DNA of 62,524 nucleotides, taken from assembly GCA_018058095.1 (NCBI GenBank), contig JAGPCO010000031.1:1-62524 (forward strand). Reading direction: 5' to 3'. Shown one piece after another: positions 1 to 62,524 of this stretch; position 1 is the first letter of the stretch, and each line of letters starts with the position of its first letter. The translations under genes and the position numbers were made by a program. The stretch comes from Kofleriaceae bacterium. Lineage in GTDB: Bacteria > Myxococcota_A > Polyangia > Haliangiales > Haliangiaceae. The notes below the pieces were generated by a model that had not been told where the DNA came from, did not search any database, and worked only from the letters and a program-made list of their open reading frames with translations.

Positions 1-1593
1 GCGGTCGTGGTCGACCTGCTGCCCGACGCGGGTGTCCTGGCTGGCGAGGTCGTCGTCGAGTACGCGGTCAGCGGGGCGCGCTGGGTCCCGAGCTACGGCC
101 TGGTGCTGGGGCGCGGCCCGGCCCGGCTCGAGCTGCGCGCGCACGTCGCCCAGTGCACCGGCGAGGACTGGCGCGGCGTCGCCCTCACGGTCTCGACCGC
201 GCTGCCGCTGCGGCACGCCGAGCTGCCCGAGCTGCCGGCGGCGCGGATCGGGCGCGGCCCGGTGGCGCCGCGGCGACGCGGGTTCCGGCCGCCGCCGTCA
301 CCACCGACCGCGCTGTACGCCGACTTCGATCGCGCCTTCCCCGGCCGAGGTGGTGCCGGCCAGCACGACGCGCGCCCCTTCACCGGCAAGCACACCGCGA
401 AGGAGGTCACGTACGTCGGCGCCACCCCGCAGGGGCCCGGCCTGGCCGACGGCGCCGCCGCCAGCGAGGAGCGGGTCCGGCGCCGCGCCGACGACTTCGA
501 CGACGACGAGGTGGCGGTCATGGCGCCCGCCCCGGCCCGAGCGGCGGCGGAGCACGCGCCCGAGCCGGGTGGTGAGCCCCCTCGCGGCGGCGGCCCGCGC
601 CGCGCGCTCGCCGCCGCGCCGCCCGCCCTGGCCAAGGCTGCGGACGGGCCGGCGCCAGGCTCGGCCCGCGCCCCCCTCGAGCCGGCGGCGAGCGCCGACG
701 AGCTGCACGCCCGCCTGGCCTATGCCGAGCTGCGCATGCCTGGGCCGGCATCACCTCGACGCGGCGTGCTCGATCGGCTGTCGCCGCGCGAGCGCTACGA
801 AGAGGCCCTGCGCACCGACGGCGCGGTGCTGGCGGCCAGCGCCGAGGAGCTGGCCCTGGCCGCCAGCGAGCGGGCCCAGCAGATCGACCTGCTCGACCTG
901 CCGGCCGGGACCTCCGACGAATGGGACCACAGCTACGACTACGCGTTCGACGGTGACGGCCAGTTCGACCTGGTCGCCGACGGGGCCTGGCACGCGGTCA
1001 CCCTGTCGACGGTCGAGGTCGCGGTCCAGCAACGCCACCTCGCGGTGCCGCGCGAGGCCGACGGGGTGTTCCGGATGGCGGCCTTCACCAACGCGGGCCC
1101 CGGCCCGCTCCTGCCCGGGCCGGTCGACGTCCACGACGCCGGCCTGTACTTGCTGACCACGCCCCTGGCCGGGGCGTCCGCCGGCGCCGGCGTCGAGCTG
1201 GGGCTCGGGATCGACCCCCGGATCAAGCTGGCCCGCAACTGCGACTTCCGCGAGGAGGCGTCCGGCATCCTGCGCGGCGGCCACCGCCTCGATCACACGA
1301 TCAGCGTCGAGCTGCGCAACCTCGGCCCAGCCCCGGTCGAGGTCGAGGTGCGCGAGCGGGTGCCGGTCAGCCGCGACGGCGACGATCACGTCGAGGTGAC
1401 GGTGACGCGGTGCGAGCCGCGCTGGGACCGGTGGACGCCCGATCCGGCCGGGCCCGCGGCGCCGCGGCTCCGCGGCGGCTACCGCTGGCGGATCACCGTG
1501 CCGCCTGGGGAACGGCGCACGCTGGCGGCCGAGTACGCGGTCCGGGTCGGCCGCGGCCTCGAGCTGGCCGGCGGCAACCGGCGGGAGGCGTGA
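1..1593 (+). CDS. DUF4139 domain protein, 5' truncated
   Basis: The reading frame is open from the window edge, so the true start lies upstream and 530 residues are visible. Near the N-terminus the motif GARWVPSYGL and the later CTGEDWRG (about residues 52-59) are typical of DUF4139 proteins, a family sometimes annotated as 'mucoidy inhibitor MuiA'. A long Pro/Ala/Arg-rich low-complexity insert (about residues 80-240) separates this from a C-terminal beta-sandwich part containing RERVPVS and PPGERRTL. The next gene, two bases downstream, is a paralogue sharing the same motifs. The biochemical role of the family is not established; an envelope role is only a guess. The DUF4139 assignment is firm, the function is not. 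Confidence 0.8.
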   Translation, partial: AVVVDLLPDAGVLAGEVVVEYAVSGARWVPSYGLVLGRGPARLELRAHVAQCTGEDWRGVALTVSTALPLRHAELPELPAARIGRGPVAPRRRGFRPPPSPPTALYADFDRAFPGRGGAGQHDARPFTGKHTAKEVTYVGATPQGPGLADGAAASEERVRRRADDFDDDEVAVMAPAPARAAAEHAPEPGGEPPRGGGPRRALAAAPPALAKAADGPAPGSARAPLEPAASADELHARLAYAELRMPGPASPRRGVLDRLSPRERYEEALRTDGAVLAASAEELALAASERAQQIDLLDLPAGTSDEWDHSYDYAFDGDGQFDLVADGAWHAVTLSTVEVAVQQRHLAVPREADGVFRMAAFTNAGPGPLLPGPVDVHDAGLYLLTTPLAGASAGAGVELGLGIDPRIKLARNCDFREEASGILRGGHRLDHTISVELRNLGPAPVEVEVRERVPVSRDGDDHVEVTVTRCEPRWDRWTPDPAGPAAPRLRGGYRWRITVPPGERRTLAAEYAVRVGRGLELAGGNRREA

Positions 1594-1595
1594 TC

Positions 1596-3224
1596 ATGCC
1601 CGTGCCCAGGCCCATGCCCGTCGCGCCCGCCGTGCCGATCGTCGAGGTGACCGTGCTCGAGGATCGCGCGCACGTGCGCCGGGCCGGCGCGCTGGTGATC
1701 CCGGGCGACGGCACCGCCGAGGTCGACGTGGTGGTCTCGGTCACCTGCGCCCCGGTCCTGGTCGACAAGACGCTGCACGCGCGGGTCACCCGCGGCCGGG
1801 TCGTCGCGGTCCGGTGCGAGCGCAGCTGGAGCGACCACGGCCAGGGCAGCCCGGGTGGGCTCGGCGACGACGTGCGCGCGCTGACCGCCGCCCACGCCGA
1901 GCTGCTGACGCGCCTGACCGCGCGCGAGGCCGAGCTGGCGGTGGCCGGGGTCGAGCTCGCCGCCGGCGCCGAGCTGGCGCGGACCTGCCTGGCCGAGCTG
2001 GCCGAGCAGGCGGCCTGGGGGCGCCCGATCGACGGCGCCGAGGCGCGGCTGGCCACGCTCGACCAGCGCGACCACCAGGCCCGCGCTCGCGCCGCCAGCC
2101 TCGGTCTCGCGGTGGAGGAGCTGCGCGAGGAGCTGACCCGGCTCGAGGCCCGGCTCGGCCTGGCCCGCGACGCCGCCGGCCAGGAGCGCGCCACCACCCT
2201 GGTCCACCTGCGCGGCCAGCCCGGCCCGGTCGAGCTCGAGCTCGACTACGTCGTACCGGGTGCGGCCTGGCGCCCCTACCACCGCGCCCGCCTCGATCCC
2301 GGCAGCGGCCAGCTCACCGTCGGCACCGACGCCTGCGTGTGGCAGGCCACCGGGGAGGACTGGGCCGGCGTGACGCTGCGCCTGTCGACCGAGCGGCCCT
2401 CGCTCGGCGCCGAGCCACCGGCCCTGCGCGACGACGTGCTGGTGGCGCAGCGCCGGACCGAGGTGATGCCCCAGCTGCGCGACCAGGCCATCGCCAGCAC
2501 CGGCCTGGGCGCGACCGGCGCCGCCGGCGGACGCAGCCAGGGCGAGGTGCCGGGCATCGACGACGGCGGCGCGCTGACCGCACTGGTCGCGCCGGGCCCG
2601 GCCCAGGTCGGCGCGGACGGCCGCCCGCACCGGGTCCCGCTGTCGACCGTCACCTGCAAGGCCGAGCTCGCGCTCATCGCCGCGCCCGAGCTGTCGCCGG
2701 TGGTGCACCTGCGCGCGCGCGCGGTGTACCCGGGGCCGACGCCGCTGCTGGCCGGCCCGGTCGATCTGGTCCTCGCCAGCGGCTACGTCGGGCGGTCGAC
2801 CGTCGGCTTCGTCGCCGCCGGCGAGCGCTTCGAGCTCGGGTTCGGCCCGGTCAACGACCTGCGCCTGCACCGCCAGCACGAGGTCGTGCGCGAGGACGCC
2901 GGCCTGCTCGGCACCGGCGTGGTGACCCGGGTCCGGGTCGCGGTGCGCCTGTCCAACCTCGGCCCGCTCCGGCGCACCGTGCGAGTGAGCGAGCGCGTGC
3001 CGGTGTCGGACACCGACCAGGTCAAGGTCGAGGTGTCGGCCGCCGACGGCTGGACGCTCGAGGACGATCGCGGTCGCCGCGACGACGAGATCACCGCGGT
3101 GACGGCGCGGTCGATCGACGAGCACGGCCTGGTCCACTGGCTGGTCGAGCTGCCGCCGCGCGAGCGACGCGCGGTCGCGCTCGAGTACCGCGTGCGCAGC
3201 CAGCGCGGCGTGGCGGGCCTGTGA
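1596..3224 (+). CDS. DUF4139/DUF4140 domain protein (MuiA-like)
   Basis: This 542-residue protein has the usual family layout. An N-terminal DUF4140-like strand region (VEVTVLEDRAHVRRAG, about residues 13-28) leads into an alpha-helical coiled-coil stretch rich in Ala, Glu and Leu (about 95-200). The DUF4139 core follows, with PGAAWRPYHRARLDP and ATGEDWAGVTL. No signal peptide is evident. ATG 1596 is chosen because GGGAGG at 1583-1588 is a well-spaced ribosome site and the preceding gene stops two bases earlier. It overlaps the next gene by four bases (GTGA), so four genes appear to be translated as one unit. The family name is secure, the biological role is unknown. Confidence 0.85.
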   Translation: MPVPRPMPVAPAVPIVEVTVLEDRAHVRRAGALVIPGDGTAEVDVVVSVTCAPVLVDKTLHARVTRGRVVAVRCERSWSDHGQGSPGGLGDDVRALTAAHAELLTRLTAREAELAVAGVELAAGAELARTCLAELAEQAAWGRPIDGAEARLATLDQRDHQARARAASLGLAVEELREELTRLEARLGLARDAAGQERATTLVHLRGQPGPVELELDYVVPGAAWRPYHRARLDPGSGQLTVGTDACVWQATGEDWAGVTLRLSTERPSLGAEPPALRDDVLVAQRRTEVMPQLRDQAIASTGLGATGAAGGRSQGEVPGIDDGGALTALVAPGPAQVGADGRPHRVPLSTVTCKAELALIAAPELSPVVHLRARAVYPGPTPLLAGPVDLVLASGYVGRSTVGFVAAGERFELGFGPVNDLRLHRQHEVVREDAGLLGTGVVTRVRVAVRLSNLGPLRRTVRVSERVPVSDTDQVKVEVSAADGWTLEDDRGRRDDEITAVTARSIDEHGLVHWLVELPPRERRAVALEYRVRSQRGVAGL

Positions 3225-4366
3225 GCCCGCCCCCGCCAGGCCCGCGCGACCGCGCGCGCTACGACGCGCCAGCCCGGACCTCCGAGCGCGGGCCGGATCC
3301 GGACGAGCTCGACCCGACCCAGCCGGGTCAGGCCGACGGCTCCGGTCCCGATCCGTACGCGGCCCAGCGCGCGCGCCGGGCCGACCCGGCCGAGATCACC
3401 CGCCTGGCGACGATGCTCGGCAACCGGGTCGACAAGCGCTGGCGCCACCTGCGCGGCTGGGCCCGGCGCGAGCGCACCGACGCGGTCCGGATCTACGACC
3501 AGGACATCCCGGAGCTGCCGCTGCGGATCGAGACCTACGCCGGCCACCTCGTCGTGGCCGACCTGCGCCGCTTTCGCGACGACGACGAGGATGACGGCGG
3601 GTGGTTCGACGCCATGCTGGGCGCGGCCGGCCGCGCCGTCGGCGTGGGCCCCGACCGGGTGTTCGCGCGCCGGCGCCGGCGCCTGCGCGAGCGCCAGGCC
3701 GGCGACCAGTACGACAAGCTGGACGAGCGCGGCGTGTGGGTCGAGGTGTCAGAGGCGCCGGCCCGGCTGTGGGTCAACCTGTCCGACTACCTCGACACCG
3801 GCCTCTTCCTCGACCACCGCCCGACCCGGCGCCAGGTCGCGGCCGAGGCTCACGGCCGCCACCTGCTCAACCTGTACGCGTACACCGCGGCGTTCTCGGT
3901 CCACGCCGGGCTGGCTGGTGCGGCCTCGACGACCAGCGTCGATCTGTCGGCCACCTACGGCGACTGGGCCGAGCGCAACCTGCGCCACAACCAGCTCGCG
4001 CCCGCGACCCATCAGGTGGTGCGGGCCGACGTGCGCGAGTACGTGACCGACGCGCGCACGGTCGGCCTGCGCTGGGATCTCATCGTGGTCGACCCGCCGA
4101 CGTTCTCCAACTCGGCGCGGATGGACTACACCTGGGACGTGCAGCGCGACCACGCCGCCCTGCTGGCCGACCTGGCCGAGCTGGTCAGCCCCGACGGCGC
4201 GATCTGGTTCTCGACCAACCGACGCGGCTTCGCGCTCGACCCCCGGGTGCACGACCGGTTCGACGTGGCCGACCGCACCGCCGCGACCTTGCCCGAGGAC
4301 GTGCGCGATCCACAGGCGCACCGGGCCTACCGCCTCACCCCCCGGCCGGCGCCGGGCCGACGATGA
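3221..4366 (+). CDS. rlmK: RlmK-type 23S rRNA methyltransferase, standalone
   Basis: The 381-residue product resembles the C-terminal (RlmK) half of the fused E. coli enzyme RlmKL, which makes m7G2069 in 23S rRNA. Matching landmarks in order are GNRVDKRWRHLRGWARRE, YDQDIPELP, the segment DYLDTGLFLDHR (about residue 189), a SAM-binding region (NLYAYTAAFSVHAG), and the catalytic-type motif DPPTFSNSARM (about 291). The N-terminal THUMP/RlmL half is absent; instead there is a Pro-rich, disordered-looking leader of about 60 residues. GTG 3221 overlaps the upstream stop codon; ATG 3413, just before the conserved GNRVDKRW, is an alternative. Exact target base is inferred from family. Confidence 0.82.
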   Translation: MSPPPPGPRDRARYDAPARTSERGPDPDELDPTQPGQADGSGPDPYAAQRARRADPAEITRLATMLGNRVDKRWRHLRGWARRERTDAVRIYDQDIPELPLRIETYAGHLVVADLRRFRDDDEDDGGWFDAMLGAAGRAVGVGPDRVFARRRRRLRERQAGDQYDKLDERGVWVEVSEAPARLWVNLSDYLDTGLFLDHRPTRRQVAAEAHGRHLLNLYAYTAAFSVHAGLAGAASTTSVDLSATYGDWAERNLRHNQLAPATHQVVRADVREYVTDARTVGLRWDLIVVDPPTFSNSARMDYTWDVQRDHAALLADLAELVSPDGAIWFSTNRRGFALDPRVHDRFDVADRTAATLPEDVRDPQAHRAYRLTPRPAPGRR

Positions 4367-5031
4367 ACTACTTCGGCCACGCCGCCGTCGCCCACTGGCT
4401 GGCGCCGGGCCACGCCGGCACCGCGCTCGGGGCCATGGCGCCCGATCTGGCGGCGATGGCCGGGGCCCAGCTGGCGACGCCGGCCCCGGCCGAGCTCACG
4501 GCCGGGGTCGATCTGCACCATCAGACCGACGCGGTGTTCCACCGCCTGCCCCGGGTCACCGCGCTCATGGCCGAGCTCGACGCCCGCCTGGCCGCGGCCG
4601 CGGTCCGGCGCGGCCCGCGCCGCGCCGCCGCCCACATCGGCGTCGAGCTGCTGCTCGACGCCGTGCTGCTCGACGATGGCGCGGTGTGCGCGGCCTACCT
4701 GGGCGCGCTGGCGGCGCCGTTGCCGACGCCGGGCGCGCGCGACGCCGGCGACGACGGCGCGCTGGCCGAGGTGCTGGCTCGGCTACGCGCCCATGGCGTC
4801 CCGGCCGACCTGCGGCAGCCGGCGCTGGCGGCGCGCCGCATCGTCCGGGTCATCGCCAGCCGGCCGCTGCTGGCCGCGACCGGCGACGAGCCGACCCAGA
4901 TCGCCCGCGCCATGGTCGAGCTGGCGCCGACGGTGGCCGCCGCCGCCGACGGGGTGTTCGCGGCGGTGCGCGCCCTGCTGGCCGGGGCGGGCGACGAGGT
5001 CGACCCCTCGGCGGCCGCGCGACCGCAGTAG
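4363..5031 (+). CDS. ACP phosphodiesterase-like (DUF479) protein
   Basis: This 222-residue protein begins MNYFGHAAVAHW, like AcpH/DUF479 proteins that begin MNxLAHLHLA. It has a comparable GVDLHHQTDAVFHRLPRV segment, where the family has a GIxxHRxIDxxTDxxPxV segment, and a late ASRPLLAA like the family's ASRRPxLx. AcpH hydrolyses the phosphopantetheine arm from holo-acyl carrier protein. The family Asp-containing GNFLADF block is altered here to LGAMAPDL, so catalytic activity is uncertain. ATG 4363 overlaps the methyltransferase stop (ATGA), making it the last gene of the four-gene operon. It could instead be a zinc-phospholipase-like protein of unknown substrate. Confidence 0.5.
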   Translation: MNYFGHAAVAHWLAPGHAGTALGAMAPDLAAMAGAQLATPAPAELTAGVDLHHQTDAVFHRLPRVTALMAELDARLAAAAVRRGPRRAAAHIGVELLLDAVLLDDGAVCAAYLGALAAPLPTPGARDAGDDGALAEVLARLRAHGVPADLRQPALAARRIVRVIASRPLLAATGDEPTQIARAMVELAPTVAAAADGVFAAVRALLAGAGDEVDPSAAARPQ

Positions 5032-5034
5032 GAT
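5029..5034 (+). promoter_or_regulatory. -10-like hexamer, possible leaderless promoter
   Basis: TAGGAT lies 5 bases before GTG 5040 and overlaps the preceding TAG stop. No Shine-Dalgarno sequence separates them. It belongs to the window-wide pattern described in the findings. Confidence 0.4.
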
Positions 5035-5039
5035 GGGGC

Positions 5040-6746
5040 GTGGAGGCAGGGTCCGGGCCAGGTGACGAGGAGGCGACGGTCCAGGCGCCGCGCGCCCGCG
5101 CCCGCGCCGGCGTCACCGCCGCGCCGCCGGCGCGCCCGACCGAGGTGAGGCCGACCGGAGCCTCGCCGCGCGAGGCCATGGCCGAGGAGGAGATCGCGCG
5201 GACCCGCGCGTTCGCGCGCATGGTGCTGGCGGTGGCCGGCCTGACCGCCGTCGGCGTGTTCGCCGCCGGCGGCGATCCGACCGCCAAGGCCCTGGTGCTG
5301 GTCGCGCTGGCGGTGATGGCCGGCGCGGTGTCCGCCCTGCTGTGGGTCATCTCCACCCGGCGCGAGCGCTACTCGGCGACCCTGGTCACGACCGCCGCCG
5401 CCACCGGCTTCCTCGCCGTGCTGGCCGCGATCTACTACTGGGGCTGGCTGTCGCCGGTCGCCGCCGTCGCGCTGTTCGGCCTGTACTTCTTCGCGCTCGG
5501 GGCCAGCACCACCGGCGTCGTCGTGTTGTGGCTGGTCGCCGCCGGCGGCCACGCCACCCTGGCCGGCCTGACCATGGCCGGGGCGCTGGCCGATCGTGGC
5601 GTGGTCCCCACCGCCAGCATCGGCGTGCGCGACCAGGTCATCAGCCTGCTCGTGATCCAGGTCCTGTACGCCGCCGCGGTCGGCTTCGGCCGGCGCAGCC
5701 GCCGGGTCACGCTCGACGCGGTCGAGCGGCTCGACCGGGCCGGGCGCGCGGTGGCCGCGCGCGAGGCGCTCCTGGCCGAGGCCCGGCTCGAGCTCGACCG
5801 CCGCCAGCGCGTGGGCGGGCCGGGGCGCTTCACCGAGCAGACGCTCGGTCCGTACCGGCTCGGGCACCTGCTCGGGCGCGGCGGCATGGGCGAGGTGTAC
5901 GAGGCGAGCGAGCTCGCGACCGGGCAGCCGGTGGCGATCAAGGTGCTGCACCCGACCTCGCTCGGCGACGAGGTCGCGCTCGGCCGCTTCCTGCGCGAGG
6001 CCGCGGTCACCACCCGCCTGCGCAGCCCGCACATCGCCCAGGTGCTCGAGGTCGGGGTCACCGCCGGCGAGGTGCCGTACATCGCCATGGAGCGCCTGCG
6101 CGGCGACGACCTGGCCCAGGTCCTGCGCCGGGTCCGGCGCATGCCGGTCGTCGAGGTGGTGACCCTGATCCGGCAGATCGCCACCGCCCTGGCCGCGGCC
6201 CACGGCGACGGCGTGATCCACCGCGACCTCAAGCCGAGCAACCTGTTCCGGGCCCGGGTCGGCGACGTCGAGGTGTGGAAGGTGATCGACTTCGGCGTCG
6301 CCAAGTCGAGCGATGGCGCCAGCCTCACCGCCGGCCAGGTGGTCGGCACCCCGTCGTTCATGGCGCCCGAGCAGGCCACCGGCGACGAGCTCGACCACCG
6401 GGCCGACCTGTTCGCGCTGGCGATCATCGCCTACCGCGCCCTGACCGGTCGGCCACCGTTCACCGGCCGGGACGCCCCCGGCATCATGTTCGACGTGGTG
6501 TACCGGATGCCGCCGCAGCCGTCGGCGCTGGTCGCGGTCCACGCCGACGTCGACTGCGTGCTCGCGCTCGGCCTGGCCAAGGATCGACGCCGCCGCTTCG
6601 CCGACGCGCCGGCGTTCGCCGACGCCCTGGCCGCCGCGCTCGAGGGCCGGCTGCCGACTGACCTGCGCCGCCTCGGCCGCGCGCTGGTGGCCGAACACCC
6701 GTGGGGCGCGCAGGTCGCGACGCCGCCGCCACCGAGGCCGTCATGA
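5040..6746 (+). CDS. Membrane Ser/Thr protein kinase with N-terminal TM domain
   Basis: The 568-residue product has a polar N-terminal tail (about 1-60), five or six hydrophobic segments (about 60-225), a short charged helix (about 228-258) and a complete Hanks-type kinase domain at the C-terminus. Kinase landmarks are the Gly loop GRGGMGEVY (about 280), the AIKVLH lysine, HRDLKPSN (about 395), DFGVAK (about 417) and the APEQ activation-segment end (about 442), so the kinase looks active. Bacterial PknB-type kinases usually have the kinase first and the membrane anchor after; here the order is reversed. GTG 5040 is chosen for the TAGGAT box just upstream; ATG 5179 is an alternative. Its stop overlaps the sugar-kinase start. 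Confidence 0.88.
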   Translation: MEAGSGPGDEEATVQAPRARARAGVTAAPPARPTEVRPTGASPREAMAEEEIARTRAFARMVLAVAGLTAVGVFAAGGDPTAKALVLVALAVMAGAVSALLWVISTRRERYSATLVTTAAATGFLAVLAAIYYWGWLSPVAAVALFGLYFFALGASTTGVVVLWLVAAGGHATLAGLTMAGALADRGVVPTASIGVRDQVISLLVIQVLYAAAVGFGRRSRRVTLDAVERLDRAGRAVAAREALLAEARLELDRRQRVGGPGRFTEQTLGPYRLGHLLGRGGMGEVYEASELATGQPVAIKVLHPTSLGDEVALGRFLREAAVTTRLRSPHIAQVLEVGVTAGEVPYIAMERLRGDDLAQVLRRVRRMPVVEVVTLIRQIATALAAAHGDGVIHRDLKPSNLFRARVGDVEVWKVIDFGVAKSSDGASLTAGQVVGTPSFMAPEQATGDELDHRADLFALAIIAYRALTGRPPFTGRDAPGIMFDVVYRMPPQPSALVAVHADVDCVLALGLAKDRRRRFADAPAFADALAAALEGRLPTDLRRLGRALVAEHPWGAQVATPPPPRPS

Positions 6747-8197
6747 CCGGCTACGTGGTCGGGCTCGATCTCGGCAGCTCCAGCCTCAAGGTGGTGGTGA
6801 CCGACGCCAGGCTGGCCGTGGTCGGTCGCGGTCGGGTCGGGTACGGCGTCGATCATCCGCGGCCGGGCTGGGCCGAGCAGCCGGTCGCGCGCTGGGAGGC
6901 CGCGCTCGCCCCGGCCATCCGCCAGGCCCTGGCCAGCGCCGGGGTGGCCGCCACCGACGTGGTCGCGCTCGGGCTGGCCGGTCAGCTCGACGGCTGCGTC
7001 GCCGTCGATGCCGACGGGCGCGCGCTGGCGCCGTGTCTCATCTGGATGGACCGCCGCGCCACCGGCGAGGTGCCGGACCTCCCGGCCGACACGTTCCAGC
7101 AGCGGACCGGCCAGGTGCTCGACGCGTCGCACCTGGCGGCCAAGGCCCGCTGGCTGGCGGCGCGCCATCCAGTCGCGCGCCTGCACCAGCCGGTGTCGTA
7201 CCTGGTGTCGATCCTGACCGGCGCCCACGTGATGGACGCCGGCCTGGCCTCCACCACCAACCTGTACGACCTGCGCGCCGGCGCCTGGGCTGGCGACCTG
7301 TGCGCGGCGTTCGCGCTCGATCCGGCGTGGTTGCCGACGCTGGCCCCGGCCGCCAGCCGGGCCGGGAACCTGACCCGCGCCGGCGCCGCGCTGACCGGGC
7401 TGCCGGTCGGGATCCCGGTCGCGGTCGGCACCGGCGACGACTTCGCGACCCCGCTCGGCGCCGGTGTGGTCGGGCCCGGCCAGGCGTTCTGCGTGGCCGG
7501 CACCGCCGAGGTCGTCGGCGCGGTGAGCGCGCGCCTGGTGATCGATCCGGGCGGCCTGGTCGAGACCCACGCCTACCCGACCGGCGGCTTCCTCATCGAG
7601 CATCCGGGCTGGCCCTCGGGCGGCACCCTGACCTGGCTCGGCCAGCTCGTCGGTCAGCCCGACCCGGCCGCGCTGGTCGCCCTGGCCGATGGCATCGCCG
7701 TCGGCGCCGACGACCTGACCTTCCTGCCGGCGCTGACCGGGGCGATGACCCCGCACTGGGACGCGCGCGCCCGCGCTGGCTTCTACGGCCTGACGCCGAG
7801 CCACGGCCCTGGCCACGTGGTGCGTGCGGTGCTCGAGGCCCTGGCCCTGGCCGAGCGCGACGTGCTCGATCGCCTGGCCCAGCTCGGGCTGCCCGATCAC
7901 CCGGTGCTGGTGCTCGGCGGCGGCAGCAGCAACGACGCCTGGGCCCAGCTACGGGCCGACCTGACCGGGCGCAGCCACGCGCTGACCGCCCACACCGACA
8001 CCTGCGCCGTCGGCGCCGCCATGCTCGGCGCGGTCGCGGGCGGCCTGGCCGAGACGGTGCGCGCCGTGGCCCCGGCCCAGCCGGCGGTACGGGCGATCGT
8101 CGCCCCCGCGCCCGGCGCGGCGGCGGCGGCCGCCGCCGCCCACCGGCGCTACCTCGAGCTGTTCGCGGCCCTCACGCCGATGTTCGCCCCGGCGTGA
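6743..8197 (+). CDS. xylB: FGGY-family carbohydrate kinase, xylulokinase-like
   Basis: This 484-residue protein matches FGGY sugar kinases in length and layout. The N-terminal phosphate-binding motif is GLDLGSSSLKVVV (residues 6-18). The segment AGQLDGCVAVD is similar to the xylulokinase GQMHG region with changes, and WMDRRA follows. The C-terminal ATPase domain carries GTGDDFATPLGAGVV and the adenosine motif GGGSSNDAW (about 392). It would phosphorylate a pentulose or related polyol with ATP in the cytoplasm; xylulose is the default guess and there is no isomerase or transporter gene nearby to confirm it. ATG 6743 overlaps the kinase stop (ATGA), so it is co-translated with a signalling kinase, an unusual partner. 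Confidence 0.8.
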   Translation: MTGYVVGLDLGSSSLKVVVTDARLAVVGRGRVGYGVDHPRPGWAEQPVARWEAALAPAIRQALASAGVAATDVVALGLAGQLDGCVAVDADGRALAPCLIWMDRRATGEVPDLPADTFQQRTGQVLDASHLAAKARWLAARHPVARLHQPVSYLVSILTGAHVMDAGLASTTNLYDLRAGAWAGDLCAAFALDPAWLPTLAPAASRAGNLTRAGAALTGLPVGIPVAVGTGDDFATPLGAGVVGPGQAFCVAGTAEVVGAVSARLVIDPGGLVETHAYPTGGFLIEHPGWPSGGTLTWLGQLVGQPDPAALVALADGIAVGADDLTFLPALTGAMTPHWDARARAGFYGLTPSHGPGHVVRAVLEALALAERDVLDRLAQLGLPDHPVLVLGGGSSNDAWAQLRADLTGRSHALTAHTDTCAVGAAMLGAVAGGLAETVRAVAPAQPAVRAIVAPAPGAAAAAAAAHRRYLELFAALTPMFAPA

Positions 8198-8230
8198 TCC
8201 GCGCACGGTGACGGCCCCCCGCCGAGCGGC

Positions 8231-8236
8231 TACAGT
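8231..8236 (+). promoter_or_regulatory. -10-like hexamer, possible leaderless promoter
   Basis: TACAGT ends exactly 6 bases before ATG 8243 and there is no ribosome-binding site in between. Confidence 0.45.
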
Positions 8237-8242
8237 GCGGCC

Positions 8243-8683
8243 ATGGTGCCGCGCCTCTTGTGCTCGCTGGTCGTGTCGGCCGCCGCCTGCGGCGACGAGC
8301 CGCCCCCGACGTGCACCACCGTCGAACTGGCCTGTGCGCCGCTGTACCCACCGACCTTCAGCAACGTCTACGCCACCACCCTGGCCGGCAAGTGCGGCGG
8401 TGACCGGGTCGCCTGCCACTCCGACCGCGGCCGGGCCGGCGGCATGAGCTTTGGCACCGAGGCCCTGGCCCACGCCGAGCTGCTCGCCCCGGGCCTGGGC
8501 CGCGTCGTCCCTGGTGACGCGGCCTGCAGCGAGATGATCGTGCGGACCCAGGGCGTCGGCGCCGACTACCAGATGCCGCCGGGAGAGGCGCTGACCGCAG
8601 AGGAGCGGTGCGCGCTGGTGCAGTGGGTCGCGGCCGGCGCCCCCGGCCCGGTCGTGACCACGCGGCCGGGGGGTGCGCCGTGA
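8243..8683 (+). CDS. Small cytochrome-c-like lipoprotein
   Basis: The 146-residue product starts with a short hydrophobic leader ending in SAAAC, a plausible lipobox with the modified Cys at about residue 16. The mature part resembles the cytochrome-like domains common in myxobacterial and planctomycete lipoproteins: TFSNVYATTLAGKC, then ACHSDR, a VVPGDAACSEMIVRT stretch and the terminal MPPGEALTAEERCALVQWVAAGAP. A strict CxxCH heme site is missing because the two cysteines are spaced CGGDRVACH, so heme attachment is doubtful. The stop overlaps the start of the five-heme cytochrome gene (GTGA), which suggests a shared periplasmic redox or sensing job. Confidence 0.75.
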   Translation: MVPRLLCSLVVSAAACGDEPPPTCTTVELACAPLYPPTFSNVYATTLAGKCGGDRVACHSDRGRAGGMSFGTEALAHAELLAPGLGRVVPGDAACSEMIVRTQGVGADYQMPPGEALTAEERCALVQWVAAGAPGPVVTTRPGGAP

Positions 8684-10059
8684 CCGCGCGCGTGGCCGCG
8701 GCGGTGGTGGCCGCGTTTCTTCTCGTGCTGCTCGCGCCGGGGTGCGGCGACGACCAGGACCTGTTGCCGACCGAGGAGCTGATGAAGCCCGAGGCGTGTA
8801 TGTCGTGCCACCCCAAACACTTCCAGGAGTGGTCGGGGTCGATGCACGCGTACGCCGCCGACGACCCGGTGTTCCTGGCCATGAACCGGCGCGGTCAGGA
8901 GGACACCGGCGGTCAGCTCGGCGACTTCTGCGTCGGCTGCCACGCGCCCATGGCGGTCCGCCTCGGCCTGACCACCGACGGCCTCAACCTGGCCGAGGTC
9001 CCACAGTGGGCCAAGGGCGTGACCTGCTTCTTCTGCCACAGCGTCGATCGGGTCGAGGGCGACCACAACAACCCGCTGGTGCTGGCCAGCGATGGCGTGA
9101 TGCGCGGTGGGCTGCGCGACGCCATCACCAGCCCGGCCCACCGCAGCGGCTACTCCGACCTGCTCGACGTCGACGCCCAGACCTCGTCCCCGCTGTGCGG
9201 CGCCTGCCACGACATCGTCACCCCGGCCGGGGTCCACCTCGAGCGCACCTTCACCGAGTGGAAGACGACCATCTTCGCCAGCGAGCTACCACGACAGCAC
9301 CTGTCGTGCGGCGCCTGCCACATGGTGGCCAGCACCGACGTGGTGGCCGACGTGCCCGGCCTCGACGTGCCGCTGCGCCAGTTCGGCCGGCGCGAACACA
9401 CCTTCGCCGGCATCGACGTCGCCCTCACCCCGTGGCCCGAGGCCGAGGCCCAGCGCGCCGCCATCGAGCGCGACCTCAAGGCGGTGGTGGCGCCGCGCGT
9501 GTGTGTCGAGCCGGTCGACGGCGGCCGCATCCGCTACCGGCTCGACAACGTCGGCGCCGGCCACATGTTCCCGAGCGGCGCGGCCCACGACCGCCGGGCC
9601 TGGGCCGAGGTCATCGCCTACGACGCCGGCGGCGCGGTGCTGTTCTCGAGCGGGGTGGTGCCGGACGGCATGGACCCGGAGCAGCTGGCCGACCCCAACC
9701 TGTTCGGGCTGTGGGACCGCACCTTCGACGCCCAGGGCGCGCCCGCCAAGTTCTTCTGGGACGTGGCGTCGTACGACAGCCGGCTGCTCCCGCCCGCCGT
9801 CACGACCGATCCCAACGACCCGCGCTTCGACCACGCCGTCAGCCAGCTGTATCCGATCCCGGGCATGGCAGCCCAGGTGGCGCGGGTCACGGCCCGGGTC
9901 CGGATCCGGCCGCTGCCGTACGCCTTGCTCGACGAGCTGACCTCGTCCGGTCACCTCGACGGCGCGGTGCGGTCGGCGCTGCCGACCCTCGAGGTCAGCG
10001 GGAGCGTCCTGGAGTGGCGGCCCGAGCTCGCCGACCTGGGCGGCTGCGTCAACCCGTGA
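8680..10059 (+). CDS. Pentaheme c-type cytochrome lipoprotein
   Basis: The 459-residue product has a signal peptide with lipobox LAPGC (Cys 22) and five CxxCH heme-binding motifs: CMSCH (40-44), CVGCH (84-88), CFFCH (116-120) and CGACH (173-177 and 210-214). The spacing and the MKPEACMSCHPKHFQEWSGS block resemble cytochrome c554-like multiheme proteins, which are periplasmic electron carriers or oxidoreductases. The C-terminal half (about 240-459) lacks hemes and looks like a beta-rich domain. GTG 8680 overlaps the upstream lipoprotein gene; its own stop overlaps the YbaN gene. Redox partner and substrate cannot be read from sequence. Attachment to a membrane by lipid at Cys 22 is a confident prediction. 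Confidence 0.88.
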   Translation: MTARVAAAVVAAFLLVLLAPGCGDDQDLLPTEELMKPEACMSCHPKHFQEWSGSMHAYAADDPVFLAMNRRGQEDTGGQLGDFCVGCHAPMAVRLGLTTDGLNLAEVPQWAKGVTCFFCHSVDRVEGDHNNPLVLASDGVMRGGLRDAITSPAHRSGYSDLLDVDAQTSSPLCGACHDIVTPAGVHLERTFTEWKTTIFASELPRQHLSCGACHMVASTDVVADVPGLDVPLRQFGRREHTFAGIDVALTPWPEAEAQRAAIERDLKAVVAPRVCVEPVDGGRIRYRLDNVGAGHMFPSGAAHDRRAWAEVIAYDAGGAVLFSSGVVPDGMDPEQLADPNLFGLWDRTFDAQGAPAKFFWDVASYDSRLLPPAVTTDPNDPRFDHAVSQLYPIPGMAAQVARVTARVRIRPLPYALLDELTSSGHLDGAVRSALPTLEVSGSVLEWRPELADLGGCVNP

Positions 10060-10451
10060 CCCAGCCGGGTCTTGCGGTGGGGGCGACCGGCAGGGTGTCT
10101 CGCATCCTCTACGCCGGCCTCGGCCTCTCGTGCGTGGGGCTCGGGGTCGTCGGCGCGTTCCTGCCGGTGCTGCCGACCACGCCCTTCTTGCTGGTCGCGC
10201 TGTGGGCGTTCTCGCGCAGCTCGCGCCGCCTCGAGCGCTGGCTGCTCGAACACCGCCGGTTTGGGCCGCGCCTGGTCGCCTGGCGCGACCACCGCGCCAT
10301 CCCGCTGCCGGTGAAGCTGACCGCGTGGGGCTCCATGTCGGCGAGCCTGACCCTGATGATCGTCCTCGGCGTCAACCGCTGGGCCGTGCTGGCCGCGGTG
10401 GTGCTGATGGCGACCGGCGCCATCTACGTCGCCCGCTGCCCGTCGCGCTAG
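10056..10451 (+). CDS. YbaN/DUF454 inner-membrane protein
   Basis: This 131-residue protein contains the DUF454 signature: GLGVVGAFLPVLPTTPFLL (about 29-47) followed by ALWAFSRSSRRLERWLLEH and two further hydrophobic helices at the C-terminus. YbaN proteins are small inner-membrane proteins of unknown function, sometimes found near respiratory or heme genes, which fits the cytochrome gene directly upstream. GTG 10056 overlaps the cytochrome stop; GTG 10095, after a non-conserved leader, is an alternative. The TAG stop (10449-10451) is formed by the first bases of a palindromic intergenic repeat. Confidence 0.82.
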   Translation: MTQPGLAVGATGRVSRILYAGLGLSCVGLGVVGAFLPVLPTTPFLLVALWAFSRSSRRLERWLLEHRRFGPRLVAWRDHRAIPLPVKLTAWGSMSASLTLMIVLGVNRWAVLAAVVLMATGAIYVARCPSR

Positions 10452-10493
10452 CAGGCCGGCGGCTCCTGCCGACGGGACGGGCGTGCCTGCTAG
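10448..10493. repeat. Palindromic intergenic repeat, short copy
   Basis: The element begins CTAGCAGG (10448-10455) and ends CCTGCTAG (10486-10493), a perfect inverted repeat. The core CCGGCGGCTCCTGCCGACGG matches the cores at 20665-20778 and 30127-30244. It sits between two convergent genes and supplies both their TAG stop codons. A bidirectional terminator role is inferred. Confidence 0.75.
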
Positions 10494-10975
10494 CTGGCGA
10501 TGCAGAAGCGGAACACGACCTCGTCGGCCATCCCGCCGGCCGGGGTCGCCTCGATCGTGATCTCCCACAGGCCGGGCATCCACAAGTTGATCATCGACAC
10601 GGCGTAGCTGCCCGGGGCGGCGCCCGGGGCGATGACCGGGGCGATCGAGGTACCGTGGCGGTGATCGGGCATGAACGGCGTGACGTCGATCGACGCACCG
10701 GAGATGGGCGCGCCGGCGCCGTCGAACACCTCGAGGTTGAACGTGTTGTCACCACGCTGAGGTGGCGCCGGCACGGCCGAGGTGATGCGGATGCGCACCC
10801 CACCCGCGCCGGTCTTCTCCAGGCCGGCGACGAACGTGTCGTCGCGGTCCTCGATCGAGCAATCGTAGCCGGCGTCGGCGAAGTGGGCGTGGCCGTCGTC
10901 GCTGCAGCCCACGCCAGCGACGAGCGACGCCGCAGCCAGCGCGAGACCGACGCGGGCGAGACAGACGCGGGTCAC
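10490..10975 (-). CDS. Lipoprotein, possible FixH/YtkA-like domain
   Basis: The 161-residue product has a signal peptide (VTRVCLARVGLALAAASL) and lipobox VAGVGC. The mature region is a single beta-sandwich-like domain: GLEKTGAGGVRIRI, NTFNLEVFDGAGAPISGA, then HGTSIAPVIAPGAAPGSY and LWMPGLWEITIEA. This pattern resembles FixH/YtkA-like domains, seen in periplasmic proteins linked to copper or cytochrome oxidase handling, but no copper-ligand set is obvious. GTG 10975 is preferred because it gives a normal lipoprotein leader and TACTGT (10980-10985) lies just upstream; GTG 11035 would add 20 residues. The TAG stop is inside the palindromic repeat shared with the convergent gene. Confidence 0.7.
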   Translation of the reverse strand: MTRVCLARVGLALAAASLVAGVGCSDDGHAHFADAGYDCSIEDRDDTFVAGLEKTGAGGVRIRITSAVPAPPQRGDNTFNLEVFDGAGAPISGASIDVTPFMPDHRHGTSIAPVIAPGAAPGSYAVSMINLWMPGLWEITIEATPAGGMADEVVFRFCIAS

Positions 10976-11066
10976 GGCGACAGTACGCACGGGCAAGGTC
11001 GAGGTTACGCCGCGGCGGCCGCGAAGGCGAGCCACGAAACGGACCGCGCCCGCCGGCGAGCCGGCC

Positions 11067-11768
11067 TCACCGCCCGGCCGGGCCGGCCGGGCTGACCAGG
11101 ACCGGGGTCTGCTTGCCGAGCCCGACCCCGGACGGCACGCCGACGTACCCGACCCGGAGGATCGCCGCGTCGTGGCCCGGCACCTGCCAGGCGCCGTCGA
11201 TGCGGACCCGCGGGCGCAGGTAGGTGGTGACCACCGCCCGCCCGGACGCCAGCGAACCCTCGGCGGCGATGCTCAGCTCGAGCGCGAACTTGCGGACCGG
11301 TGGGCGCTCGGCGCCGAGCTGGACGGCGCGGTGCATGAGGACCCGGGTGGTCAAGACCCAGGGTGCCAGGCCGATCGGCGCCAGCGGGGTCAGCGTGGGC
11401 GCCAGCGCCGCCAGGCGGTGCCGCGCCGCATCGGGATCGACCGCGTCGTACCAGCTGGCCATCGGCACCAGGACGCCGCGACACGGCCCGGTCAGCTGCA
11501 TGCGGTGCACGAGCGGCGCCCCGACGTCACCCAGCTCCTCGACGAAGTACACGCAGCGTGCCCGCGGGTCGAGCCCGAGCGGCTCGAGGCGGTGACCCGG
11601 CTGTCCCCCCACCGCCGTGGCGACGGCGTCATCGGCCACGCTCACGGTGGAGGTCAGGTACGACATGGTGTCGCGCGCCAGCTCGCGCGACGACCGGGCG
11701 GCGCGGTGGGCGCGCACGGTGCGGGCGACCAGCGGCGGAGGCTCGGGCTTGAGGTTGCGGCGCGACAC
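11067..11768 (-). CDS. Hypothetical protein
   Basis: The frame encodes about 233 residues from GTG 11768, with GTG 11717 and ATG 11666 as alternative starts. I recognise no family. The protein is cytoplasmic-looking, with no signal peptide or membrane segment. It contains YFVEELGDVGAPL, PMASWYDAVDPDAARHRL and a closing stretch of short strands ending in TPVLVSPAGPAGR. The 3' two thirds shows coding-type composition while the region upstream of 11768 is low complexity, so the start is the weak point. The intergenic region upstream holds a GGGCAC hexamer repeat. It faces the 10490-10975 gene in tandem. Confidence 0.5.
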   Translation of the reverse strand: MSRRNLKPEPPPLVARTVRAHRAARSSRELARDTMSYLTSTVSVADDAVATAVGGQPGHRLEPLGLDPRARCVYFVEELGDVGAPLVHRMQLTGPCRGVLVPMASWYDAVDPDAARHRLAALAPTLTPLAPIGLAPWVLTTRVLMHRAVQLGAERPPVRKFALELSIAAEGSLASGRAVVTTYLRPRVRIDGAWQVPGHDAAILRVGYVGVPSGVGLGKQTPVLVSPAGPAGR

Positions 11769-11922
11769 GGTGCTCGTGGATGAGAACGCGTGGGCCGGGC
11801 AAAGGTTGCACCTCCGTGGCGAAGCCCACAGCCGGGCCGCGCCGGGCGCCCGACGGGAATATTCATCGCCCCCCGTCGGTTTCGGGCCGCGACGAGCCGG
11901 CCCCCGTCGAGACAGCGAGGTG

Positions 11923-11946
11923 GGGCACGGGCAAGGGCACGGGCAC
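11923..11946. repeat. GGGCAC hexanucleotide repeat
   Basis: Four near-identical hexamers (GGGCAC, one variant GGGCAA) lie in the gap between the 11067 and 11994 genes. The same hexamer type, on the other strand, recurs inside the last gene of the window. Confidence 0.6.
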
Positions 11947-11960
11947 GGGAGCAGGCGCTG

Positions 11961-11982
11961 CAAACGCGGTGCGCCGCGTTTG
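11961..11982 (-). terminator. Hairpin downstream of the YwqK-repeat gene
   Basis: CAAACGCGG and CCGCGTTTG form a perfect 9-bp stem around a TGCG loop, 11 bases past the stop at 11994 on the minus strand. There is no T-tract, so it may act with Rho or only as an mRNA end protector. Confidence 0.45.
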
Positions 11983-11993
11983 TCACCGTCCAG

Positions 11994-13634
11994 CTAGGGC
12001 CAGTACTCGTCGACCGCCAGCTCGGCGCCGTCCGGCCGGTAGCGGATCCAGCGCCCGACGCGGCGCCCAGCCGCGAACTGGCCGCGGGTGATGACCCGGC
12101 CCGACCGATCGTAGGCCAGCCAGGCGCCGTCGAGCTGGCCGTCCCGCCAGTGCTCCTCCACCGCGACGCCCGGCGGGGCCGAGGCCCCCGCGGCCGGCTC
12201 GGCCAGCACCTGGCCGGGGTAACAGCGCCACCACACCCCGCTGCGGCGATCACCGGCGTAGCGCCCGATGACCGCCAGGCTGCCGTCGGGGTGGCGCTCG
12301 CGGTACGCGCCGTCGCGCGCGCCGTCTGCATAACCCGCGGACACGACGTCGATCGCACCGGCCGTCCGCACCAGCACCCCGTCACGTCGGTCGTGCTGGT
12401 AGCTGGCGCGCTGTCGGATGGAGCCGTCGGCGTGAAACCAGGTCCAGGTCCCGGCGCGCTGGTCGTCCTGGTGGCGACCGCTCAGCGCGGTGCGCCCGCG
12501 CGGGAACAATTCGGTGACGGCGCCGTCGCGTCGACCGGCGCGCCAGGTGATCCGGGCGGCCACGGTGCCGGTGCGCGGGTGGTACTGCACCTCCACGCCG
12601 GTCCCGCCCTGCATCCGGAACGATGGCAGGGCTGCCCCACTCGGGCTCCACTGCGACACCTCGCCGTCGAGCTTCCCGGCGTGGTAGGTGCCGAGCCAGG
12701 TCCGCACCCCGGCGCTGGCCTCGGTCCACGTGCCGACCCGGACGCCGGCGCGGTAGGTCCCGGTCCGCTCGACCGCCCCGTCCCGGTCCCACCAGGTCCA
12801 GACGCCATCGCGCTCGCCGTGGAGGTAGCTGCCGTGCTCGCGCCGCTGCCGGGGCGTGCGCCAGCTGGTGTAGCTCCCGTGCCGGAGCCCGCGGCCATCA
12901 CGCTGCTCCTCCACCACCCGCGCGCCCTGGCGCCAGGTCACCTGGGGTCCGACCGGGACGCCGGCGCGCCAGCGCTCCTCGCGCGCGAGCCGGGTCCGCG
13001 TCCCGATCAGGCGTGGTCCGGTCCGGACCCCGTCGACCCACGCCTCGCGCACGACCTCGACCCCACCGACGTCGCGCACGACCGACTCCCCGTCGGGCCG
13101 ACCGGCGCGCAGCGGCGAGATCCGCGCCGGGCTCCCATCGGGCCAGAACGTCCGCATCACGCCGGTGCCAGCGGCGAATGGCTCGGTCGCCCACAGCTGC
13201 CCGTTCGGGCCCAGGTGCACCACCTCGCCGTCGAGCTGACCGGCCCGGTAGGTCGCGCGCAGGCGCACCGCCCCGCCGGGGTACAGCTCGACGTACTCGC
13301 CGTCGAGCTGGCCGTTTCGGCGCTGCCCGCGCACGCGGACGTCACCGTCGGGGTACACGGCGATGAACGGACCGTCGGCCACGCCGGCGCCGTCCTGGCA
13401 CTCCAGGCGCCGCAGCGGCGCGGTGGCCCACACCACGCGGCGCCCGGGCCCACACACCAGCGGACGGGCCGGGGCGGCCGGGCCCGACCTGGCCTCGGCC
13501 GGCCCGATCGTCGCATCGAGCGCGAGCCGGCCAGGCCCGGGTGGTGCGGCCTCTCCGCCCGCGCGCGGCGGCGCCTTCGGTTGCCGGCACGCCGCCAGCA
13601 CCAGCGCCGTGACCATGACCGGGCGCGCCTGCAC
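11994..13634 (-). CDS. YwqK/MORN-like repeat lipoprotein
   Basis: The 546-residue product begins with a short leader and lipobox LAAC followed by a Pro/Ala/Gly linker. The rest is built of about twenty repeats of roughly 22 residues in the pattern DGxxxxxYPDGxxxxxGxYxxGxxxG, for example GPFIAVYPDGDVRVRG and GEYVELYPGGAVRLRA. Such repeats form beta-hairpins and are annotated as YwqK-type antitoxin or MORN-like repeats; 'antitoxin' is a family name only and no toxin gene is next to it. GTG 13634 is preferred because CATGAT lies 6 bases upstream and it adds an Arg to the leader; ATG 13616 is an alternative. Divergent from the DUF3996 gene. Confidence 0.8.
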   Translation of the reverse strand: MQARPVMVTALVLAACRQPKAPPRAGGEAAPPGPGRLALDATIGPAEARSGPAAPARPLVCGPGRRVVWATAPLRRLECQDGAGVADGPFIAVYPDGDVRVRGQRRNGQLDGEYVELYPGGAVRLRATYRAGQLDGEVVHLGPNGQLWATEPFAAGTGVMRTFWPDGSPARISPLRAGRPDGESVVRDVGGVEVVREAWVDGVRTGPRLIGTRTRLAREERWRAGVPVGPQVTWRQGARVVEEQRDGRGLRHGSYTSWRTPRQRREHGSYLHGERDGVWTWWDRDGAVERTGTYRAGVRVGTWTEASAGVRTWLGTYHAGKLDGEVSQWSPSGAALPSFRMQGGTGVEVQYHPRTGTVAARITWRAGRRDGAVTELFPRGRTALSGRHQDDQRAGTWTWFHADGSIRQRASYQHDRRDGVLVRTAGAIDVVSAGYADGARDGAYRERHPDGSLAVIGRYAGDRRSGVWWRCYPGQVLAEPAAGASAPPGVAVEEHWRDGQLDGAWLAYDRSGRVITRGQFAAGRRVGRWIRYRPDGAELAVDEYWP

Positions 13635-13640
13635 CGATCG

Positions 13641-13646
13641 ATCATG
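13641..13646 (-). promoter_or_regulatory. -10-like hexamer, possible leaderless promoter
   Basis: On the minus strand CATGAT ends 6 bases before GTG 13634. The first base departs from TAnnnT. Confidence 0.35.
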
Positions 13647-13715
13647 CCACGCAGGGCCCGTCGGCGACGAGCTCGTGGCGGAGGCCGGCGCGGAGGCAGC
13701 CGACGAGTCCGGTGG

Positions 13716-13721
13716 TATGGT
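13716..13721 (+). promoter_or_regulatory. -10-like hexamer, possible leaderless promoter
   Basis: TATGGT ends 6 bases before ATG 13728; no ribosome site is present between. Confidence 0.5.
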
Positions 13722-13727
13722 CCGGCC

Positions 13728-14270
13728 ATGAACGCTCGATCCCTCGGTCTCGGCCTCCTCGTGCTCGCGTGTGTCGCCACCAGCGCGCCGAGCCCCGCCG
13801 ACGCCCGCCCGCGCCCGGCCGGTCGCACCAGCCGGTTCCAGGCCAACAAGACCTTCGGTCTCGGCATCATGCTGGGCGCCCCGTCGGGCCTGTCCGGCAA
13901 GTACTTCCTGTCGGCGTCCAACGCCCTCGACTTCGGCGTCGGCGCGATGCGCTACTACCGCGGGCGAGACGGCCTGCACCTGCACCTGGACTACCTGTGG
14001 CACCCGCTGTCGCTGGCGTCGGCCCGGCCGTTCGAGCTTCCGTTGTACTTCGGCCTGGGCGGCCGGGTGTTCGACTTCGACGACGACAACGACTTCAACG
14101 GCACCGCCCTCGGCCTGCGCGCGCCGATCGGCATCGCCTTCGACTTCAACAACGTGCCGCTCGACATCTTCTTCGAGCTGGCCATGGTGATCGACTTCTT
14201 CATCGACTACACCGACGATGTCGACGTCGACCTCAACGGCGCGATCGGCCTGCGCTACTACTTCAACTGA
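13728..14270 (+). CDS. DUF3996-type outer-membrane beta-barrel
   Basis: The 180-residue protein has a cleavable signal peptide (MNARSLGLGLLVLACVATSA, then processing near ADA) and a mature part of alternating strands. The block FGLGIMLGAPSGLSGKYFLS, then ALDFGVGAMRY, HLHLDYLWH, LPLYFGLGGRV and the terminal GAIGLRYYFN match the DUF3996 family of small outer-membrane barrels. The C-terminal aromatic residue before Asn is typical of barrel insertion signals. The ATG has TATGGT 6 bases upstream and no ribosome-binding site. It is divergent from the YwqK-repeat lipoprotein. Function beyond an outer-membrane barrel is unknown. Confidence 0.82.
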   Translation: MNARSLGLGLLVLACVATSAPSPADARPRPAGRTSRFQANKTFGLGIMLGAPSGLSGKYFLSASNALDFGVGAMRYYRGRDGLHLHLDYLWHPLSLASARPFELPLYFGLGGRVFDFDDDNDFNGTALGLRAPIGIAFDFNNVPLDIFFELAMVIDFFIDYTDDVDVDLNGAIGLRYYFN

Positions 14271-14292
14271 CCGGGGCGGCAGGGGCCACACC

Positions 14293-15279
14293 ATGCAGGT
14301 CGAGGCCATCGTGTTCACCGGGCCGGGTGGCCCCGAGGTCATCACCGTCGGCACCACGCCGCTGCGCCGGCCTGGCCCTGGCGAGGTCGTGGTCGAGGTC
14401 GTCGCCGCCGGCCTCAACCGGGCCGACGTCCTGCAGCGGCGTGGCCTGTACCCCGCGCCGACCGGCACCGTGGCCGACGTGCCCGGGCTCGAGCTGTCGG
14501 GCCGGGTCGCCGAGCGGGGGCCGGGGGCCCAGCTGTTCGCGGTGGGCGCCGAGGTCATGGCGGTCGTCGCCGGTGGCGCCATGGCGCGACAGATCGTCGT
14601 GCACGAACGCGAGCTCATGCCGGTGCCGCACGGCGTCGACCTGATCGAGGCCGCGGCCATCCCCGAGGCCTTCCTGACCGCCTGGGACGCCCTCGGCCAG
14701 GCCGACCTGCGTGCCGGTGAGGTCGTCCTGATCCACGCCGCCGCCAGCGGGGTCGGCTGCGCCGCCCTGCAGCTGGCGGCCGCCCTCGGCGCCGACGCGC
14801 TGGCGACCAGCCGGCACGCGGCCAAGCTGGACCGCCTGACCCAGCTCGGGCTGCGGCACCGGCCCATCGTCGTCACCGAGGCGCGCTTCGCGGCCGAGGT
14901 GTCGGCGCTCACCGGGGGCGCCGGCGCGGCGGTCATCCTCGACTGCGTCGGCGCGGCCTACCTCGAGGAGAACGTACGAGCGCTGGCCCGAGGCGGTCGC
15001 ATGGTCCTCATCGGCACGCTGGGCGGCGGGACCGGGTCCTTGCCGCTCACCATGCTGCTCGGCAAGCGCGCGACGTTGATCGGGACCGTGCTGCGCAGCC
15101 GTCCCCTCGAGGAGAAGATCACCCTGGCCCGCGCCGGCGCGCAGCGCCTGGTGCCGATGTTCGAGCGCGGGCTCCTGCGCCCCATCATCGATCAGGTGTT
15201 GCCGATGACCGACCTGGCCGCCGCCCACGCCCGGATGGAGGCCGACGCCAACGTCGGCAAGCTGGTCCTGCGCTGGTGA
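14293..15279 (+). CDS. NAD(P)H:quinone oxidoreductase, zinc-independent MDR family
   Basis: This 328-residue protein is a medium-chain dehydrogenase/reductase of the PIG3/quinone oxidoreductase type. It has the GroES-like half with GLNRADVLQRRGLYP (about residues 38-52) and PGLELSGRV, and lacks the zinc ligands of alcohol dehydrogenases. The Rossmann half carries the cofactor motif AAASGVGCAALQLA (about 153-166) and the typical end VLPMTDLAAAHARMEADANVGKLVL. It should reduce quinones or enones with NADPH in the cytosol. ATG 14293 follows AGGGGCC, a modest ribosome site, and lies 22 bases after the barrel gene, so the two could be co-transcribed although functionally unrelated. Confidence 0.9.
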   Translation: MQVEAIVFTGPGGPEVITVGTTPLRRPGPGEVVVEVVAAGLNRADVLQRRGLYPAPTGTVADVPGLELSGRVAERGPGAQLFAVGAEVMAVVAGGAMARQIVVHERELMPVPHGVDLIEAAAIPEAFLTAWDALGQADLRAGEVVLIHAAASGVGCAALQLAAALGADALATSRHAAKLDRLTQLGLRHRPIVVTEARFAAEVSALTGGAGAAVILDCVGAAYLEENVRALARGGRMVLIGTLGGGTGSLPLTMLLGKRATLIGTVLRSRPLEEKITLARAGAQRLVPMFERGLLRPIIDQVLPMTDLAAAHARMEADANVGKLVLRW

Positions 15280-15302
15280 CGCCCCGGCCGTGGCCGGCCG
15301 GG

Positions 15303-16406
15303 TCAGCGGACGGTGATCGCCAGCGTCGAGGCGGCGCTCGCGCCGGGCCACGGCGCGGCGCTGACGGCGGCGCGCGCGCAGCGGACCGCGGCCGCGGCCA
15401 GCGCCGCGCCGGTCGCGGTCGTCCCGCTCAGCGCCGCCACCGTGCCGTCGGCGCGAACGTTGATCACCAGCGTCACCGGCGCTGGCGCGAGGGCACATCG
15501 GCCCAGGCTCGCCTGCAGCCGGACCAGCGTGGCCTGCGCCGCCGCCGCATCGAGCGGTCCGGACCGAACCTGACTGGTGAGGCGCGCGAGGGTTGGCCGC
15601 CTCTTGCCCTTGGCCGGCTCCTCCTTGGCAGCGGACATGGACGAACCGGCGCCCGTCGCCGCGACCGCCTCGGTCTTGCCATCGCCCTTGCCGGCGTCGT
15701 CGTCCTTGTCGGCGCCGGTGACCGGCCGCGCGCGCTCGAGGACGCCACCGCCGCCAGCCCCTCCACCCTGCCCCGCGCCGGCCACGACCTCGGGCTGCAC
15801 CAGATCCGGCGATGGCGTGGTGGTCGTCGTCGGGCCGCCACGGCCCGGGCCAGCGCGGCCGGTGGGCTCAGAGGGCTTCCGCTCCTCCGTGGCGAGGTCC
15901 GGGGCGGTCGGGGTGACCATGGCGCGTGGGCGCGTGGACGAGGCCACGGCCGCACCCGCGGCGGCGGCCTCGTCGCGCGCGGACGCGCTGGTGTCGGCCG
16001 CCTCGCGCTCGACGTGGCGACCGGCCGGTGCGCTGACGACGTCGGCGCCGGCCGCCACCGCGGCGGCCCGTGGCGCGCGCCACGCCAGCGACTCGCCGAC
16101 GACGCGGCGCTGACCCGGCCCGACCTGCCAGGTGACCTGGTTGTGCCAGAGCACCACGGCGATGTGCCCGTCGGCGCCGGTGCGCACCTCGTCGTCACCG
16201 CTGATCGGCTCACCGACCCGGACCGGACGCTCCTGCCCGGCCCGGACCACCCGGACCGAGCCGGTCACGGCCTCGACCTGGCCGACCGGCTGCCCGGCGA
16301 CCACCGCCGGCCCGGACCGGGGGGCGTCCCCGCAGGCGGCCGCGCCGCTCGCCAGCAGGACGGCGGCGCACAAGGTCACGGCCAACGTCGGCAACGGAGT
16401 AGCCAC
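15303..16406 (-). CDS. FecR-domain lipoprotein with AgmX-like C-terminus
   Basis: The 367-residue product has a signal peptide ending in a GAAAC lipobox. A FecR-type domain follows (about 45-110), recognised by VTGSVRVVRAGQERPVRVGE, DDEVRTGADGHIAVVL and a Trp-rich strand. A long Ala/Pro/Thr/Gly-rich linker (about 110-290) leads to a compact C-terminal region with LASLGRCALAPAPVTLVINV-like spacing, one Cys pair and a repeated VRADGTV element; it resembles the AgmX/PglI C-terminal domain of myxobacterial gliding-associated proteins. It is probably an envelope scaffold or peptidoglycan-contacting lipoprotein. GTG 16406 is supported by TATGAT 6 bases upstream. Convergent with the quinone oxidoreductase gene. 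Confidence 0.75.
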   Translation of the reverse strand: MATPLPTLAVTLCAAVLLASGAAACGDAPRSGPAVVAGQPVGQVEAVTGSVRVVRAGQERPVRVGEPISGDDEVRTGADGHIAVVLWHNQVTWQVGPGQRRVVGESLAWRAPRAAAVAAGADVVSAPAGRHVEREAADTSASARDEAAAAGAAVASSTRPRAMVTPTAPDLATEERKPSEPTGRAGPGRGGPTTTTTPSPDLVQPEVVAGAGQGGGAGGGGVLERARPVTGADKDDDAGKGDGKTEAVAATGAGSSMSAAKEEPAKGKRRPTLARLTSQVRSGPLDAAAAQATLVRLQASLGRCALAPAPVTLVINVRADGTVAALSGTTATGAALAAAAVRCARAAVSAAPWPGASAASTLAITVR

Positions 16407-16412
16407 GAGGCG

Positions 16413-16418
16413 ATCATA
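16413..16418 (-). promoter_or_regulatory. -10 hexamer, possible leaderless promoter
   Basis: On the minus strand TATGAT, five of six matches to TATAAT, ends 6 bases before GTG 16406. One of the clearest examples in the window. Confidence 0.55.
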
Positions 16419-16568
16419 CGCATGATCCGGCGGTCTGGCCTGTCGACACGCCCCCGGTGGCCACCGGGCCGGGGTGCGGCGCCGCACCCGGGCCACCCGA
16501 GACGTGTGGTCGACGAGCTGTGACCACTGGCCAGCCAGGCCGGCCCTCCCTCCCGGGCCAGGGCCTGG

Positions 16569-16574
16569 TACCAC
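16569..16574 (+). promoter_or_regulatory. -10-like hexamer, weak
   Basis: TACCAC ends 6 bases before ATG 16581. The last base departs from TAnnnT. Confidence 0.3.
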
Positions 16575-16580
16575 CAGGAC

Positions 16581-17276
16581 ATGCGCAGCGCGATCCTCGT
16601 GGTCCTGGTCATGGTCGCCACCGGCTGCCGTGGCCCGCGGGCACCCCGCCCGACCACCGGGGCGATCATGGGCCTGGTCCGTGACCGCGCCAGCGGGGAT
16701 CCCATCGCCATGGCCCGGCTGCAGGTCCGGCGCGACGGCCAGGTCGACGGCGGTGCCGGCACGCGGTCGAGCGAGGACGGGCTGTACGACCTCGATCGGC
16801 TGACGCCCGGGCGATACACCCTGACCGCGCACTTCGCCGGCGAGATCGTCGAGGTCCGCGCGATCGACGTCAGCGCTGGGCGAGCCCTGCCGGTCGACGT
16901 GGTGTTCGAGCTCGGGCGTGGTCGCCCCCTCATCCTCGACTACGGCAACCCGGCCGACGGGGCGATCGACGGCTACCCGCTGGCCGCCGGCCGAGCCGGG
17001 CGCATCGAGGGCACCGTGTCGGACGCCGCCACTCGCGAGCGCGTGATCGGGGCCGTGGTCAGCGCCGACCAGGGCCACGGCGGGGAGGTCCGTCAGATCA
17101 TCACCGATGACCAGGGTCGCTTCCTGTTCGACGAGCTGGCCGACGGCCGCTACACGGTGAGCGCGTACTACACCATCGCCGGCCGCGGCCACATCGAGGT
17201 CCAGCGCAACTCGCTCGAGGTCCAGGCCGGGCGCGCGCTGGTCGTGCCGCTGTGGATCGAGCTGGTCGGTCAGTAG
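16581..17276 (+). CDS. Carboxypeptidase-regulatory-like domain lipoprotein
   Basis: The 231-residue product has a short signal peptide with lipobox VATGC and then two copies of a CarboxypepD_reg/Cna-B-like beta-sandwich. Copy one spans about residues 28-105 (AIMGLVRDRASGDPIAMARL, then DGLYDLDRLTPGRYTLTA). Copy two spans about 140-225 (RIEGTVSDAATRERVIGAVV, then DQGRFLFDELADGRYTVSAY). Such domains are stable protein- or sugar-contact modules with no catalytic activity. It is divergent from the FecR lipoprotein gene, so both may be expressed from the same 174-base gap. The much larger 30359-33211 gene uses the same fold many times. Confidence 0.8.
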   Translation: MRSAILVVLVMVATGCRGPRAPRPTTGAIMGLVRDRASGDPIAMARLQVRRDGQVDGGAGTRSSEDGLYDLDRLTPGRYTLTAHFAGEIVEVRAIDVSAGRALPVDVVFELGRGRPLILDYGNPADGAIDGYPLAAGRAGRIEGTVSDAATRERVIGAVVSADQGHGGEVRQIITDDQGRFLFDELADGRYTVSAYYTIAGRGHIEVQRNSLEVQAGRALVVPLWIELVGQ

Positions 17277-17312
17277 GCGCGCGCCCATCGGCACGCCCGG
17301 CCGCGGGCTGGC

Positions 17313-17783
17313 TCAGGGCACGACGATCGGCAGCACGAACGACGCCTTCTGCGGGTCGCAGGTGGTGTCGGTGCAGGTCGCGAACTTGATCCGCCCCTCG
17401 AGCCGGTGCGTGCCCTTGCTGCGCGGGGTCACCACCACGTCGAAGCTGATCTCGCCCTCGGTGAACACCCGCGCCGCCCCCCGCGGCAGGACCCCGGCGG
17501 TCACGCCAAGGGCCGGCGCGGCGTTCAGCTCGACCTTGAACGGGTACTCCTGGTTGAGCTTCCACCCGGCCCGGGGCCGGATGGTGACGCGGGCCCGCGC
17601 CGCCTGCCCCGCCCGCGGCGCGGTCGGCGCGGTCAGCTCGATCGCGTAGCCGGGCCCCTCGATCGTCTCGGCCTGGGCCGGCGCGACCGGGCCGGCCCCA
17701 GCGACGACCAGCACGGCGAGCGCGATGGCGGCGATGAGAGAGGTGAGCGGTCGAGCGAACATGAAGGGGGTACGTCCGAGCAT
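17313..17783 (-). CDS. DsbD N-terminal-like periplasmic protein
   Basis: The 156-residue product has a signal peptide (PLTSLIAAIALAVLVVAGAG, cleavage near AQA). It is followed by one immunoglobulin-like domain with GPGYAIELTAPTAPRAGQ, GWKLNQEYPFKVELNAAPAL and FATCTDTTCDPQKASFVLPI. The CTDTTCDP segment resembles the Cys-containing region of the DsbD N-terminal domain, which passes reductant to periplasmic partners, although the cysteine spacing differs. The position three genes after a TlpA-type thioredoxin gene fits a thiol-redox role. Start is ATG 17783, eight bases after the exonuclease gene; ATG 17762 gives a shorter leader and is equally possible. Confidence 0.65.
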   Translation of the reverse strand: MLGRTPFMFARPLTSLIAAIALAVLVVAGAGPVAPAQAETIEGPGYAIELTAPTAPRAGQAARARVTIRPRAGWKLNQEYPFKVELNAAPALGVTAGVLPRGAARVFTEGEISFDVVVTPRSKGTHRLEGRIKFATCTDTTCDPQKASFVLPIVVP

Positions 17784-17791
17784 AGCGCAAG

Positions 17792-18676
17792 TTACCGGGC
17801 GCGCAGCCCGAGGGCGCGCGCGCTCACGTCGGTGCCGAGCCGGTCCGACAGGACCTCGAGCGCCCCGGCGTCGACGCCGCGCCAGGCCAGGACGGCGGGC
17901 GCCGCGTCGACCGGCGCGTCGACCCGCAGGGTGGTGAGCTGGCGGTACAGCAGCGCGTCGGCCCGGCTTCCGGCCAGCACGCTCGCGAGGGCCGCGGCGC
18001 CGCGGACCTGGACCTGCCAGCGCCCGGCGTCGTCGGGGATGTGCTCGAGGTGTCGGTAGTGGGCCAGCACCTGCGCGGCCGAGCGGGCGCCCCAGCGCGG
18101 CAACCCGGGCACGCCGTCGGCGTCGTCGCCGACCAGGGCCAGGTAGTCCGGCACCGAGGCCGGCTCGACCCCGAGCTTGGCGATGACGCCGTCGTGATCG
18201 AACGTGGTCTTGCGCAGGCGGTCGAGCGTGATGACCCGCTGGCCGCGGACACACTGGGTCAGGTCCTTGTCGGGTGAGGCGATCACGACCTGGGCCACCT
18301 CGGGCCGGGCCTCGAGCTGGGCCGCGGCGCTGGCCAGGGCGTCGTCGGCCTCGAACTCGATCATCGGCCACACCACCAGCCCGAGCGCACGCGCCGCGTC
18401 CTCGGCCAGGCCGAACTGCGACGCCAGCGCGGGCTCCATGCCCTCGCCGGTCTTGTAGCCGGCGAACAGGTCGTTGCGGAACGACTCGATGACGTGGTCG
18501 AAGGCGATGCCGAGGTGGGTCACCTCGCCCGACCGCAACCAGGCGGCCAGGCCACGCACCAGGCCACGGGTCGCGCCGACCTCCTGGCCGTGGGCCGTCG
18601 CTGGCGGCGCGCCGAAGAACGCGCGGAACAGCTCGAACGTGCCGTCGACCAGGTGCGCGCGCACGCCGTCGCTCAT
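17792..18676 (-). CDS. PolA-type 5'-3' exonuclease (FEN family), standalone
   Basis: The 294-residue product corresponds to the 5' nuclease domain of DNA polymerase I without the polymerase. Landmarks are HLVDGTFELFRAFF (residues 8-21, with the first metal-binding Asp), GIAFDHVIESFRNDLFAGYK, the acidic EFEADDALASAA, ASPDKDLTQCV and the helix-hairpin region DYLALVGDDADGVPGLPRWG. It would remove 5' flaps or RNA primers during replication and repair. ATG 18676 overlaps the TlpA stop (ATGA). Being sandwiched between two periplasmic redox proteins is odd and may reflect only packing. All the main acidic residues appear present, so it should be active. Confidence 0.88.
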   Translation of the reverse strand: MSDGVRAHLVDGTFELFRAFFGAPPATAHGQEVGATRGLVRGLAAWLRSGEVTHLGIAFDHVIESFRNDLFAGYKTGEGMEPALASQFGLAEDAARALGLVVWPMIEFEADDALASAAAQLEARPEVAQVVIASPDKDLTQCVRGQRVITLDRLRKTTFDHDGVIAKLGVEPASVPDYLALVGDDADGVPGLPRWGARSAAQVLAHYRHLEHIPDDAGRWQVQVRGAAALASVLAGSRADALLYRQLTTLRVDAPVDAAPAVLAWRGVDAGALEVLSDRLGTDVSARALGLRAR

Positions 18677-19266
18677 GGCGCGATCGCGGCCAGCGCGGCC
18701 TCGAGCTCGGCCTCGCTCGCGGGTGGGCGCTGGCGCCGGTCGAAGGTCGTGACCAGCTGGCCGGCGCCGTCGTACACGAACATCGTCGGCACCTTGGGCG
18801 GGCGGCCGATGGCGGTGAACAGCGTGTCGTCGGCCGGGACCACCACCAGCCACGGCGCGTTGGCGGCGACGAAGTCGCGCACGGCCTCGGCGTTGCCGCG
18901 CTGGTCGTACTCCTCGTGGGGGCGGTAGTTGAGGCCGATCACGCCGACGCCGGGGTGACGCGGCAGCAGGGTCGCAAGCAGCGCGAGCTCGTGGCGACAG
19001 TGGCTGCACCACGACGCGAACAGGATGACCACGGTGCCGCGCGGGCCGGCCACGGCGCGGGCCGGGCCCCCATCGAGCGTGGAGGCGGCGAGGATGGCCG
19101 GCAGCGCGCGCGCCGGATCGGGTGGGGTGGGCGCGAGGCCCGAGCCGGCGCCAGCGCCGGATCGAGTCGGCGTCGTGGTCGAGGCCGGCCCACAACCGGC
19201 CGACGAGGCCAGCGCGACGGCGGTGGCGGCCAGGGCGGGGAGCAAACGATGGGCCAGGCGGGGCAT
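18673..19266 (-). CDS. TlpA-like thioredoxin lipoprotein
   Basis: The 197-residue product has a signal peptide with lipobox SSAGC, a Thr/Ser/Gly linker (about 25-45) and a thioredoxin fold. The active site is WCSHC inside VVILFASWCSHCRHEL, and the cis-Pro loop is PPKVPTMFVYD. It is expected to act in the periplasm as a membrane-tethered disulfide reductase or cytochrome-maturation helper. It heads a three-gene operon with the exonuclease and the DsbD-N-like protein. TACACC lies only 4 bases before ATG 19266, a weaker form of the leaderless motif. Thioredoxin fold is certain; substrate unknown. Confidence 0.85.
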   Translation of the reverse strand: MPRLAHRLLPALAATAVALASSAGCGPASTTTPTRSGAGAGSGLAPTPPDPARALPAILAASTLDGGPARAVAGPRGTVVILFASWCSHCRHELALLATLLPRHPGVGVIGLNYRPHEEYDQRGNAEAVRDFVAANAPWLVVVPADDTLFTAIGRPPKVPTMFVYDGAGQLVTTFDRRQRPPASEAELEAALAAIAP

Positions 19267-19295
19267 GGTGGGTGTACCGCCGAGCGCCGGCGCGG

Positions 19296-19874
19296 TTACC
19301 GGCACGTCGCGCCGACCACGGCGTCGTTCTGATCGAGGATCTGGCCGGCGCAGGCCAGCGGGGCCGGGCAGGTCCCGGTGCAGTCCTCTCCGGCCGGGCA
19401 CAGCGTCGGCGCGCCGGCGGCGTCGCTGCAGATGATGGTGCAGTACAGCTGGGGCGCGCCGCCGCCAGCCGGGGTCACGGTCAGGAGACACGAGCCGTAG
19501 CCCGGCCCGGCGAAGCCGTCGTTGCAGGTCAGGTCCTGCGCCCCGTTACACGTGCGCGAGCACCAGCTGCCGGCGCCGCCGACGAGATTGAGGCAGGCAT
19601 AGCCGGCCGGGCAGCTGCCCTGGCCTTCGCCGACACACGACGCGCCGAGTGGTCCGGCGCCGCCGCCGCCAGATGCGTCCGGTGCCCTGGCGTCGCTCGC
19701 GCCGCCGCCGCCACCGGCGGGGGCGTCACTCGCGCCGGCGCCACGGGCGTCGACGCCACCACCGCCACCGCCGCCGCCGCCGCCGCCATCGGCCTCACCG
19801 CCGCAGGCGGACCAGAACAGCAGACAGGCGACGCATCCCACGAGCTTCGACACGAGGGCGGCGTGATGGCGCAT
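19296..19874 (-). CDS. Cys-rich lipoprotein with poly-Gly linker
   Basis: The 192-residue product has a signal peptide with lipobox WSAC, a run of about eleven glycines coded by GGC repeats, and an Asp/Ala/Gly-rich linker. A C-terminal Cys-rich part follows with about a dozen cysteines (ASCVGEGQGSCPAGYACLN, WCSRTCNG, DLTCNDGF, LCPAGEDCTGTCP). Such linker-plus-Cys-knot lipoproteins are numerous in myxobacteria and are thought to be surface exposed; I cannot name a function. ATG 19874 is preferred to the GTG at 19892. It is transcribed in the same direction as the TlpA operon but separated by 29 bases. Confidence 0.75.
   Translation of the reverse strand: MRHHAALVSKLVGCVACLLFWSACGGEADGGGGGGGGGGGVDARGAGASDAPAGGGGGASDARAPDASGGGGAGPLGASCVGEGQGSCPAGYACLNLVGGAGSWCSRTCNGAQDLTCNDGFAGPGYGSCLLTVTPAGGGAPQLYCTIICSDAAGAPTLCPAGEDCTGTCPAPLACAGQILDQNDAVVGATCR
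19756..19788. repeat. GCC trinucleotide run coding for poly-Gly
   Basis: A nearly pure run of GCC/ACC triplets encodes the glycine linker of the 19296-19874 lipoprotein. Length can change by triplets without shifting the frame. Confidence 0.6.
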
Positions 19875-20044
19875 CGCCGGGCAGTCTGGCACAGGGGCGA
19901 GGGCCGGGTCGAGGCGCGAGCTGGCAAGGCGGGTGCCAGCCCCCGAGCGGCGCCTCGCCCACCATCCTCGACCGAGTTACCCCGCTCCGCCGGGCCCTAA
20001 GTGGTCGACCTGCGGCCGCGATTCCGATTCTCGACCGATTGCGG

Positions 20045-20073
20045 TTGCCACCTCGAGACCGCGTGCGCACATT
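20045..20073 (+). promoter_or_regulatory. Candidate promoter of the NfeD/flotillin operon
   Basis: TTGCCA (20045-20050) and CACATT (20068-20073) are 17 bases apart, matching the housekeeping consensus at five and three positions. They lie 49 bases before ATG 20122, which has AGGAG at 20104-20108. This is a leadered arrangement, unlike most promoters here. Confidence 0.3.
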
Positions 20074-20121
20074 CTTCGCACACACGCGTCGCTGACGGCG
20101 ACCAGGAGCCGAACGAACACG

Positions 20122-20667
20122 ATGGACACCGTCTACTGGATCGGGCTCGGGCTGGGCGGCACGCTGCTGGCGGCGTCGCTGGCGCTCGGCGGCAAGGATG
20201 GCGACGGGATCGACAAGGGCGGCGTCGACAAGAGCCTCGACAGCGGTGGCCTCGGCGCCGCCGCGCCGGTCGGATCGCTCCGGTTCTGGACCTTCTTCCT
20301 CGCCTTCGGCGGCCTCATCGGCGTGCTGCTGGGATGGCTGGGTCGCCCGGCCGCACCGGCGGCGGTCGCGGCCATCGCCGGCGCGACCGGCTGGACGTGC
20401 GGCGTCGCCGCGGTCCACCTCATCCGCTCGCTCAGCCGGCACTCGGCCGACAGCACCACCGCCAGCTACGAGCTGGTCGGGTCGACCGGCCAGCTGCTGC
20501 TCGGCGTCGGCAAGGACGCGCCCGGCAAGCTGCGCCTGTCGGCCAAGGGCCGGATCCAGGACTTCGTGGTCGAGACCGAGGATGACGAGCCGATCCCGGC
20601 CGGGGCCAGCGCGATGGTCGTCGCCCCGGCCGCCGATGGCCGGCTGGTCGTCACCAAGCCGGTGTAG
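20122..20667 (+). CDS. NfeD-like membrane protein
   Basis: The 181-residue product has an N-terminal membrane helix (YWIGLGLGGTLLAASLAL), an acidic loop (GKDGDGIDKGGVDK), two further helices (about 53-100) and a C-terminal OB-fold-like beta domain (about 120-181). The domain begins ELVGSTGQLLLGV and includes ETEDDEPIPAGASAMVVA. This topology is typical of short NfeD-like proteins, which partner flotillins in membrane microdomains. The two flotillin genes immediately downstream support the call. An AGGAG ribosome site precedes ATG 20122. The TAG stop (20665-20667) is the first part of a palindromic repeat. Confidence 0.72.
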   Translation: MDTVYWIGLGLGGTLLAASLALGGKDGDGIDKGGVDKSLDSGGLGAAAPVGSLRFWTFFLAFGGLIGVLLGWLGRPAAPAAVAAIAGATGWTCGVAAVHLIRSLSRHSADSTTASYELVGSTGQLLLGVGKDAPGKLRLSAKGRIQDFVVETEDDEPIPAGASAMVVAPAADGRLVVTKPV

Positions 20668-20778
20668 CCAGCAGCGGGCCCCGCGCCGGCGGCCTGTTCC
20701 GACGCAACGGGCTCCGGGTTCTCAGCGGCCTGCGAGATCGAAGATGCCTGGCAGGCTGCTGCTTCAGCAGCCTGCTAG
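20665..20778. repeat. Palindromic intergenic repeat, long copy
   Basis: A 114-base element aligned along its length with 30127-30244. It ends in a hairpin: CTGGCAGGCTGCT (20748-20760), loop GCTTC, AGCAGCCTGCTAG (20766-20778), 12 of 13 pairs. It lies between the NfeD-like gene and the first flotillin gene, and its first bases form the NfeD stop codon. Confidence 0.8.
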
Positions 20779-20898
20779 GCTGCGGCCCTCGGTCGGGGAC
20801 CAGGCCACGTCAGACCGGCTCGCCGCCAGGCGACGGGCCGAGCGGTTCGTCCGTGACACGTCATCCGGGACCACGTTGATCAAGAAGGGGAGGCTGCC

Positions 20899-22224
20899 GT
20901 GAATCAATCCGTGTTCGACAAGATCCCACCCGGCGCGCTGGTCGGGGTCGCCCTCGGCGTCGTCGCCATCCTGATGGTGCTGCTGGTGGTCAAGAACCTG
21001 CTGCACATCTGCCGGCCCAACGAGATCCTGATCTTCAGCGGCCGCAAGCACACGACCGACGATGGCCGCAGCGTCGGCTTCCGGGTCGTCTTCGGCGGCC
21101 GCGGCTTCCGGGTGCCCATCGTCGAGAACGTCCACCACATGGACGTCTCGCTCATCTCGGTGCCCATGGTCGTGACCGGCGCCTACTCCGAGGGCGGCAT
21201 CCCGCTCACGGTCCACGCCATCGCCAACGTCAAGGTGTCGACCAACCGCAAGCTCATCGGCAACGCGATCGAGCGCTTCCTCGGCGTGGCCAACCCGGAG
21301 ATCGGTCGGGTCGCCAAGGAGACCCTCGAGGGCCACCTGCGCGGGGTGCTGGCGACGATGACGCCGGAGGAGGTCAACCAGGACCGCCTCAAGTTCGCCA
21401 AGCACCTGTCGGAGTCGGCCGGGGCCGACCTGGAGAAGCTCGGGCTCGAACTCGACACCCTCAAGATCCAGCACGTCACCGACGACCGCAACTACCTCGA
21501 GAGCATCGGCCGGCAGCGCATCGCCGAGATCCTGCGCACCGCCGAGGTGGCCGAGTCCGACGCGGTCCGCGCCGCCGAGGAGTCGGAGGCGGCGGCGCGC
21601 GCGCGCGGCCAGGTCGCGCTGTCGGAGGCGCAAGCCATCGTCCAGCGCCGGCAGAACGAGCTGCGCCAGATCAAGGCCGAGCTCGAGGCCACGGCGCGGG
21701 CCGAGGAGGAGCGGGCCGAGGCCGCCGGCCAGCAGGCGCGGGCCGAGGCCGAGCTGCAGCTGCAGGAGACCCGCGGCGAGCTCGAGCAGCTGCGGCTGGC
21801 CGCCGACGTCACCATCCCGGCCGAGATCGAGCGCCAGGTCCGCGAGCTGCTGGCGGCCGGCCAAGCCGCGCCCATCGCCGCCGACGGTGAAGCCATGGCG
21901 GCCGCGCTGGCCGAGGTGGCCTCGGCCTGGAAGGACAGCGGCGGCAAGGCGATGGACATGTTCGTGTTGCAGCACCTCGACGCCATCTTCGGCGAGGTCG
22001 CGCACGCCGCGCAGCGGCTCAAGGTCAAGCAGGTCAACCTGGTCGACGGCGGCGACGGCCGCACCCTGCCGGCCTACGCGGCGGCGTTCCCGGCCACCGT
22101 CGGCGCCCTGCTGCAGCAGGTGACCTCCACCCTCGGCGTCGACATCGCCAAGGTCATCACCGGCAGCAGCGCCGGCGCCGCGCCGCCGCCGAGCGCCGGC
22201 CGGCCGAGCCTGCCCCCGGCCTGA
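20899..22224 (+). CDS. Flotillin-like SPFH protein, first copy
   Basis: The 441-residue product has an N-terminal membrane helix (about 13-33), CRPNEILIFSGRK, and a full SPFH/band-7 domain (about 35-215) with GGIPLTVHAIANVKVS and the LEGHLRGVLATMTPEEVNQD segment. A long Ala/Glu/Arg-rich coiled coil (about 215-320) and a C-terminal oligomerisation region follow. Flotillins form large membrane rings that organise microdomains. The C-terminus is a Pro/Gly-rich tail. Start is GTG 20899 with GGGGAGG (20887-20893) upstream. It is about half identical by eye to the next gene, so the pair looks like a tandem duplication that has diverged. Confidence 0.9.
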   Translation: MNQSVFDKIPPGALVGVALGVVAILMVLLVVKNLLHICRPNEILIFSGRKHTTDDGRSVGFRVVFGGRGFRVPIVENVHHMDVSLISVPMVVTGAYSEGGIPLTVHAIANVKVSTNRKLIGNAIERFLGVANPEIGRVAKETLEGHLRGVLATMTPEEVNQDRLKFAKHLSESAGADLEKLGLELDTLKIQHVTDDRNYLESIGRQRIAEILRTAEVAESDAVRAAEESEAAARARGQVALSEAQAIVQRRQNELRQIKAELEATARAEEERAEAAGQQARAEAELQLQETRGELEQLRLAADVTIPAEIERQVRELLAAGQAAPIAADGEAMAAALAEVASAWKDSGGKAMDMFVLQHLDAIFGEVAHAAQRLKVKQVNLVDGGDGRTLPAYAAAFPATVGALLQQVTSTLGVDIAKVITGSSAGAAPPPSAGRPSLPPA

Positions 22225-22229
22225 CCCCG

Positions 22230-22277
22230 CGTTCGTCACCCCGTTTCGTCCCCACGTTCGTCCCCACGTTCGTCCCA
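22230..22277. repeat. 12-base tandem repeat between flotillin genes
   Basis: Four imperfect copies of CGTTCGTCCCCA fill most of the 68-base gap between the two flotillin genes. Copies three and four differ from each other only by one missing C. Confidence 0.8.
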
Positions 22278-22292
22278 CCGCGAGGTACCCAG

Positions 22293-23642
22293 ATGGACAC
22301 CCTGCTCATCATCGGCGGCGCGCTCGGCCTGGCCCTGCTCGTCCTGCTCGTCATCATCACCCGCCTCATCTACATCTGCCCGCCCAACGAGGTCCTCATC
22401 TTCTCGGGTAGCCACCGCGCCGTGTCGGAGCGCGACGGCCGGGTCGTCGGCTATCGCCTGGTCCAGGGCGGCCGCGGCGTGCGCGTGCCCCTGCTCGAGA
22501 CGGTCGACCGCATGAACCTGACCAACATGGTCATCGACCTGCGGGTCGCCGGCGCCTACTCGCGCGGCGGCATCCCGCTCAACGTCCAAGGCGTCGCCAA
22601 CGTCAAGGTGTCGTCGCAGACCAGCCAGCTGGCCAACGCCATCGAGCGCTTCCTCGGCCGCAGCCGCGAGCAGATCATGGTGGTCGCGCGCGAGACGCTC
22701 GAGGGCAACCTGCGCGGCGTGCTGGCGACGCTGACGCCGGAGGAGGTCAACCAGGACCGAGAGAAGTTCGCGCGCGAGCTGCTGCACGAGGCCGACCACG
22801 ACCTGGCCAAGCTCGGGCTCGAGCTCGACACCCTCAAGATCCAGCACGTGTCCGACGACAAGGGCTACCTCGACTCGATCGGCCGCCGGCAGACCGCCGA
22901 GCTGCTCAAGAGGTCGCGCATCGCCGAGGCCGAGAACCAGGCGCTGTCGGCCCAGCGCTCCGCCGACAACATGCAGAACCAGGAGGTCGCCCGCATCGAC
23001 GCCGACGCCGCCACCGCCAAGGCCGACGCGGCCCGCCGCATCATCGAGGCCCAGACCCGCAAGACCGCGCTGGTGGCCGAGGCCCGCGGCCAGGTGTCGT
23101 CGGAGCTGGCCAAGGCGGTCGCCACCGTCGAGGTGCAGCGGGCCCGGCTCGGCCAGGTCCGGCTGCAGCTGGTGGCCGACCGGGTCAAGCCGGCCGAGGC
23201 CAAGCGGGCCCAGCTGACCGAGCAGGCCCGCGGCAACGCGTCGCGCCTGATCGAGGACGGCCGGGCCACGGCCCGCGCCATCCGCTCCCTCGGCGCGACC
23301 TGGGCCGACGCCGGTGACAGCGCGCGCCAGATCTTCGTGGCCCAGAAGCTGACGAAGCTGGTCGGCACGTTGATGAGCACGGTCGGCGAGATCCCGGTCG
23401 ACAAGGTGACGTTCATCGACAAGGAGCTCACCGCCGGCGGCGACAACCTGGCGGTGCGGGCGGCGGTGACCAGCGAGCAGCTCAAGAGCACGACCGGGGT
23501 CGACCTGCCGGCGCTGTTGCGCGGCCTGACCCGGGCCCCGGCCAGCGCGCCCGGCCCGGCCGGGGTGCCAGCGCCGCCGCCGGCGCCACCGCCGCGGACT
23601 CGCCCGCCGACCGCGCCGCCGGGCGCGCGCGACGAGCGCTGA
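22293..23642 (+). CDS. Flotillin-like SPFH protein, second copy
   Basis: The 449-residue product repeats the layout of the upstream paralogue. It has a membrane helix (about 7-27), CPPNEVLIFSGS, an SPFH domain (about 30-205) with SRGGIPLNVQGVANVKVS and TLTPEEVNQDREKFA, a coiled coil rich in Ala, Glu and Arg, and a Pro-rich tail. The two proteins are most alike in the SPFH domain and differ in the coiled coil and tail, which suggests hetero-oligomers in one ring. A GAGG-type ribosome site (about 22281) precedes ATG 22293. It is the last gene of the NfeD-flotillin operon. Confidence 0.9.
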   Translation: MDTLLIIGGALGLALLVLLVIITRLIYICPPNEVLIFSGSHRAVSERDGRVVGYRLVQGGRGVRVPLLETVDRMNLTNMVIDLRVAGAYSRGGIPLNVQGVANVKVSSQTSQLANAIERFLGRSREQIMVVARETLEGNLRGVLATLTPEEVNQDREKFARELLHEADHDLAKLGLELDTLKIQHVSDDKGYLDSIGRRQTAELLKRSRIAEAENQALSAQRSADNMQNQEVARIDADAATAKADAARRIIEAQTRKTALVAEARGQVSSELAKAVATVEVQRARLGQVRLQLVADRVKPAEAKRAQLTEQARGNASRLIEDGRATARAIRSLGATWADAGDSARQIFVAQKLTKLVGTLMSTVGEIPVDKVTFIDKELTAGGDNLAVRAAVTSEQLKSTTGVDLPALLRGLTRAPASAPGPAGVPAPPPAPPPRTRPPTAPPGARDER

Positions 23643-23688
23643 CCGGCGCCGCGGCGCCGGCCGGCTGGTGGCCAGATCGGGGACCGCG

Positions 23689-23694
23689 TAGCAT
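23689..23694 (+). promoter_or_regulatory. -10 hexamer, possible leaderless promoter
   Basis: TAGCAT ends 7 bases before ATG 23702 and overlaps a competing ATG at 23693, which argues for 23702 as the true start. Confidence 0.45.
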
Positions 23695-23701
23695 GGTGGC
23701 G

Positions 23702-25936
23702 ATGCCCCGCGCCCCGTCGCTCGTTCGCCCACTGCTGGGCGCCATCGGCCCCGCCGCGGTGCTGGCCCTGACGGCGTGCGGCGCCGCCGGCCCGCTCCGC
23801 CACGTCGACGCCGGCGACGCCGCGCTGGCGGCCGGCAGGCTCGAGCAGGCCGAGCGCGCCTACGCCCGGGCCCTGGCCGGCGAGCCCGACCTCGACGAAC
23901 CCGAACACGACGCGTGGGTGGTGGCCAAGGTCGAGCGCGGCCGGGCCGCCATCGAGCTGGCCCGCCTGCGCCAGTCCGCGCCGTGGCGCAACCTCAAGGG
24001 CACCCCGGACCAGCTCCTGACCGAGCTCCACACCCTGCACGATCGGGTGCGCGGCATCGGTGGCGACGCCGCGATCGAGGCGGCGCTGGTCGAGGCCATG
24101 AACGGCCTGGCCAGCGCGACCCTGGCCGCGCTGCCGACGCAGGACTTGCCGGCCCGGGCCAGGTACGTGCTGGCAAGCGCGCTGCGCCGCTTCCCGCAGC
24201 TGACCGAGGCGACGCTGACGCCGATCGCCGGGCTCCACGGCGAGGCGATCCGGGTCCATCAGGCGGCGCTCGATGGTGCCGGCGCGGCGCCGCTGGTGGC
24301 GCGGGTGCACGAGGCCTTGCTGGCCGGCCTGCGCGGAGCGCCCCTGCCGGCCGCGCCGGGGCTGGCCGCGCCGTACGCACGTGGGGTGACGGTGACCGTG
24401 ACCGGGGCGGCTTGCCCGGGCGCGACCGCCGCGGTCAGCGGGCTCGGCCGGGCCGGGGCCGAGCGGACCATCGCCGTCACCGTCGAGGTCGCGACCTGCG
24501 CCGACACCACCCAGACCACCCGCGATCAGCGCGAGGTGAGCTGGAACGAGCAGGAGCTGGTCCGGGTCGAGCTCACGCCGATCCAGCAGCAGGTGTGCCG
24601 CGACACCTACACCGAGGTGCGCGAGTGCTTCGGCGACCCGCTGACCTGCTACTCGGGCACGTTCGTGCGGACCGGCGTGTCGTGCACGACGGTCGAGGTC
24701 GGCGTGGCCGAGAAGCCGATCTACCGGACGGTGGAGCGCAGCGGGGTCCGGCCGATCGAGCGTCAGGCCGGCCGCTACGAGGTGGCCGCCACCTGGGTCG
24801 CGCGCCGCGGCGACCGCGAGTGGCGCGGCGAGCTGCGCCGCGGCGCCGACGCGTCCGGGGTGCGGGGCGACGCGTTCGGCGTGGTGCCAGCGTTCAGCGA
24901 GGACTGGTCGTCGGGGGCCGCCTTCTTCGCCGACGCCGGCGCCGCGCTGGCGCGCGACGTCGGCGCCAGGCTGGAGGAGGCGTTCGCGGCCGACGTGTCC
25001 GCCGCGGCCGCCAGCGCGCGCCAGCTCGAGGCCAGCGGTGACGTGCTGGCCGCCGACCAGGCGTGGGCGACGGCGGCCCTGCTCGGCGGCCAGCCGGCCG
25101 GGCGATGGCCGAGCTGGGGCGTCGACGCCGCCAGCATCGTCGCCGCGTTCGACCCGGTCGCGCCGACCGCGGTGGCGCCGCTGGCCCTGGCCGAGGCGCG
25201 CAGCGTGACCGTGCCGGCGCGGCCACGCCTCACCGCCGGCCAGCTGCGCGCCGCCGAGGCCCGCCTGGTCCCCACCCTCGGCGCGACCCTGTGGGTCGAT
25301 CTGCACGCCGGCCTGCACCAGGTGCCGGTGGTGATGGACCCCGCGTCGCCGCAGCAGCTGGCCGGGGTCGACTCGCTGCTGCTCGGGTTCCGCGCCGGCC
25401 ACCGCGGCCTCAGCAGCTACCGGCGCGCCACCAGCGGGGTCGGCTTCGTCGACGATCTGGCGGCCGAGATCGCGGCCGGCTTCGTGCTCGACCAGCCGGA
25501 CACGGCGATCGGCACCAGCACGTTCGCCATGGGCGCCAGCTACAGCGCCGGCCTGGGCTTCCGCCGCATCGGCACGCTGGGGCTGTTCGGCGGGGCCCGC
25601 GCCGGCGCCAGCTGGATGCGCTTCGGCAGCAACAGCGGCGCCGCCGCCTCGGTCACCCCGTTCGCCCGGCTCGAGCTGTGGCTGGGCCGCATCACCGTGG
25701 TCGCCGACGGCATGACCTCGACCGTGGCCGGCGACCACCACGACGCGCTGGCGCTGTACCTCGGCCGCATCCGCCGGGATGGTCCGGGCGAGAAGCTCGG
25801 TCGCTTCCTGTCGGTGCGGCTCGAGCGGCGCGCGCTCGACACCACCCTCGACCTGACCGATCAGATCGACGGCGAGGTGACGCGAGCCGACGTCGAGACG
25901 ACGATGGTGACCGCGGCCTGGGGCTTCGGGTTCTGA
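23702..25936 (+). CDS. Large lipoprotein with helical and barrel-like parts
   Basis: This 744-residue product of no named family has a signal peptide with lipobox LTAC. Residues about 20-210 are Ala/Leu-rich helices with a TPR-like element (GDAALAAGRLEQAERAYARAL). The middle (about 225-350) has beta strands and five cysteines, including VCRDTYTEVRECFGDPLTCY and the closing SCTTVEV. The C-terminal 180 residues alternate polar and hydrophobic residues (FAMGASYSAGLGFRRIGTLG, GARAGASWMRFG) and end in Phe, like an outer-membrane barrel. It may be an outer-membrane-associated assembly protein; this is inference. ATG 23693 is a less likely start. Confidence 0.7.
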   Translation: MPRAPSLVRPLLGAIGPAAVLALTACGAAGPLRHVDAGDAALAAGRLEQAERAYARALAGEPDLDEPEHDAWVVAKVERGRAAIELARLRQSAPWRNLKGTPDQLLTELHTLHDRVRGIGGDAAIEAALVEAMNGLASATLAALPTQDLPARARYVLASALRRFPQLTEATLTPIAGLHGEAIRVHQAALDGAGAAPLVARVHEALLAGLRGAPLPAAPGLAAPYARGVTVTVTGAACPGATAAVSGLGRAGAERTIAVTVEVATCADTTQTTRDQREVSWNEQELVRVELTPIQQQVCRDTYTEVRECFGDPLTCYSGTFVRTGVSCTTVEVGVAEKPIYRTVERSGVRPIERQAGRYEVAATWVARRGDREWRGELRRGADASGVRGDAFGVVPAFSEDWSSGAAFFADAGAALARDVGARLEEAFAADVSAAAASARQLEASGDVLAADQAWATAALLGGQPAGRWPSWGVDAASIVAAFDPVAPTAVAPLALAEARSVTVPARPRLTAGQLRAAEARLVPTLGATLWVDLHAGLHQVPVVMDPASPQQLAGVDSLLLGFRAGHRGLSSYRRATSGVGFVDDLAAEIAAGFVLDQPDTAIGTSTFAMGASYSAGLGFRRIGTLGLFGGARAGASWMRFGSNSGAAASVTPFARLELWLGRITVVADGMTSTVAGDHHDALALYLGRIRRDGPGEKLGRFLSVRLERRALDTTLDLTDQIDGEVTRADVETTMVTAAWGFGF

Positions 25937-25945
25937 CCGCCGCGC

Positions 25946-26674
25946 TCACCGCATCAGGCGCACGCCGAGGCCGGCCTCGACCAGGCCGCGGGCGCGCAGA
26001 TCGCCGTCCAGGGTGACGCCAACGCGCAGCGGCTCGGCGTCGAGGGCCAACCACGACGTGACCGCCAGCGACAGCGCGGCCGGCGACCACACCAGCGAGG
26101 TGTCGCGCTCGTCGCCGTTTGCGCCGACGCCGAGGCTGACCACCACCTCGGGCAGCCAGGCCCCGACGACCGAGCCCAGTCGCCAGCGCGAGTCGATCGC
26201 GTTGCGCAGCACCGACCGCGCCGCGATGCGCAGGCCGCCGTCGGCCCAGGCGGCGACGCTGAGCTCGGCCCCGCGCTCGTTGCCGAGCCACGCGCCGGGC
26301 GCCACACGCCCGACCGCCAGCCCGCACGCCACCGGCGCGCACAGCACGCGCGGGCGCCGGCCGGCGGCGTCGTTGCGGTCGGCCCCGCGCAGGGGCCGCA
26401 ACCGGGTGAAGGTCAGGCGCCCACCGACGGCCCAGCTGCGGTCGCGGTAGCTCGACCCGACCGCGAGCGCCGACAGCTCGAGCCGCGGCCGCGGCAGCCT
26501 CCGGCCGGGCGCCAGCCAGACCGGAGGACGATCGGGCCGGACCGTGGTGCACGGCCCACCCGGGGCACAACACGTGTAGCTGCCGTCATCGGCGATGGCC
26601 GAGCAGGTGGCGCTGGCGACGCGGGCCGCGCCGATCGTGGCGACGGCGACCAGCAACGAGAGCAGGGGCCGCAT
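25946..26674 (-). CDS. Secreted protein, unknown function
   Basis: The 242-residue product has a clear cleavable signal peptide (MRPLLSLLVAVATIGAARVA, cleavage near ASA). A Cys-containing N-terminus follows (TCSAIADDGSYTCCAPGGPC), then a region of amphipathic strands (SWAVGGRLTFTRLRP, AELSVAAWADGGLRIAARSV, RVGVTLDGDLRARGLVEAGL) ending GVRLMR. The alternating pattern suggests an outer-membrane barrel-like protein. I recognise no family. It is convergent with the preceding lipoprotein gene with only nine bases between stop codons. No ribosome site or -10 box is obvious before ATG 26674. Confidence 0.65.
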   Translation of the reverse strand: MRPLLSLLVAVATIGAARVASATCSAIADDGSYTCCAPGGPCTTVRPDRPPVWLAPGRRLPRPRLELSALAVGSSYRDRSWAVGGRLTFTRLRPLRGADRNDAAGRRPRVLCAPVACGLAVGRVAPGAWLGNERGAELSVAAWADGGLRIAARSVLRNAIDSRWRLGSVVGAWLPEVVVSLGVGANGDERDTSLVWSPAALSLAVTSWLALDAEPLRVGVTLDGDLRARGLVEAGLGVRLMR

Positions 26675-26703
26675 GGCGGGAGAACGCGGGCGGACGATCC
26701 GGC

Positions 26704-27672
26704 TTACACCGCGCCGGCGCCCGGGGCAGGTACGACGACGGTCAGCGCGCGCGGCACCAGCTCGAACCGGGCCGGCAGGTGGCCGACGTTCTCGCCGTCG
26801 AGATCGAGCTCGACGACGGCGCCCGGATCGATCGGCTCGGCTGCCACCACCCGGGCGCGCCGGCTGGTGACCTTGTCCATGCCGAGGTGAGTGCCGGCGT
26901 AGATGCGACGGCCGGAGGCCAGGAGATCGCCGAAGCCGAAGTCGCCCAGCGCCACCACGTCGAACTGGCCGTCGTCGAGCTCGGCGTTGGGGGCGACGAA
27001 CATGCCGCCGCCGAAGTAGCGCCCGTTGGCGACGGCCACGGTGTTGATCGTCAGGTCGAGCGCGTCGGCCTCGGCCCGGCTGTCGTCGAAGCGCAGGCGG
27101 ACCCGCTGGTTGGAGTAGCGCCAGGTCGCGCGGGCGGTGGCCATGAAGAAGGACAGGCGCCCACCCAGCTTCTTGCTCGACTGGTTGACCAGCTGATCGA
27201 CCAGGCCGGAGATGCCGAACGAGCAGATGTTGACGAACATCCGGGTCGCCTCGGCGCCGGCCGGGGTGGTGTAGGTGAGTCGGCCGACGTCGATGACCCG
27301 GGTGTGACCGGCCGCGAGCACGTCGGCCGCCGCCGCCACCTCGCGCGGCATGGCGATGGTCCGGCGGAAGTCGCCGCCGGTGCCAAACGGCAGGATGCCC
27401 AGCCGCGCCGTCGGGGCGATCGGCTGTCCATCGACGAAGAAGCCGTTGGCGACCTCGTTGATGGTGCCGTCACCGCCGAGGGCGACGACCTGCTCGGCGC
27501 CGGCCTCGAGCGCGGCACGCGCCAGCCTGGTGGCGTCGCCCGGCGCCTCGGTCCGGACCTCCTCGAACGGCAGCCGGCGCCGCACCACCTCGGCCAGCTC
27601 GGGCCACTTGCGGCCGGTGGCCCCGCCCTGGGCCCGCGGGTTGACGATGACGACGGTGCGCGGCGCGGACAT
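26704..27672 (-). CDS. Diacylglycerol/sphingosine-type lipid kinase
   Basis: The 322-residue product is a DAGK-catalytic family protein of the YegS/LCB5 type. Landmarks are VVIVNPRAQGG (7-17), the nucleotide-binding GGDGTINEV (66-74), PFGTGGDFRRTI and the C-terminal substrate domain with FGGGMFVAPNAELDDGQFDV. It should phosphorylate a lipid alcohol such as diacylglycerol at the membrane surface using ATP. The usual third motif is GTGNDF/L; here Asn is replaced by Gly (GTGGDF), a common variant. TATACT lies 8 bases before ATG 27672 with no ribosome site. It is divergent from the adenine methyltransferase gene. Confidence 0.9.
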   Translation of the reverse strand: MSAPRTVVIVNPRAQGGATGRKWPELAEVVRRRLPFEEVRTEAPGDATRLARAALEAGAEQVVALGGDGTINEVANGFFVDGQPIAPTARLGILPFGTGGDFRRTIAMPREVAAAADVLAAGHTRVIDVGRLTYTTPAGAEATRMFVNICSFGISGLVDQLVNQSSKKLGGRLSFFMATARATWRYSNQRVRLRFDDSRAEADALDLTINTVAVANGRYFGGGMFVAPNAELDDGQFDVVALGDFGFGDLLASGRRIYAGTHLGMDKVTSRRARVVAAEPIDPGAVVELDLDGENVGHLPARFELVPRALTVVVPAPGAGAV

Positions 27673-27680
27673 CGGCGCCG

Positions 27681-27686
27681 AGTATA
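27681..27686 (-). promoter_or_regulatory. -10 hexamer, possible leaderless promoter
   Basis: On the minus strand TATACT ends 8 bases before ATG 27672, within the short AT-richer patch of this divergent gap. Confidence 0.5.
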
Positions 27687-27785
27687 TCCGTCGTGGTCGA
27701 GCCGGCCGCGGGCGGCCGGCACAAAGCGAGGTCGCGACCGGACCGACCTGCCGCCCGGCGGCTTGTGCGAGGGTGGCGCTGGCCC

Positions 27786-27791
27786 GATCAT
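27786..27791 (+). promoter_or_regulatory. -10-like hexamer, weak
   Basis: GATCAT ends 6 bases before GTG 27798. The first base departs from TAnnnT, but the spacing is exactly that of the stronger examples. Confidence 0.3.
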
Positions 27792-27797
27792 GACCGG

Positions 27798-29417
27798 GTG
27801 CTGGCCGCCGACCTCGACGTGTTGTGCCGCGAGCTGGCCGCGGCGCCGCCACCGAGCGCGGTGAGCGCGGCGGCCCGGCGTGGCCAGGGCGTGGTGTTCA
27901 CCCCGGCGCCGCTGGCCCGGTACGTGGCGGCCCAGGTGCTGGCGCCCCTGCGCGGGCGCGGGCGCCCCCTCGTCGTGCTCGACCCGGCCGCCGGGGATGG
28001 CGCGCTGCTGGCGGCGGCGGCGGCCGAGCTCGGTCCGGGTCACCACCTCATCGGCCTCGAGCGGGACCCGGCCCTGGCCGCCGCGCTGCGCGCTCGCGTC
28101 CCGACCGCCGAGGTCCACGTGTGCGAGGCCCTGCTCGCGGCGCCGCCGCTGCCGCCGGTCGACGCCGTGCTCGGCAACCCGCCGTACGTGCGATCGATCC
28201 GGCTGCGCGCGGCCGATCCGGCGCTGTGGCAGGCGGTGCGTGGCGCGTTCGCCGCCACCCGCCACGGCGAGTGGGATCTGTACGCCGCCTTCCTCGAGCG
28301 AGCGCCGGCCTGGCTGGCGCCGGGAGGCCGGTTCGGGCTCATCGTGCCGTCGCGCTGGATGACGGCGCGCACCGCGGCCGGCCTGCGCCAGCACCTGGCC
28401 GAGGCCGGGGTGGTGCGCGCCATCCTCGACTTCGGACCGACCCAGATCTTCGCCGCCGCCACCACCTACGCCGCCGTGGTGATCGGCGAGCGCGGCGCGG
28501 CGCCGCCACCGACGATCGCGGTACGTCGGCACGATGGGGTGCGCTGGCACGCGGTCACCATCGAGCGCGCGTGCTGGGGCGCGGCGCCGTGGCTGGCCGC
28601 GGTCGGCGACGCCACCCTGGTCACCCGCTGGGCCGGGCGTGGCCCGACGCTGGGAGAGGTCGCGCGCATCGCCAAGGGCGCCGGCAGCAACGCCGATCCG
28701 GTATTCGTCCTCGACGACGCGACCGTCGAGGGCGCGCTGGTGCGGGGCCGATCCGGCGGCGAGGTCGTCGAGGTCGAGGCGGCGTTGACCTGGCCGCTGC
28801 GACGCGGTCGCGACGTGGTGGCCTGGGCCGCCCCGGTCGGGGCGGCCGAGCCGCGCGCGCTGTTGCCGTACGCGCCTCCGTATCGGACCGGGGACCTGGT
28901 GCCGTGGCCGACGCTGGCGCGCGACTTCCCGCGGGCGGCGGCGCACCTCGACCGGCACCGCGCCCGCCTGGCCGGGCGCGAGCGCGGCCGCTTCGCCGGG
29001 GCGTGCGCCCACGCCTGGGGCCGGCCGCAGAACCTGGGCTTCCTGCTCGACCGGGCGCCCAAGCTCATCGTGCCCGACGTGCTGGCGACGGCGCGAGCCG
29101 AGCTCGACCTCGACGGCCGCCTGGTGCTCGACTCGGCCTACGCGGTGCGGCCACGCCCGGGCGGCCCGATCCCGATCGAGGTGCTGCTGGCGCTGCTCAA
29201 CGCGCCGGTGGTGCGGACCTGGCTCGACCACCACAGCGTGCCGCTGCGCGGCGGCTTCACCCGGCTCAAGACCGCGGCGCTGGCGCCGATGCCGGTGCCC
29301 GCGCCCGGTCCGTGGATCGAGCGGGTCCGGCGCGCCGTCGTCGGCGGCGACCACGCCGCCGCGGTGGCGGCGATCGGCGCGGCCTACGCCGTGGCCCCCG
29401 GGGCGCGGACCGCGTAG
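27798..29417 (+). CDS. N6-adenine DNA methyltransferase, orphan
   Basis: The 539-residue product has the gamma-class methyltransferase core. A Phe-Thr-Pro motif X (GVVFTPAPLARYVA) precedes motif I (LDPAAGDGALL, about 61-71) and the catalytic motif IV GNPPYV (about 126-131), followed by LAPGGRFGLIVPSRWM. The C-terminal half (about 280-530) looks like a TaqI-type specificity domain, with EVLLALLNAPVVRTWLDHHS near the end. It should methylate adenine in a specific DNA site. No restriction endonuclease gene is adjacent, so it is either an orphan epigenetic enzyme or a degenerate type IIG enzyme lacking its nuclease. GTG 27798 is chosen over longer, low-complexity frames. Confidence 0.85.
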   Translation: MLAADLDVLCRELAAAPPPSAVSAAARRGQGVVFTPAPLARYVAAQVLAPLRGRGRPLVVLDPAAGDGALLAAAAAELGPGHHLIGLERDPALAAALRARVPTAEVHVCEALLAAPPLPPVDAVLGNPPYVRSIRLRAADPALWQAVRGAFAATRHGEWDLYAAFLERAPAWLAPGGRFGLIVPSRWMTARTAAGLRQHLAEAGVVRAILDFGPTQIFAAATTYAAVVIGERGAAPPPTIAVRRHDGVRWHAVTIERACWGAAPWLAAVGDATLVTRWAGRGPTLGEVARIAKGAGSNADPVFVLDDATVEGALVRGRSGGEVVEVEAALTWPLRRGRDVVAWAAPVGAAEPRALLPYAPPYRTGDLVPWPTLARDFPRAAAHLDRHRARLAGRERGRFAGACAHAWGRPQNLGFLLDRAPKLIVPDVLATARAELDLDGRLVLDSAYAVRPRPGGPIPIEVLLALLNAPVVRTWLDHHSVPLRGGFTRLKTAALAPMPVPAPGPWIERVRRAVVGGDHAAAVAAIGAAYAVAPGARTA

Positions 29418-29449
29418 CGCGATCCACCCCGGATCGGCCCGGGCCGGGT

Positions 29450-29455
29450 GATACT
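29450..29455 (+). promoter_or_regulatory. -10 hexamer with TG extension, possible leaderless promoter
   Basis: GATACT, preceded by GGT, ends 6 bases before ATG 29462 with only GGGCCC between. Confidence 0.5.
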
Positions 29456-29461
29456 GGGCCC

Positions 29462-30130
29462 ATGCTCGGCCTGGTCATCTCCATCGCCGTCGTCGCCATC
29501 GCGATCGGCGCCGCCCAGTGGTGGAACAGCGAGCACCAGACGACGAAGCGGACCCTGCGCACCAGCCCGCGCATCACCGTCTCGGCGATGGCGCACGCGG
29601 CTCAGCCCGGGCGCCTGGTCGGCGTGGCCGAGGTGGTCGACGGCACCTTGACCAGCCCGGTCACCGGCCGGCCGTGTGTGTTCTACCAGGCGACGATCGA
29701 GGAGCTGGTCTCGACCGGCAAGTCGAGCCAGTGGCGACAGCGCGCGCACGAGCGCCGCGGCGTGGTGTTCGCGCTGCGCGACGAAACCGGCCGGGCCCTC
29801 GTCGACGCCGCCACCGCCCGCATCGCGCTCACCATCGATGGCCGCTCGCAGTCAGGCGTGTTCGACGACGCGACCGCGGCCGAGCAGGCGTTCCTGGCCC
29901 GCCATGGCATGTCGAGCAGCGGCTGGTTCCTCAACAAGCGGCTGCGCTACCACGAGGCCGTGATCGAGCCGGGCGAGCGGATCGCGGTCCTCGGCCGCGG
30001 CGAGGCCGAGCCCGACCCGGACGGCGCCACCGGCGGCGGCTACCGCGAGGGGCCGGCGCTGCGGGTGGTGATCACCGGGACGGCCAAGGCCCCCGTGCTG
30101 TTGAGCGATCACCCGGACGCGCTGCGCTAG
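29462..30130 (+). CDS. GIDE-domain membrane protein
   Basis: The 222-residue product has one N-terminal membrane helix (MLGLVISIAVVAIAIGAAQ) and a soluble domain resembling the GIDE domain of the mitochondrial ubiquitin ligase MUL1 and its prokaryotic relatives. Matching features are PGRLVGVAEVVDGTLTSPVT, CVFYQATIEE, the DETGRALVDAATARI strand, HEAVIEPGERIAVLG and a final VVITG strand with an LLSDHP-like motif typical of the domain end. There is no RING finger, as expected in bacteria. The bacterial role is unknown. The TAG stop (30128-30130) is part of a palindromic repeat. Confidence 0.72.
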   Translation: MLGLVISIAVVAIAIGAAQWWNSEHQTTKRTLRTSPRITVSAMAHAAQPGRLVGVAEVVDGTLTSPVTGRPCVFYQATIEELVSTGKSSQWRQRAHERRGVVFALRDETGRALVDAATARIALTIDGRSQSGVFDDATAAEQAFLARHGMSSSGWFLNKRLRYHEAVIEPGERIAVLGRGEAEPDPDGATGGGYREGPALRVVITGTAKAPVLLSDHPDALR

Positions 30131-30244
30131 CAGGCTGCTGAAAAACCGGTGCCGGCGGCTCCGGCCGACGGGACGGGCTCCGTGTTTTCAGCAGGCTGCG
30201 AGATCGAAAATGCCTAGCAGGATGCTTCTTCAGCATCCTGCTAG
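30127..30244. repeat. Palindromic intergenic repeat, best-preserved copy
   Basis: The element opens CTAGCAGGCTGCTGAAAAAC and closes with a perfect hairpin: CTAGCAGGATGCT (30214-30226), loop TCTTC, AGCATCCTGCTAG (30232-30244). A second internal pairing joins GCTGAAAA near the start with TTTTCAGC at about 30186. It supplies the stop codon of the GIDE-domain gene. No transposase is associated. Confidence 0.85.
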
Positions 30245-30358
30245 GGGTGTCCCCGATTGGCGTTGACGTCGACGTGGTCGTGGTCGTGGTCGTCGACCTA
30301 GACGGCGACGGCGACGTGGAGGTGGACGCCACCTTCGTCGACCACTGGTACCCCTGGC

Positions 30359-33211
30359 TCAGGGCCCGGGCGGCGGCGGGCCGCTGCCCGATCCGGAGCC
30401 GCCGCCGGGGGGACGACCGCCGCCGGGCGGCCCGCCGCCGCCCGGCCCGCCGCCCTCGTCGGGGATGAGGGCCGGGACGGCGACCTGCACCGACACGGCC
30501 TGCTCGGCCGGAGCGGCGCCGACGGTGATGCTCTGGCAGTACGCCGGCAGCACGTCGCCGTGGCGCTCGCCGTAGCCCATCGCCGCCATGCCCTGGATCT
30601 CCGTCGGGAAGGTGACCGCACACACCGTGTAGGGACCGGGCACCACCTCGGGGAAACGTGCGGCGCCGCCCTGCGGCAGGATGGCCCACTGCGAGCTGCC
30701 GGTGCTGGCCATGCCCAGGCGCAGGCCGAGCTCGCGCTGGTTGGCCGCAGCGATGAGGCCGCTGGCCAGCCACACGCTGGCGACGCCGACCGTGCCCGCG
30801 CGCGCCACCAGGTTGGCGACCACGGTCACCCCGCCCTTCTCGACCGCGAGGTCGACCTTGCTCTCCTTGCCCGACTCGACCACGACCTCCTTGGAGTAGA
30901 AGCGCATGCCGACCATCGGCATGCCGAGCGTGGCCGACACCTTGTAGGTGTCGGGCGCGAGCTTGTCGAAGCGGTACGCGCCGTCGGGGCCCGACGCGAC
31001 GTTGAACAGTGCGCTCGGGGTCGACACCGCCTGCGCGGTGACGAACACGCCCTCGGCCGGCTGCCCGCCCTGGCGCAGGACGCCGGTCAGGGCGCCGTAC
31101 GGCTGGATGGTCAAGACCAGCTCGCCCTCGCGCGGGTCGCCGGCGGCGATGCGCTGGCCGGCCGAACGGCCGCGCTCGGGGTGCTCGGCGACGATCGTGA
31201 TCTCGCCCGGGCCAAAGCCGGCCAGGGCGAAGGCGCCGTCGGCGTCGGTGGTCGCGCTCTTGGCCCGGCCCATCGGCGGTCCACCCCGGCCCTGGCCCTG
31301 CGCTGACGAGCCCGTGCCGAACAGCTGGCGCCCGGCCAGCACGGTGGCGTCGGCCACCGGCTGCCCGCTGGGGTCGACGACCCGCCCGGCCAGCAGGCGT
31401 CCGCGGGTGACGGTGATGGTGCCGACGTCGGCGACCTTGCCCGGCTCGACCGTGACCTGCACGGTCTTGCCGTCGATGCGCGGGCCGCGCACGCTCAGGC
31501 GGTACTCGCTCGGCGGCAGGCCGTCGAGCACGAACGCACCGTCAGCGCCGGCGAAGGTCTCCTGGGTCATGCCGACCCCGACCACGAACAGGTCGGGCAC
31601 GGTGCCGTCGGCCAGGACCACCTTGCCGCGCACGCCGCCCTCGACCTGGAGCACCAGCTTGAGGTCGGTCGTGCCGGCCTCGGCCTCGGTGCCCTCCCCG
31701 GCCCAGCCGCGCCCACGCGCCGCCGACGTGGCCCGGTTGGCCCGGACCATGTAGCTGCCCTTGGCCAGCCCGGTCAGGCGGAAGCGCCCACCGGAGTCGG
31801 TCAGGTCCTGCGGGAACCCACGCAGCCGGAACTGCTGGCCCAGGTCCTGGCCGCCGCCGCGCCGGCCGGCGTTTCGGCCCATGGCCCGGAAGTTCGGCCC
31901 GGCCGACACCTGCACGCCCTCGACTGGATCGCCGCGCGGATCGACGACGACGCCGGCGATGATCCCGGTCACGTCCAGGCGGATGGTCAGCGGCGCGGGA
32001 TCGCCAGCGCTGGCGTCGACCTCGACGGTGTCGGAGCTGCCGCTGTCGTGGCTGGCCGCCAGCGCCAGCTTCTTGCGCGGCAGGCCGGCGACGGTGAAGG
32101 CGCCGGTGGCGTCGGTGTACGCCTGGCGCGGCGCGTCGCCGACGAAGGAGTTGCTGGCCACGCCGATCCGGACCCGGGCCGAGGCCGCCGGCGCGCCCGC
32201 GCCGTCGACGACCTTGCCGGTCACCGTCACGCCGGGTGCGAGTTCGATCCGCACGCCGTCGCGCGGGGTGACACCATCGAGGGTGAGGATCGACGACGAG
32301 CCGGGCGCGAAGTCGTCGTGGCGAGCGACCAGGCGCACGCTGCCCGCCGGTAGCGCGGCGAAGCGAAAGGCCCCGTCGGCGCCGGTCAGCACGCCGTCGC
32401 GCCGCTCGTCCCCTTCCGTCCAGTCCGACGCGCCGACGAAGTTGACGCGCGCGCCGGCGACCGGGCCGGCCGGCCCGACCACCACGCCGCTGACGGCGGC
32501 GCCCGGCACCACCGTGACCCGGACCTCGGTCTTGGGCGGCGTCACGCTGGCGCGCGTGAACGACTTGGCCATGCCGTCGGCCCACGCCACCACCTCGTAG
32601 CCACCTGGCATCACGACCGGGAACACCACCCGGCCGGCGCCGTCGCTGGTGCCGGCGAGGGTGTCGAAGTTGCCGCGCAGCTCGACCGAGGCCTTACCGA
32701 CCGGCGCGCCGGCGCGGTCGACGGTGAGGACCTCGACCTGCGCGCCGGGACGGAGCTGGAGGATGACCGGCTCGGTGGCCGCGGCCAGCCGGACCGTGGC
32801 CGGCCCGGCCACACCGCCGGCGGCGCGCGCCACCAGCGAGTAGGTGCGGCCGACCAGCTGATCGAAGGAGAACGAGCCGTCGTCCTCGCTCACCGCCGTC
32901 CGCGGCGGGTTCGACGCCAGCACCACGGTGGCGCCACCGACCGGCTGCAGCTGGGCGTCGACGACCTGGCCCTCGAGGATCATGGCGCCGACCGGATCGT
33001 CGTCGACCCAAACCATCGTGCCCGCGCCGGTGTCGCCACCTCGATCGCCCCGGTCGGGGCCGGGCCCGCCCGCCCCACCACCGCCGGTCACCACCGGGGC
33101 CGCCGGCGCGGGTTGGCGCGGCGCGTCGCGACCGCTGCGCCACCACCAGGTGCCAGCCACCCCGACGAGGAGGAGCGTGAGGGGAACCAACCAGATCAGC
33201 GTGCGCCGCAT
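30359..33211 (-). CDS. Membrane-anchored carboxypeptidase-regulatory repeat protein
   Basis: The 950-residue product has an N-terminal uncleaved-looking helix (LIWLVPLTLLLVGVAGTWWW), a Gly/Asp-rich linker, and then about nine tandem CarboxypepD_reg/Cna-B-like beta-sandwich repeats. Each repeat has the pattern GxVVDxxGxPVxxAxVxxxxxxxxxxxTDxxGxFxxxGLxxGxYxLxA. Examples are ILEGQVVDAQLQPVGGATVV and ITGIIAGVVVDPRGDPVEGV (the latter from memory of the pattern around residue 440). The C-terminus is a Pro/Gly/Ser-rich tail. It is probably a long periplasmic or cell-surface rod tethered to the inner membrane. No catalytic domain is visible. Confidence 0.78.
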   Translation of the reverse strand: MRRTLIWLVPLTLLLVGVAGTWWWRSGRDAPRQPAPAAPVVTGGGGAGGPGPDRGDRGGDTGAGTMVWVDDDPVGAMILEGQVVDAQLQPVGGATVVLASNPPRTAVSEDDGSFSFDQLVGRTYSLVARAAGGVAGPATVRLAAATEPVILQLRPGAQVEVLTVDRAGAPVGKASVELRGNFDTLAGTSDGAGRVVFPVVMPGGYEVVAWADGMAKSFTRASVTPPKTEVRVTVVPGAAVSGVVVGPAGPVAGARVNFVGASDWTEGDERRDGVLTGADGAFRFAALPAGSVRLVARHDDFAPGSSSILTLDGVTPRDGVRIELAPGVTVTGKVVDGAGAPAASARVRIGVASNSFVGDAPRQAYTDATGAFTVAGLPRKKLALAASHDSGSSDTVEVDASAGDPAPLTIRLDVTGIIAGVVVDPRGDPVEGVQVSAGPNFRAMGRNAGRRGGGQDLGQQFRLRGFPQDLTDSGGRFRLTGLAKGSYMVRANRATSAARGRGWAGEGTEAEAGTTDLKLVLQVEGGVRGKVVLADGTVPDLFVVGVGMTQETFAGADGAFVLDGLPPSEYRLSVRGPRIDGKTVQVTVEPGKVADVGTITVTRGRLLAGRVVDPSGQPVADATVLAGRQLFGTGSSAQGQGRGGPPMGRAKSATTDADGAFALAGFGPGEITIVAEHPERGRSAGQRIAAGDPREGELVLTIQPYGALTGVLRQGGQPAEGVFVTAQAVSTPSALFNVASGPDGAYRFDKLAPDTYKVSATLGMPMVGMRFYSKEVVVESGKESKVDLAVEKGGVTVVANLVARAGTVGVASVWLASGLIAAANQRELGLRLGMASTGSSQWAILPQGGAARFPEVVPGPYTVCAVTFPTEIQGMAAMGYGERHGDVLPAYCQSITVGAAPAEQAVSVQVAVPALIPDEGGGPGGGGPPGGGRPPGGGSGSGSGPPPPGP

Positions 33212-33314
33212 GTCGTTACAGCTAGCACCCCGTGGGATGGATCACGAGGACCTGGGTGGCCGGCGCGCTTCGAAACGAGGATCAGATCACCGACCGCGCT
33301 CGCCCGAGCAGGTA

Positions 33315-33343
33315 TTGTGTCGCCTTCGGGTTCGCGTTAGAAC
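33315..33343 (+). promoter_or_regulatory. Candidate promoter of the 33387 lipoprotein gene
   Basis: TTGTGT (33315-33320) and TAGAAC (33338-33343) are 17 bases apart, in a patch noticeably richer in A and T than the surroundings. A leader of about 37 bases with GGGGGA before the ATG would follow. Confidence 0.35.
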
Positions 33344-33386
33344 CTGACTTGTCTTCATCTCCATCTCAGCCTATCGGGGGACTTAC

Positions 33387-34352
33387 ATGCGTTGTTTCCG
33401 CCTTTCGTCCGTGTCGCTCGCCTCGTGCCTGGCCGCCTCCCTCATCGCCTGCGGTGGTGGTGACGACGGTGACGGTGGCACCACCCCGACCGGGGAGCAC
33501 TACAAGTTCGTCGTCGACGGCGCCAACGTGCCGAGCAGCAACACCGAGGTCAACATGTACGGCCTCGACCTCGATGGCGATCTGCCAGACGGGGACAGCA
33601 ACGTCGACAACCAGCTCGGCTCGGTGCTCGCCTTCCTCGGCAGCCAGGGCTTCGACGCGGGCGAGGCCGTGACCGAGGCCATCAACGACGGCAGCATCGC
33701 CATCCTGGCCGACCTGCAGACCCCGTCGTTCTCGTCGGCGGCCGGCGCCGGCCTGCAGATCCGCCTGGGCGACTCGGCCACGATCATGCCGACCCCGTGC
33801 GACACCGCGATGCCGCCCGTGTGCGGCGCCCACCTGATGGGCACCGGCATGTTCACGCTCGCCGCCGGTTCGCCGACCGACGCCATCGTCACCGGCTCCA
33901 TCGTCAGCGGCGTGTTCAACGGCGGCCCGGGCAAGCTGGCCCTGCAGATCGCCCTGACCGGCGCGCCCATCAACATCAACCTGATCGGCGCCAAGGCGCG
34001 CCTGTCGGGCATGTCGGCCGACGCCATCACCACTGGCATCGTCGCCGGCGCGATCCCCAAGACCGAGGTCGACACGATGTTGATCCCGGCCGTCGCGACG
34101 CAGATCAACGGCCTGGTCCAGTCCGACTGCACCCCGCCGCTCACCCCGCCCGCGTGCGGCTGCGCCGATGGCTCGGGCGCGCGCCTGGCCATCCAGCTGC
34201 TCGACAAGGCCCCGGTCGACTGCATGGTCACCGGCCAGGAGATCCTCGAGAACGAGGCGCTCAGCGCGTTCTTCGCCGCCGATGTCACCATCGAAGGCAC
34301 GCCGGCGCTGTCGCTCGGCCTCGGCGTGAGCGCGGTCAAGGCCACGTTCTGA
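33387..34352 (+). CDS. Lipoprotein with acidic DxDGD motif
   Basis: The 321-residue product has a signal peptide with lipobox LIAC and a Gly/Asp linker. A conserved-looking block follows: HYKFVVDGANVPSSNTEVN, then YGLDLDGDLPDGDSNVDNQ and LGSVLAFLG (about residues 36-88). The Asp-rich part resembles a calcium-binding loop. The rest is strand-rich with a Cys pair (TPCDTAMPPVCG) and a second Cys cluster (DCTPPLTPPACGC). I recognise the overall look from myxobacterial lipoproteins but no named family. It has its own leadered promoter candidate and a downstream hairpin, so it is a single-gene unit, probably well expressed. Confidence 0.72.
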   Translation: MRCFRLSSVSLASCLAASLIACGGGDDGDGGTTPTGEHYKFVVDGANVPSSNTEVNMYGLDLDGDLPDGDSNVDNQLGSVLAFLGSQGFDAGEAVTEAINDGSIAILADLQTPSFSSAAGAGLQIRLGDSATIMPTPCDTAMPPVCGAHLMGTGMFTLAAGSPTDAIVTGSIVSGVFNGGPGKLALQIALTGAPININLIGAKARLSGMSADAITTGIVAGAIPKTEVDTMLIPAVATQINGLVQSDCTPPLTPPACGCADGSGARLAIQLLDKAPVDCMVTGQEILENEALSAFFAADVTIEGTPALSLGLGVSAVKATF

Positions 34353-34380
34353 GCTGAGCCGACCACGGCTCCGTGGCAGC

Positions 34381-34402
34381 AGGCCGTCCCTCGGGGCGGC
34401 CT
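34381..34402 (+). terminator. Hairpin terminator after the 33387 lipoprotein gene
   Basis: AGGCCGTCCC and GGGGCGGCCT form a 10-bp stem (one G-T pair) with a two-base loop, 28 bases after the stop; a short run of T follows. A second small inverted repeat CCACGG/CCGTGG lies just before it. Confidence 0.55.
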
Positions 34403-34481
34403 GTCGCCGTTTCGGGCGATGGGCGACCGTGGTCGACCTCGACCGCTTGCCAAGCTCAGCAGCCCGGCCCACCATGCCTCG

Positions 34482-35561
34482 GTGCGGCACCTCGTGATCC
34501 TCGCCGGCGGCTCCGGCACCCGCCTGTGGCCAGCCAGCCGGAAGGACCGACCCAAGCAGTTCCTGCGCCTGGTCGGCGCCGAGACCCTGCTGCAGGCGAC
34601 GGTGCGCCGGGCCCGGGCCATCTCGGGCGGCAGGGTCCTGGTGGTCACCGCCCAGGCCCAGGCCGCGCTGGTCCAGGCCGACAGCCCGACGGTCGAGATC
34701 GTGGCCGAGCCGCTTGGACGCAACACTGCGATCGCCATCGGCCTGGCCGCCACCCTGCTCGCGGCCGACGACCCCGAGGCGATCCTCGGCGTGCTGCCGG
34801 CCGACCAGCACATCACCGACGAGGCCGGCCTGGCCGCGGTGATCGGGCGCGCCTTCGCTGCGGCCGAGCGCGCCGACGTCATCTGCACGGTCGGCGTGGT
34901 GCCGACCCGGGCCGAGACCGGCTACGGCTACCTGCTCACCGGCGCCGACGCCGATCCGCAGGATCCCGGCGTGCGGGTGGTGGAGCGCTTCGTCGAGAAG
35001 CCCGACGCCGCCACCGCGGCGGCCTACCTCGCCGGCGGTCGGCACCTGTGGAACGCCGGCATGTTCTTCGCGCGCGCCCGCGTGCTGCTGGCGGAGATCG
35101 AGCGCCACCTGCCCGCGCTCGGCGCCGCGCTGGTGGCGATCGGCCGCGCCCCCGACCCGGCCGCACGCGCGGCCGCCATCGACGCCGCCTACCGCGGCGC
35201 CGCCAGCGTCTCGATCGACCACGGCGTGATGGAGAAGGCGGCGCGGGTGGTGACCATCCCGGCCGAGGTCGGATGGAACGACGTCGGCTCGTGGGCCGCG
35301 CTGGCTGACCTCGCCCCGGGCGTCGGCCCAGGCGGCGGCGACGCCGCTGGCAACGCCGTGGTCGGCGACGACGTGGTCGTGCTCGACGGCGCCGGCAACG
35401 TGGTCATGAGCGACGGCGGCGTGGTCGCGCTGTGCGGGGTGTCGGACCTGGTGGTGGTGCGCGCCGGCGACGCCGTGCTGGTCCTGCCGCGCGAGCGCGC
35501 GCAGGACGTCAAGGCGGTGATCGCCGAGCTCGAGCGGCGCGGCCTCTTGCGCTACCTCTGA
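34482..35561 (+). CDS. manC: Mannose-1-phosphate guanylyltransferase
   Basis: The 359-residue product carries the nucleotidyltransferase signature ILAGGSGTRLWPASR near the N-terminus and the product-binding RPKQF. ILGVLPADQHITDE, GYGYLLTG, FVEKPDAATA and GVMEKAARVVTIPAEVGWNDVGSW follow. It makes GDP-mannose from mannose-1-phosphate and GTP for polysaccharide and glycoprotein synthesis. The C-terminal isomerase domain of bifunctional enzymes is absent. GTG 34482 places the signature five residues in; a weak CACCAT box lies 6 bases upstream. ATG 34419 would add 21 non-conserved residues. It heads an operon with a phosphohexomutase and a ROK kinase. Confidence 0.92.
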   Translation: MRHLVILAGGSGTRLWPASRKDRPKQFLRLVGAETLLQATVRRARAISGGRVLVVTAQAQAALVQADSPTVEIVAEPLGRNTAIAIGLAATLLAADDPEAILGVLPADQHITDEAGLAAVIGRAFAAAERADVICTVGVVPTRAETGYGYLLTGADADPQDPGVRVVERFVEKPDAATAAAYLAGGRHLWNAGMFFARARVLLAEIERHLPALGAALVAIGRAPDPAARAAAIDAAYRGAASVSIDHGVMEKAARVVTIPAEVGWNDVGSWAALADLAPGVGPGGGDAAGNAVVGDDVVVLDGAGNVVMSDGGVVALCGVSDLVVVRAGDAVLVLPRERAQDVKAVIAELERRGLLRYL

Positions 35562-35580
35562 TCTGATCCGGAAGACCCTC

Positions 35581-36974
35581 ATGAACCCACGCACCTTTCG
35601 CGAGTACGACATCCGCGGCGTCGCCGATCGCGACCTCGACGATCAGACCGTCCGCGCGCTCGGCATGGCGCTGGCCGAGCTGGCGGCCGCCGCCGCGCCG
35701 CCGGGCGCTCGCGCCACGATCGCCGTCGGTCGCGATCCGCGCCTGCACTCCGACCGCCTGTTCGCCGCGCTGGTCGGCGGCCTGTGCGCCGGCGCGGACG
35801 TGATCGACCTCGGCCAGGTGCCGACGCCCGTCCTGTACTTCGCGGCCCACCACCTGGCCCCGACCGCGGCGGTCATGATCACCGGCAGCCACAACCCGGC
35901 CGAGGACAACGGCTTCAAGATGCTGGTCGGGACCGGCAGCCTGCACGGCGCGTCCATCCTCACGCTGCGCGATCGGGTCGCCGCCCTGCGCCCCCTGGCC
36001 GAGGTGACGCCGACCGCCCGCGGGGGGGTGCGCCGGCACGACGTCACCCCGGCCTACCTCGACCACGCGACCAGCCAGCTCCGGCTCGGGCCGCGGCGGA
36101 TGAAGGTGGTGGTCGACGCCGGCAACGGCGCCGGCGGCCCGACCGCGCTCGCCTTGTACCGTCGGCTCGGCTTCGACGTCGTGCCGCTGTACTGCGAGCC
36201 CGATGGCCGGTTCCCCAACCACCACCCCGACCCGACCGTGGCCGCCAACCTGGTCGACCTGCAGCGCACGGTGGCCGAGCACGGCGCCGAGGTCGGGCTG
36301 GCGCTCGATGGCGACGCCGACCGGCTCGGCGCCGTCGACGGCACCGGCCGCATCCTGTGGGGGGACCAGCTGATGATCCTGCTTGGCGAGGCCATCCTCC
36401 GCGAGCAGCCCGGCGCGCGCTTCGTCGGCGAGGTCAAGTGCTCGGCCGCGATGTACCAACGCCTGGCCGCTGCCGGCGGGCAGGTCGAGATGTGGAAGGT
36501 CGGCCACTCGCTCATCAAGGCACGCATGAAGGAGACCGGCGCCGCGCTGGCTGGCGAGATGTCGGGCCACCTGTTCTTCGCCCATCGCTACCTCGGCTTC
36601 GATGACGCCATCTACGCCGGGGCCCGCCTGCTCGAGCTGCTGAGCCGGGGCCCGCACACCCTGGCCGAGCTGGCCGCGACCTTGCCGGCCATGGTCAACA
36701 CGCCGGAGCTGCGGGTCGATTGCCCCGACGAGTCGAAGTTCGCGGTGGTCGCCGCGGTCACCGCCCGGCTGCGGCGCGACCCGCGGGTGATCGGGCTGGT
36801 CGACGTCGACGGGGTACGCGCCTCGTTCGTCGGCGGCTGGGGCCTGGTCCGGGCCTCCAACACCCAGCCGGCGCTGGTGGTGCGCTGCGAGGCCGACGAT
36901 GCGGCGCGACTGGCCGAGGTGCTGGGGATCATCGAGGCGGAGATCGCCGCGGCGCGAGCGGCGGTGGAGGCGCC

Positions 36975-36978
<4 letters not shown>
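35581..36978 (+). CDS. manB: Phosphomannomutase/phosphoglucomutase
   Basis: The 465-residue product is an alpha-D-phosphohexomutase. It starts RTFREYDIRGVADRDL, typical of AlgC-type enzymes. The phosphoserine loop is ITGSHNPAEDNGFKM (about 100-114), the metal-binding loop is LDGDADRLG (about 242-250), and the sugar-specificity loop is GEMSGHLFFAHRYLGFDDA. It interconverts mannose-6-phosphate and mannose-1-phosphate, and probably glucose phosphates, feeding the guanylyltransferase encoded upstream. A GGAAG ribosome site precedes ATG 35581. Its stop overlaps the start of the kinase gene (GTGA). All expected catalytic residues are visible. Confidence 0.92.
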
Positions 36979-37977
<999 letters not shown>

Positions 37978-37979
<2 letters not shown>

Positions 37980-38024
37980 CGAGTCCGACCCCGAATTCCG
38001 GGCGCCGCGACGGCCGGACTCGCT
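37978..38024 (+). terminator. Inverted repeat ending the sugar-activation operon
   Basis: AGCGAGTCCG (37978-37987) pairs perfectly with CGGACTCGCT (38015-38024). The loop contains a smaller CCCG/CGGG pairing around AATTC. The first two bases overlap the TAG stop codon of the ROK kinase. Confidence 0.55.
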
Positions 38025-38156
38025 CAGGCCTCATCTCGGCGGGGCACCGTCATCGCGCGCGTGAGGAGGCAAGGGGTTTCGGCGGAATGGCGACGAGGGT
38101 GCAGACGCCGTCGGGGGTGTGCGGCGTGGACCGACCCGGGCGTCGGCTGAAGCCTC

Positions 38157-38229
38157 CTGCTGTGGACAGGCGCAGGGCGTGGCGCGGGTGGAGACGGGTG
38201 TGGAGAGGGGCAGCGCCTGCCCACAGCAG
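38157..38229. repeat. Long inverted repeat in intergenic gap
   Basis: CTGCTGTGGACAGGCGC (38157-38173) pairs with GCGCCTGCCCACAGCAG (38213-38229), 16 of 17, with a 39-base loop. Outer bases CCCGGGCG (38135-38142) and CGCCCGGG (38232-38239) extend the symmetry. It could fold as a structured RNA or be a mobile-repeat relic; no gene is seen in this 272-base gap. Confidence 0.6.
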
Positions 38230-38251
38230 TCCGCCCGGGCCTGGGTGGGGT

Positions 38252-38665
38252 TCAGCGGGTCCGGGTCAGCTCGATGGCCAGGGCCGCCGCGTCGTCGGTG
38301 TCGGCGCCGACCAGGACGTAGCGCAGGCGCCGGGACCGGTCGTACAGGCGCAGGTGCGGCAACGCGCCGATCTGGTAGGCCCGCGCCACCTCGGAGTCCG
38401 GCTCGCCGATGTCGACCCGGCGGATCACGACGCCGGGCTGGTCGACCAGCGCCGCGCGGAGCGCGGCGTCGAGGCGGTGGCAGGCGGCGCACCAGGTCGC
38501 CCAGAAGTCGACGATGGTGACGTGGTCCTCCACGGTGGCGGCCTCGACGTCGACCATCACCCCTGCGGGCGCCAGTTGCAGCTCGCGCGCCGGCGCGTGC
38601 GCGGCGCCGGCACAGGCCGCGAGCACCAGGCCCAGCGCCGCCGCGGCCCAGCGCAGCTGGCTCAC
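38252..38665 (-). CDS. Thioredoxin-fold lipoprotein
   Basis: The 137-residue product has a signal peptide with lipobox LAAC, a short Ala/Pro linker and a thioredoxin domain. Its active site is WCAAC in VDFWATWCAACHRLD (about 71-85), and a cis-Pro loop GALPHLRLYD follows. It would work in the periplasm as a disulfide reductase or exchanger. It ends the pseudokinase-PilZ/J-Hsp70 operon; its GTG start overlaps the Hsp70 stop (GTGA). A lipid-anchored periplasmic protein following three cytoplasmic signalling/chaperone proteins is unexpected and may simply share the transcript. Confidence 0.85.
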   Translation of the reverse strand: MSQLRWAAAALGLVLAACAGAAHAPARELQLAPAGVMVDVEAATVEDHVTIVDFWATWCAACHRLDAALRAALVDQPGVVIRRVDIGEPDSEVARAYQIGALPHLRLYDRSRRLRYVLVGADTDDAAALAIELTRTR

Positions 38666-40227
38666 CGTGGCGACGCCTCGAGGCTGCCGGCCAGGCGATC
38701 GACGTCGGCCCGGCCCAGGCCGGCGTGGAGCACGGCCTCGAGCTGCGGTCGCTCACCCGACACCAGCTCGGTCGCGGCCAGGCGCAGGGTCCCGTCCACG
38801 TCGAGGGTCAGCTCGATCATGATCAGGATCTCGCCGGCCGGCGCGTCGGCCAGGTCGACCACGGCGTACCGGCCGAGGTGGCGCTGATCGTCGACACCGC
38901 CGTCGCCCTCCCACAGGTCGAACTCGAGCCGGCGCTGGCCGTCCCGGCTGGTCGCGAGCAGGCGATGCTCGCGGGTGGGGATGACCGTGCTGCCGGGGAT
39001 CGCGACCTGGCGCGGACCATCCCCGACGGAGATCGACACCCCGCGCGCGCACACGTCGATGAGCAGGATGCCCTCGATCCGGCCCTCCAGGCGGGCCACC
39101 TCGAGCGCGGCGCCGATCGCCACCACCTCGTCGGGGTTGGGCACGACGACCGGCGGCCGGCCGAAGGCGCGCGCCAGCCGCTCCTGCACCGCCGGCATCC
39201 GCGTCATGCCACCGACCAGCAGCACCTCGTCGACCTCGGCCGCGGTGCGCCCGGCGCGCTCGAGCGCGGCCAGGCACGGCGCCTCGAGGCGGCGCAACAT
39301 GGGCGCGGCCCACAGCTCGAGCTCGTCGCGCCGCAGCGTGCGCTCGAGGGTCAGGGCCCGCCCCGACGGCAGCTGGGCCAGGCGTGGGACCACCAGGTCG
39401 GCGGTGTGCGACAGCGACAGCTCGTGCTTGCCGGCCTGGGCGGCCCGGCGCAGGCGGTCGAGTGCGATCGGGTCGACGAACAGGTCGACCCCCTTGTCGC
39501 GCTTGGCCTCGCGCGCGAGCTGCTCGACGATCGTGCGATCGACGTCGTCGCCGCCGAGGAACGCGTCGCCGGTGGTGGCCAGCACCTCGAAGTGGCCCCG
39601 CTCGACGTCGACCATCGACACGTCGAACGTGCCGCCCCCGAGGTCACACACGGCGTAGCGGCGGTCGACGCCGCGGTGGGCGCCGAACCCGAGCGCCGCC
39701 GCGGTCGGCTCGCTGATGAGTCGGCGCACGACCAGGCCAGCGATGGCGGCCGCGTCCTTGGTCGCCTGACGCTGCGCGCTGTCGAACCAGGCTGGCACGG
39801 TGATGACCGCCTCGGTCACCGCCTCGCCGAACGCGTGCTCGGCGATCTGCCGCAGGCGGCGCAGGACCAGGGCCGACACCTCTTCCGGGCTGACCCGCCG
39901 CCCCCCGGTCAGCTCGATCAGGGTGTCGCCGTTGCTGGCGGGCACCAGCCGGTACGGCAGCCGCTTGGCCAGGGCCTGCACGTCCGGGTGCTGGAACGGG
40001 CGCCCGAGCAGGCGCTTGACCGCGAACACGGTGTGCTCGGGCTGCTCCTCGAGCCCGGCGATCGCCTGCTCTCCCACCACCGGACCCTCGTCGGCGAACC
40101 ACACCAGCGACGGCATGGTGGTGGCGCCCTCCGGGGTGGTCAGGATCCGCGGCCGACCGTCGCGGTCGATCACCGCGACCGCCGAGTTGCTGGTGCCGAG
40201 ATCGATGCCGATGGCCCGCCCGCTCAT
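38662..40227 (-). CDS. Hsp70/DnaK-like chaperone, short form
   Basis: The 521-residue product has the full actin-like ATPase domain. GIDLGTSNSAVAV is at the N-terminus, followed by VPAWFDSAQRQATKDAA, the linker-side SEPTAAALGFG, CDLGGGTFDVSM (about 185-200) and VLLVGGMTRMPAVQ (about 330). A beta substrate-binding domain follows but the long alpha-helical lid of DnaK (about 640 residues) is missing, as in HscC-like Hsp70s. It hydrolyses ATP to bind client proteins and needs a J-protein; the gene just upstream encodes a J-like domain. ATG 40227 overlaps that gene's stop (ATGA), so the pair is likely made in fixed ratio. Confidence 0.9.
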   Translation of the reverse strand: MSGRAIGIDLGTSNSAVAVIDRDGRPRILTTPEGATTMPSLVWFADEGPVVGEQAIAGLEEQPEHTVFAVKRLLGRPFQHPDVQALAKRLPYRLVPASNGDTLIELTGGRRVSPEEVSALVLRRLRQIAEHAFGEAVTEAVITVPAWFDSAQRQATKDAAAIAGLVVRRLISEPTAAALGFGAHRGVDRRYAVCDLGGGTFDVSMVDVERGHFEVLATTGDAFLGGDDVDRTIVEQLAREAKRDKGVDLFVDPIALDRLRRAAQAGKHELSLSHTADLVVPRLAQLPSGRALTLERTLRRDELELWAAPMLRRLEAPCLAALERAGRTAAEVDEVLLVGGMTRMPAVQERLARAFGRPPVVVPNPDEVVAIGAALEVARLEGRIEGILLIDVCARGVSISVGDGPRQVAIPGSTVIPTREHRLLATSRDGQRRLEFDLWEGDGGVDDQRHLGRYAVVDLADAPAGEILIMIELTLDVDGTLRLAATELVSGERPQLEAVLHAGLGRADVDRLAGSLEASPR

Positions 40228-41321
40228 CGGAACAGCCTCATGACCGGCTCGCGGTCGCTGGCCTGGTCGGCCCGGACCCGGGCCAGCACCGCCTTGGCCT
40301 CCGCACACGCCTCGTCCTGCGACAGCGCGGTCTCGAGCTGGGAGGTCGCGAGCATGAGCTGGCCGTCGTCGAGCGCGGCCAGCGCGCTGGCGACGTAGTA
40401 CAGCGAGCGCAGCGGCCGGCTGCGCGGGTGCGCCACCAGCGCCTCGGCCAGCACCTCCTTGGCCTCGGCGTTCTTGCCACCCGCGAGCAGGCCCCGGGCG
40501 CGGATGGCGGCCGAGCCGCCAGCCAGGGCGGCCCCGACCGGCCCGAGCTGGGCCTGCTCGGCCGTCCCGCGCGGCGACCGGACCGGACCGCGGGCGCCCG
40601 GTGGCGGCGTGCGATCGCCGGTGGTGATGTCGTCGAAGCCGATCAACCAGCCCGGCGGCGAGAACAGCCCGGCCCCGCGCGCGGTCGCGCGCCCGTCGCG
40701 CACCAGCGACGCCCGCATGCGCTCGTAGGCGCGGTTGAGGTGGATGATGAGCTCCTCGGCGATGTGGCTGAGCGCGGCCGAGCGGTACGAGGCCACCACG
40801 TCGGGGTGGTACCGATCGAGCGCCGCGAACCAGGCCCGCCGCACCGCCGGAGGATCGGCGTCCGACGCGACGCCCAGCACCTCGTGCACCGGCAGCTGGC
40901 GCAACCGACGCAGCTCGGCCGACATCTTCAGGAACAGCGCGCGCTCGTCGTCCGGGGCGTCGCCGGCTGGTGGTGGGGTCGTCGCCGGGGAGACCCGGGC
41001 CGCCGCGCTGGCGCCGGCGCGCCCGTCGGCGACCAGGCCACGCAGGTTGCCGAGCACCTCGGCGGTCATCCCGGCCAGCGTGGCCTCGATCCAGGTCCGG
41101 CCCGGGTCGCCCTCGATCGGCGTCGCCTTGGTGACGATGCCATCGACCGCGATGACCAGCTGGTTGGGCAGCTCGAGGCCGAGGGTCAGCGCGGCGCCAG
41201 CCTCGATGACGAACGGGACCCGCATCGACAGGGTGTTGCCGCGGCGGAGCTTGCGCTCGTAGAAGGCCTCGACCTGGTCCCAGGTCGAACACTTGACGTG
41301 CAGGCTGCGGCCGGCGGCCAT
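40224..41321 (-). CDS. PilZ-like / J-domain / TPR-like fusion protein
   Basis: The 365-residue product has three parts. Residues about 8-95 resemble a PilZ-type beta barrel as found in myxobacterial proteins; the arginine and D/NxSxxG signature for c-di-GMP is not clear. Residues 143-202 resemble a J domain: VHEVLGVASDADPPAVRRAW with the invariant HPD at 172-174, followed by a helix ending LNRAYERM. The C-terminal part (about 270-350) looks like two or three TPR helices. An HPD motif normally stimulates Hsp70 ATPase, and an Hsp70 gene follows with a 4-base overlap. The kinase-like gene upstream ends one base before ATG 41321. Confidence 0.72.
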   Translation of the reverse strand: MAAGRSLHVKCSTWDQVEAFYERKLRRGNTLSMRVPFVIEAGAALTLGLELPNQLVIAVDGIVTKATPIEGDPGRTWIEATLAGMTAEVLGNLRGLVADGRAGASAAARVSPATTPPPAGDAPDDERALFLKMSAELRRLRQLPVHEVLGVASDADPPAVRRAWFAALDRYHPDVVASYRSAALSHIAEELIIHLNRAYERMRASLVRDGRATARGAGLFSPPGWLIGFDDITTGDRTPPPGARGPVRSPRGTAEQAQLGPVGAALAGGSAAIRARGLLAGGKNAEAKEVLAEALVAHPRSRPLRSLYYVASALAALDDGQLMLATSQLETALSQDEACAEAKAVLARVRADQASDREPVMRLFR

Positions 41322-41322
41322 G

Positions 41323-43638
41323 TCACTTCCGCCGCGCGTCGGGCGTCGGATCGGGTGCGAGCTCGACCGACTTGGCCATCACCGTCTTCTTCGGCGCGGC
41401 CGACAGCGGCAGCTTGGGGTCACCTCCATCCCGCCACTCCTCGGCCGTGATCTGCACGTAGGCCGGCAGGTAGCCGTCGCGCACGATCTTGAACTCGTAG
41501 GCGCGGCCGGCCTCGAACCCGGTCATCTTCGCCGTCGGGTTGGTGATCCCCACCAGCATCCACACCTGCGCGCCCTGCGGCGTCGAGTCGACCTTGAGCA
41601 CGCCGCGCCCGGGCGGGAACGACGACGGATCCGCCGCCGGTGGCTTGGGCGGCACGGCCGGGAGCGTGGCGAGGTCCTTCTTGGGATCGAGCCGGCGCAG
41701 GTCGACCTTCATGGTCGCGACCCGGGCCTTGGGATCGCCGATCCAGTGAGTGCCGAGCACCTGGGTGTCGATCGGGACGTGGCCATCGAGCTCGACCCGC
41801 AGCTCGTGCATCTTGGTCGACGGCAAGCCGGGCGAGGTGACCGGGGTGCGCCCGAGCGACATCCACACCGCGGCCTCGGCCGGGTTGGTGCTGATGTGGA
41901 TGTCACCGGGATCGGCCAGCTCGTCGCGCAGCTTGTCGGACAGGTCGGCGGCCTGCTGACGGCGCAGCTCGGCCGCCTTCTCGGCCGCCCGCTGCTCGGC
42001 CTGCTTCTGCCGGTACAGGTACACACCACCGGCGATCGCCACCCCGGCGACCAGGATCCAGACCCAGCCGAAGCGGCTGCGCAGCTGCGGCGTCGGCACG
42101 TCCTCGAAGCTGGGCTGGTCGACCGGGAGGGCGCGGCGGCGCGGCGCCGGGACCGGGTCGGACGCGGGGTCGTCGGCGCTCGCGGCCGGGCGAGGCGCCG
42201 ACGAGCGGGCGGCGCGCGGTGGCGGCGCGGCGGCGCGCACCGGGGCCGATGGCGCCGGCGCGCGGACCGGACGGTCGAGCTTGGTGGCCGGCTCGTGCTC
42301 GAGGTCCTCGCTGTCGTCGAGGCCGGCGATGGCGTCGAGCGCCGCCGCCTCATCCTGGGTGGCGGGGCGAGCCGGCGGCAGCGGGGTGCCCTCGCTCGCG
42401 GTGTCGAAGGTCATCGGCGCCGGCAGCGGCGTGTGCTCGGCGCTCTCGCCGTCGAACGCCGGCAAGCGATCTCCGGTCGGCGCGCCGACCCGCAGGGCCG
42501 GCCCGGTCGCGCCACCCGGCCGCCGGTCGAGCGAGATCAGCTCGGAGATGGGGTCGCGGCCCAGCCCACCGGCGTCGTCGACCTGGGTCAGCTCCTCCTT
42601 GCGGTCGTCGTCCGACAGGTCGTCGAGCAGGGCCGACAGGCCGCCCGGGACCCCGCCGCTGCGGGCCGCCGAGGCCGCCGCCTTCAGATCGATCGAGGGT
42701 CGGGTCGGTGCGCTGCGCGCCGCCGTCGACGACAACGAGGCCAGCAGATCCTCGGTCTCGTCGTCGAGGTCGCCGCCGGTCGGCGGCCGCCCACCCGCCC
42801 CGGCCCCGCCCTGCCCGGTCAGGCGCCGCAGCTCGCTGGCGTCGGCCACGGTCCAGCGATCGTCGTCGAACGCCTCGAGCAGGGCCTCGAGCAGCTCGGC
42901 CGCGGTGGCGTAGCGCCGACCACTGTCGGTGTCGACCGCGCGCTGCACCACCCGCTGCACCGCCGGCGAGGTGCCGAGCGGCCCCGGCGGCGGCGAGCCG
43001 ACCAGCATCGCGAACACCACGGCGCCGAGCGAGAACACGTCGCTGCGGGCGCTGGGCGCCTCGCCGAGCGCCAGCTCGGGCGCGACGAAGCCGGCCAACC
43101 CTCGCCACAGCGCGCCGTCGGCGCCCTGGGCCACGGCGCTGGTCAGCGCCCGGCCGGCCGCGAAGTCGGTCAGGCGGATCTGGCCGACGTCGTCGATGAG
43201 GATGCTGCGCGGGTGGATGGCGCCGTGGACGATGCCGCGCTGGTGCGCCGCCGCCACGCCCTGCGCCACCGCCTGCCCGATCGCCGCGGCGACCTCCGGG
43301 GCCAGCTTGCCGCCGCGCTCGCGCACCTGCGCCAGGAACTCCTCGAGGGTGATGAACCGGCCCGGCCCGACGGTCACCACCGCCACGTCGCCGCCGCCGC
43401 GCGCCACGCTCACGGTCGGCACCACCGCGGGGTGGTCGAACGAGGTCAGGCTCGACAGGCAGCGCTCGTCGGCCAGCTCGGCCGCGAAGTGCGCGTCGGC
43501 CAGCAGGTCGGGCGCGATCAGCAGCGCGCGCAGGTCCCGACGCGACGCGGTATGGGCCTTGAACCAGGTCCCGTAGGGGCCAGCGCCAAGCCGCTCGCCC
43601 AACGTGACGCCTCCGATCACGCGGATTCCCGCAGACAC
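41323..43638 (-). CDS. Membrane pseudokinase with PEGA-like repeats
   Basis: The 771-residue product has an N-terminal Ser/Thr-kinase fold (about 8-260), a long acidic/Pro-rich linker, one membrane helix (WILVAGVAIAGGVYLY, about 521-536), a short coiled coil and two PEGA-like beta domains outside the membrane. The kinase fold is intact but catalytic residues are lost. The Gly loop is GERLGAGPYGT, the AxK lysine is replaced (RALLIAPD), HRD is HGA (HGAIHPRSIL, 138-147) and DFG is DFA (158-160), while APE is kept. It is expected to bind partners rather than phosphorylate. GTG 43638 has TATAGT 6 bases upstream. Confidence 0.85.
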   Translation of the reverse strand: MSAGIRVIGGVTLGERLGAGPYGTWFKAHTASRRDLRALLIAPDLLADAHFAAELADERCLSSLTSFDHPAVVPTVSVARGGGDVAVVTVGPGRFITLEEFLAQVRERGGKLAPEVAAAIGQAVAQGVAAAHQRGIVHGAIHPRSILIDDVGQIRLTDFAAGRALTSAVAQGADGALWRGLAGFVAPELALGEAPSARSDVFSLGAVVFAMLVGSPPPGPLGTSPAVQRVVQRAVDTDSGRRYATAAELLEALLEAFDDDRWTVADASELRRLTGQGGAGAGGRPPTGGDLDDETEDLLASLSSTAARSAPTRPSIDLKAAASAARSGGVPGGLSALLDDLSDDDRKEELTQVDDAGGLGRDPISELISLDRRPGGATGPALRVGAPTGDRLPAFDGESAEHTPLPAPMTFDTASEGTPLPPARPATQDEAAALDAIAGLDDSEDLEHEPATKLDRPVRAPAPSAPVRAAAPPPRAARSSAPRPAASADDPASDPVPAPRRRALPVDQPSFEDVPTPQLRSRFGWVWILVAGVAIAGGVYLYRQKQAEQRAAEKAAELRRQQAADLSDKLRDELADPGDIHISTNPAEAAVWMSLGRTPVTSPGLPSTKMHELRVELDGHVPIDTQVLGTHWIGDPKARVATMKVDLRRLDPKKDLATLPAVPPKPPAADPSSFPPGRGVLKVDSTPQGAQVWMLVGITNPTAKMTGFEAGRAYEFKIVRDGYLPAYVQITAEEWRDGGDPKLPLSAAPKKTVMAKSVELAPDPTPDARRK

Positions 43639-43644
43639 GGAGCG

Positions 43645-43650
43645 ACTATA
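43645..43650 (-). promoter_or_regulatory. -10 hexamer, possible leaderless promoter
   Basis: On the minus strand TATAGT, five of six matches to TATAAT, ends 6 bases before GTG 43638. It would drive the four-gene pseudokinase/Hsp70 operon. Confidence 0.55.
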
Positions 43651-43722
43651 CCCCACCACCTCGGGCCGGGCGGGCGGCGCCGGCGCATATCTCCTGGGCA
43701 ACGCCGGCGCGGCGCCCGTCGG

Positions 43723-44676
43723 TCACGGCGCCAGCAGGCGCAGGCGCACCAGCAGCCACGGTTCGGCGAACAGGTAGAACAGCGCGGCGATGGCCAGGAA
43801 CGGCCCGAACGGCAGCTCGACGTGGCGGAGCGAGGTGGGCTCGCTGCCGCCCTCGTCACCGCCGCCCTCGTCGATCGGGCCGTGGCCGGCTGGCGCGCCG
43901 TCCGCCCCGGCGTCCGCGCCCAGGCGCGCGCGGCCACGCCCGGCCAGCGCCGCCACGCCGATGACCGACCCCAGCACCGAGCCGGCGAACAGCGCGAACA
44001 CCACGCCGCGCCAGCCGAGCAGGGCGCCGATCACCGCCAGCAGCTTGCCGTCGCCAAGGCCCATGCCCTCGCGCCCGGTCACCCGGTAGTAGACCTCGGC
44101 GATGGTCCACACCAGGCCGTAGCCGACCGCCGCCCCGATCAGGCCGACCGACCACGACCGCCCCAGCACCAGGCCAGCGGCGTAGAAGCCGAGCACCGAC
44201 GGCAGAGTGACCCGATCGAGGATGAGCCGGTGGTCGAGATCGATGAACAGGATCACGACCATCACCACCACGAAGGCGGCCTGGACCACGAACGTGAGCA
44301 TGGCCGCGCCCGGGGTGGCGCCGAGCTGGAGCGGGATCCCCACCGCCGACCACCACGCCACCGCGAACAGGCCGGCGGTCACGACCTCGACCAGCAGGTA
44401 CCGCGGCGAGAACTCGGCCTGGCAGGCCCGGCACCGCCCGCGCAGCCAGGCGTAGGCGAAGATCGGGACGTTGTCGTACCAGCGGATGGGGGTCTGGCAG
44501 GCCGGGCAGTGCGACGGCGGGTGGACGACCGAGCGCCCGCGCGGGTGCGCCTCGCTCGGTGGCATGCGGTAGATGCAGACGTTGGCGAAGCTGCCCCACA
44601 ACGCGCCCAGCACGAAGGCGAAGACGTAGCCGCCCGGCCCGGCCATCAGCCGTGCGAGCTCGTGGTCGGGCGGCAT
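43723..44676 (-). CDS. pilD: Type IV prepilin peptidase (A24)
   Basis: The 317-residue product has the bifunctional prepilin peptidase/N-methyltransferase layout. It has a first helix with GSFANVCIYRMP, a zinc-binding loop with CPAC (57-60) and CRAC (82-85), several further helices, and the two aspartates of the aspartyl protease in DLDH (D146, D148) and GMGLGDGK (D209). A second cytoplasmic insert near the C-terminus is Gly/Asp-rich. It cleaves and methylates pilins or pseudopilins at the inner membrane. There are no pilus genes next to it. TACCGT lies 8 bases before ATG 44676. Confidence 0.92.
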   Translation of the reverse strand: MPPDHELARLMAGPGGYVFAFVLGALWGSFANVCIYRMPPSEAHPRGRSVVHPPSHCPACQTPIRWYDNVPIFAYAWLRGRCRACQAEFSPRYLLVEVVTAGLFAVAWWSAVGIPLQLGATPGAAMLTFVVQAAFVVVMVVILFIDLDHRLILDRVTLPSVLGFYAAGLVLGRSWSVGLIGAAVGYGLVWTIAEVYYRVTGREGMGLGDGKLLAVIGALLGWRGVVFALFAGSVLGSVIGVAALAGRGRARLGADAGADGAPAGHGPIDEGGGDEGGSEPTSLRHVELPFGPFLAIAALFYLFAEPWLLVRLRLLAP

Positions 44677-44684
44677 GGAGAACG

Positions 44685-44690
44685 ACGGTA
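44685..44690 (-). promoter_or_regulatory. -10-like hexamer, possible leaderless promoter
   Basis: On the minus strand TACCGT ends 8 bases before ATG 44676. Confidence 0.35.
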
Positions 44691-44757
44691 GCGCGGATCC
44701 GAACCGACCGGGCGAGTTGACCGACCGTGCCGTCGACGCTATCACCCCGACACGACC

Positions 44758-45759
44758 GTGCTGGCCCCGCCGCTTCCGCCCCTGCCCCGCCCGCCGCGCC
44801 GCGCCGCGTGGCTGGTGGTCGCGGCGGCGAGCGCGACCTGCGGCTGCTCGCGCGGGACCGCCACCCCGGATCGCGACCTCGGCAACCTGGTGGTCGCCCC
44901 GGCCGAGCCGTCGACCACGGTCGACGTCGCCGGCATCGGCCAGGACGCCGCCGCCCTCGGCGCGGCGCTGACCCGGCCGTTGCACCGCCTGGCCGAGCCG
45001 CTCGGGGCGTACCGGCTCGTGGTCCGGACCCGGAGCGAGGTCAAGGCCGGCGACGCGGTGACCTCCAGCGTCGACGAGCAGGTCGTGCTCGAGGTCGGTG
45101 CCGACGGCTCCTACCGCGGCAGCAGCGAGCTCGGCAGCGAGGACGGCCGCGAGGTGGTCTTCCACGGCGGCACGCTGTACCTGCGGCCGCGCTTCGCGCG
45201 CTGGCACCGTCGCCCCCCGACCGACCCGGCCGAGCCGGGCCGCCTGCGCGACGAGCTCGTCGCCGGCCTGGCCGCGACCTACCAGCTGCTCGGGCCCGGC
45301 CTCGAGGTGTCCGGACGGGCCGGGCTGAGCGAGGGCGGGCGAGCGGCGCACGCCTTCACGCTGGCGGCCGCACCGTCGGCGCACGCGGCGCCGGCCGAGG
45401 CCACGACCCAGCGGGCCTGGCGCGCCGGTCGCACCGTCGATGCGGTCGCTGGCAAGATCGTGCTCGACGACGCCACCGGGGTCGCGCTGGTCGGCACGAT
45501 CCGCGGTCAGGTGCGGTTCGCCCAGGCCGGCACGCCGTTCGTGATGACCGTCAGCGTCGACCACCAGCTCACGCTGGGGCCCGGCCCGGCGATCGCCCCA
45601 CCGCCGGCCGAGGACACCGTCGCCACCCCCGAGCGCCTCCGGGAGGTCGAGGACCGCGACCAGCTGCTGCGTGGGCTGGCGCCGCCGACCCGGGTCGACC
45701 GCGCCCCGGGCGCGGCGGGCTCGACCACTCCCGGGCCGGGTCAGGGCCAGGCGCCGTGA
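44758..45759 (+). CDS. Lipoprotein, unknown function
   Basis: The 333-residue product begins with a Pro/Arg-rich leader, a hydrophobic stretch (AAWLVVAAASAT) and a CGC sequence that can serve as lipobox. The mature protein is strand-rich (GAYRLVVRTRSEVKAGDAV, ATGVALVGTIRGQVRFAQ) and contains VSVDHQLTLGPGPA near the end, then a disordered Pro/Gly tail. I recognise no family; the strand pattern resembles LolA/LppX-like lipid-binding folds, which is only an impression. GTG 44758 is the first start. Its stop overlaps the next gene (GTGA). No clear ribosome site or -10 hexamer at the usual spacing was found. Confidence 0.65.
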   Translation: MLAPPLPPLPRPPRRAAWLVVAAASATCGCSRGTATPDRDLGNLVVAPAEPSTTVDVAGIGQDAAALGAALTRPLHRLAEPLGAYRLVVRTRSEVKAGDAVTSSVDEQVVLEVGADGSYRGSSELGSEDGREVVFHGGTLYLRPRFARWHRRPPTDPAEPGRLRDELVAGLAATYQLLGPGLEVSGRAGLSEGGRAAHAFTLAAAPSAHAAPAEATTQRAWRAGRTVDAVAGKIVLDDATGVALVGTIRGQVRFAQAGTPFVMTVSVDHQLTLGPGPAIAPPPAEDTVATPERLREVEDRDQLLRGLAPPTRVDRAPGAAGSTTPGPGQGQAP

Positions 45760-46556
45760 CCGTCGAGCTGAGCCGCCGACGTGATCACCTGCGCGGCAAC
45801 CGCCGGATGATCCTCGGCCGCGCCCTGGTCGGGACGGCGCTGGCGACCGTCCCCCTGCCGCTGGTCGACGACTACCTGGTCGAGGTCACGCTCGGCTCCG
45901 GCTACCGCCGCATCGCCCGCACGCGCCACGTCGACGTCGACGATCGGGCGGTGGCCGGCCTGGTCCACGGCCGGACCCAGGCGCGATCGTGGACCAAGAC
46001 CGCGGTGTTCGGCATCGCGTCCCGCGTCCTGTCGCGGACCTGGCTGCGGGCGCTGGCGGCGCTGGCCACCGCCCAGCGCGCCCGCGCCGCCGCCCGCACC
46101 TACGTGACCATGACCCTGTTCGACCACTACTGCGCGCGCCATCACGTCGGGGCCGGCCTCGACGGTGAGCGGGCGCTGGTGGTGCGCGACGTCATCGCCG
46201 CCGCCATCGCCGCGACGCCGGGTGCGCTGTCGTTCGAACCGTTCCGGCGCGGCGCCGCCCTGGCCGCCCGCGCCACCCTGCGCGCGCCGCTCGAGCTGGC
46301 CGACCTGGCCTCGGGCGGCCGCCTGCGCGGCTGGCTCGATCGCCGGCGCGAGGTGGCCGAGCCCGAGGCGGTGACCGCGCTCGAGCAGGCGATCGAGGCG
46401 GAGATGGCCGGGCAGGATGGCTTCTTCGCCCGGGCGGTCACCGCCATCGAGCTACAGCTGTCGGCCGACACCAACCCGTACCTCGACGCCGTGCTCGACC
46501 GCTTCGACGCGCTGTGGGCCGCCCGCGCCAGCGCCAGCCCGGGTGGGTCGCCATGA
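45756..46556 (+). CDS. Hypothetical protein, Ala/Arg-rich helical
   Basis: The 266-residue product is predicted mostly helical, with no signal peptide. Landmarks are RRDHLRGNRRMILGRALVG, LPLVDDYLVEV, a Lys/Ala-rich segment (TKTAVFGIASRVLSRTWL), a His/Tyr pair in FDHYCARHH and the closing LDAVLDRFDALWAARA. It has some of the feel of EcsC or DUF697-type membrane-associated proteins, but the match is not convincing. GTG 45756 overlaps the upstream lipoprotein gene and its stop overlaps proB (ATGA), so a lipoprotein, this protein and the proline genes appear co-translated. Confidence 0.6.
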   Translation: MTVELSRRRDHLRGNRRMILGRALVGTALATVPLPLVDDYLVEVTLGSGYRRIARTRHVDVDDRAVAGLVHGRTQARSWTKTAVFGIASRVLSRTWLRALAALATAQRARAAARTYVTMTLFDHYCARHHVGAGLDGERALVVRDVIAAAIAATPGALSFEPFRRGAALAARATLRAPLELADLASGGRLRGWLDRRREVAEPEAVTALEQAIEAEMAGQDGFFARAVTAIELQLSADTNPYLDAVLDRFDALWAARASASPGGSP

Positions 46557-47653
46557 GCGAGCCGCGCGCGGAGCTGGCCCGGTGCCGCCGCCTGGTCGTG
46601 AAGATCGGCAGCCGCCTCCTGGCCGAGAGCCCGGCCGGGCGCCCGGCCGCGCTGGCCGACCAGATCCACGCCCTGCGCCAGCGCGGGGTCGAGGTGGTGG
46701 TGGTCAGCTCGGGCGCCATCGCGCTCGGCGTGCGCGCGCTGGCCCTGCCCGGCCGCCCGAGCGAGCTGCCGCAGCTGCAGGCCGCCGCCGCCGCCGGCCA
46801 GAGCCGCCTGATGCAGCACTGGGAGCACGCCTTCTCCGTCCACGGCACGGTCATCGGCCAGGTCCTGCTGACTCATGACGACCTGGGCGACCGCCGTCGC
46901 TTCCTGTCGGCGCGTCAGACCCTGCGCGCGCTGCTCGACCTGGGCGCGGTGCCGATCATCAACGAGAACGACACGGTGGCCACCGACGAGATCAAGTTCG
47001 GCGACAACGACCAGCTCGCCGCCCTGGTGTGCAACCTGGTGTCGGCCGACTTGCTGGTGATCCTGACCGACGTCGAGGGGGTGCGGGGCACCGACGGCGT
47101 CCGCATGCCGATCGTCGTCGACATCGATCGGGAGGCGGCGCCGGCCGCGGGCGCCAGCCGCGGCGACGGCGTCGGCTCGGGCGGCATGGCCAGCAAGGTG
47201 GCGTCGGCCCGGATCGTGACCCGGACCGGCGTGCCCACGGTGGTCGCGCCCGGCCGCCACCCGACGATCCTGCCCGACCTCCTGGCCGGCGCCGACCTCG
47301 GCACGCTGTTCGTGCCGGCCGGCGACACGCTGTCGTCGCGCAAGCACTGGATCGCCTACGGCGCCAAGCCGGCCGGGCGCCTCACCGTCGACGCCGGCGC
47401 CGCGCGCGCGGTGTGCGAGCACGGCCGCAGCCTGCTGCCGGCCGGGATCACCGCGGTCGAGGGCGGGTTCGGGATGGGCGAGACCGTCGCCGTGGTCGGC
47501 GCCGATGGGCGCGAGCTGGCGCGCGGGCTCACCGCCTACGACGCCGACGACCTGCGCAAGATCCTGGGCTTGCATTCGGCCGACATCGAGGCCACCCTCG
47601 GTCTTCGCGGCCCCGCCGAGGCCATCCACCGCGACGATCTCGTCATCCTGTGA
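46553..47653 (+). CDS. proB: Glutamate 5-kinase
   Basis: The 366-residue product matches ProB in length and order. It has an amino-acid kinase domain with VVKIGSRLL (about 18-26), [13 protein letters not shown] (about 52-64), [19 protein letters not shown] (about 140-158) and [16 protein letters not shown]-terminal PUA domain follows, ending in [20 protein letters not shown]. It phosphorylates glutamate, the first step of proline synthesis, and is normally inhibited by proline through this fold. ATG 46553 overlaps the upstream gene's stop and its own stop overlaps proA (GTGA), so proB and proA are tightly coupled. Confidence 0.95.
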
Positions 47654-48975
47654 ACGTGCCTCGCCCCGACTCCGCGGCCAGCTCAGCCGGCGCCCCAGGC
47701 GCCAGCGGACGCCCCGACGCCGCGCCGGGCCTCGAGCCGGTCCGGGCGATCGCCGCGGCCGCGCGTGCGGCCAGCCGGCCGCTGGCGACCGCCCCGGCCG
47801 CGACCCGGACCGCCGCGCTGCGCGCCATCGCCGCTGGCCTGCGCGCCGCCGCCGCCACCATCCTGGCCGCCAACCAGCGCGACGTGGCCGCCGCCGCGGC
47901 CGCCGGCACCCAGGGCGCCATGCTCGACCGCCTGCGCCTGGACCCGGCCCGGGTCGAGGCCATGGCCCGCGCCGTCGACGAGGTCGCCGGGCAGGACGAT
48001 CCGCTCGGCCGGCTCGAGCAGGCCAGCACGCGCCCGAGCGGGCTCGAGGTGGCGCGCATGCGGATCCCGCTCGGGGTCATCGCCATGATCTACGAGGCCC
48101 GCCCCAACGTCACCAGCGACGCCGCCGCGCTGTGCGTGCGCACCGGCAACGCGGTGATCCTGCGCGGCGGCTCCGAGGCCTTCGCCAGCAACCAGGCCAT
48201 CGCCGCGGTGGTGGCGGCCGGCCTGGCCGAGGTCGGGCTCCCAGCCGGCGCGGTCCAGCTGCTGCCGTGGACCGACCGGGCCGCGCTGGTCCACCTGCTG
48301 GCGCTCGACGAGCTGATCGACCTGGTCATCCCGCGCGGCGGTGAGGGCCTGATCCGCTTCGTGGCCGAGACCTCGCGCATCCCGGTCATCAAGCACTACA
48401 AGGGCGTGTGCCACGTCTACGTGCACGCCGCGGCCGACCTCGACCAGGCCCTGGCCATCGTCGAGAACGCCAAGGTGCAGCGTCCGTCGGTGTGCAACGC
48501 GTGTGAGACCGTCCTGGTCGACCGGGCGGTCGCGGCCGCGTTCATCCCGGCCATGGCCGCCCGCCTGGGCGCGCGCGGCGTCGAGCTGCGCGGCGACGAG
48601 GCCGCGCGCGCCCTCGCGCCCATGCAGGCGGCGACCGAGGCCGACTGGTCGGCCGAGTACCTCGACCTCATCCTCGCGGTCCGTGTCGTCGACGACCTCG
48701 ACGCCGCGGTCGCCCACATCGAGCGCTACGGCAGCGACCACAGCGAGGCCATCGTCACCGCCGACCCGGCCGCGGCCGACGCCTTCGTCCACGCGGTCGA
48801 CTCGTCGACCGTGCTGGTCAACGCCTCGACCCGGTTCGCCGATGGCGGCGAGCTCGGCCTGGGCGCCGAGATCGGCATCTCCACCACCCGCCTGCACGCC
48901 TACGGCCCGATGGGTGCCGACGGCCTCACGACCACCAAGTTCGTCGTCCGCGGCCGCGGACATGTCCGGAGCTAG
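47650..48975 (+). CDS. proA: Gamma-glutamyl phosphate reductase
   Basis: The 441-residue product is an aldehyde-dehydrogenase-fold enzyme with the ProA landmarks [20 protein letters not shown] (about 140-160), [22 protein letters not shown] and the catalytic-cysteine region [14 protein letters not shown]. It reduces gamma-glutamyl phosphate with NADPH to the semialdehyde, the second step of proline synthesis. The N-terminal 30 residues are Ser/Ala/Pro-rich and not conserved; GTG 47650 (overlapping proB) or GTG 47656 may start it. The rsfS gene follows after five bases. The nadD gene often found at this point is absent. Confidence 0.95.
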
Positions 48976-48980
48976 CCCTG

Positions 48981-49496
48981 ATGAAACCTGCCAAGCCGTC
49001 CCGCCCCCGTGCCAGCGCCACCGCCGGCGACAAGCCCAAGAGCGCGGCGACCTCGCGCACGCGCAAGCCGGCCAGCAAGGCCGACGCCACGTCCGAGGAC
49101 GGCGCCGCCGCGGCCGACCCCGATCTGGCCATCGTGCTCGAGGCGCTGCGGCTGGCGCTCGACAAGAAGGCGGCCGAGCCGGTCCTGCTCGACGTCCGCT
49201 CGTTGTGCTCGTACTGCAACTACCAGCTGGTCCTGTCGGGCCGGTCCGACCGCCAGGTCGACGCCATCGCCGACGCGGTGACGCTGGGCCTGCGCGACCA
49301 CGGCCGGCGCCCGCTCGGCACCGAGGGCGCGCGCGCCGGGCAGTGGGCGCTGCTCGACTTCGGCGACTTCGTGGTCCACGTGTTCAACCACGCGGTGCGC
49401 GATCACTACGACCTCGAGGGGCTGTGGAACGACGCGCCCCGGGTCGCGATCGAGGTCCCTGCCGACGCCCGCATCGCCGTCGACGACTACGCGTGA
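48981..49496 (+). CDS. rsfS: Ribosome silencing factor RsfS
   Basis: The 171-residue product is a RsfS/DUF143 protein with an extra, basic Lys/Ala/Ser/Pro-rich N-terminal tail (about 1-45). The core starts at about residue 50 and contains VLLDVRSLCSYCNYQLVLSG, RSDRQVDAIADAV and the family end WALLDFGDFVVHVFNHAVRDHYDLEGLW. It binds ribosomal protein L14 and blocks subunit joining when nutrients are scarce. The usual Asp/Tyr-containing strand (SxxADYFV) is replaced by CSYCNYQL with two Cys. It is followed by rlmH after 25 bases, as in many genomes. Confidence 0.92.
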   Translation: MKPAKPSRPRASATAGDKPKSAATSRTRKPASKADATSEDGAAAADPDLAIVLEALRLALDKKAAEPVLLDVRSLCSYCNYQLVLSGRSDRQVDAIADAVTLGLRDHGRRPLGTEGARAGQWALLDFGDFVVHVFNHAVRDHYDLEGLWNDAPRVAIEVPADARIAVDDYA

Positions 49497-49521
49497 GCGC
49501 CGGACCCGACGTGGACGCGCC

Positions 49522-49953
49522 ATGAAGGTCGTGCTGAGCGTGGTCGGCCGGCTCAAGGAGCGCTACTGGACCGAGGCCGAGGCCGAGTATCGCAAGCGGC
49601 TGCGCCCGTACTGCCAGCTCGAGGTGGTCGAGCACAAGGACGACGCCGCCCAGCTGACGGCGCTGGCCCGGGCCGGGACGGTGATCGCCCTCGACGAGCG
49701 CGGTCCGTCGATGTCGAGCCCGGAGTTCGCGCGCGACGTGCTGGCCGCCGGCGAGCGCGGCACGTTGCCGTCGCCGCTGGTGTTCGCCATCGGCGGCGCC
49801 GACGGCCACGGCGACGCGCTACGGGCGCGAGCGCAGCGCCTCCTGTCGTTCGGCCGGCTCACCATCGCCCACCGGCTGGTCCGCATCCTGATGCTCGAGC
49901 AGATCTACCGCGGCTTCCGCATCGTCCGCGGCGAGCCGTACCACCGCGACTGA
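49522..49953 (+). CDS. rlmH: 23S rRNA pseudouridine-1915 N3-methyltransferase RlmH
   Basis: The 143-residue product is close to the RlmH length of about 155 and shows the SPOUT-type knot features VIALDERGPSMSSPEFA (about 53-69), LVFAIGGADGHGDAL and the C-terminal LTIAHRLVRILMLEQIYRGFRI with the terminal EPYHRD. It methylates pseudouridine 1915 of 23S rRNA using SAM. It is the last gene of the proB-proA-rsfS-rlmH run; 12 bases past its stop lies a remnant of the palindromic repeat that also ends the convergent comF gene. Confidence 0.95.
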   Translation: MKVVLSVVGRLKERYWTEAEAEYRKRLRPYCQLEVVEHKDDAAQLTALARAGTVIALDERGPSMSSPEFARDVLAAGERGTLPSPLVFAIGGADGHGDALRARAQRLLSFGRLTIAHRLVRILMLEQIYRGFRIVRGEPYHRD

Positions 49954-49963
49954 CGTGCGCGCG

Positions 49964-49989
49964 CAGCAGATTGTAGGCGGCCCTGCTAG
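49964..49989. repeat. Remnant of the palindromic intergenic repeat
   Basis: CCTGCTAG (49982-49989) with CAGCAG upstream resembles an end of the CTAGCAGG family. As at the other copies, it forms the TAG stop of the adjoining gene, here comF. Confidence 0.45.
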
Positions 49990-50735
49990 CGCTCGGCCCG
50001 GGCCACCGCGAAGCCGAGCACCTCGGCCGCACCGGCGCGCCGCAGCGCGGTCGCCGCCGCCGCCATCGTCGCGCCGGTGGTGACCACGTCGTCGACCAGG
50101 AGCACGCGGCGGCCGGCCAGCGCGGCCCGGTGCCGGCGCGGCACCACGAACGCGCCGACGAGGTTGTTGGCCCGCGCGGCCCGGCCCAGCTCGAGCTGCG
50201 GCCGCGTCGGCCGCACGCGCCGGAGCATGGCCGGGCGGACCGGCGCCGGCGGCCGGGCCGCGGCGGCCAGCAGGGCGGCCTGATCGAACCCGCGGCGGGT
50301 GCGCCGCCACCAGTGCAGCGGGACCGGGACGATGACGTCGATTGCGCCGGCCTCGACCACCGCGTCGAGGAACGGGCCGACGGCGGGGGCCAGGCCCCGC
50401 GCGACCCAGGCCTGTCCGGCGAACTTGAGCCGCTGCAGCGCGTCGGCCAGCGGGCCGCCGTAGCGCCAGGGCGCGGTGATCGCGCCCAGCGGCAGCGGTG
50501 CGCGCATGCAGCGGGCGCACACCACGCCGACCGGGCCGGCCAGCGGCTCGGCGCAGGCCGGACAGCACGGCCCGAGCTCGACCAGGGCGCCGGCGCACGG
50601 CGGGCACAGGCCGAGCTGGCTCAGGCCGGGCCCGACCTGGGCGCAGCCGGGGCACGGCTGGGGGAAGAGCACGGGCAGGACCACGTCGAGCGCCGAGGAC
50701 CAGGACCCGGGCCAGGGCTTGAACCAGGGGGACAT
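49986..50735 (-). CDS. comF: ComF-family phosphoribosyltransferase-like protein
   Basis: The 249-residue product has an N-terminal double zinc ribbon with CPGC, CPPC, CPAC and CARC pairs (about residues 22-75). A PRTase fold follows with LKFAGQAWVARGLA, IVPVPLHWWRRTRRGFDQA (about 115-133) and the PRPP-loop motif LLVDDVVTTGATM (about 214-226). ComF proteins are needed for DNA uptake during natural transformation, where ComF acts with the ComFA helicase; other roles are possible because homologues are widespread. No competence genes are adjacent. It stops inside a palindromic repeat and is convergent with rlmH. Confidence 0.9.
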   Translation of the reverse strand: MSPWFKPWPGSWSSALDVVLPVLFPQPCPGCAQVGPGLSQLGLCPPCAGALVELGPCCPACAEPLAGPVGVVCARCMRAPLPLGAITAPWRYGGPLADALQRLKFAGQAWVARGLAPAVGPFLDAVVEAGAIDVIVPVPLHWWRRTRRGFDQAALLAAAARPPAPVRPAMLRRVRPTRPQLELGRAARANNLVGAFVVPRRHRAALAGRRVLLVDDVVTTGATMAAAATALRRAGAAEVLGFAVARAER

Positions 50736-50812
50736 GCCGCGGTTTCGACCCGGGGCCGGCCCGGTTGCGACGCCGCGCCGTGGCCGCCTGCGCTACTGTG
50801 ACCGGCCGCGCC

Positions 50813-51286
50813 ATGTCCGCCCCTACCCCCAGCCTCAAGGTCATCGCGACCAACCGCAAGGCCAGCCACGACTTCCACATCCACGAGCGGGTCGAGGCCG
50901 GCATGGTGCTGGTCGGGAGCGAGGTCAAGAGCCTGCGCGACGCCAAGGCCACGCTGGTCGATGGCTGGGTCGAGTTCAAGCGGGGCGAGGCCTGGCTGCA
51001 CGGCCTGGCCATCAACGAGTACCCGTGGGCCAACCGGTTCCAGCACCAGGTCGACCGGGTCCGCAAGCTGCTGCTCAACAAGGCGGAGATCCGCAAGCTG
51101 GCGGTCAAGACCGAGCAGCGCGGCTACACCCTCATCCCGCTCCAGCTGTACTTCAAGGATGGCCGGGCCAAGGTCGAGCTCGGCCTGGTCACCCACAAGA
51201 AGCAGCACGACAAGCGCGCCGCCAAGCGCGAGGCCGACGACAAGCGCGAGATCGACCAGGCCATGAAGGCCGGGCGCGGCCGCTGA
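50813..51286 (+). CDS. smpB: SsrA-binding protein SmpB
   Basis: The 157-residue product contains all SmpB landmarks: KASHDFHIHERVEAGMVLVG, SEVKSLRDAKATLVDGWVEF, the HxxxY-like AINEYPWANRFQH and the C-terminal basic tail beginning KKQHDKRAAKREADD. It binds tmRNA and delivers it to stalled ribosomes. TACTGT lies at 50794-50799, 13 bases before ATG 50813, and an in-frame GTG 50798 overlaps it, so a start at the GTG cannot be excluded. The tmRNA gene itself is not in the window. Its TGA stop abuts the stop of the convergent giant gene with no base between. Confidence 0.95.
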   Translation: MSAPTPSLKVIATNRKASHDFHIHERVEAGMVLVGSEVKSLRDAKATLVDGWVEFKRGEAWLHGLAINEYPWANRFQHQVDRVRKLLLNKAEIRKLAVKTEQRGYTLIPLQLYFKDGRAKVELGLVTHKKQHDKRAAKREADDKREIDQAMKAGRGR

Positions 51287-54200
51287 TCAGTTCTTCTCCA
51301 TGATCACGAACTCGATGCGGTCGTTGGCCACCTCGGCGTTGCGGCCCGACTTGACCAGCGGCTTGTCGGAGCCAAAGCCGCGCACGTCGAGCCGACCGGC
51401 GGCGATGCCCCAGTTCACCAGCCAGGCCTTGATCGCGTTGCCGCGCGCCACCGACAGCGCCTGATCCTCCTCGCGCGTGCCGCGCTTGTGGACGTGGGCG
51501 GTGATGCGGACGCGCACGATCTCGGGGTGAGCCCGCAGCATGGCGCCGACCTGCCCGAGCACGAAGCCGACGTTCTTGGCCGGCTTGTCGGTCACGCCCT
51601 GGAACTTGATCGCCTCGAACAGCTCGATGCGGTCAGCCGCGAGCAGGATGGCCGACTCGCCGCCGTCGGGGCAGCCGTCGTCGTCGGCCTTGCCGTTGAT
51701 GGTCTCGGGCTTGTCGACGCACCGGTCGGCCGCGTCGAGGATGCCGTCGCCGTCGTTGTCGGGATCGGCGCAGCCGTCGGTGTCGGCGTGGCCGTCGGCG
51801 TCCTCGGGGTCGTTGACGCACTTGTCCTTGCCGTCCGGCACGCCGTCGCTGTCGTTGTCGGGGTCGACGCAGCCGTCGTCGTCCTGGAAGCCATCGCGGT
51901 CCTCCGCCTCGAGCGGGCACTTGTCGAGGTCGTCGGCCATGCCGTCGCCGTCGTTGTCGCGCTCGACGCAGCCGTCCTCGTCCTGGAAGGCGTCCTTGTC
52001 CTCGGCCTCGTCCGGGCACTTGTCCTGGAAGTTGACCACGCCGTCGGCGTCGCGATCGCCGGTGTCGGGCGGCGGCGGCGGCGGGTGCAGCGGCGGCATC
52101 GGCCGGGCCTGCGGCGAGAAGGTGACCTGGAGGAAGCCGCGCAGCGCCGGCACGCCGACCCCGGCCACCACGCCGGTGCCGGCGCCGAGGCCGATGCCGA
52201 CCGCGCCGAAGCGGATGCGGGCGCCGAGCGCGGCCTGCAGCGGCAGGTTGGCCTTGCGCACGTCGATGACCCCGACCCCGCCGAACAGCTCGCCGGCCAG
52301 CCAGACCCGCTCGAGCACGCGATAACCCAGCCCGCCGCCGTAGGTGACCTCGCTGCCCTGGCGCACCGCGGTGCCGAGCTCGACGCTCTTGCGCATGAGG
52401 AAGCCGGCGTTGAACGAGGCCAGGATCTTGCGGGTCCGCCACGACGCCAGCCCGGTGACCTGCAGGGTCGGCCAGGCGCTGCCGGCGTACTGGTCGTCCT
52501 TGGCGGTCGGCAGGGTCAACCCGGCGCCGACCCCCAGCCCCATGATGCCGCGCGAGAGCAGCTGGGTCTTGCCCTTGAGCGCGACGTCGCCCAGGGTCGT
52601 GCCCTCGGCCGGCTCGACCGCGAAGACCCGATCGGTCCCGGTCTGCTGCAGCAGCGGCACCGTCAGCCCGAGCTCGTACCGGCCGGCGACGACGTAGGCG
52701 CCGCCGAGCGCGGTCACCAGCTGGGTCTCGACCGGCGTCTCCTGGCGCCCGGCGACGAGGCCCTCGCAGGTGGCGTCGCCGGCCGGGCACATCGGCACGA
52801 CCTCGAGCAGGTTGGTGGCGTAGCTGACCATCGCCCCGACCGCCCAGGCCCCGGCCCGCCCGGTGGTGGCCGGCTCGACCGTGAACAGCTCGTCCTCGAT
52901 CGACGGCAGCGGCTGGAAGGTCGAGACGTCGATGGTGTCGTCGGCGCGGGCCGCGCCGAGCGCGGACAGGGCCGCGCCGGCCCCGAGCGCCACCGCCAGG
53001 CCGCGCCGCCGCCCGAGCAGGCCAGCCGCGACCAGCAGCGCCAGGGCCCAGCCCGCGCCGCCGCCGCCGCCGTCACAGCCACCGCCGCCCTGGGCGCCGG
53101 ATTCGACCGCGTAGCCGGTCACGGTCACGGTCGCGTGCGGGACCGGATCCTCGTCGAGCAGCACGGCGATGGTGGCCGTGAACGGCCCGGGCTGCGACGG
53201 CGTGTAGTCGAGCACGTAGCTGACCGGCACGGCCGGCATGAGCTGATCCTGCGTCCCGACCTCGACGCCGAGCGACAGGGTCGGATCGGTCACGACCAGG
53301 CCGGCGACCCGGAAAGTGCGGGCCGCGGTGTTGCTGTTGGTCAGCACCAGCTCGCCGCCGACCTGGTAGTTCACGCCGACGGTGGCCAGCGGCAGCTCGA
53401 TGGCCAGCTTGGTCAGATCGACCTCGCGTCGCTTGGCCGTGCCGGTCAGGGTCACCAGCTGCGGCGGCACGTCGTCGTCGTCGTGGGCGATCTGCAGCAT
53501 CGCGGTGAACGTGCCGGACTCCGCGCTCGGCGCGAACGTGACCGGGTAGCTGGTGGAGCCGAGCCCGGCGACCAGGCCCGGCGTGCCGACGTAGCTGATC
53601 GACGGGTCGCCGGTCAGGTTGAGGCTGTTGATCATCAGCGGCGCCTCGCCCGAGTTGTTGACCATCAGGGGCACCGGCACCGCCAGCGTGCCGGGGTTGC
53701 GATACTCCGAGCCGAGGTCGAGCGTGGGCGCCACCGCGATGTGGCGGTCGACGCCGTAGCCGCGCATCGGCAAGGTCACGGCCGCCGTGCCGCGCACGCC
53801 GCCCATGGTGAACACCAGGTTGCCGGTCTGGGCCGCCGCCGCCGTGGTCTCCATGGTCGGCTGGTAGGTCACCGTGGTGGTCAGGAACTCGCCCGGGTTG
53901 ACGTCGATGGCCGCGAACGGCTGCACCGCGGCGAAGCCGGTCGCCGGCACCCCGGCCCGGCCCGCGACCCGCATGGGGGCGTTGCCGGTGTTGCGCAGGG
54001 TCACGTCGAGGCTGCCGGGCATGCCCGAGTCGATGTCGACCCCGCCGAAGTCGAGCATCATCGCCGCCGGCTCGACCACCAGCATCGGCTGGGTCACGGT
54101 CATCGACACGTTGATGACCCGGGTGTTGTCGGACGCCAGGTTCGACACCACGGTGATCATCCCGCTCACCACGTTGGTGGCGGTGTCGCTCGGATCGCCG

Positions 54201-56131
54201 GTGACCGTGAAGGTCGCAATCGCCCCGCCGCCGAGCACGGTCGTGCTCGGCGCCGACAGCACGAACTCGCCCGAACTCGAGGTGACCGAGGTGATCGTGA
54301 ACGGGTTGGTGCCGGTGTTGGTGATGGTGATGGTGCGCGGCGCGCTCTGCTGGTCCCAGCGGACCATGCCGAGGTCGATGGTCGACGGGTTGACGTCGAT
54401 GCCGTTGGACAGGCCGTTGCCGCGGATCTGGACGATGGCGGTGTTCGAGCTGCCGACGATGGGCAGGCTGGCGTCGCCACCCTCGGCCCCGACCACCGGG
54501 GCGAAGATCAGGCCGACCGTGGCCGACGCGCCCGGCGCGAGCGAGGCCGGGACCGGCTGCGCCGGGTTGATGGTGTAGCCGGCGCCGGCCGGGGTGATGA
54601 CCGAGGCGCCGGTGTTGATGGTCACCGGCAGCTCGCCGATGTTCTCGAGCAGGAACGTCCGGGTCGCCATCATGCCGAACGCCAGGTTGCCGAAGTCGAC
54701 CGTGACCGGGTTGGTGCGCAGCTCGCCGTTCTGGCCGCTGCAGCTGAGGTTGATGACCCGCGCCGGCTGGTTGTACGAGTTGTTGTTGATGGTCATGGTC
54801 GCGGCCGGGACCGGGCCGCGGGCGGTCGGAAGGCACTGCACGTTGACCGTCCCCTGCTGCGCCGGATTGATGGTCGGCAGCGGGCTCTGCAGCGTGTACT
54901 CCGGACGGGAGAACGTGATGCTGCTGACGGTGAGATCGGCGTTGCCGTCGTTGCGCAGGGTCACCGGCAGCTGGGCTGGCGTGCCGACCGTGACCGCTCC
55001 GAAGACCAGCGCGCCGCCAGCCGGCGCGACCAGGGTCAACTCGGCGCCAAAGCCGTTGCCGGACAGGGTCAGGTTCTGGGCCGGCACCGTGCCCGGGTTG
55101 TGGCTGGTCACGGTGACCACCGCGCTGCGCGCGCCGTCGGCGGTGGGCAGGAACGTGAAGGTGTGGCTGGCGCTGCTGCCGGCCGCGACCGTACACGGCG
55201 AGCCCGGCGTGCAGGCCCCGGCGTTGTTGCTGAAGTCGCCGACGTCGCCCGCGGTCTCGGCCACCGAGTAGCGCAGCACCGCGCTGCCCGGGTTCTGCAC
55301 CATGACGGTGGTCGGGGAGCTGGTGTTGACGGCGACGCTGCCGTAGTTGTGCGTGCCCGGCGCCAGCACCAGCTGGGCCTGGGTCGCGGTGCACTGCAGC
55401 GGGATGTCGAAGCTGCTGCCGTTGCCGGCGCCCGAGGTGGTGAAGGTGAGGGTCGCGCTGCGCAGGCCGGGCGCCGCCGGGGTGCAGCGGACCGGGATGG
55501 CCAGCGTGCCGCTCGCGGCGATCGACCGGCTGGCGTGGTTGCAGGTCTGCATCAGGTTGCAGCCGCTGGTCGGGGCGTTGGTGAACGAGAAGTCGGCGGC
55601 GTTGGGCCCGGTGATGGTCCCGGTCAGGAGCAGGATCGGCGCGCTGCCGGTGTTGGTGATGGTGCCGCCGTTGTTGATGACCGGCGCGGCGCCGACCTCG
55701 ACGGTGCCGACCACCAGCGGGCTGGGCGCGAAGGTGAAGTTGCCGATCTGGCCGGTGCCGGTGGCGGTGAAGGAGGTGAGCTCACCGCCGCCGCCGTCCT
55801 GGACGGAGACCCGGCACGAGTAGGCCATGGCCGCGGCCGGGGTGAAGCCGACGGTCACCGCCAGGGTGTCGGTGTTCATCAGCGTCGCCGGCAGGGCCGC
55901 GGTCACGGTGAAGGCGTTGCAGTCGGCGGTGGCGGCCTTGACCAGGGCGGCCACGGTGTCGGTCGCGGTCGCGGTGGTGTGGCTGATGGTGGCGGCGCCG
56001 GTGCCGGTGTTGCCCACGACCACGTTGCCGACGCCGCCACCGCTGGCGGTGACCGCGGCGCGGGCGTCGGACGCGAGCGCGAGCCAGGTGATCAGCGAGA
56101 CAAGACCAGGCCAGATGCGGTGCATCTTCAT
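51287..56131 (-). CDS. Giant choice-of-anchor protein fused to OmpA porin
   Basis: The 1614-residue product starts with a signal peptide (residues 1-25) and about nine ASPM-SPD-2-Hydin/choice-of-anchor D-type beta domains (about 26-1015). A Gly/Cys motif (GGGGCDGGGGG), a hydrophobic helix and RRR (about 1041-1043) follow, which is the form of a MYXO-CTERM sorting tail. Instead of a stop, the frame continues as a second secretion-type segment ending GAARADD. Then come an OmpA-like N-terminal barrel (about 1070-1390), four or five calcium-binding thrombospondin type 3 repeats (DNDGDGMADDLDKCP type) and a peptidoglycan-binding OmpA domain. Internal GTG 52993 might start the second part separately. 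A leadered -10 TATCAT lies 47 bases upstream. Confidence 0.8.
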   Translation of the reverse strand: MKMHRIWPGLVSLITWLALASDARAAVTASGGGVGNVVVGNTGTGAATISHTTATATDTVAALVKAATADCNAFTVTAALPATLMNTDTLAVTVGFTPAAAMAYSCRVSVQDGGGGELTSFTATGTGQIGNFTFAPSPLVVGTVEVGAAPVINNGGTITNTGSAPILLLTGTITGPNAADFSFTNAPTSGCNLMQTCNHASRSIAASGTLAIPVRCTPAAPGLRSATLTFTTSGAGNGSSFDIPLQCTATQAQLVLAPGTHNYGSVAVNTSSPTTVMVQNPGSAVLRYSVAETAGDVGDFSNNAGACTPGSPCTVAAGSSASHTFTFLPTADGARSAVVTVTSHNPGTVPAQNLTLSGNGFGAELTLVAPAGGALVFGAVTVGTPAQLPVTLRNDGNADLTVSSITFSRPEYTLQSPLPTINPAQQGTVNVQCLPTARGPVPAATMTINNNSYNQPARVINLSCSGQNGELRTNPVTVDFGNLAFGMMATRTFLLENIGELPVTINTGASVITPAGAGYTINPAQPVPASLAPGASATVGLIFAPVVGAEGGDASLPIVGSSNTAIVQIRGNGLSNGIDVNPSTIDLGMVRWDQQSAPRTITITNTGTNPFTITSVTSSSGEFVLSAPSTTVLGGGAIATFTVTGDPSDTATNVVSGMITVVSNLASDNTRVINVSMTVTQPMLVVEPAAMMLDFGGVDIDSGMPGSLDVTLRNTGNAPMRVAGRAGVPATGFAAVQPFAAIDVNPGEFLTTTVTYQPTMETTAAAAQTGNLVFTMGGVRGTAAVTLPMRGYGVDRHIAVAPTLDLGSEYRNPGTLAVPVPLMVNNSGEAPLMINSLNLTGDPSISYVGTPGLVAGLGSTSYPVTFAPSAESGTFTAMLQIAHDDDDVPPQLVTLTGTAKRREVDLTKLAIELPLATVGVNYQVGGELVLTNSNTAARTFRVAGLVVTDPTLSLGVEVGTQDQLMPAVPVSYVLDYTPSQPGPFTATIAVLLDEDPVPHATVTVTGYAVESGAQGGGGCDGGGGGAGWALALLVAAGLLGRRRGLAVALGAGAALSALGAARADDTIDVSTFQPLPSIEDELFTVEPATTGRAGAWAVGAMVSYATNLLEVVPMCPAGDATCEGLVAGRQETPVETQLVTALGGAYVVAGRYELGLTVPLLQQTGTDRVFAVEPAEGTTLGDVALKGKTQLLSRGIMGLGVGAGLTLPTAKDDQYAGSAWPTLQVTGLASWRTRKILASFNAGFLMRKSVELGTAVRQGSEVTYGGGLGYRVLERVWLAGELFGGVGVIDVRKANLPLQAALGARIRFGAVGIGLGAGTGVVAGVGVPALRGFLQVTFSPQARPMPPLHPPPPPPDTGDRDADGVVNFQDKCPDEAEDKDAFQDEDGCVERDNDGDGMADDLDKCPLEAEDRDGFQDDDGCVDPDNDSDGVPDGKDKCVNDPEDADGHADTDGCADPDNDGDGILDAADRCVDKPETINGKADDDGCPDGGESAILLAADRIELFEAIKFQGVTDKPAKNVGFVLGQVGAMLRAHPEIVRVRITAHVHKRGTREEDQALSVARGNAIKAWLVNWGIAAGRLDVRGFGSDKPLVKSGRNAEVANDRIEFVIMEKN

Positions 56132-56177
56132 GAGGATCCCCCAGGCGCCCCCAATGGGTCGGGTGCAGCCTGGGAGG

Positions 56178-56183
56178 ATGATA
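56178..56183 (-). promoter_or_regulatory. -10 hexamer of the giant-gene promoter, leadered
   Basis: On the minus strand TATCAT lies 46 bases before ATG 56131, which has GGGGGATCC upstream. This is one of the few leadered arrangements in the window. Confidence 0.4.
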
Positions 56184-56289
56184 CCGACGCGCTGGGGTGG
56201 TGGGTAGGTACCGGTGTCACTGTGACGCCCTGCGGCACGCGTGACCGGCCCGGCCCACGGCCGGCGCGGGCGGCGGAGACCCGGCGTGG

Positions 56290-56295
56290 TACACC
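56290..56295 (+). promoter_or_regulatory. -10-like hexamer, weak
   Basis: TACACC ends 6 bases before ATG 56302 with only GCCGCC between. The last base departs from TAnnnT. Confidence 0.35.
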
Positions 56296-56301
56296 GCCGC
56301 C

Positions 56302-56925
56302 ATGGCGCTGTCGGCCTCGGTCTACTCCGACTTCGTGTGCCCGTTCTGCTTCATCGCCGACCAGGCCAGCCTGCGGCCGCTGGCGGCCGAGCTCGAGCTC
56401 ACCCTCGAGTACCGGCCGTTCCAGCTGCACCCCGAGGTCCCGACCGGCGGGGTCCGCCTGGCCGACTACTTCGGCGCGGCCCGGGTGCCGATGATGAAGC
56501 AGCGGGTGCTCGATCTCGCGACCCAGCTCGGCGTCGCGGGCATGACCGTGCCGGACGTCCTGCACGACACCCGGCGCGCCCTGGCGGTGGCCGAGTACGG
56601 CCGTGACCACGGCCAGCTCGACGCGGTCTGGCAGGCGCTGATGAACGCGCACTGGCGGCGCGGCGAGGACCTCGAGGACGACGAGGTGCTGGCGGCAGCC
56701 GCGCGCGCGGCCGGGCTCGACCCGGACCGGGCGCTGGCGGCGACGACCGACGCCCGCTACCAGCAGCGCCTGGGCGCGACCCGCGACGAGGCACACCGAC
56801 GCGGGGTGTCGGGCATCCCGACGGTGCTGCTCGGTGAGCGCCGCGTCGTCGGCGCGCAGGCGCCCGGGGTGTTCCGGGCCGCGGCGCAGGCGGCGGGCGC
56901 CCGGGCGCGGAGCGCGGCGTCGTGA
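56302..56925 (+). CDS. FrnE-like DsbA-family oxidoreductase
   Basis: The 207-residue product is a cytoplasmic DsbA-fold protein: SVYSDFVCPFCFIADQ with active site CPFC (residues 13-16), a helical insert, and the C-terminal GVSGIPTVLLGERRVVGAQAP cis-Pro region. This pattern matches the FrnE/2-hydroxychromene isomerase-like group of DsbA-like thiol oxidoreductases rather than periplasmic DsbA, since there is no signal peptide. It overlaps the acyl-CoA dehydrogenase gene by four bases (GTGA). The two may share a pathway, for example modification of an aromatic or acyl compound, but this is inference. Confidence 0.88.
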   Translation: MALSASVYSDFVCPFCFIADQASLRPLAAELELTLEYRPFQLHPEVPTGGVRLADYFGAARVPMMKQRVLDLATQLGVAGMTVPDVLHDTRRALAVAEYGRDHGQLDAVWQALMNAHWRRGEDLEDDEVLAAAARAAGLDPDRALAATTDARYQQRLGATRDEAHRRGVSGIPTVLLGERRVVGAQAPGVFRAAAQAAGARARSAAS

Positions 56926-58046
56926 GTGTCGTCGACCTGGTCGCTGCGGCGCGCGTGCTGGCGGCGCGCCTGCCGGGGCTGTCCGCGCAGCACGAGCGTG
57001 ACGGCGCGCTCGACGCCAGCGTGGTGGCCGAGCTGGCCAGCGCCGGGCTGACCGCGTGCCTGCTGCCGCCCGAGCTGGGTGGCCACGCCCTGGCCCCGAC
57101 CGCGTACATCGAGGTGCTGGCCACCCTGGCGCAGGCCGACGCCGCGACCGCGTGGGTGACCATGACCGCCTCGACCTCGACGCTGCTGGCGCCGTACCTG
57201 GCGCGCGCCGCGGCCGAGCGCATCTGGGCGACGAGCCCGGCGCTGCTCCTGGCCGGGGTGTTCGCGCCGACCGGCACGGTCACGATCACCGGTGATCGCG
57301 CCACGGTCCGCGGGCGCTGGCAGTTCACCTCGGGCTGCCGGCACGCGGCGTGGATCGCGGTCGGGGCGATGAGCCCGGGCGACGGCGATCCGGCCAGCCG
57401 CCAGCACGTGGTGGCCCTGGTCCCGGCTGGCGCGCGTGGCCTGACGATCGCCGATCACTGGGACGTGATGGGCCTGCGCGGCACCGGCAGCCACGACCTC
57501 GTGCTCGATGACGTCGAGGTCCCGGCCGACCAGATCGGCAGCGTGTTCACGGCGGCGCCATGGGCGACCGGGCCGCTGGTGCGGTTTCCCCTGTTCGGCC
57601 TGCTCGCCACCGGCATCGCCGCCTGTGGCCTGGGCATCGCCGCGGCCGCGCTCGACCATGTCGCCGCCAGCGCACGCACCGCCGCCAGCGGTGGCGGCGC
57701 GCTGATCGCCGACGTCGGCCGGCTCCTGACCCGGCTCGGCGCGGCCCGGGCCCACCTCGAGGCCAGCGCCGAGGCGGCGATGGCCGGCGCACGCCGCGGC
57801 GAGGTCAGCGGCGTCGAGCGCGGGCGGCTGCGCCTGGCCGCCTGGCACGCGGCCAGCGAGAGCCTCGAGGTCACCCGCGCGGCCTTCGCGCTCGCCGGTG
57901 GCGGCGCCATCCGCGCCGGTCACCCGGTCGGGCGGGCCCTGCACGACGCCGAGGTCATGCGCTCGCACCGGATGATCGCCGACAAGGTCGTCGCCACCGC
58001 CAGCAGGGCCGCGCTCGGCCTCGGCCCGGTCCCGCCCGACCTGTAG
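56922..58046 (+). CDS. Acyl-CoA dehydrogenase-like flavoprotein
   Basis: The 374-residue product follows the acyl-CoA dehydrogenase fold: an N-terminal helical domain (LSAQHERDGALDASVVAELA), a middle beta domain with GRWQFTSGCRHAAWIAVGA and HWDVMGLRGTGSHDLVLDDV, and a C-terminal helical bundle. The C-terminal domain looks like the type 2 form used by flavin-dependent hydroxylases such as HpaB/DszC relatives rather than by beta-oxidation enzymes; the usual catalytic Glu is not obvious. It needs FAD or FMN. GTG 56922 overlaps the FrnE-like gene. Substrate cannot be named. Confidence 0.8.
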   Translation: MSVVDLVAAARVLAARLPGLSAQHERDGALDASVVAELASAGLTACLLPPELGGHALAPTAYIEVLATLAQADAATAWVTMTASTSTLLAPYLARAAAERIWATSPALLLAGVFAPTGTVTITGDRATVRGRWQFTSGCRHAAWIAVGAMSPGDGDPASRQHVVALVPAGARGLTIADHWDVMGLRGTGSHDLVLDDVEVPADQIGSVFTAAPWATGPLVRFPLFGLLATGIAACGLGIAAAALDHVAASARTAASGGGALIADVGRLLTRLGAARAHLEASAEAAMAGARRGEVSGVERGRLRLAAWHAASESLEVTRAAFALAGGGAIRAGHPVGRALHDAEVMRSHRMIADKVVATASRAALGLGPVPPDL

Positions 58047-58071
58047 CCGGCGACGTCGACGCCGGTGGCGC

Positions 58072-58479
58072 TCAGGCCCGGCGACGCCAGCGCGGCGGCC
58101 AGTCGTCGACGGTGAGCGTGACCACGCCGTCGATCAGCAGCGTGTACAGCGGCTCGGCCGGGAAGTCGCCCAGCACCAGCAGCCAGTCGGCCGCGCCGAC
58201 ACGCGCCCGCAGGGGTCGGTCGTAGTCCCCGTTCGGCTCGAACGTGATCGCCCGAGCGGTGGGATCGACGGCGACGCCGGGCACGGCGAACTCGTTGGTG
58301 CAGCCGGGGCAGCGGGCCAGCCGCTCGACCACCTCGGCGGCGCGCCCGCACGCCGGGCACTCGTCGAGGTCGACCCGGTGCGCGTGCGCCGCGGCCAGGG
58401 CCGCGCGCAGCTCGTCGACCTCGCGCTGCAAACCCTCGGCGCGCGCGGTCATCGCCGCCAGCTCGTCGCGGTAGCTCAT
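58072..58479 (-). CDS. Small zinc-ribbon protein
   Basis: The 135-residue product starts with a short coiled coil (MSYRDELAAMTARAEGLQRE), then a zinc ribbon formed by CPACG (about 41-45) and CPGC (about 57-60), and a C-terminal strand region with LLVLGDFPAEPLYTLLIDG and VDDWPPRW. I recognise no named family. The four cysteines are strongly suggestive of zinc binding. It lies 24 bases downstream of the DUF3127 gene on the same strand, so the two form a small operon. Function unknown; cytosolic. Confidence 0.7.
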   Translation of the reverse strand: MSYRDELAAMTARAEGLQREVDELRAALAAAHAHRVDLDECPACGRAAEVVERLARCPGCTNEFAVPGVAVDPTARAITFEPNGDYDRPLRARVGAADWLLVLGDFPAEPLYTLLIDGVVTLTVDDWPPRWRRRA

Positions 58480-58503
58480 GGTCGACCGGGTGCCCCGCCC
58501 CGA

Positions 58504-58920
58504 TCAGAACGGGATGTCGTCGTCGCGGGTCGGACCGAGGTCGGTCGGGCGCGGCTCGTACTCGGCGACCGGGAAGCTGGGCTCGAACGCGGGCGCCTCG
58601 CGGTCGCCGCCGCCGCGCCGCCCGGCCGACGTGTTGGTCCCGGCCGGCTCGAGGCGCCAGGCGTCGAGGCTGTTGAAGTACTTCACCTCGCCGGTCGGGC
58701 TGCGCCACTCGCGCCCGCGCAGGTCGAACGAGACGCGGATGGCGTCGCCCACGCTGAACCGATCGAGCACGTTGCAGCGGTCGCCGGTGAGCTGGAACAG
58801 CACCATCTGCGGGTACTTGCCGTCGGCGATCTCCACCACGAACTCGCGCTTGGTGAAGCGGTCGGAGACCTTCTTGGTGTCGAAGATGAGGTGCAGCTTG
58901 CCGGTGACGTCGATGGCCAT
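58504..58920 (-). CDS. DUF3127 OB-fold protein
   Basis: The 138-residue product has an OB-fold core (about 1-95): VTGKLHLIFDTKKVSDRFTK, FVVEIADGKYPQMVLFQLTG and GDAIRVSFDLRGREW. A disordered acidic tail ends in DDDIPF. This is the layout of DUF3127 proteins and recalls single-stranded DNA-binding protein, whose acidic DDDIPF-like tail recruits partners. Binding to DNA or protein is inferred. ATG 58920 is supported by CATGGT 6 bases upstream, a weak form of the leaderless box; a longer frame upstream is not conserved-looking. Confidence 0.85.
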   Translation of the reverse strand: MAIDVTGKLHLIFDTKKVSDRFTKREFVVEIADGKYPQMVLFQLTGDRCNVLDRFSVGDAIRVSFDLRGREWRSPTGEVKYFNSLDAWRLEPAGTNTSAGRRGGGDREAPAFEPSFPVAEYEPRPTDLGPTRDDDIPF

Positions 58921-59028
58921 GGCGCGACCATGCCACGGCGGTCCGACACGGCGCGCCCGTGCTGGCGCCACCGACGGCCCGGCCCGTCCCTTACCGAGGC
59001 CTTACCGCGACATAGCCCGGCCCTCTCG

Positions 59029-59034
59029 TAGGGT
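59029..59034 (+). promoter_or_regulatory. -10 hexamer, possible leaderless promoter
   Basis: TAGGGT ends 6 bases before ATG 59041; the gap has GAGGCC, which is too close to act as a ribosome site. Confidence 0.45.
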
Positions 59035-59040
59035 GAGGCC

Positions 59041-60438
59041 ATGCCAAAACCTCGCCGCACCCTGATCCTGACCCTGCTGTCCTGCCTGGCCTCGCTGCGC
59101 TGCGGGCCGGCCGAGGCCGACGTGGCCGCGCCGGCAGGGCCGCCGGCCCAGGCGGTCACCACCACCACGCCCGCGGTCGTCGACCCGGCCGCCGCGCTGC
59201 GCCGGCAGGGGCGCCCTGCCCTCGACCGGCTGCTGGCCCGCTACGACCAGCTGCCGGCCGGGGCCGCGCGCGCCGAGCTGGCCACGTTGATCGATCGGGT
59301 CGCCGGCCAGCGCTACGCGACCACGTCGCGGCTGTACTGGCACACCGACCTGGCCGCGGCCCAGGCCGAGGCGCGTGCGACCGGTCGCCCCATCCTCTCG
59401 CTGCGCATGCTGGGCCGGCTCGACGAGGACCTGTCGTGCGCCAACAGCCGGTACTTCCGCATCGCGCTGTACGCCAACGCGGCGGTCTCGGCCTTCCTGC
59501 GCGACCGCTTCGTGCTGCACTGGTCGTCCGAGCGGCCGGTGCCGCGCATCACCGTCGACTTCGGCGACGGCCGGGTCATCGAGCGCACCATCACCGGCAA
59601 CAGCGCGCACTACGTGCTCGACGCCGACGGCCGGCCGATCGACGTGCTGCCGGGCCTGTACGCGCCCGTGGTGTTCCAGCGCGAGCTGACCGACACGCTG
59701 GCGCTCAGCGCGGCCCTGGCCGGCACGGCGGGGCCGGCGCGCGAGGCGGCGCTGGCCGAGCACCACCGGGCCCGGCTCAGCACCCGCCTCGCCGAGTTCC
59801 GGGCGCTGGGTCAGATCAGCGTGCCGGCGCGCGGCGACGACTTCCGCCCGGCCGCGTTCGCCCAGGTGGCCACGATCACCAAGTCGGGTCTCGAGCTGCC
59901 AGACTACCGGGTGGTCGACTTCGGCGTCGACGTCGGCCCGCCTCCCGACGACGCCGCGGCCTGGGCCCAGGTCGGCCTGCGCCTGCAGGTCGGTGCGCCG
60001 GCGGTGCCGCCGGTCGCGGCCGAGGGCCGGGGGCCGCGCCTGCGCCTGCGCACCGGCGGCATGGGGGTGATCGGCGGCGCGATGGAGCTCCGACCTGGTC
60101 CTCCGCCGGAACCGGTGCAGGTGCTCGACGCCCGCAGCCGCGGCCTGCTCGCCGCGCTGGCGCCGCTCGACTGGGCCAGCGGCCAGCCGGCCAACGTGGG
60201 GACGCTGGCCCGGCTGGTCGTGCGCTTCGAGCGCGACCTCCTGGCCGACACCGCGGTCAACGAGTACCAGGTGCGGCCGCAGCTGCGCGGCCAGTTCATC
60301 AACGCGCCGGGGCAGAGCTTCGAGCAGCTGGGCGAGTACACCTACCGGGAAGTGTTCAAGACGCCCAAGGACGATCCGTGGCTGGGCCTGGCCCCGGCCG
60401 GCGTGACCGCGCTGCCAGGCGACGGCCTGCGGCGCTGA
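59041..60438 (+). CDS. Secreted thioredoxin-fold-like protein
   Basis: The 465-residue product has a signal peptide with a Cys at LRCGPAEA that may be a lipobox, and an Ala/Thr/Pro linker. A domain of about 110-230 follows the thioredoxin-like DUF255 pattern: LYWHTDLAAAQAEARATGRP, ILSLRMLGRLDEDLSC, NSRYFRIALYANAAVSAFLR and FVLHWSSERP. It then shows NSAHYVLDADGRPIDVLPGL, as in a thioredoxin C-terminal half. The CxxC site is reduced to a single Cys. The last 200 residues are of unknown fold. I know no function. ATG 59041 has TAGGGT 6 bases upstream. Confidence 0.72.
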   Translation: MPKPRRTLILTLLSCLASLRCGPAEADVAAPAGPPAQAVTTTTPAVVDPAAALRRQGRPALDRLLARYDQLPAGAARAELATLIDRVAGQRYATTSRLYWHTDLAAAQAEARATGRPILSLRMLGRLDEDLSCANSRYFRIALYANAAVSAFLRDRFVLHWSSERPVPRITVDFGDGRVIERTITGNSAHYVLDADGRPIDVLPGLYAPVVFQRELTDTLALSAALAGTAGPAREAALAEHHRARLSTRLAEFRALGQISVPARGDDFRPAAFAQVATITKSGLELPDYRVVDFGVDVGPPPDDAAAWAQVGLRLQVGAPAVPPVAAEGRGPRLRLRTGGMGVIGGAMELRPGPPPEPVQVLDARSRGLLAALAPLDWASGQPANVGTLARLVVRFERDLLADTAVNEYQVRPQLRGQFINAPGQSFEQLGEYTYREVFKTPKDDPWLGLAPAGVTALPGDGLRR

Positions 60439-60501
60439 TGGCGCGAGGCGGCGGCGACCCCGGCCGTGAGCCCGACCACGCGCGTGGGGCCGCCGCCCTG
60501 C

Positions 60502-60507
60502 TACGAT
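60502..60507 (+). promoter_or_regulatory. -10 hexamer, possible leaderless promoter
   Basis: TACGAT ends 6 bases before GTG 60514 and decides the start between adjacent GTG codons at 60511 and 60514. Confidence 0.45.
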
Positions 60508-60513
60508 CGGGTG

Positions 60514-61158
60514 GTGCGACGCGGCCTCGTCCTGCCCTGGCTCACGCTGGTCGCCTGCGCCACCTCGCCTGGCGGCGGGGATCCGCCCGACTCGGTCGAC
60601 GCCCGCCGGGGCGACGCCCGCGTCGACGCGTTCATCCCGGGTGACCCCGACGCCTGCGTCGCCACCCCGCAGCAGCTGCTGCAGAACGGCGGCTTCGACG
60701 ACGGCAGCTCGCCGTGGGTGTTCGTGCCGAGCAGCAGCACCATCATCGCCGCCCCGCCAGCGCTGCCGTTCCCGCCCCAGGCCGGCGGCGCGGCCGGCTG
60801 GTTCGGCGGCGCCAACAACACCAACGATCGCGCCATCCAGCTGTTCGCCGTGCCGGCCGGAGCCCAGGCCCTGCGCGTCACCGGCTTCGAGTGTTTCGTC
60901 ACCACCGACAGCGCCGGCGCCGACGACTCGTTCGAGGCGCTGCTGCGCGACGCCTCGGGCAACACCGTCGAGACGCTGCGCACCGCGACCAACCTCGACG
61001 TCGGTACGACCTGCGCCTGGACCGCCTTCACCTGGCCGGCGGCGAGCAGCCACGCCGGCGAGAGCCTGTCGCTGGTGATCCAGGCCGTGACCGACGCCAG
61101 CTTCCAGACCAGCTTCGTCCTCGACAGCCTCGGCGTCGAGGCCGACGTCTGCCCGTAG
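60514..61158 (+). CDS. Lipoprotein with carbohydrate-binding-like domain
   Basis: The 214-residue product has a short signal peptide with lipobox TLVAC, an Asp/Gly/Arg linker (VDARRGDARVDAF, typical of this genome's lipoproteins) and one beta-sandwich domain. The domain starts LLQNGGFDDGSSPWVFVPSS, a form common in CBM/DUF642-type jelly rolls ('NGGFE...W'), and ends FVLDSLGVEADVCP, where the strand LDxLxV is also typical. It may bind carbohydrate at the cell surface. GTG 60514 is chosen for its -10 box; longer frames from ATG/GTG 60466 lack a leader. Convergent with the last gene. Confidence 0.75.
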   Translation: MRRGLVLPWLTLVACATSPGGGDPPDSVDARRGDARVDAFIPGDPDACVATPQQLLQNGGFDDGSSPWVFVPSSSTIIAAPPALPFPPQAGGAAGWFGGANNTNDRAIQLFAVPAGAQALRVTGFECFVTTDSAGADDSFEALLRDASGNTVETLRTATNLDVGTTCAWTAFTWPAASSHAGESLSLVIQAVTDASFQTSFVLDSLGVEADVCP

Positions 61159-61189
61159 CCGTGCCGGTGCCCGCGCCTGGACGGTCCGG

Positions 61190-62524
61190 TCAGCGCGGCG
61201 CCGCGGTCCCGACCCGGGGCAGCGCCGGCTCGCCCTTGGGCTGGTCGATGCGGAAGGCGTAGCCGAGCTGGACCAGCCAGACGGAGGCGTCCTCGATGGC
61301 CGGCGGCCCGGCGGCGTCGGTGCTGCGCAGCGCCGTACTCCATCGGTGGCGCAGGTCGAGGGTGATGACCTCCTTGCGGATCCACACGTCGACGCCGACG
61401 CCGGCGCCGAACTGGGTCTCGAGCGCCGTGCTGAACTTGATGGCGGTCGATCGCAGGCTGACCAGGTTGGCCTCGCCGTAGGCGCGGACGCGCACCGGGT
61501 GCAAGCGCACGGCTGGACCGAGCGCCAGCGTGCCTTCGCGCCGGCGCGAGTCCTGGTCGAACTCGAGGCCGTGGCTGTACGCCGCCTCGGCCGCGGTGAA
61601 CAGGCGCGGGTAGCTCCAGCGCAGGCTGGCCACCGCTGCCAGCGTGGTGGCGGCGCCGCCGTCGGCGCGCACCGTGCCAGCGCTGACCAAGGGCAACAGC
61701 TTGAGCTCGTGCGAGTAGGTGCGGCGCTGCACCTCGTCGCCGAGGCGAAGCTGGAAGCGGACCTTGTCGCGAGAGCCGTCGGCCTCGTTCGGCGGCGTGA
61801 GGGTGAAGGCGTCGCCGGTGAGGCCCGACGGCGTGGCCCGGTCGATGATGAAGCTGGCGGTGGCACGGCCATCGCCACGGCGAGCGGCGATGCGGAACGG
61901 GTTGTCGCCGCCGAGCGTGACCGCGCCCTCGAGCGCGACGCGCGTGCCGTCCTGCGAGGCCAGGTGCAAGCCGCGCGGCAGCAAGCCCCGGCCGTTGGCG
62001 CGCAGCGGGCCGACAAGGGTCTGGCCGCGGGCGCGGGCGCGGGCGCGGACCAGGTCGGCCGCCTTGTCGCCGGAGGCGACCCGCACCTCCGACGTGGCCG
62101 GGATGGCGTCGCCGTCGTGGTGGGTGCAGTCGGGGTTGAGGCGGTACACGTTGGCGGTCGCGGTGGCCACGGTGTGGCTGTACTCGAACTTGGTGCAGGT
62201 CCAGCGCAGCCCGCCGGTGTCGCCGCTGCGGACCACCAGCTCGTCCGCCGATGGGTCGATCGTGATGGTGCCACCAGTGCCGGGGTCCGAGCGCAGGCGG
62301 CGGTTGAGGACGGGGCAGCGATCGTACGCCTGCGCGGTCGAGCGGGTGTCGATGACCAGCACCAGGTCGAGATCGGCGAACTTCGCCTGCCCCGTGCCCG
62401 TGCCCGTGCCCGTGCCCGTCTCCGTCTCCGTCTCCGTCTCCGCCTCCGTCTCCGTGCCCTGCTCCACCTCCGGCCCGGCGGCAGGTGCGGCCTCCGGCGG
62501 CGGCGGCGGCGTGATGCCCAAGAC
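61190..62524 (-). CDS. Outer-membrane barrel-type protein, 5' truncated
   Basis: About 444 residues are visible; the frame is still open at the window edge, so the start lies beyond it. The visible N-terminal part is Pro/Ala-rich and then a run of Glu-Thr and Gly-Thr pairs coded by hexanucleotide repeats. The middle (about 45-200) shows strands with two Cys (RWTCTKFEY, LNPDCTHHDGD). The C-terminal 250 residues alternate polar and hydrophobic residues (ASFIIDRATPSGLTGDAF, VRAYGEANLVSLRSTAIKF, VWLVQLGYAFRI), like a beta-barrel. Family not recognised. An outer-membrane barrel with a flexible N-terminal region is the best guess. Confidence 0.65.
   Translation of the reverse strand, partial: VLGITPPPPPEAAPAAGPEVEQGTETEAETETETETGTGTGTGTGQAKFADLDLVLVIDTRSTAQAYDRCPVLNRRLRSDPGTGGTITIDPSADELVVRSGDTGGLRWTCTKFEYSHTVATATANVYRLNPDCTHHDGDAIPATSEVRVASGDKAADLVRARARARGQTLVGPLRANGRGLLPRGLHLASQDGTRVALEGAVTLGGDNPFRIAARRGDGRATASFIIDRATPSGLTGDAFTLTPPNEADGSRDKVRFQLRLGDEVQRRTYSHELKLLPLVSAGTVRADGGAATTLAAVASLRWSYPRLFTAAEAAYSHGLEFDQDSRRREGTLALGPAVRLHPVRVRAYGEANLVSLRSTAIKFSTALETQFGAGVGVDVWIRKEVITLDLRHRWSTALRSTDAAGPPAIEDASVWLVQLGYAFRIDQPKGEPALPRVGTAAPR
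62391..62456. repeat. Hexanucleotide repeat in coding sequence
   Basis: Eleven consecutive hexamers, first CCCGTG then TCCGTC types, encode Gly-Thr and Glu-Thr pairs on the minus strand. Copy-number change would lengthen or shorten the linker without a frameshift. Confidence 0.8.

Follow-up and report, generated by a model that had tools for sequence, protein, structure and literature searches.

Along a 62,524-nt contig of a Kofleriaceae bacterium (JAGPCO010000031.1 of assembly GCA_018058095.1; hereafter the window), copies of a palindromic intergenic repeat contain the stop codons of the genes next to them. This raises the question of what the repeat is and how it came to lie at gene ends with such precision. 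An earlier note on the window had offered two answers: selection of the element at 3′ ends for terminating transcription in both directions or stabilizing mRNA, or insertion at CTAG stop codons. Our analysis favours the latter. The repeat is very likely a non-autonomous MITE of the IS5 family at CTAG, and the depletion of CTAG from coding sequence would have led copies to stop codons, which its duplication would rebuild.

Copies of the repeat in the window

The three copies described earlier, one short, one degenerate and one intact, were confirmed in the sequence. They span 46-118 bp and hold no gene. Together with the genes ending in or beside them, and with one doubtful site, they are as follows:

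10095..10451, + strand: gene that stops in the short form's left CTAG (TAG 10449-10451; gene call)
10448..10493, no strand assigned: short 46-bp form, CTAGCAGG + 26-base core + CCTGCTAG
10490..10975, - strand: convergent gene that stops in the short form's right CTAG (gene call)
20122..20667, + strand: gene with a TAG stop (20665-20667) adjoining the degenerate copy (gene call)
20665..20778, + strand: 118-bp MITE in degenerate form, with TAGCCAGCAG as its left end (nhmmer)
29462..30130, + strand: gene stopping at TAG 30128-30130, inside the left CTAG of the intact copy (gene call)
30127..30244, + strand: intact 118-bp IS5-type MITE copy, its ends matching complete IS5-family elements; CTAG 30127-30130, left inverted repeat CAGGCTGCTGAAAAA 30131-30145, core, right inverted repeat 30226-30240, CTAG 30241-30244
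30214..30244, + strand: terminal hairpin unit of the intact copy, CTAGCAGGATGCT-TCTTC-AGCATCCTGCTAG, itself bounded by CTAG
49982..49989, - strand: doubtful remnant, CCTGCTAG at the end of the gene at 49986-50735 (-), missed by the family model

As had been noted, the convergent genes at the short form both end in the repeat, with TAG at 10449-10451 on the forward strand and the other stop at 10490 on the reverse strand. In some relatives, the homologue of the gene at 10490..10975 (-) stops no more than a few codons away from this position. The core-to-CTAG junction of this form has one other genome match without mismatch, at the 3′ end of a RAYT-type element (C189). The degenerate copy aligns with positions 20-118 of the nhmmer model (68.5 bits). 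Both long copies had been credited with 13-bp hairpins and 5-base loops; this is true of the 30127 copy (13 perfect pairs, 5-base loop), whereas in the 20665 copy 14 pairs enclose a loop of 3 bases. Solo relatives of the terminal hairpin unit are rare (n = 2 in the 1.22-Mb sample defined below). The proposed fourth member, a remnant at 49964-49989, did not reach E = 1 in the family-model search and has little in common with the family beyond CTAGCAGG; the gene call there does end in CTAG.

Two further CTAG elements in the window lie at stop codons and were absent from the earlier description:

11938..11997, - strand: terminal part of a ‘family 2’ element, made up of CTAG, an inverted repeat and CCCGTG repeats (45.5 bits); the gene at 11994-13436 (-) stops in this CTAG (11994-11997)
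37974..38245, - strand: remnant, with an internal deletion, of a ~1.35-kb RAYT/TIRYT-like element; the gene at 36975-37979 (+) stops in the CTAG of this remnant (37976-37979)

Ends and flanking bases match IS5-family elements

Complete IS5-family DDE elements have ends that match those of the repeat, CTAG followed by CAGGCTGCTGAAAAAC. A search of viral contigs with CTAGCAGGNTGCTGAAAAA yielded a 1.33-kb element (L344), CTAG-flanked on either side, whose two ends point inward. It encodes a 377-aa transposase of the IS5 family (NF033581, 291 bits against a cut-off of 140; Pfam DUF772 and DDE_Tnp_1), and its end agrees with the left end of the 118-bp unit at 19 of 20 bases. A second element (L345) has the same ends and a protein 64.5% identical to that of the first. 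Overall, the ends of the unit are identical to those of three IS5-family elements at 18-19 of 20 bases, as would be seen in a MITE, and CAGGNTGCTGAA represents the end sequence of this IS5-type lineage. The unit is, in addition, short, non-coding and multi-copy, like other MITEs.

Plasmid elements annotated as IS5 family or ISAzs10 have CAGGNNGCNGAAAAA ends and, in three of four cases, TTAG/TTAG or CTAA/CTAA flanks. The flanking four bases across IS5-family elements thus vary as YTAR (CTAG, TTAG, CTAA), and since they vary among full elements, the tetranucleotide is the target and not part of the element. CTAG is found on both sides of 11 of the 21 good 118-bp copies, with mostly one-base variants of this repeated tetranucleotide in the rest, and the second CTAG would represent a target duplication. 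At C67:50105 and C93:65977, the junction to the gene reads G-TAGCAGG, not C-TAGCAGG, so that the first target base is not fixed.

The genome itself contains two CTAG-to-CTAG elements (C21, 873 bp; C159, 608 bp) whose ends are related to those of the MITE and which hold C-terminal remnants of an IS5-type transposase (56% identity over 136 aa; DDE_Tnp_1, 48 bits; NF033581, E = 6e-27, below its cut-off). In about 1.5 Mb (20%) of the genome, only decayed copies and no intact IS5-type transposase were found. We infer that an IS5-type transposase moved the 118-bp units.

The element end at 11938-11997 is of the same lineage as elements holding the decayed IS5-family transposase. Family 2 elements (window 11938-11997; C204:78878-79028; C110:32935) carry (CCCGTG)n between inverted ends, with an array of varying length. 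In another family of the class (L325, ~4860-4960), a CTAG-flanked CAGTCGCCC palindrome sits within a longer CTAG-flanked repeat, apparently through nested insertion at CTAG.

Abundance and spread of the repeat

For counts, we used the window and ten further contigs, namely 1.216 Mb of the 7.57-Mb draft genome. A profile search found 29 copies of the 118-bp repeat in these 1.22 Mb, far beyond the sites in the window, and scaling gives a genome total of roughly 140-180 in 7.57 Mb. The 30127 copy and its near-full relatives were listed at 41 places with 93-100% identity (40 of 224 first-look candidates were scored), dozens of the relatives elsewhere in the draft genome being 93-98% identical to it. 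The 16-base end CTAGCAGGNTGCTGAA, with two mismatches or fewer, occurs 412 times in the genome, compared to 5 for a reversed-pattern control; the exact 16 bases are also present in other families of the same class that have different interiors. The 118-bp repeat has no match in 15 same-genus genomes. Such near-identity among copies, in a genus whose other genomes lack them, speaks for a recent burst of transposition and not for a long-kept function. At 30261-30329 in the window lies a GTCGTGGTCGTCGACCTAGACGGCGAC-type repeat with numerous matches across same-genus genomes, arranged as inverted pairs ~130-300 bp apart.

CTAG scarcity and stop codon usage

A simple codon-usage gene finder called 942 genes in the 1.22 Mb (89% coding, 73.9% GC), with TGA as the stop codon in 684, TAG in 233 and TAA in 25. 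CTAG is strongly depleted in this sample (242 observed versus 821-1141 expected): 36 occurrences fall in coding sequence (1.08 Mb of genes), 65 at stops and 141 in other noncoding DNA. TTAG, CTAA and TTAA are nearly missing from genes. Because CTAG is so scarce in coding sequence, an element that targets it meets mostly spacers and stops.

The claim that every copy supplies a stop codon is valid within the window but not genome-wide, where the terminal TAG is the exact stop in 15 of the 29 sampled copies. Genes ending inside a copy stop at its terminal TAG in 15 of 17 cases (p = 4e-6 versus an expected 1/3). Furthermore, the 29 copies occupy 15 convergent, 12 tandem and 2 divergent gaps, while spacer bases predict 14% convergent, 53% tandem and 33% divergent (p = 2e-6 for the convergent excess). 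Exact stop use by the copies (15/29, 52%) is about twice that of plain noncoding CTAG sites (36/126, 29%; p = 0.007), which means that some further preference or selection remains. Thus, CTAG choice alone does not account for all of the stop association.

Some kind of CTAG-flanked element lies within 10 bp of 31 of the 65 CTAG-ending genes and of 20 of the 877 others, a contrast that is partly built in since the elements themselves begin with CTAG. By eye, about 7 more ‘plain’ CTAG stops look like remnants, giving a range of 31-38 of 65.

Ancestral stop positions

In two conserved genes whose stop now lies in an element, the last residue is at the same place as in relatives, namely the sigma-factor gene (10 of 10 relatives) and Lon (8 of 9); the stop at this place is a CTAG with no element in some of the relatives (L254, L263). 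Certain further genes have tails too variable to be informative, and some C-termini differ: a histidine kinase of this genome is 10-17 residues longer than those of relatives, an 83-aa protein is 2-11 residues shorter and an HD-GYP protein 1-6 shorter. As the C-terminal lengths of these other genes vary, sequence comparison would place some insertions, but not demonstrably every one, at an ancestral stop. No clean empty site was found in orthologous same-genus regions, synteny being broken at both window sites tested. Insertion at CTAG stop codons, as proposed earlier, is supported by the IS5-type ends with their YTAR/CTAG target, the scarcity of CTAG and the two conserved stop positions.

A proposed route to the stop codons

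The repeat could have reached its present sites as follows. An IS5-type DDE transposase would have recognized the inverted repeat CAGG(N)TGCTGAA(A)AA and put copies into CTAG, duplicating those four bases (the target consensus of the family is YTAR). With CTAG nearly gone from the coding sequence of a 74% GC genome, and left mainly in spacers and (C)TAG stops, insertions would land beside or exactly on stops, where the duplicated CTAG would rebuild the stop and leave the gene unharmed. Loss of promoter-side (divergent) insertions would strengthen the 3′-end bias further. Selection probably has a role in the placement, which is explained at least largely by target choice and the loss of harmful insertions.

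Other explanations

The same placement could reflect function: selection would retain the element at gene ends for terminating transcription in both directions or stabilizing the 3′ part of mRNA, a role that it could have in addition to a MITE origin. Its hairpins are strong on both strands (z -5.5 and -6.4), and the excess in convergent gaps over their 14% share of spacer bases, the presence of 2 copies only in divergent gaps and the excess over plain CTAG sites are all in keeping with such a role. As for intrinsic termination, the GC-rich hairpin is present and a terminator-like site is found, but its tail, CATTTTCGAT, is a weak T tract on a single strand. Moreover, near-identical copies that no other genome of the genus shares point to a recent burst, and target choice combined with selection against promoter and operon insertions yields the same pattern. 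We consider a maintained function of this kind unlikely, and the data do not show the selection for it that was suggested earlier; target choice and counter-selection may explain the placement.

A different mobilizer would be the RAYT/TIRYT-like element of this genome. It is ~1.35 kb long and encodes a 266-273-aa HUH tyrosine transposase of the RAYT/TIRYT type, with 58 genome matches, of which ~18 are near full length without stops and many are at contig ends. PF01797 matches the protein above cut-off and NF047646 below it, and conserved HLH and Y motifs agree with an HUH enzyme using a single Tyr. A fold search with a 41% identical homologue placed IS200/RAYT folds (IS200/IS608 transposases, RAYT 4er8) at the top of the PDB list, which supports a fold of this type; comparison of the RAYT profile to PDB by sequence gave a weak match (E 0.24, ISDra2). 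Nearly all copies with ends read CTAG-GAGTCCGACCCCGTA...TACGGGGTCGGACTC-CTAG or, in another rendering, CTAG-GAGTCCGACCCC...GGGGTCGGACTC-CTAG, and some have the core of the 118-bp repeat or of family 2 in place of their own 3′ end. CTAG ends were not seen in the RAYT groups of relatives. This high-copy element with GGGGTCGGACTC ends is found in the window at 37974-38245 and elsewhere at L061-L070 and L180-L198.

On this basis, the repeats could be REP/TIR-type units moved by the HUH transposase, itself spread between CTAG sites. Its copy number, its CTAG boundaries, the swapped 3′ ends and the IS200/IS608-like fold of the homologue speak for such a link. However, its inverted repeats are unlike those of the 118-bp unit, whose ends are of the IS5 type; same-genus genomes with related RAYTs lack the 118-bp repeat; and the unit has CTAG at both ends in place of the REP tag GTAG. 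We consider this origin improbable. RAYT-mobilized REPs were initially the main reading, which was dropped once the 16-base end was seen in other families and then recognized as that of IS5-family elements. In REPs and REPINs, GTAG or GTRG lies at the foot of a 20-40 bp hairpin and the same repeat flanks the cognate RAYT gene; here, the RAYT-type element ends in GAGTCCGACCCCGTA and is linked to the 118-bp unit through occasional chimeras or adjacency only. The label ‘REP-like’ thus describes the behaviour of the repeat but not its CTAG tags or its 118-bp length, and a RAYT-type gene, suggested earlier as something to look for, does exist in the genome, with different ends.

A further account, random insertion near 3′ ends with the TAG of the element giving a new stop and a C-terminal truncation or extension, fits the C-termini that lie several residues off those of relatives but is hard to reconcile with a terminal TAG in frame far more often than the expected 1/3 or with the ancestral last residue retained by the sigma factor and Lon, and is equally improbable.

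CTAG as a shared junction

A third repeat, of 103 bp with TCCCCTGGAAACG ends, was found at C93:19664-19771, C157:32504-32611, L079 and L180. It is CTAG-flanked in 4/4 cases, and often a single CTAG links it to the RAYT-type element or to the MITE. Since its four sites continue differently after the right CTAG, into the MITE, family 2, the RAYT-type element or unique DNA, CTAG is their common junction. The RAYT-type element, being CTAG-flanked as well and sharing junctions and some chimeric 3′ ends with the repeats, is a possible second mobilizer.

Discussion

The non-autonomous IS5-family MITE proposed here shares its inverted repeat and YTAR-type target with IS5-family elements having CAGGNNGCNGAAAAA ends (ISAzs10 group, transpos_IS5_4), and its own genome holds decayed relatives of their transposase; it differs in that the window copies are gene-less. 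MITEPsy1 of Pseudomonas syringae is described as a 100-nt MITE related to an IS5-type element, inserting after CTAG or YTAA; the parts of that report concerned with the element give 6 copies in its genome, compared to ~140-180 here, and mention no stop-codon association (PMC3189936). IS5 of E. coli duplicates Py-T-A-Pu, most often CTAG, an under-represented tetranucleotide, but its ends differ from those of the MITE, and it is autonomous and has been studied as a gene activator (PMC5493358). A literature search for stop-codon-targeting IS5 MITEs gave nothing specific.

GTAG REPs are palindromic, extragenic and downstream of genes, and their terminal TAG is often the stop of flanking genes (PMC3733652, PMC2817692). 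They are 20-40 bp long with GTAG at one end, and their cognate RAYT is flanked by the same repeat (PMC3733652, PMC2817692), whereas the 118-bp unit has CTAG at both ends and these ends are of the IS5 type. Stop codons supplied by repeat ends have thus been noted before for GTAG REPs; what stands out here is their density and the shared CTAG. The RAYT-like element, in turn, has the long flanking inverted repeats of TIRYT/TIRtron elements (PMC3733652; subclass 2.1, PMC6006769). Its inverted repeat is GGGGTCGG, compared to the TIRYT consensus GGGGWSAS, and it is high-copy, CTAG-flanked and not the source of the 118-bp ends. Class-2 RAYT genes are described as low-copy (PMC6006769, PMC2817692), which makes a CTAG-flanked, high-copy RAYT-type element a testable oddity.

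Tentatively, and with considerable doubt, one may ask whether an IS5-type DDE lineage and a RAYT/TIRYT-type HUH element present in high copy number, two unrelated transposition systems, have each come to use CTAG; mobile elements would then occupy about half of the CTAG amber stops, and stop codons would be a refuge common to both. Occupation at this level is dense. The 118-bp repeat offers a simple cause for stop-supplying repeats, i.e. a transposon target that contains TAG and that genome composition has removed from coding sequence. The same target-composition logic may extend to GTAG REPs, whose TAG has been reported as the stop of flanking genes.
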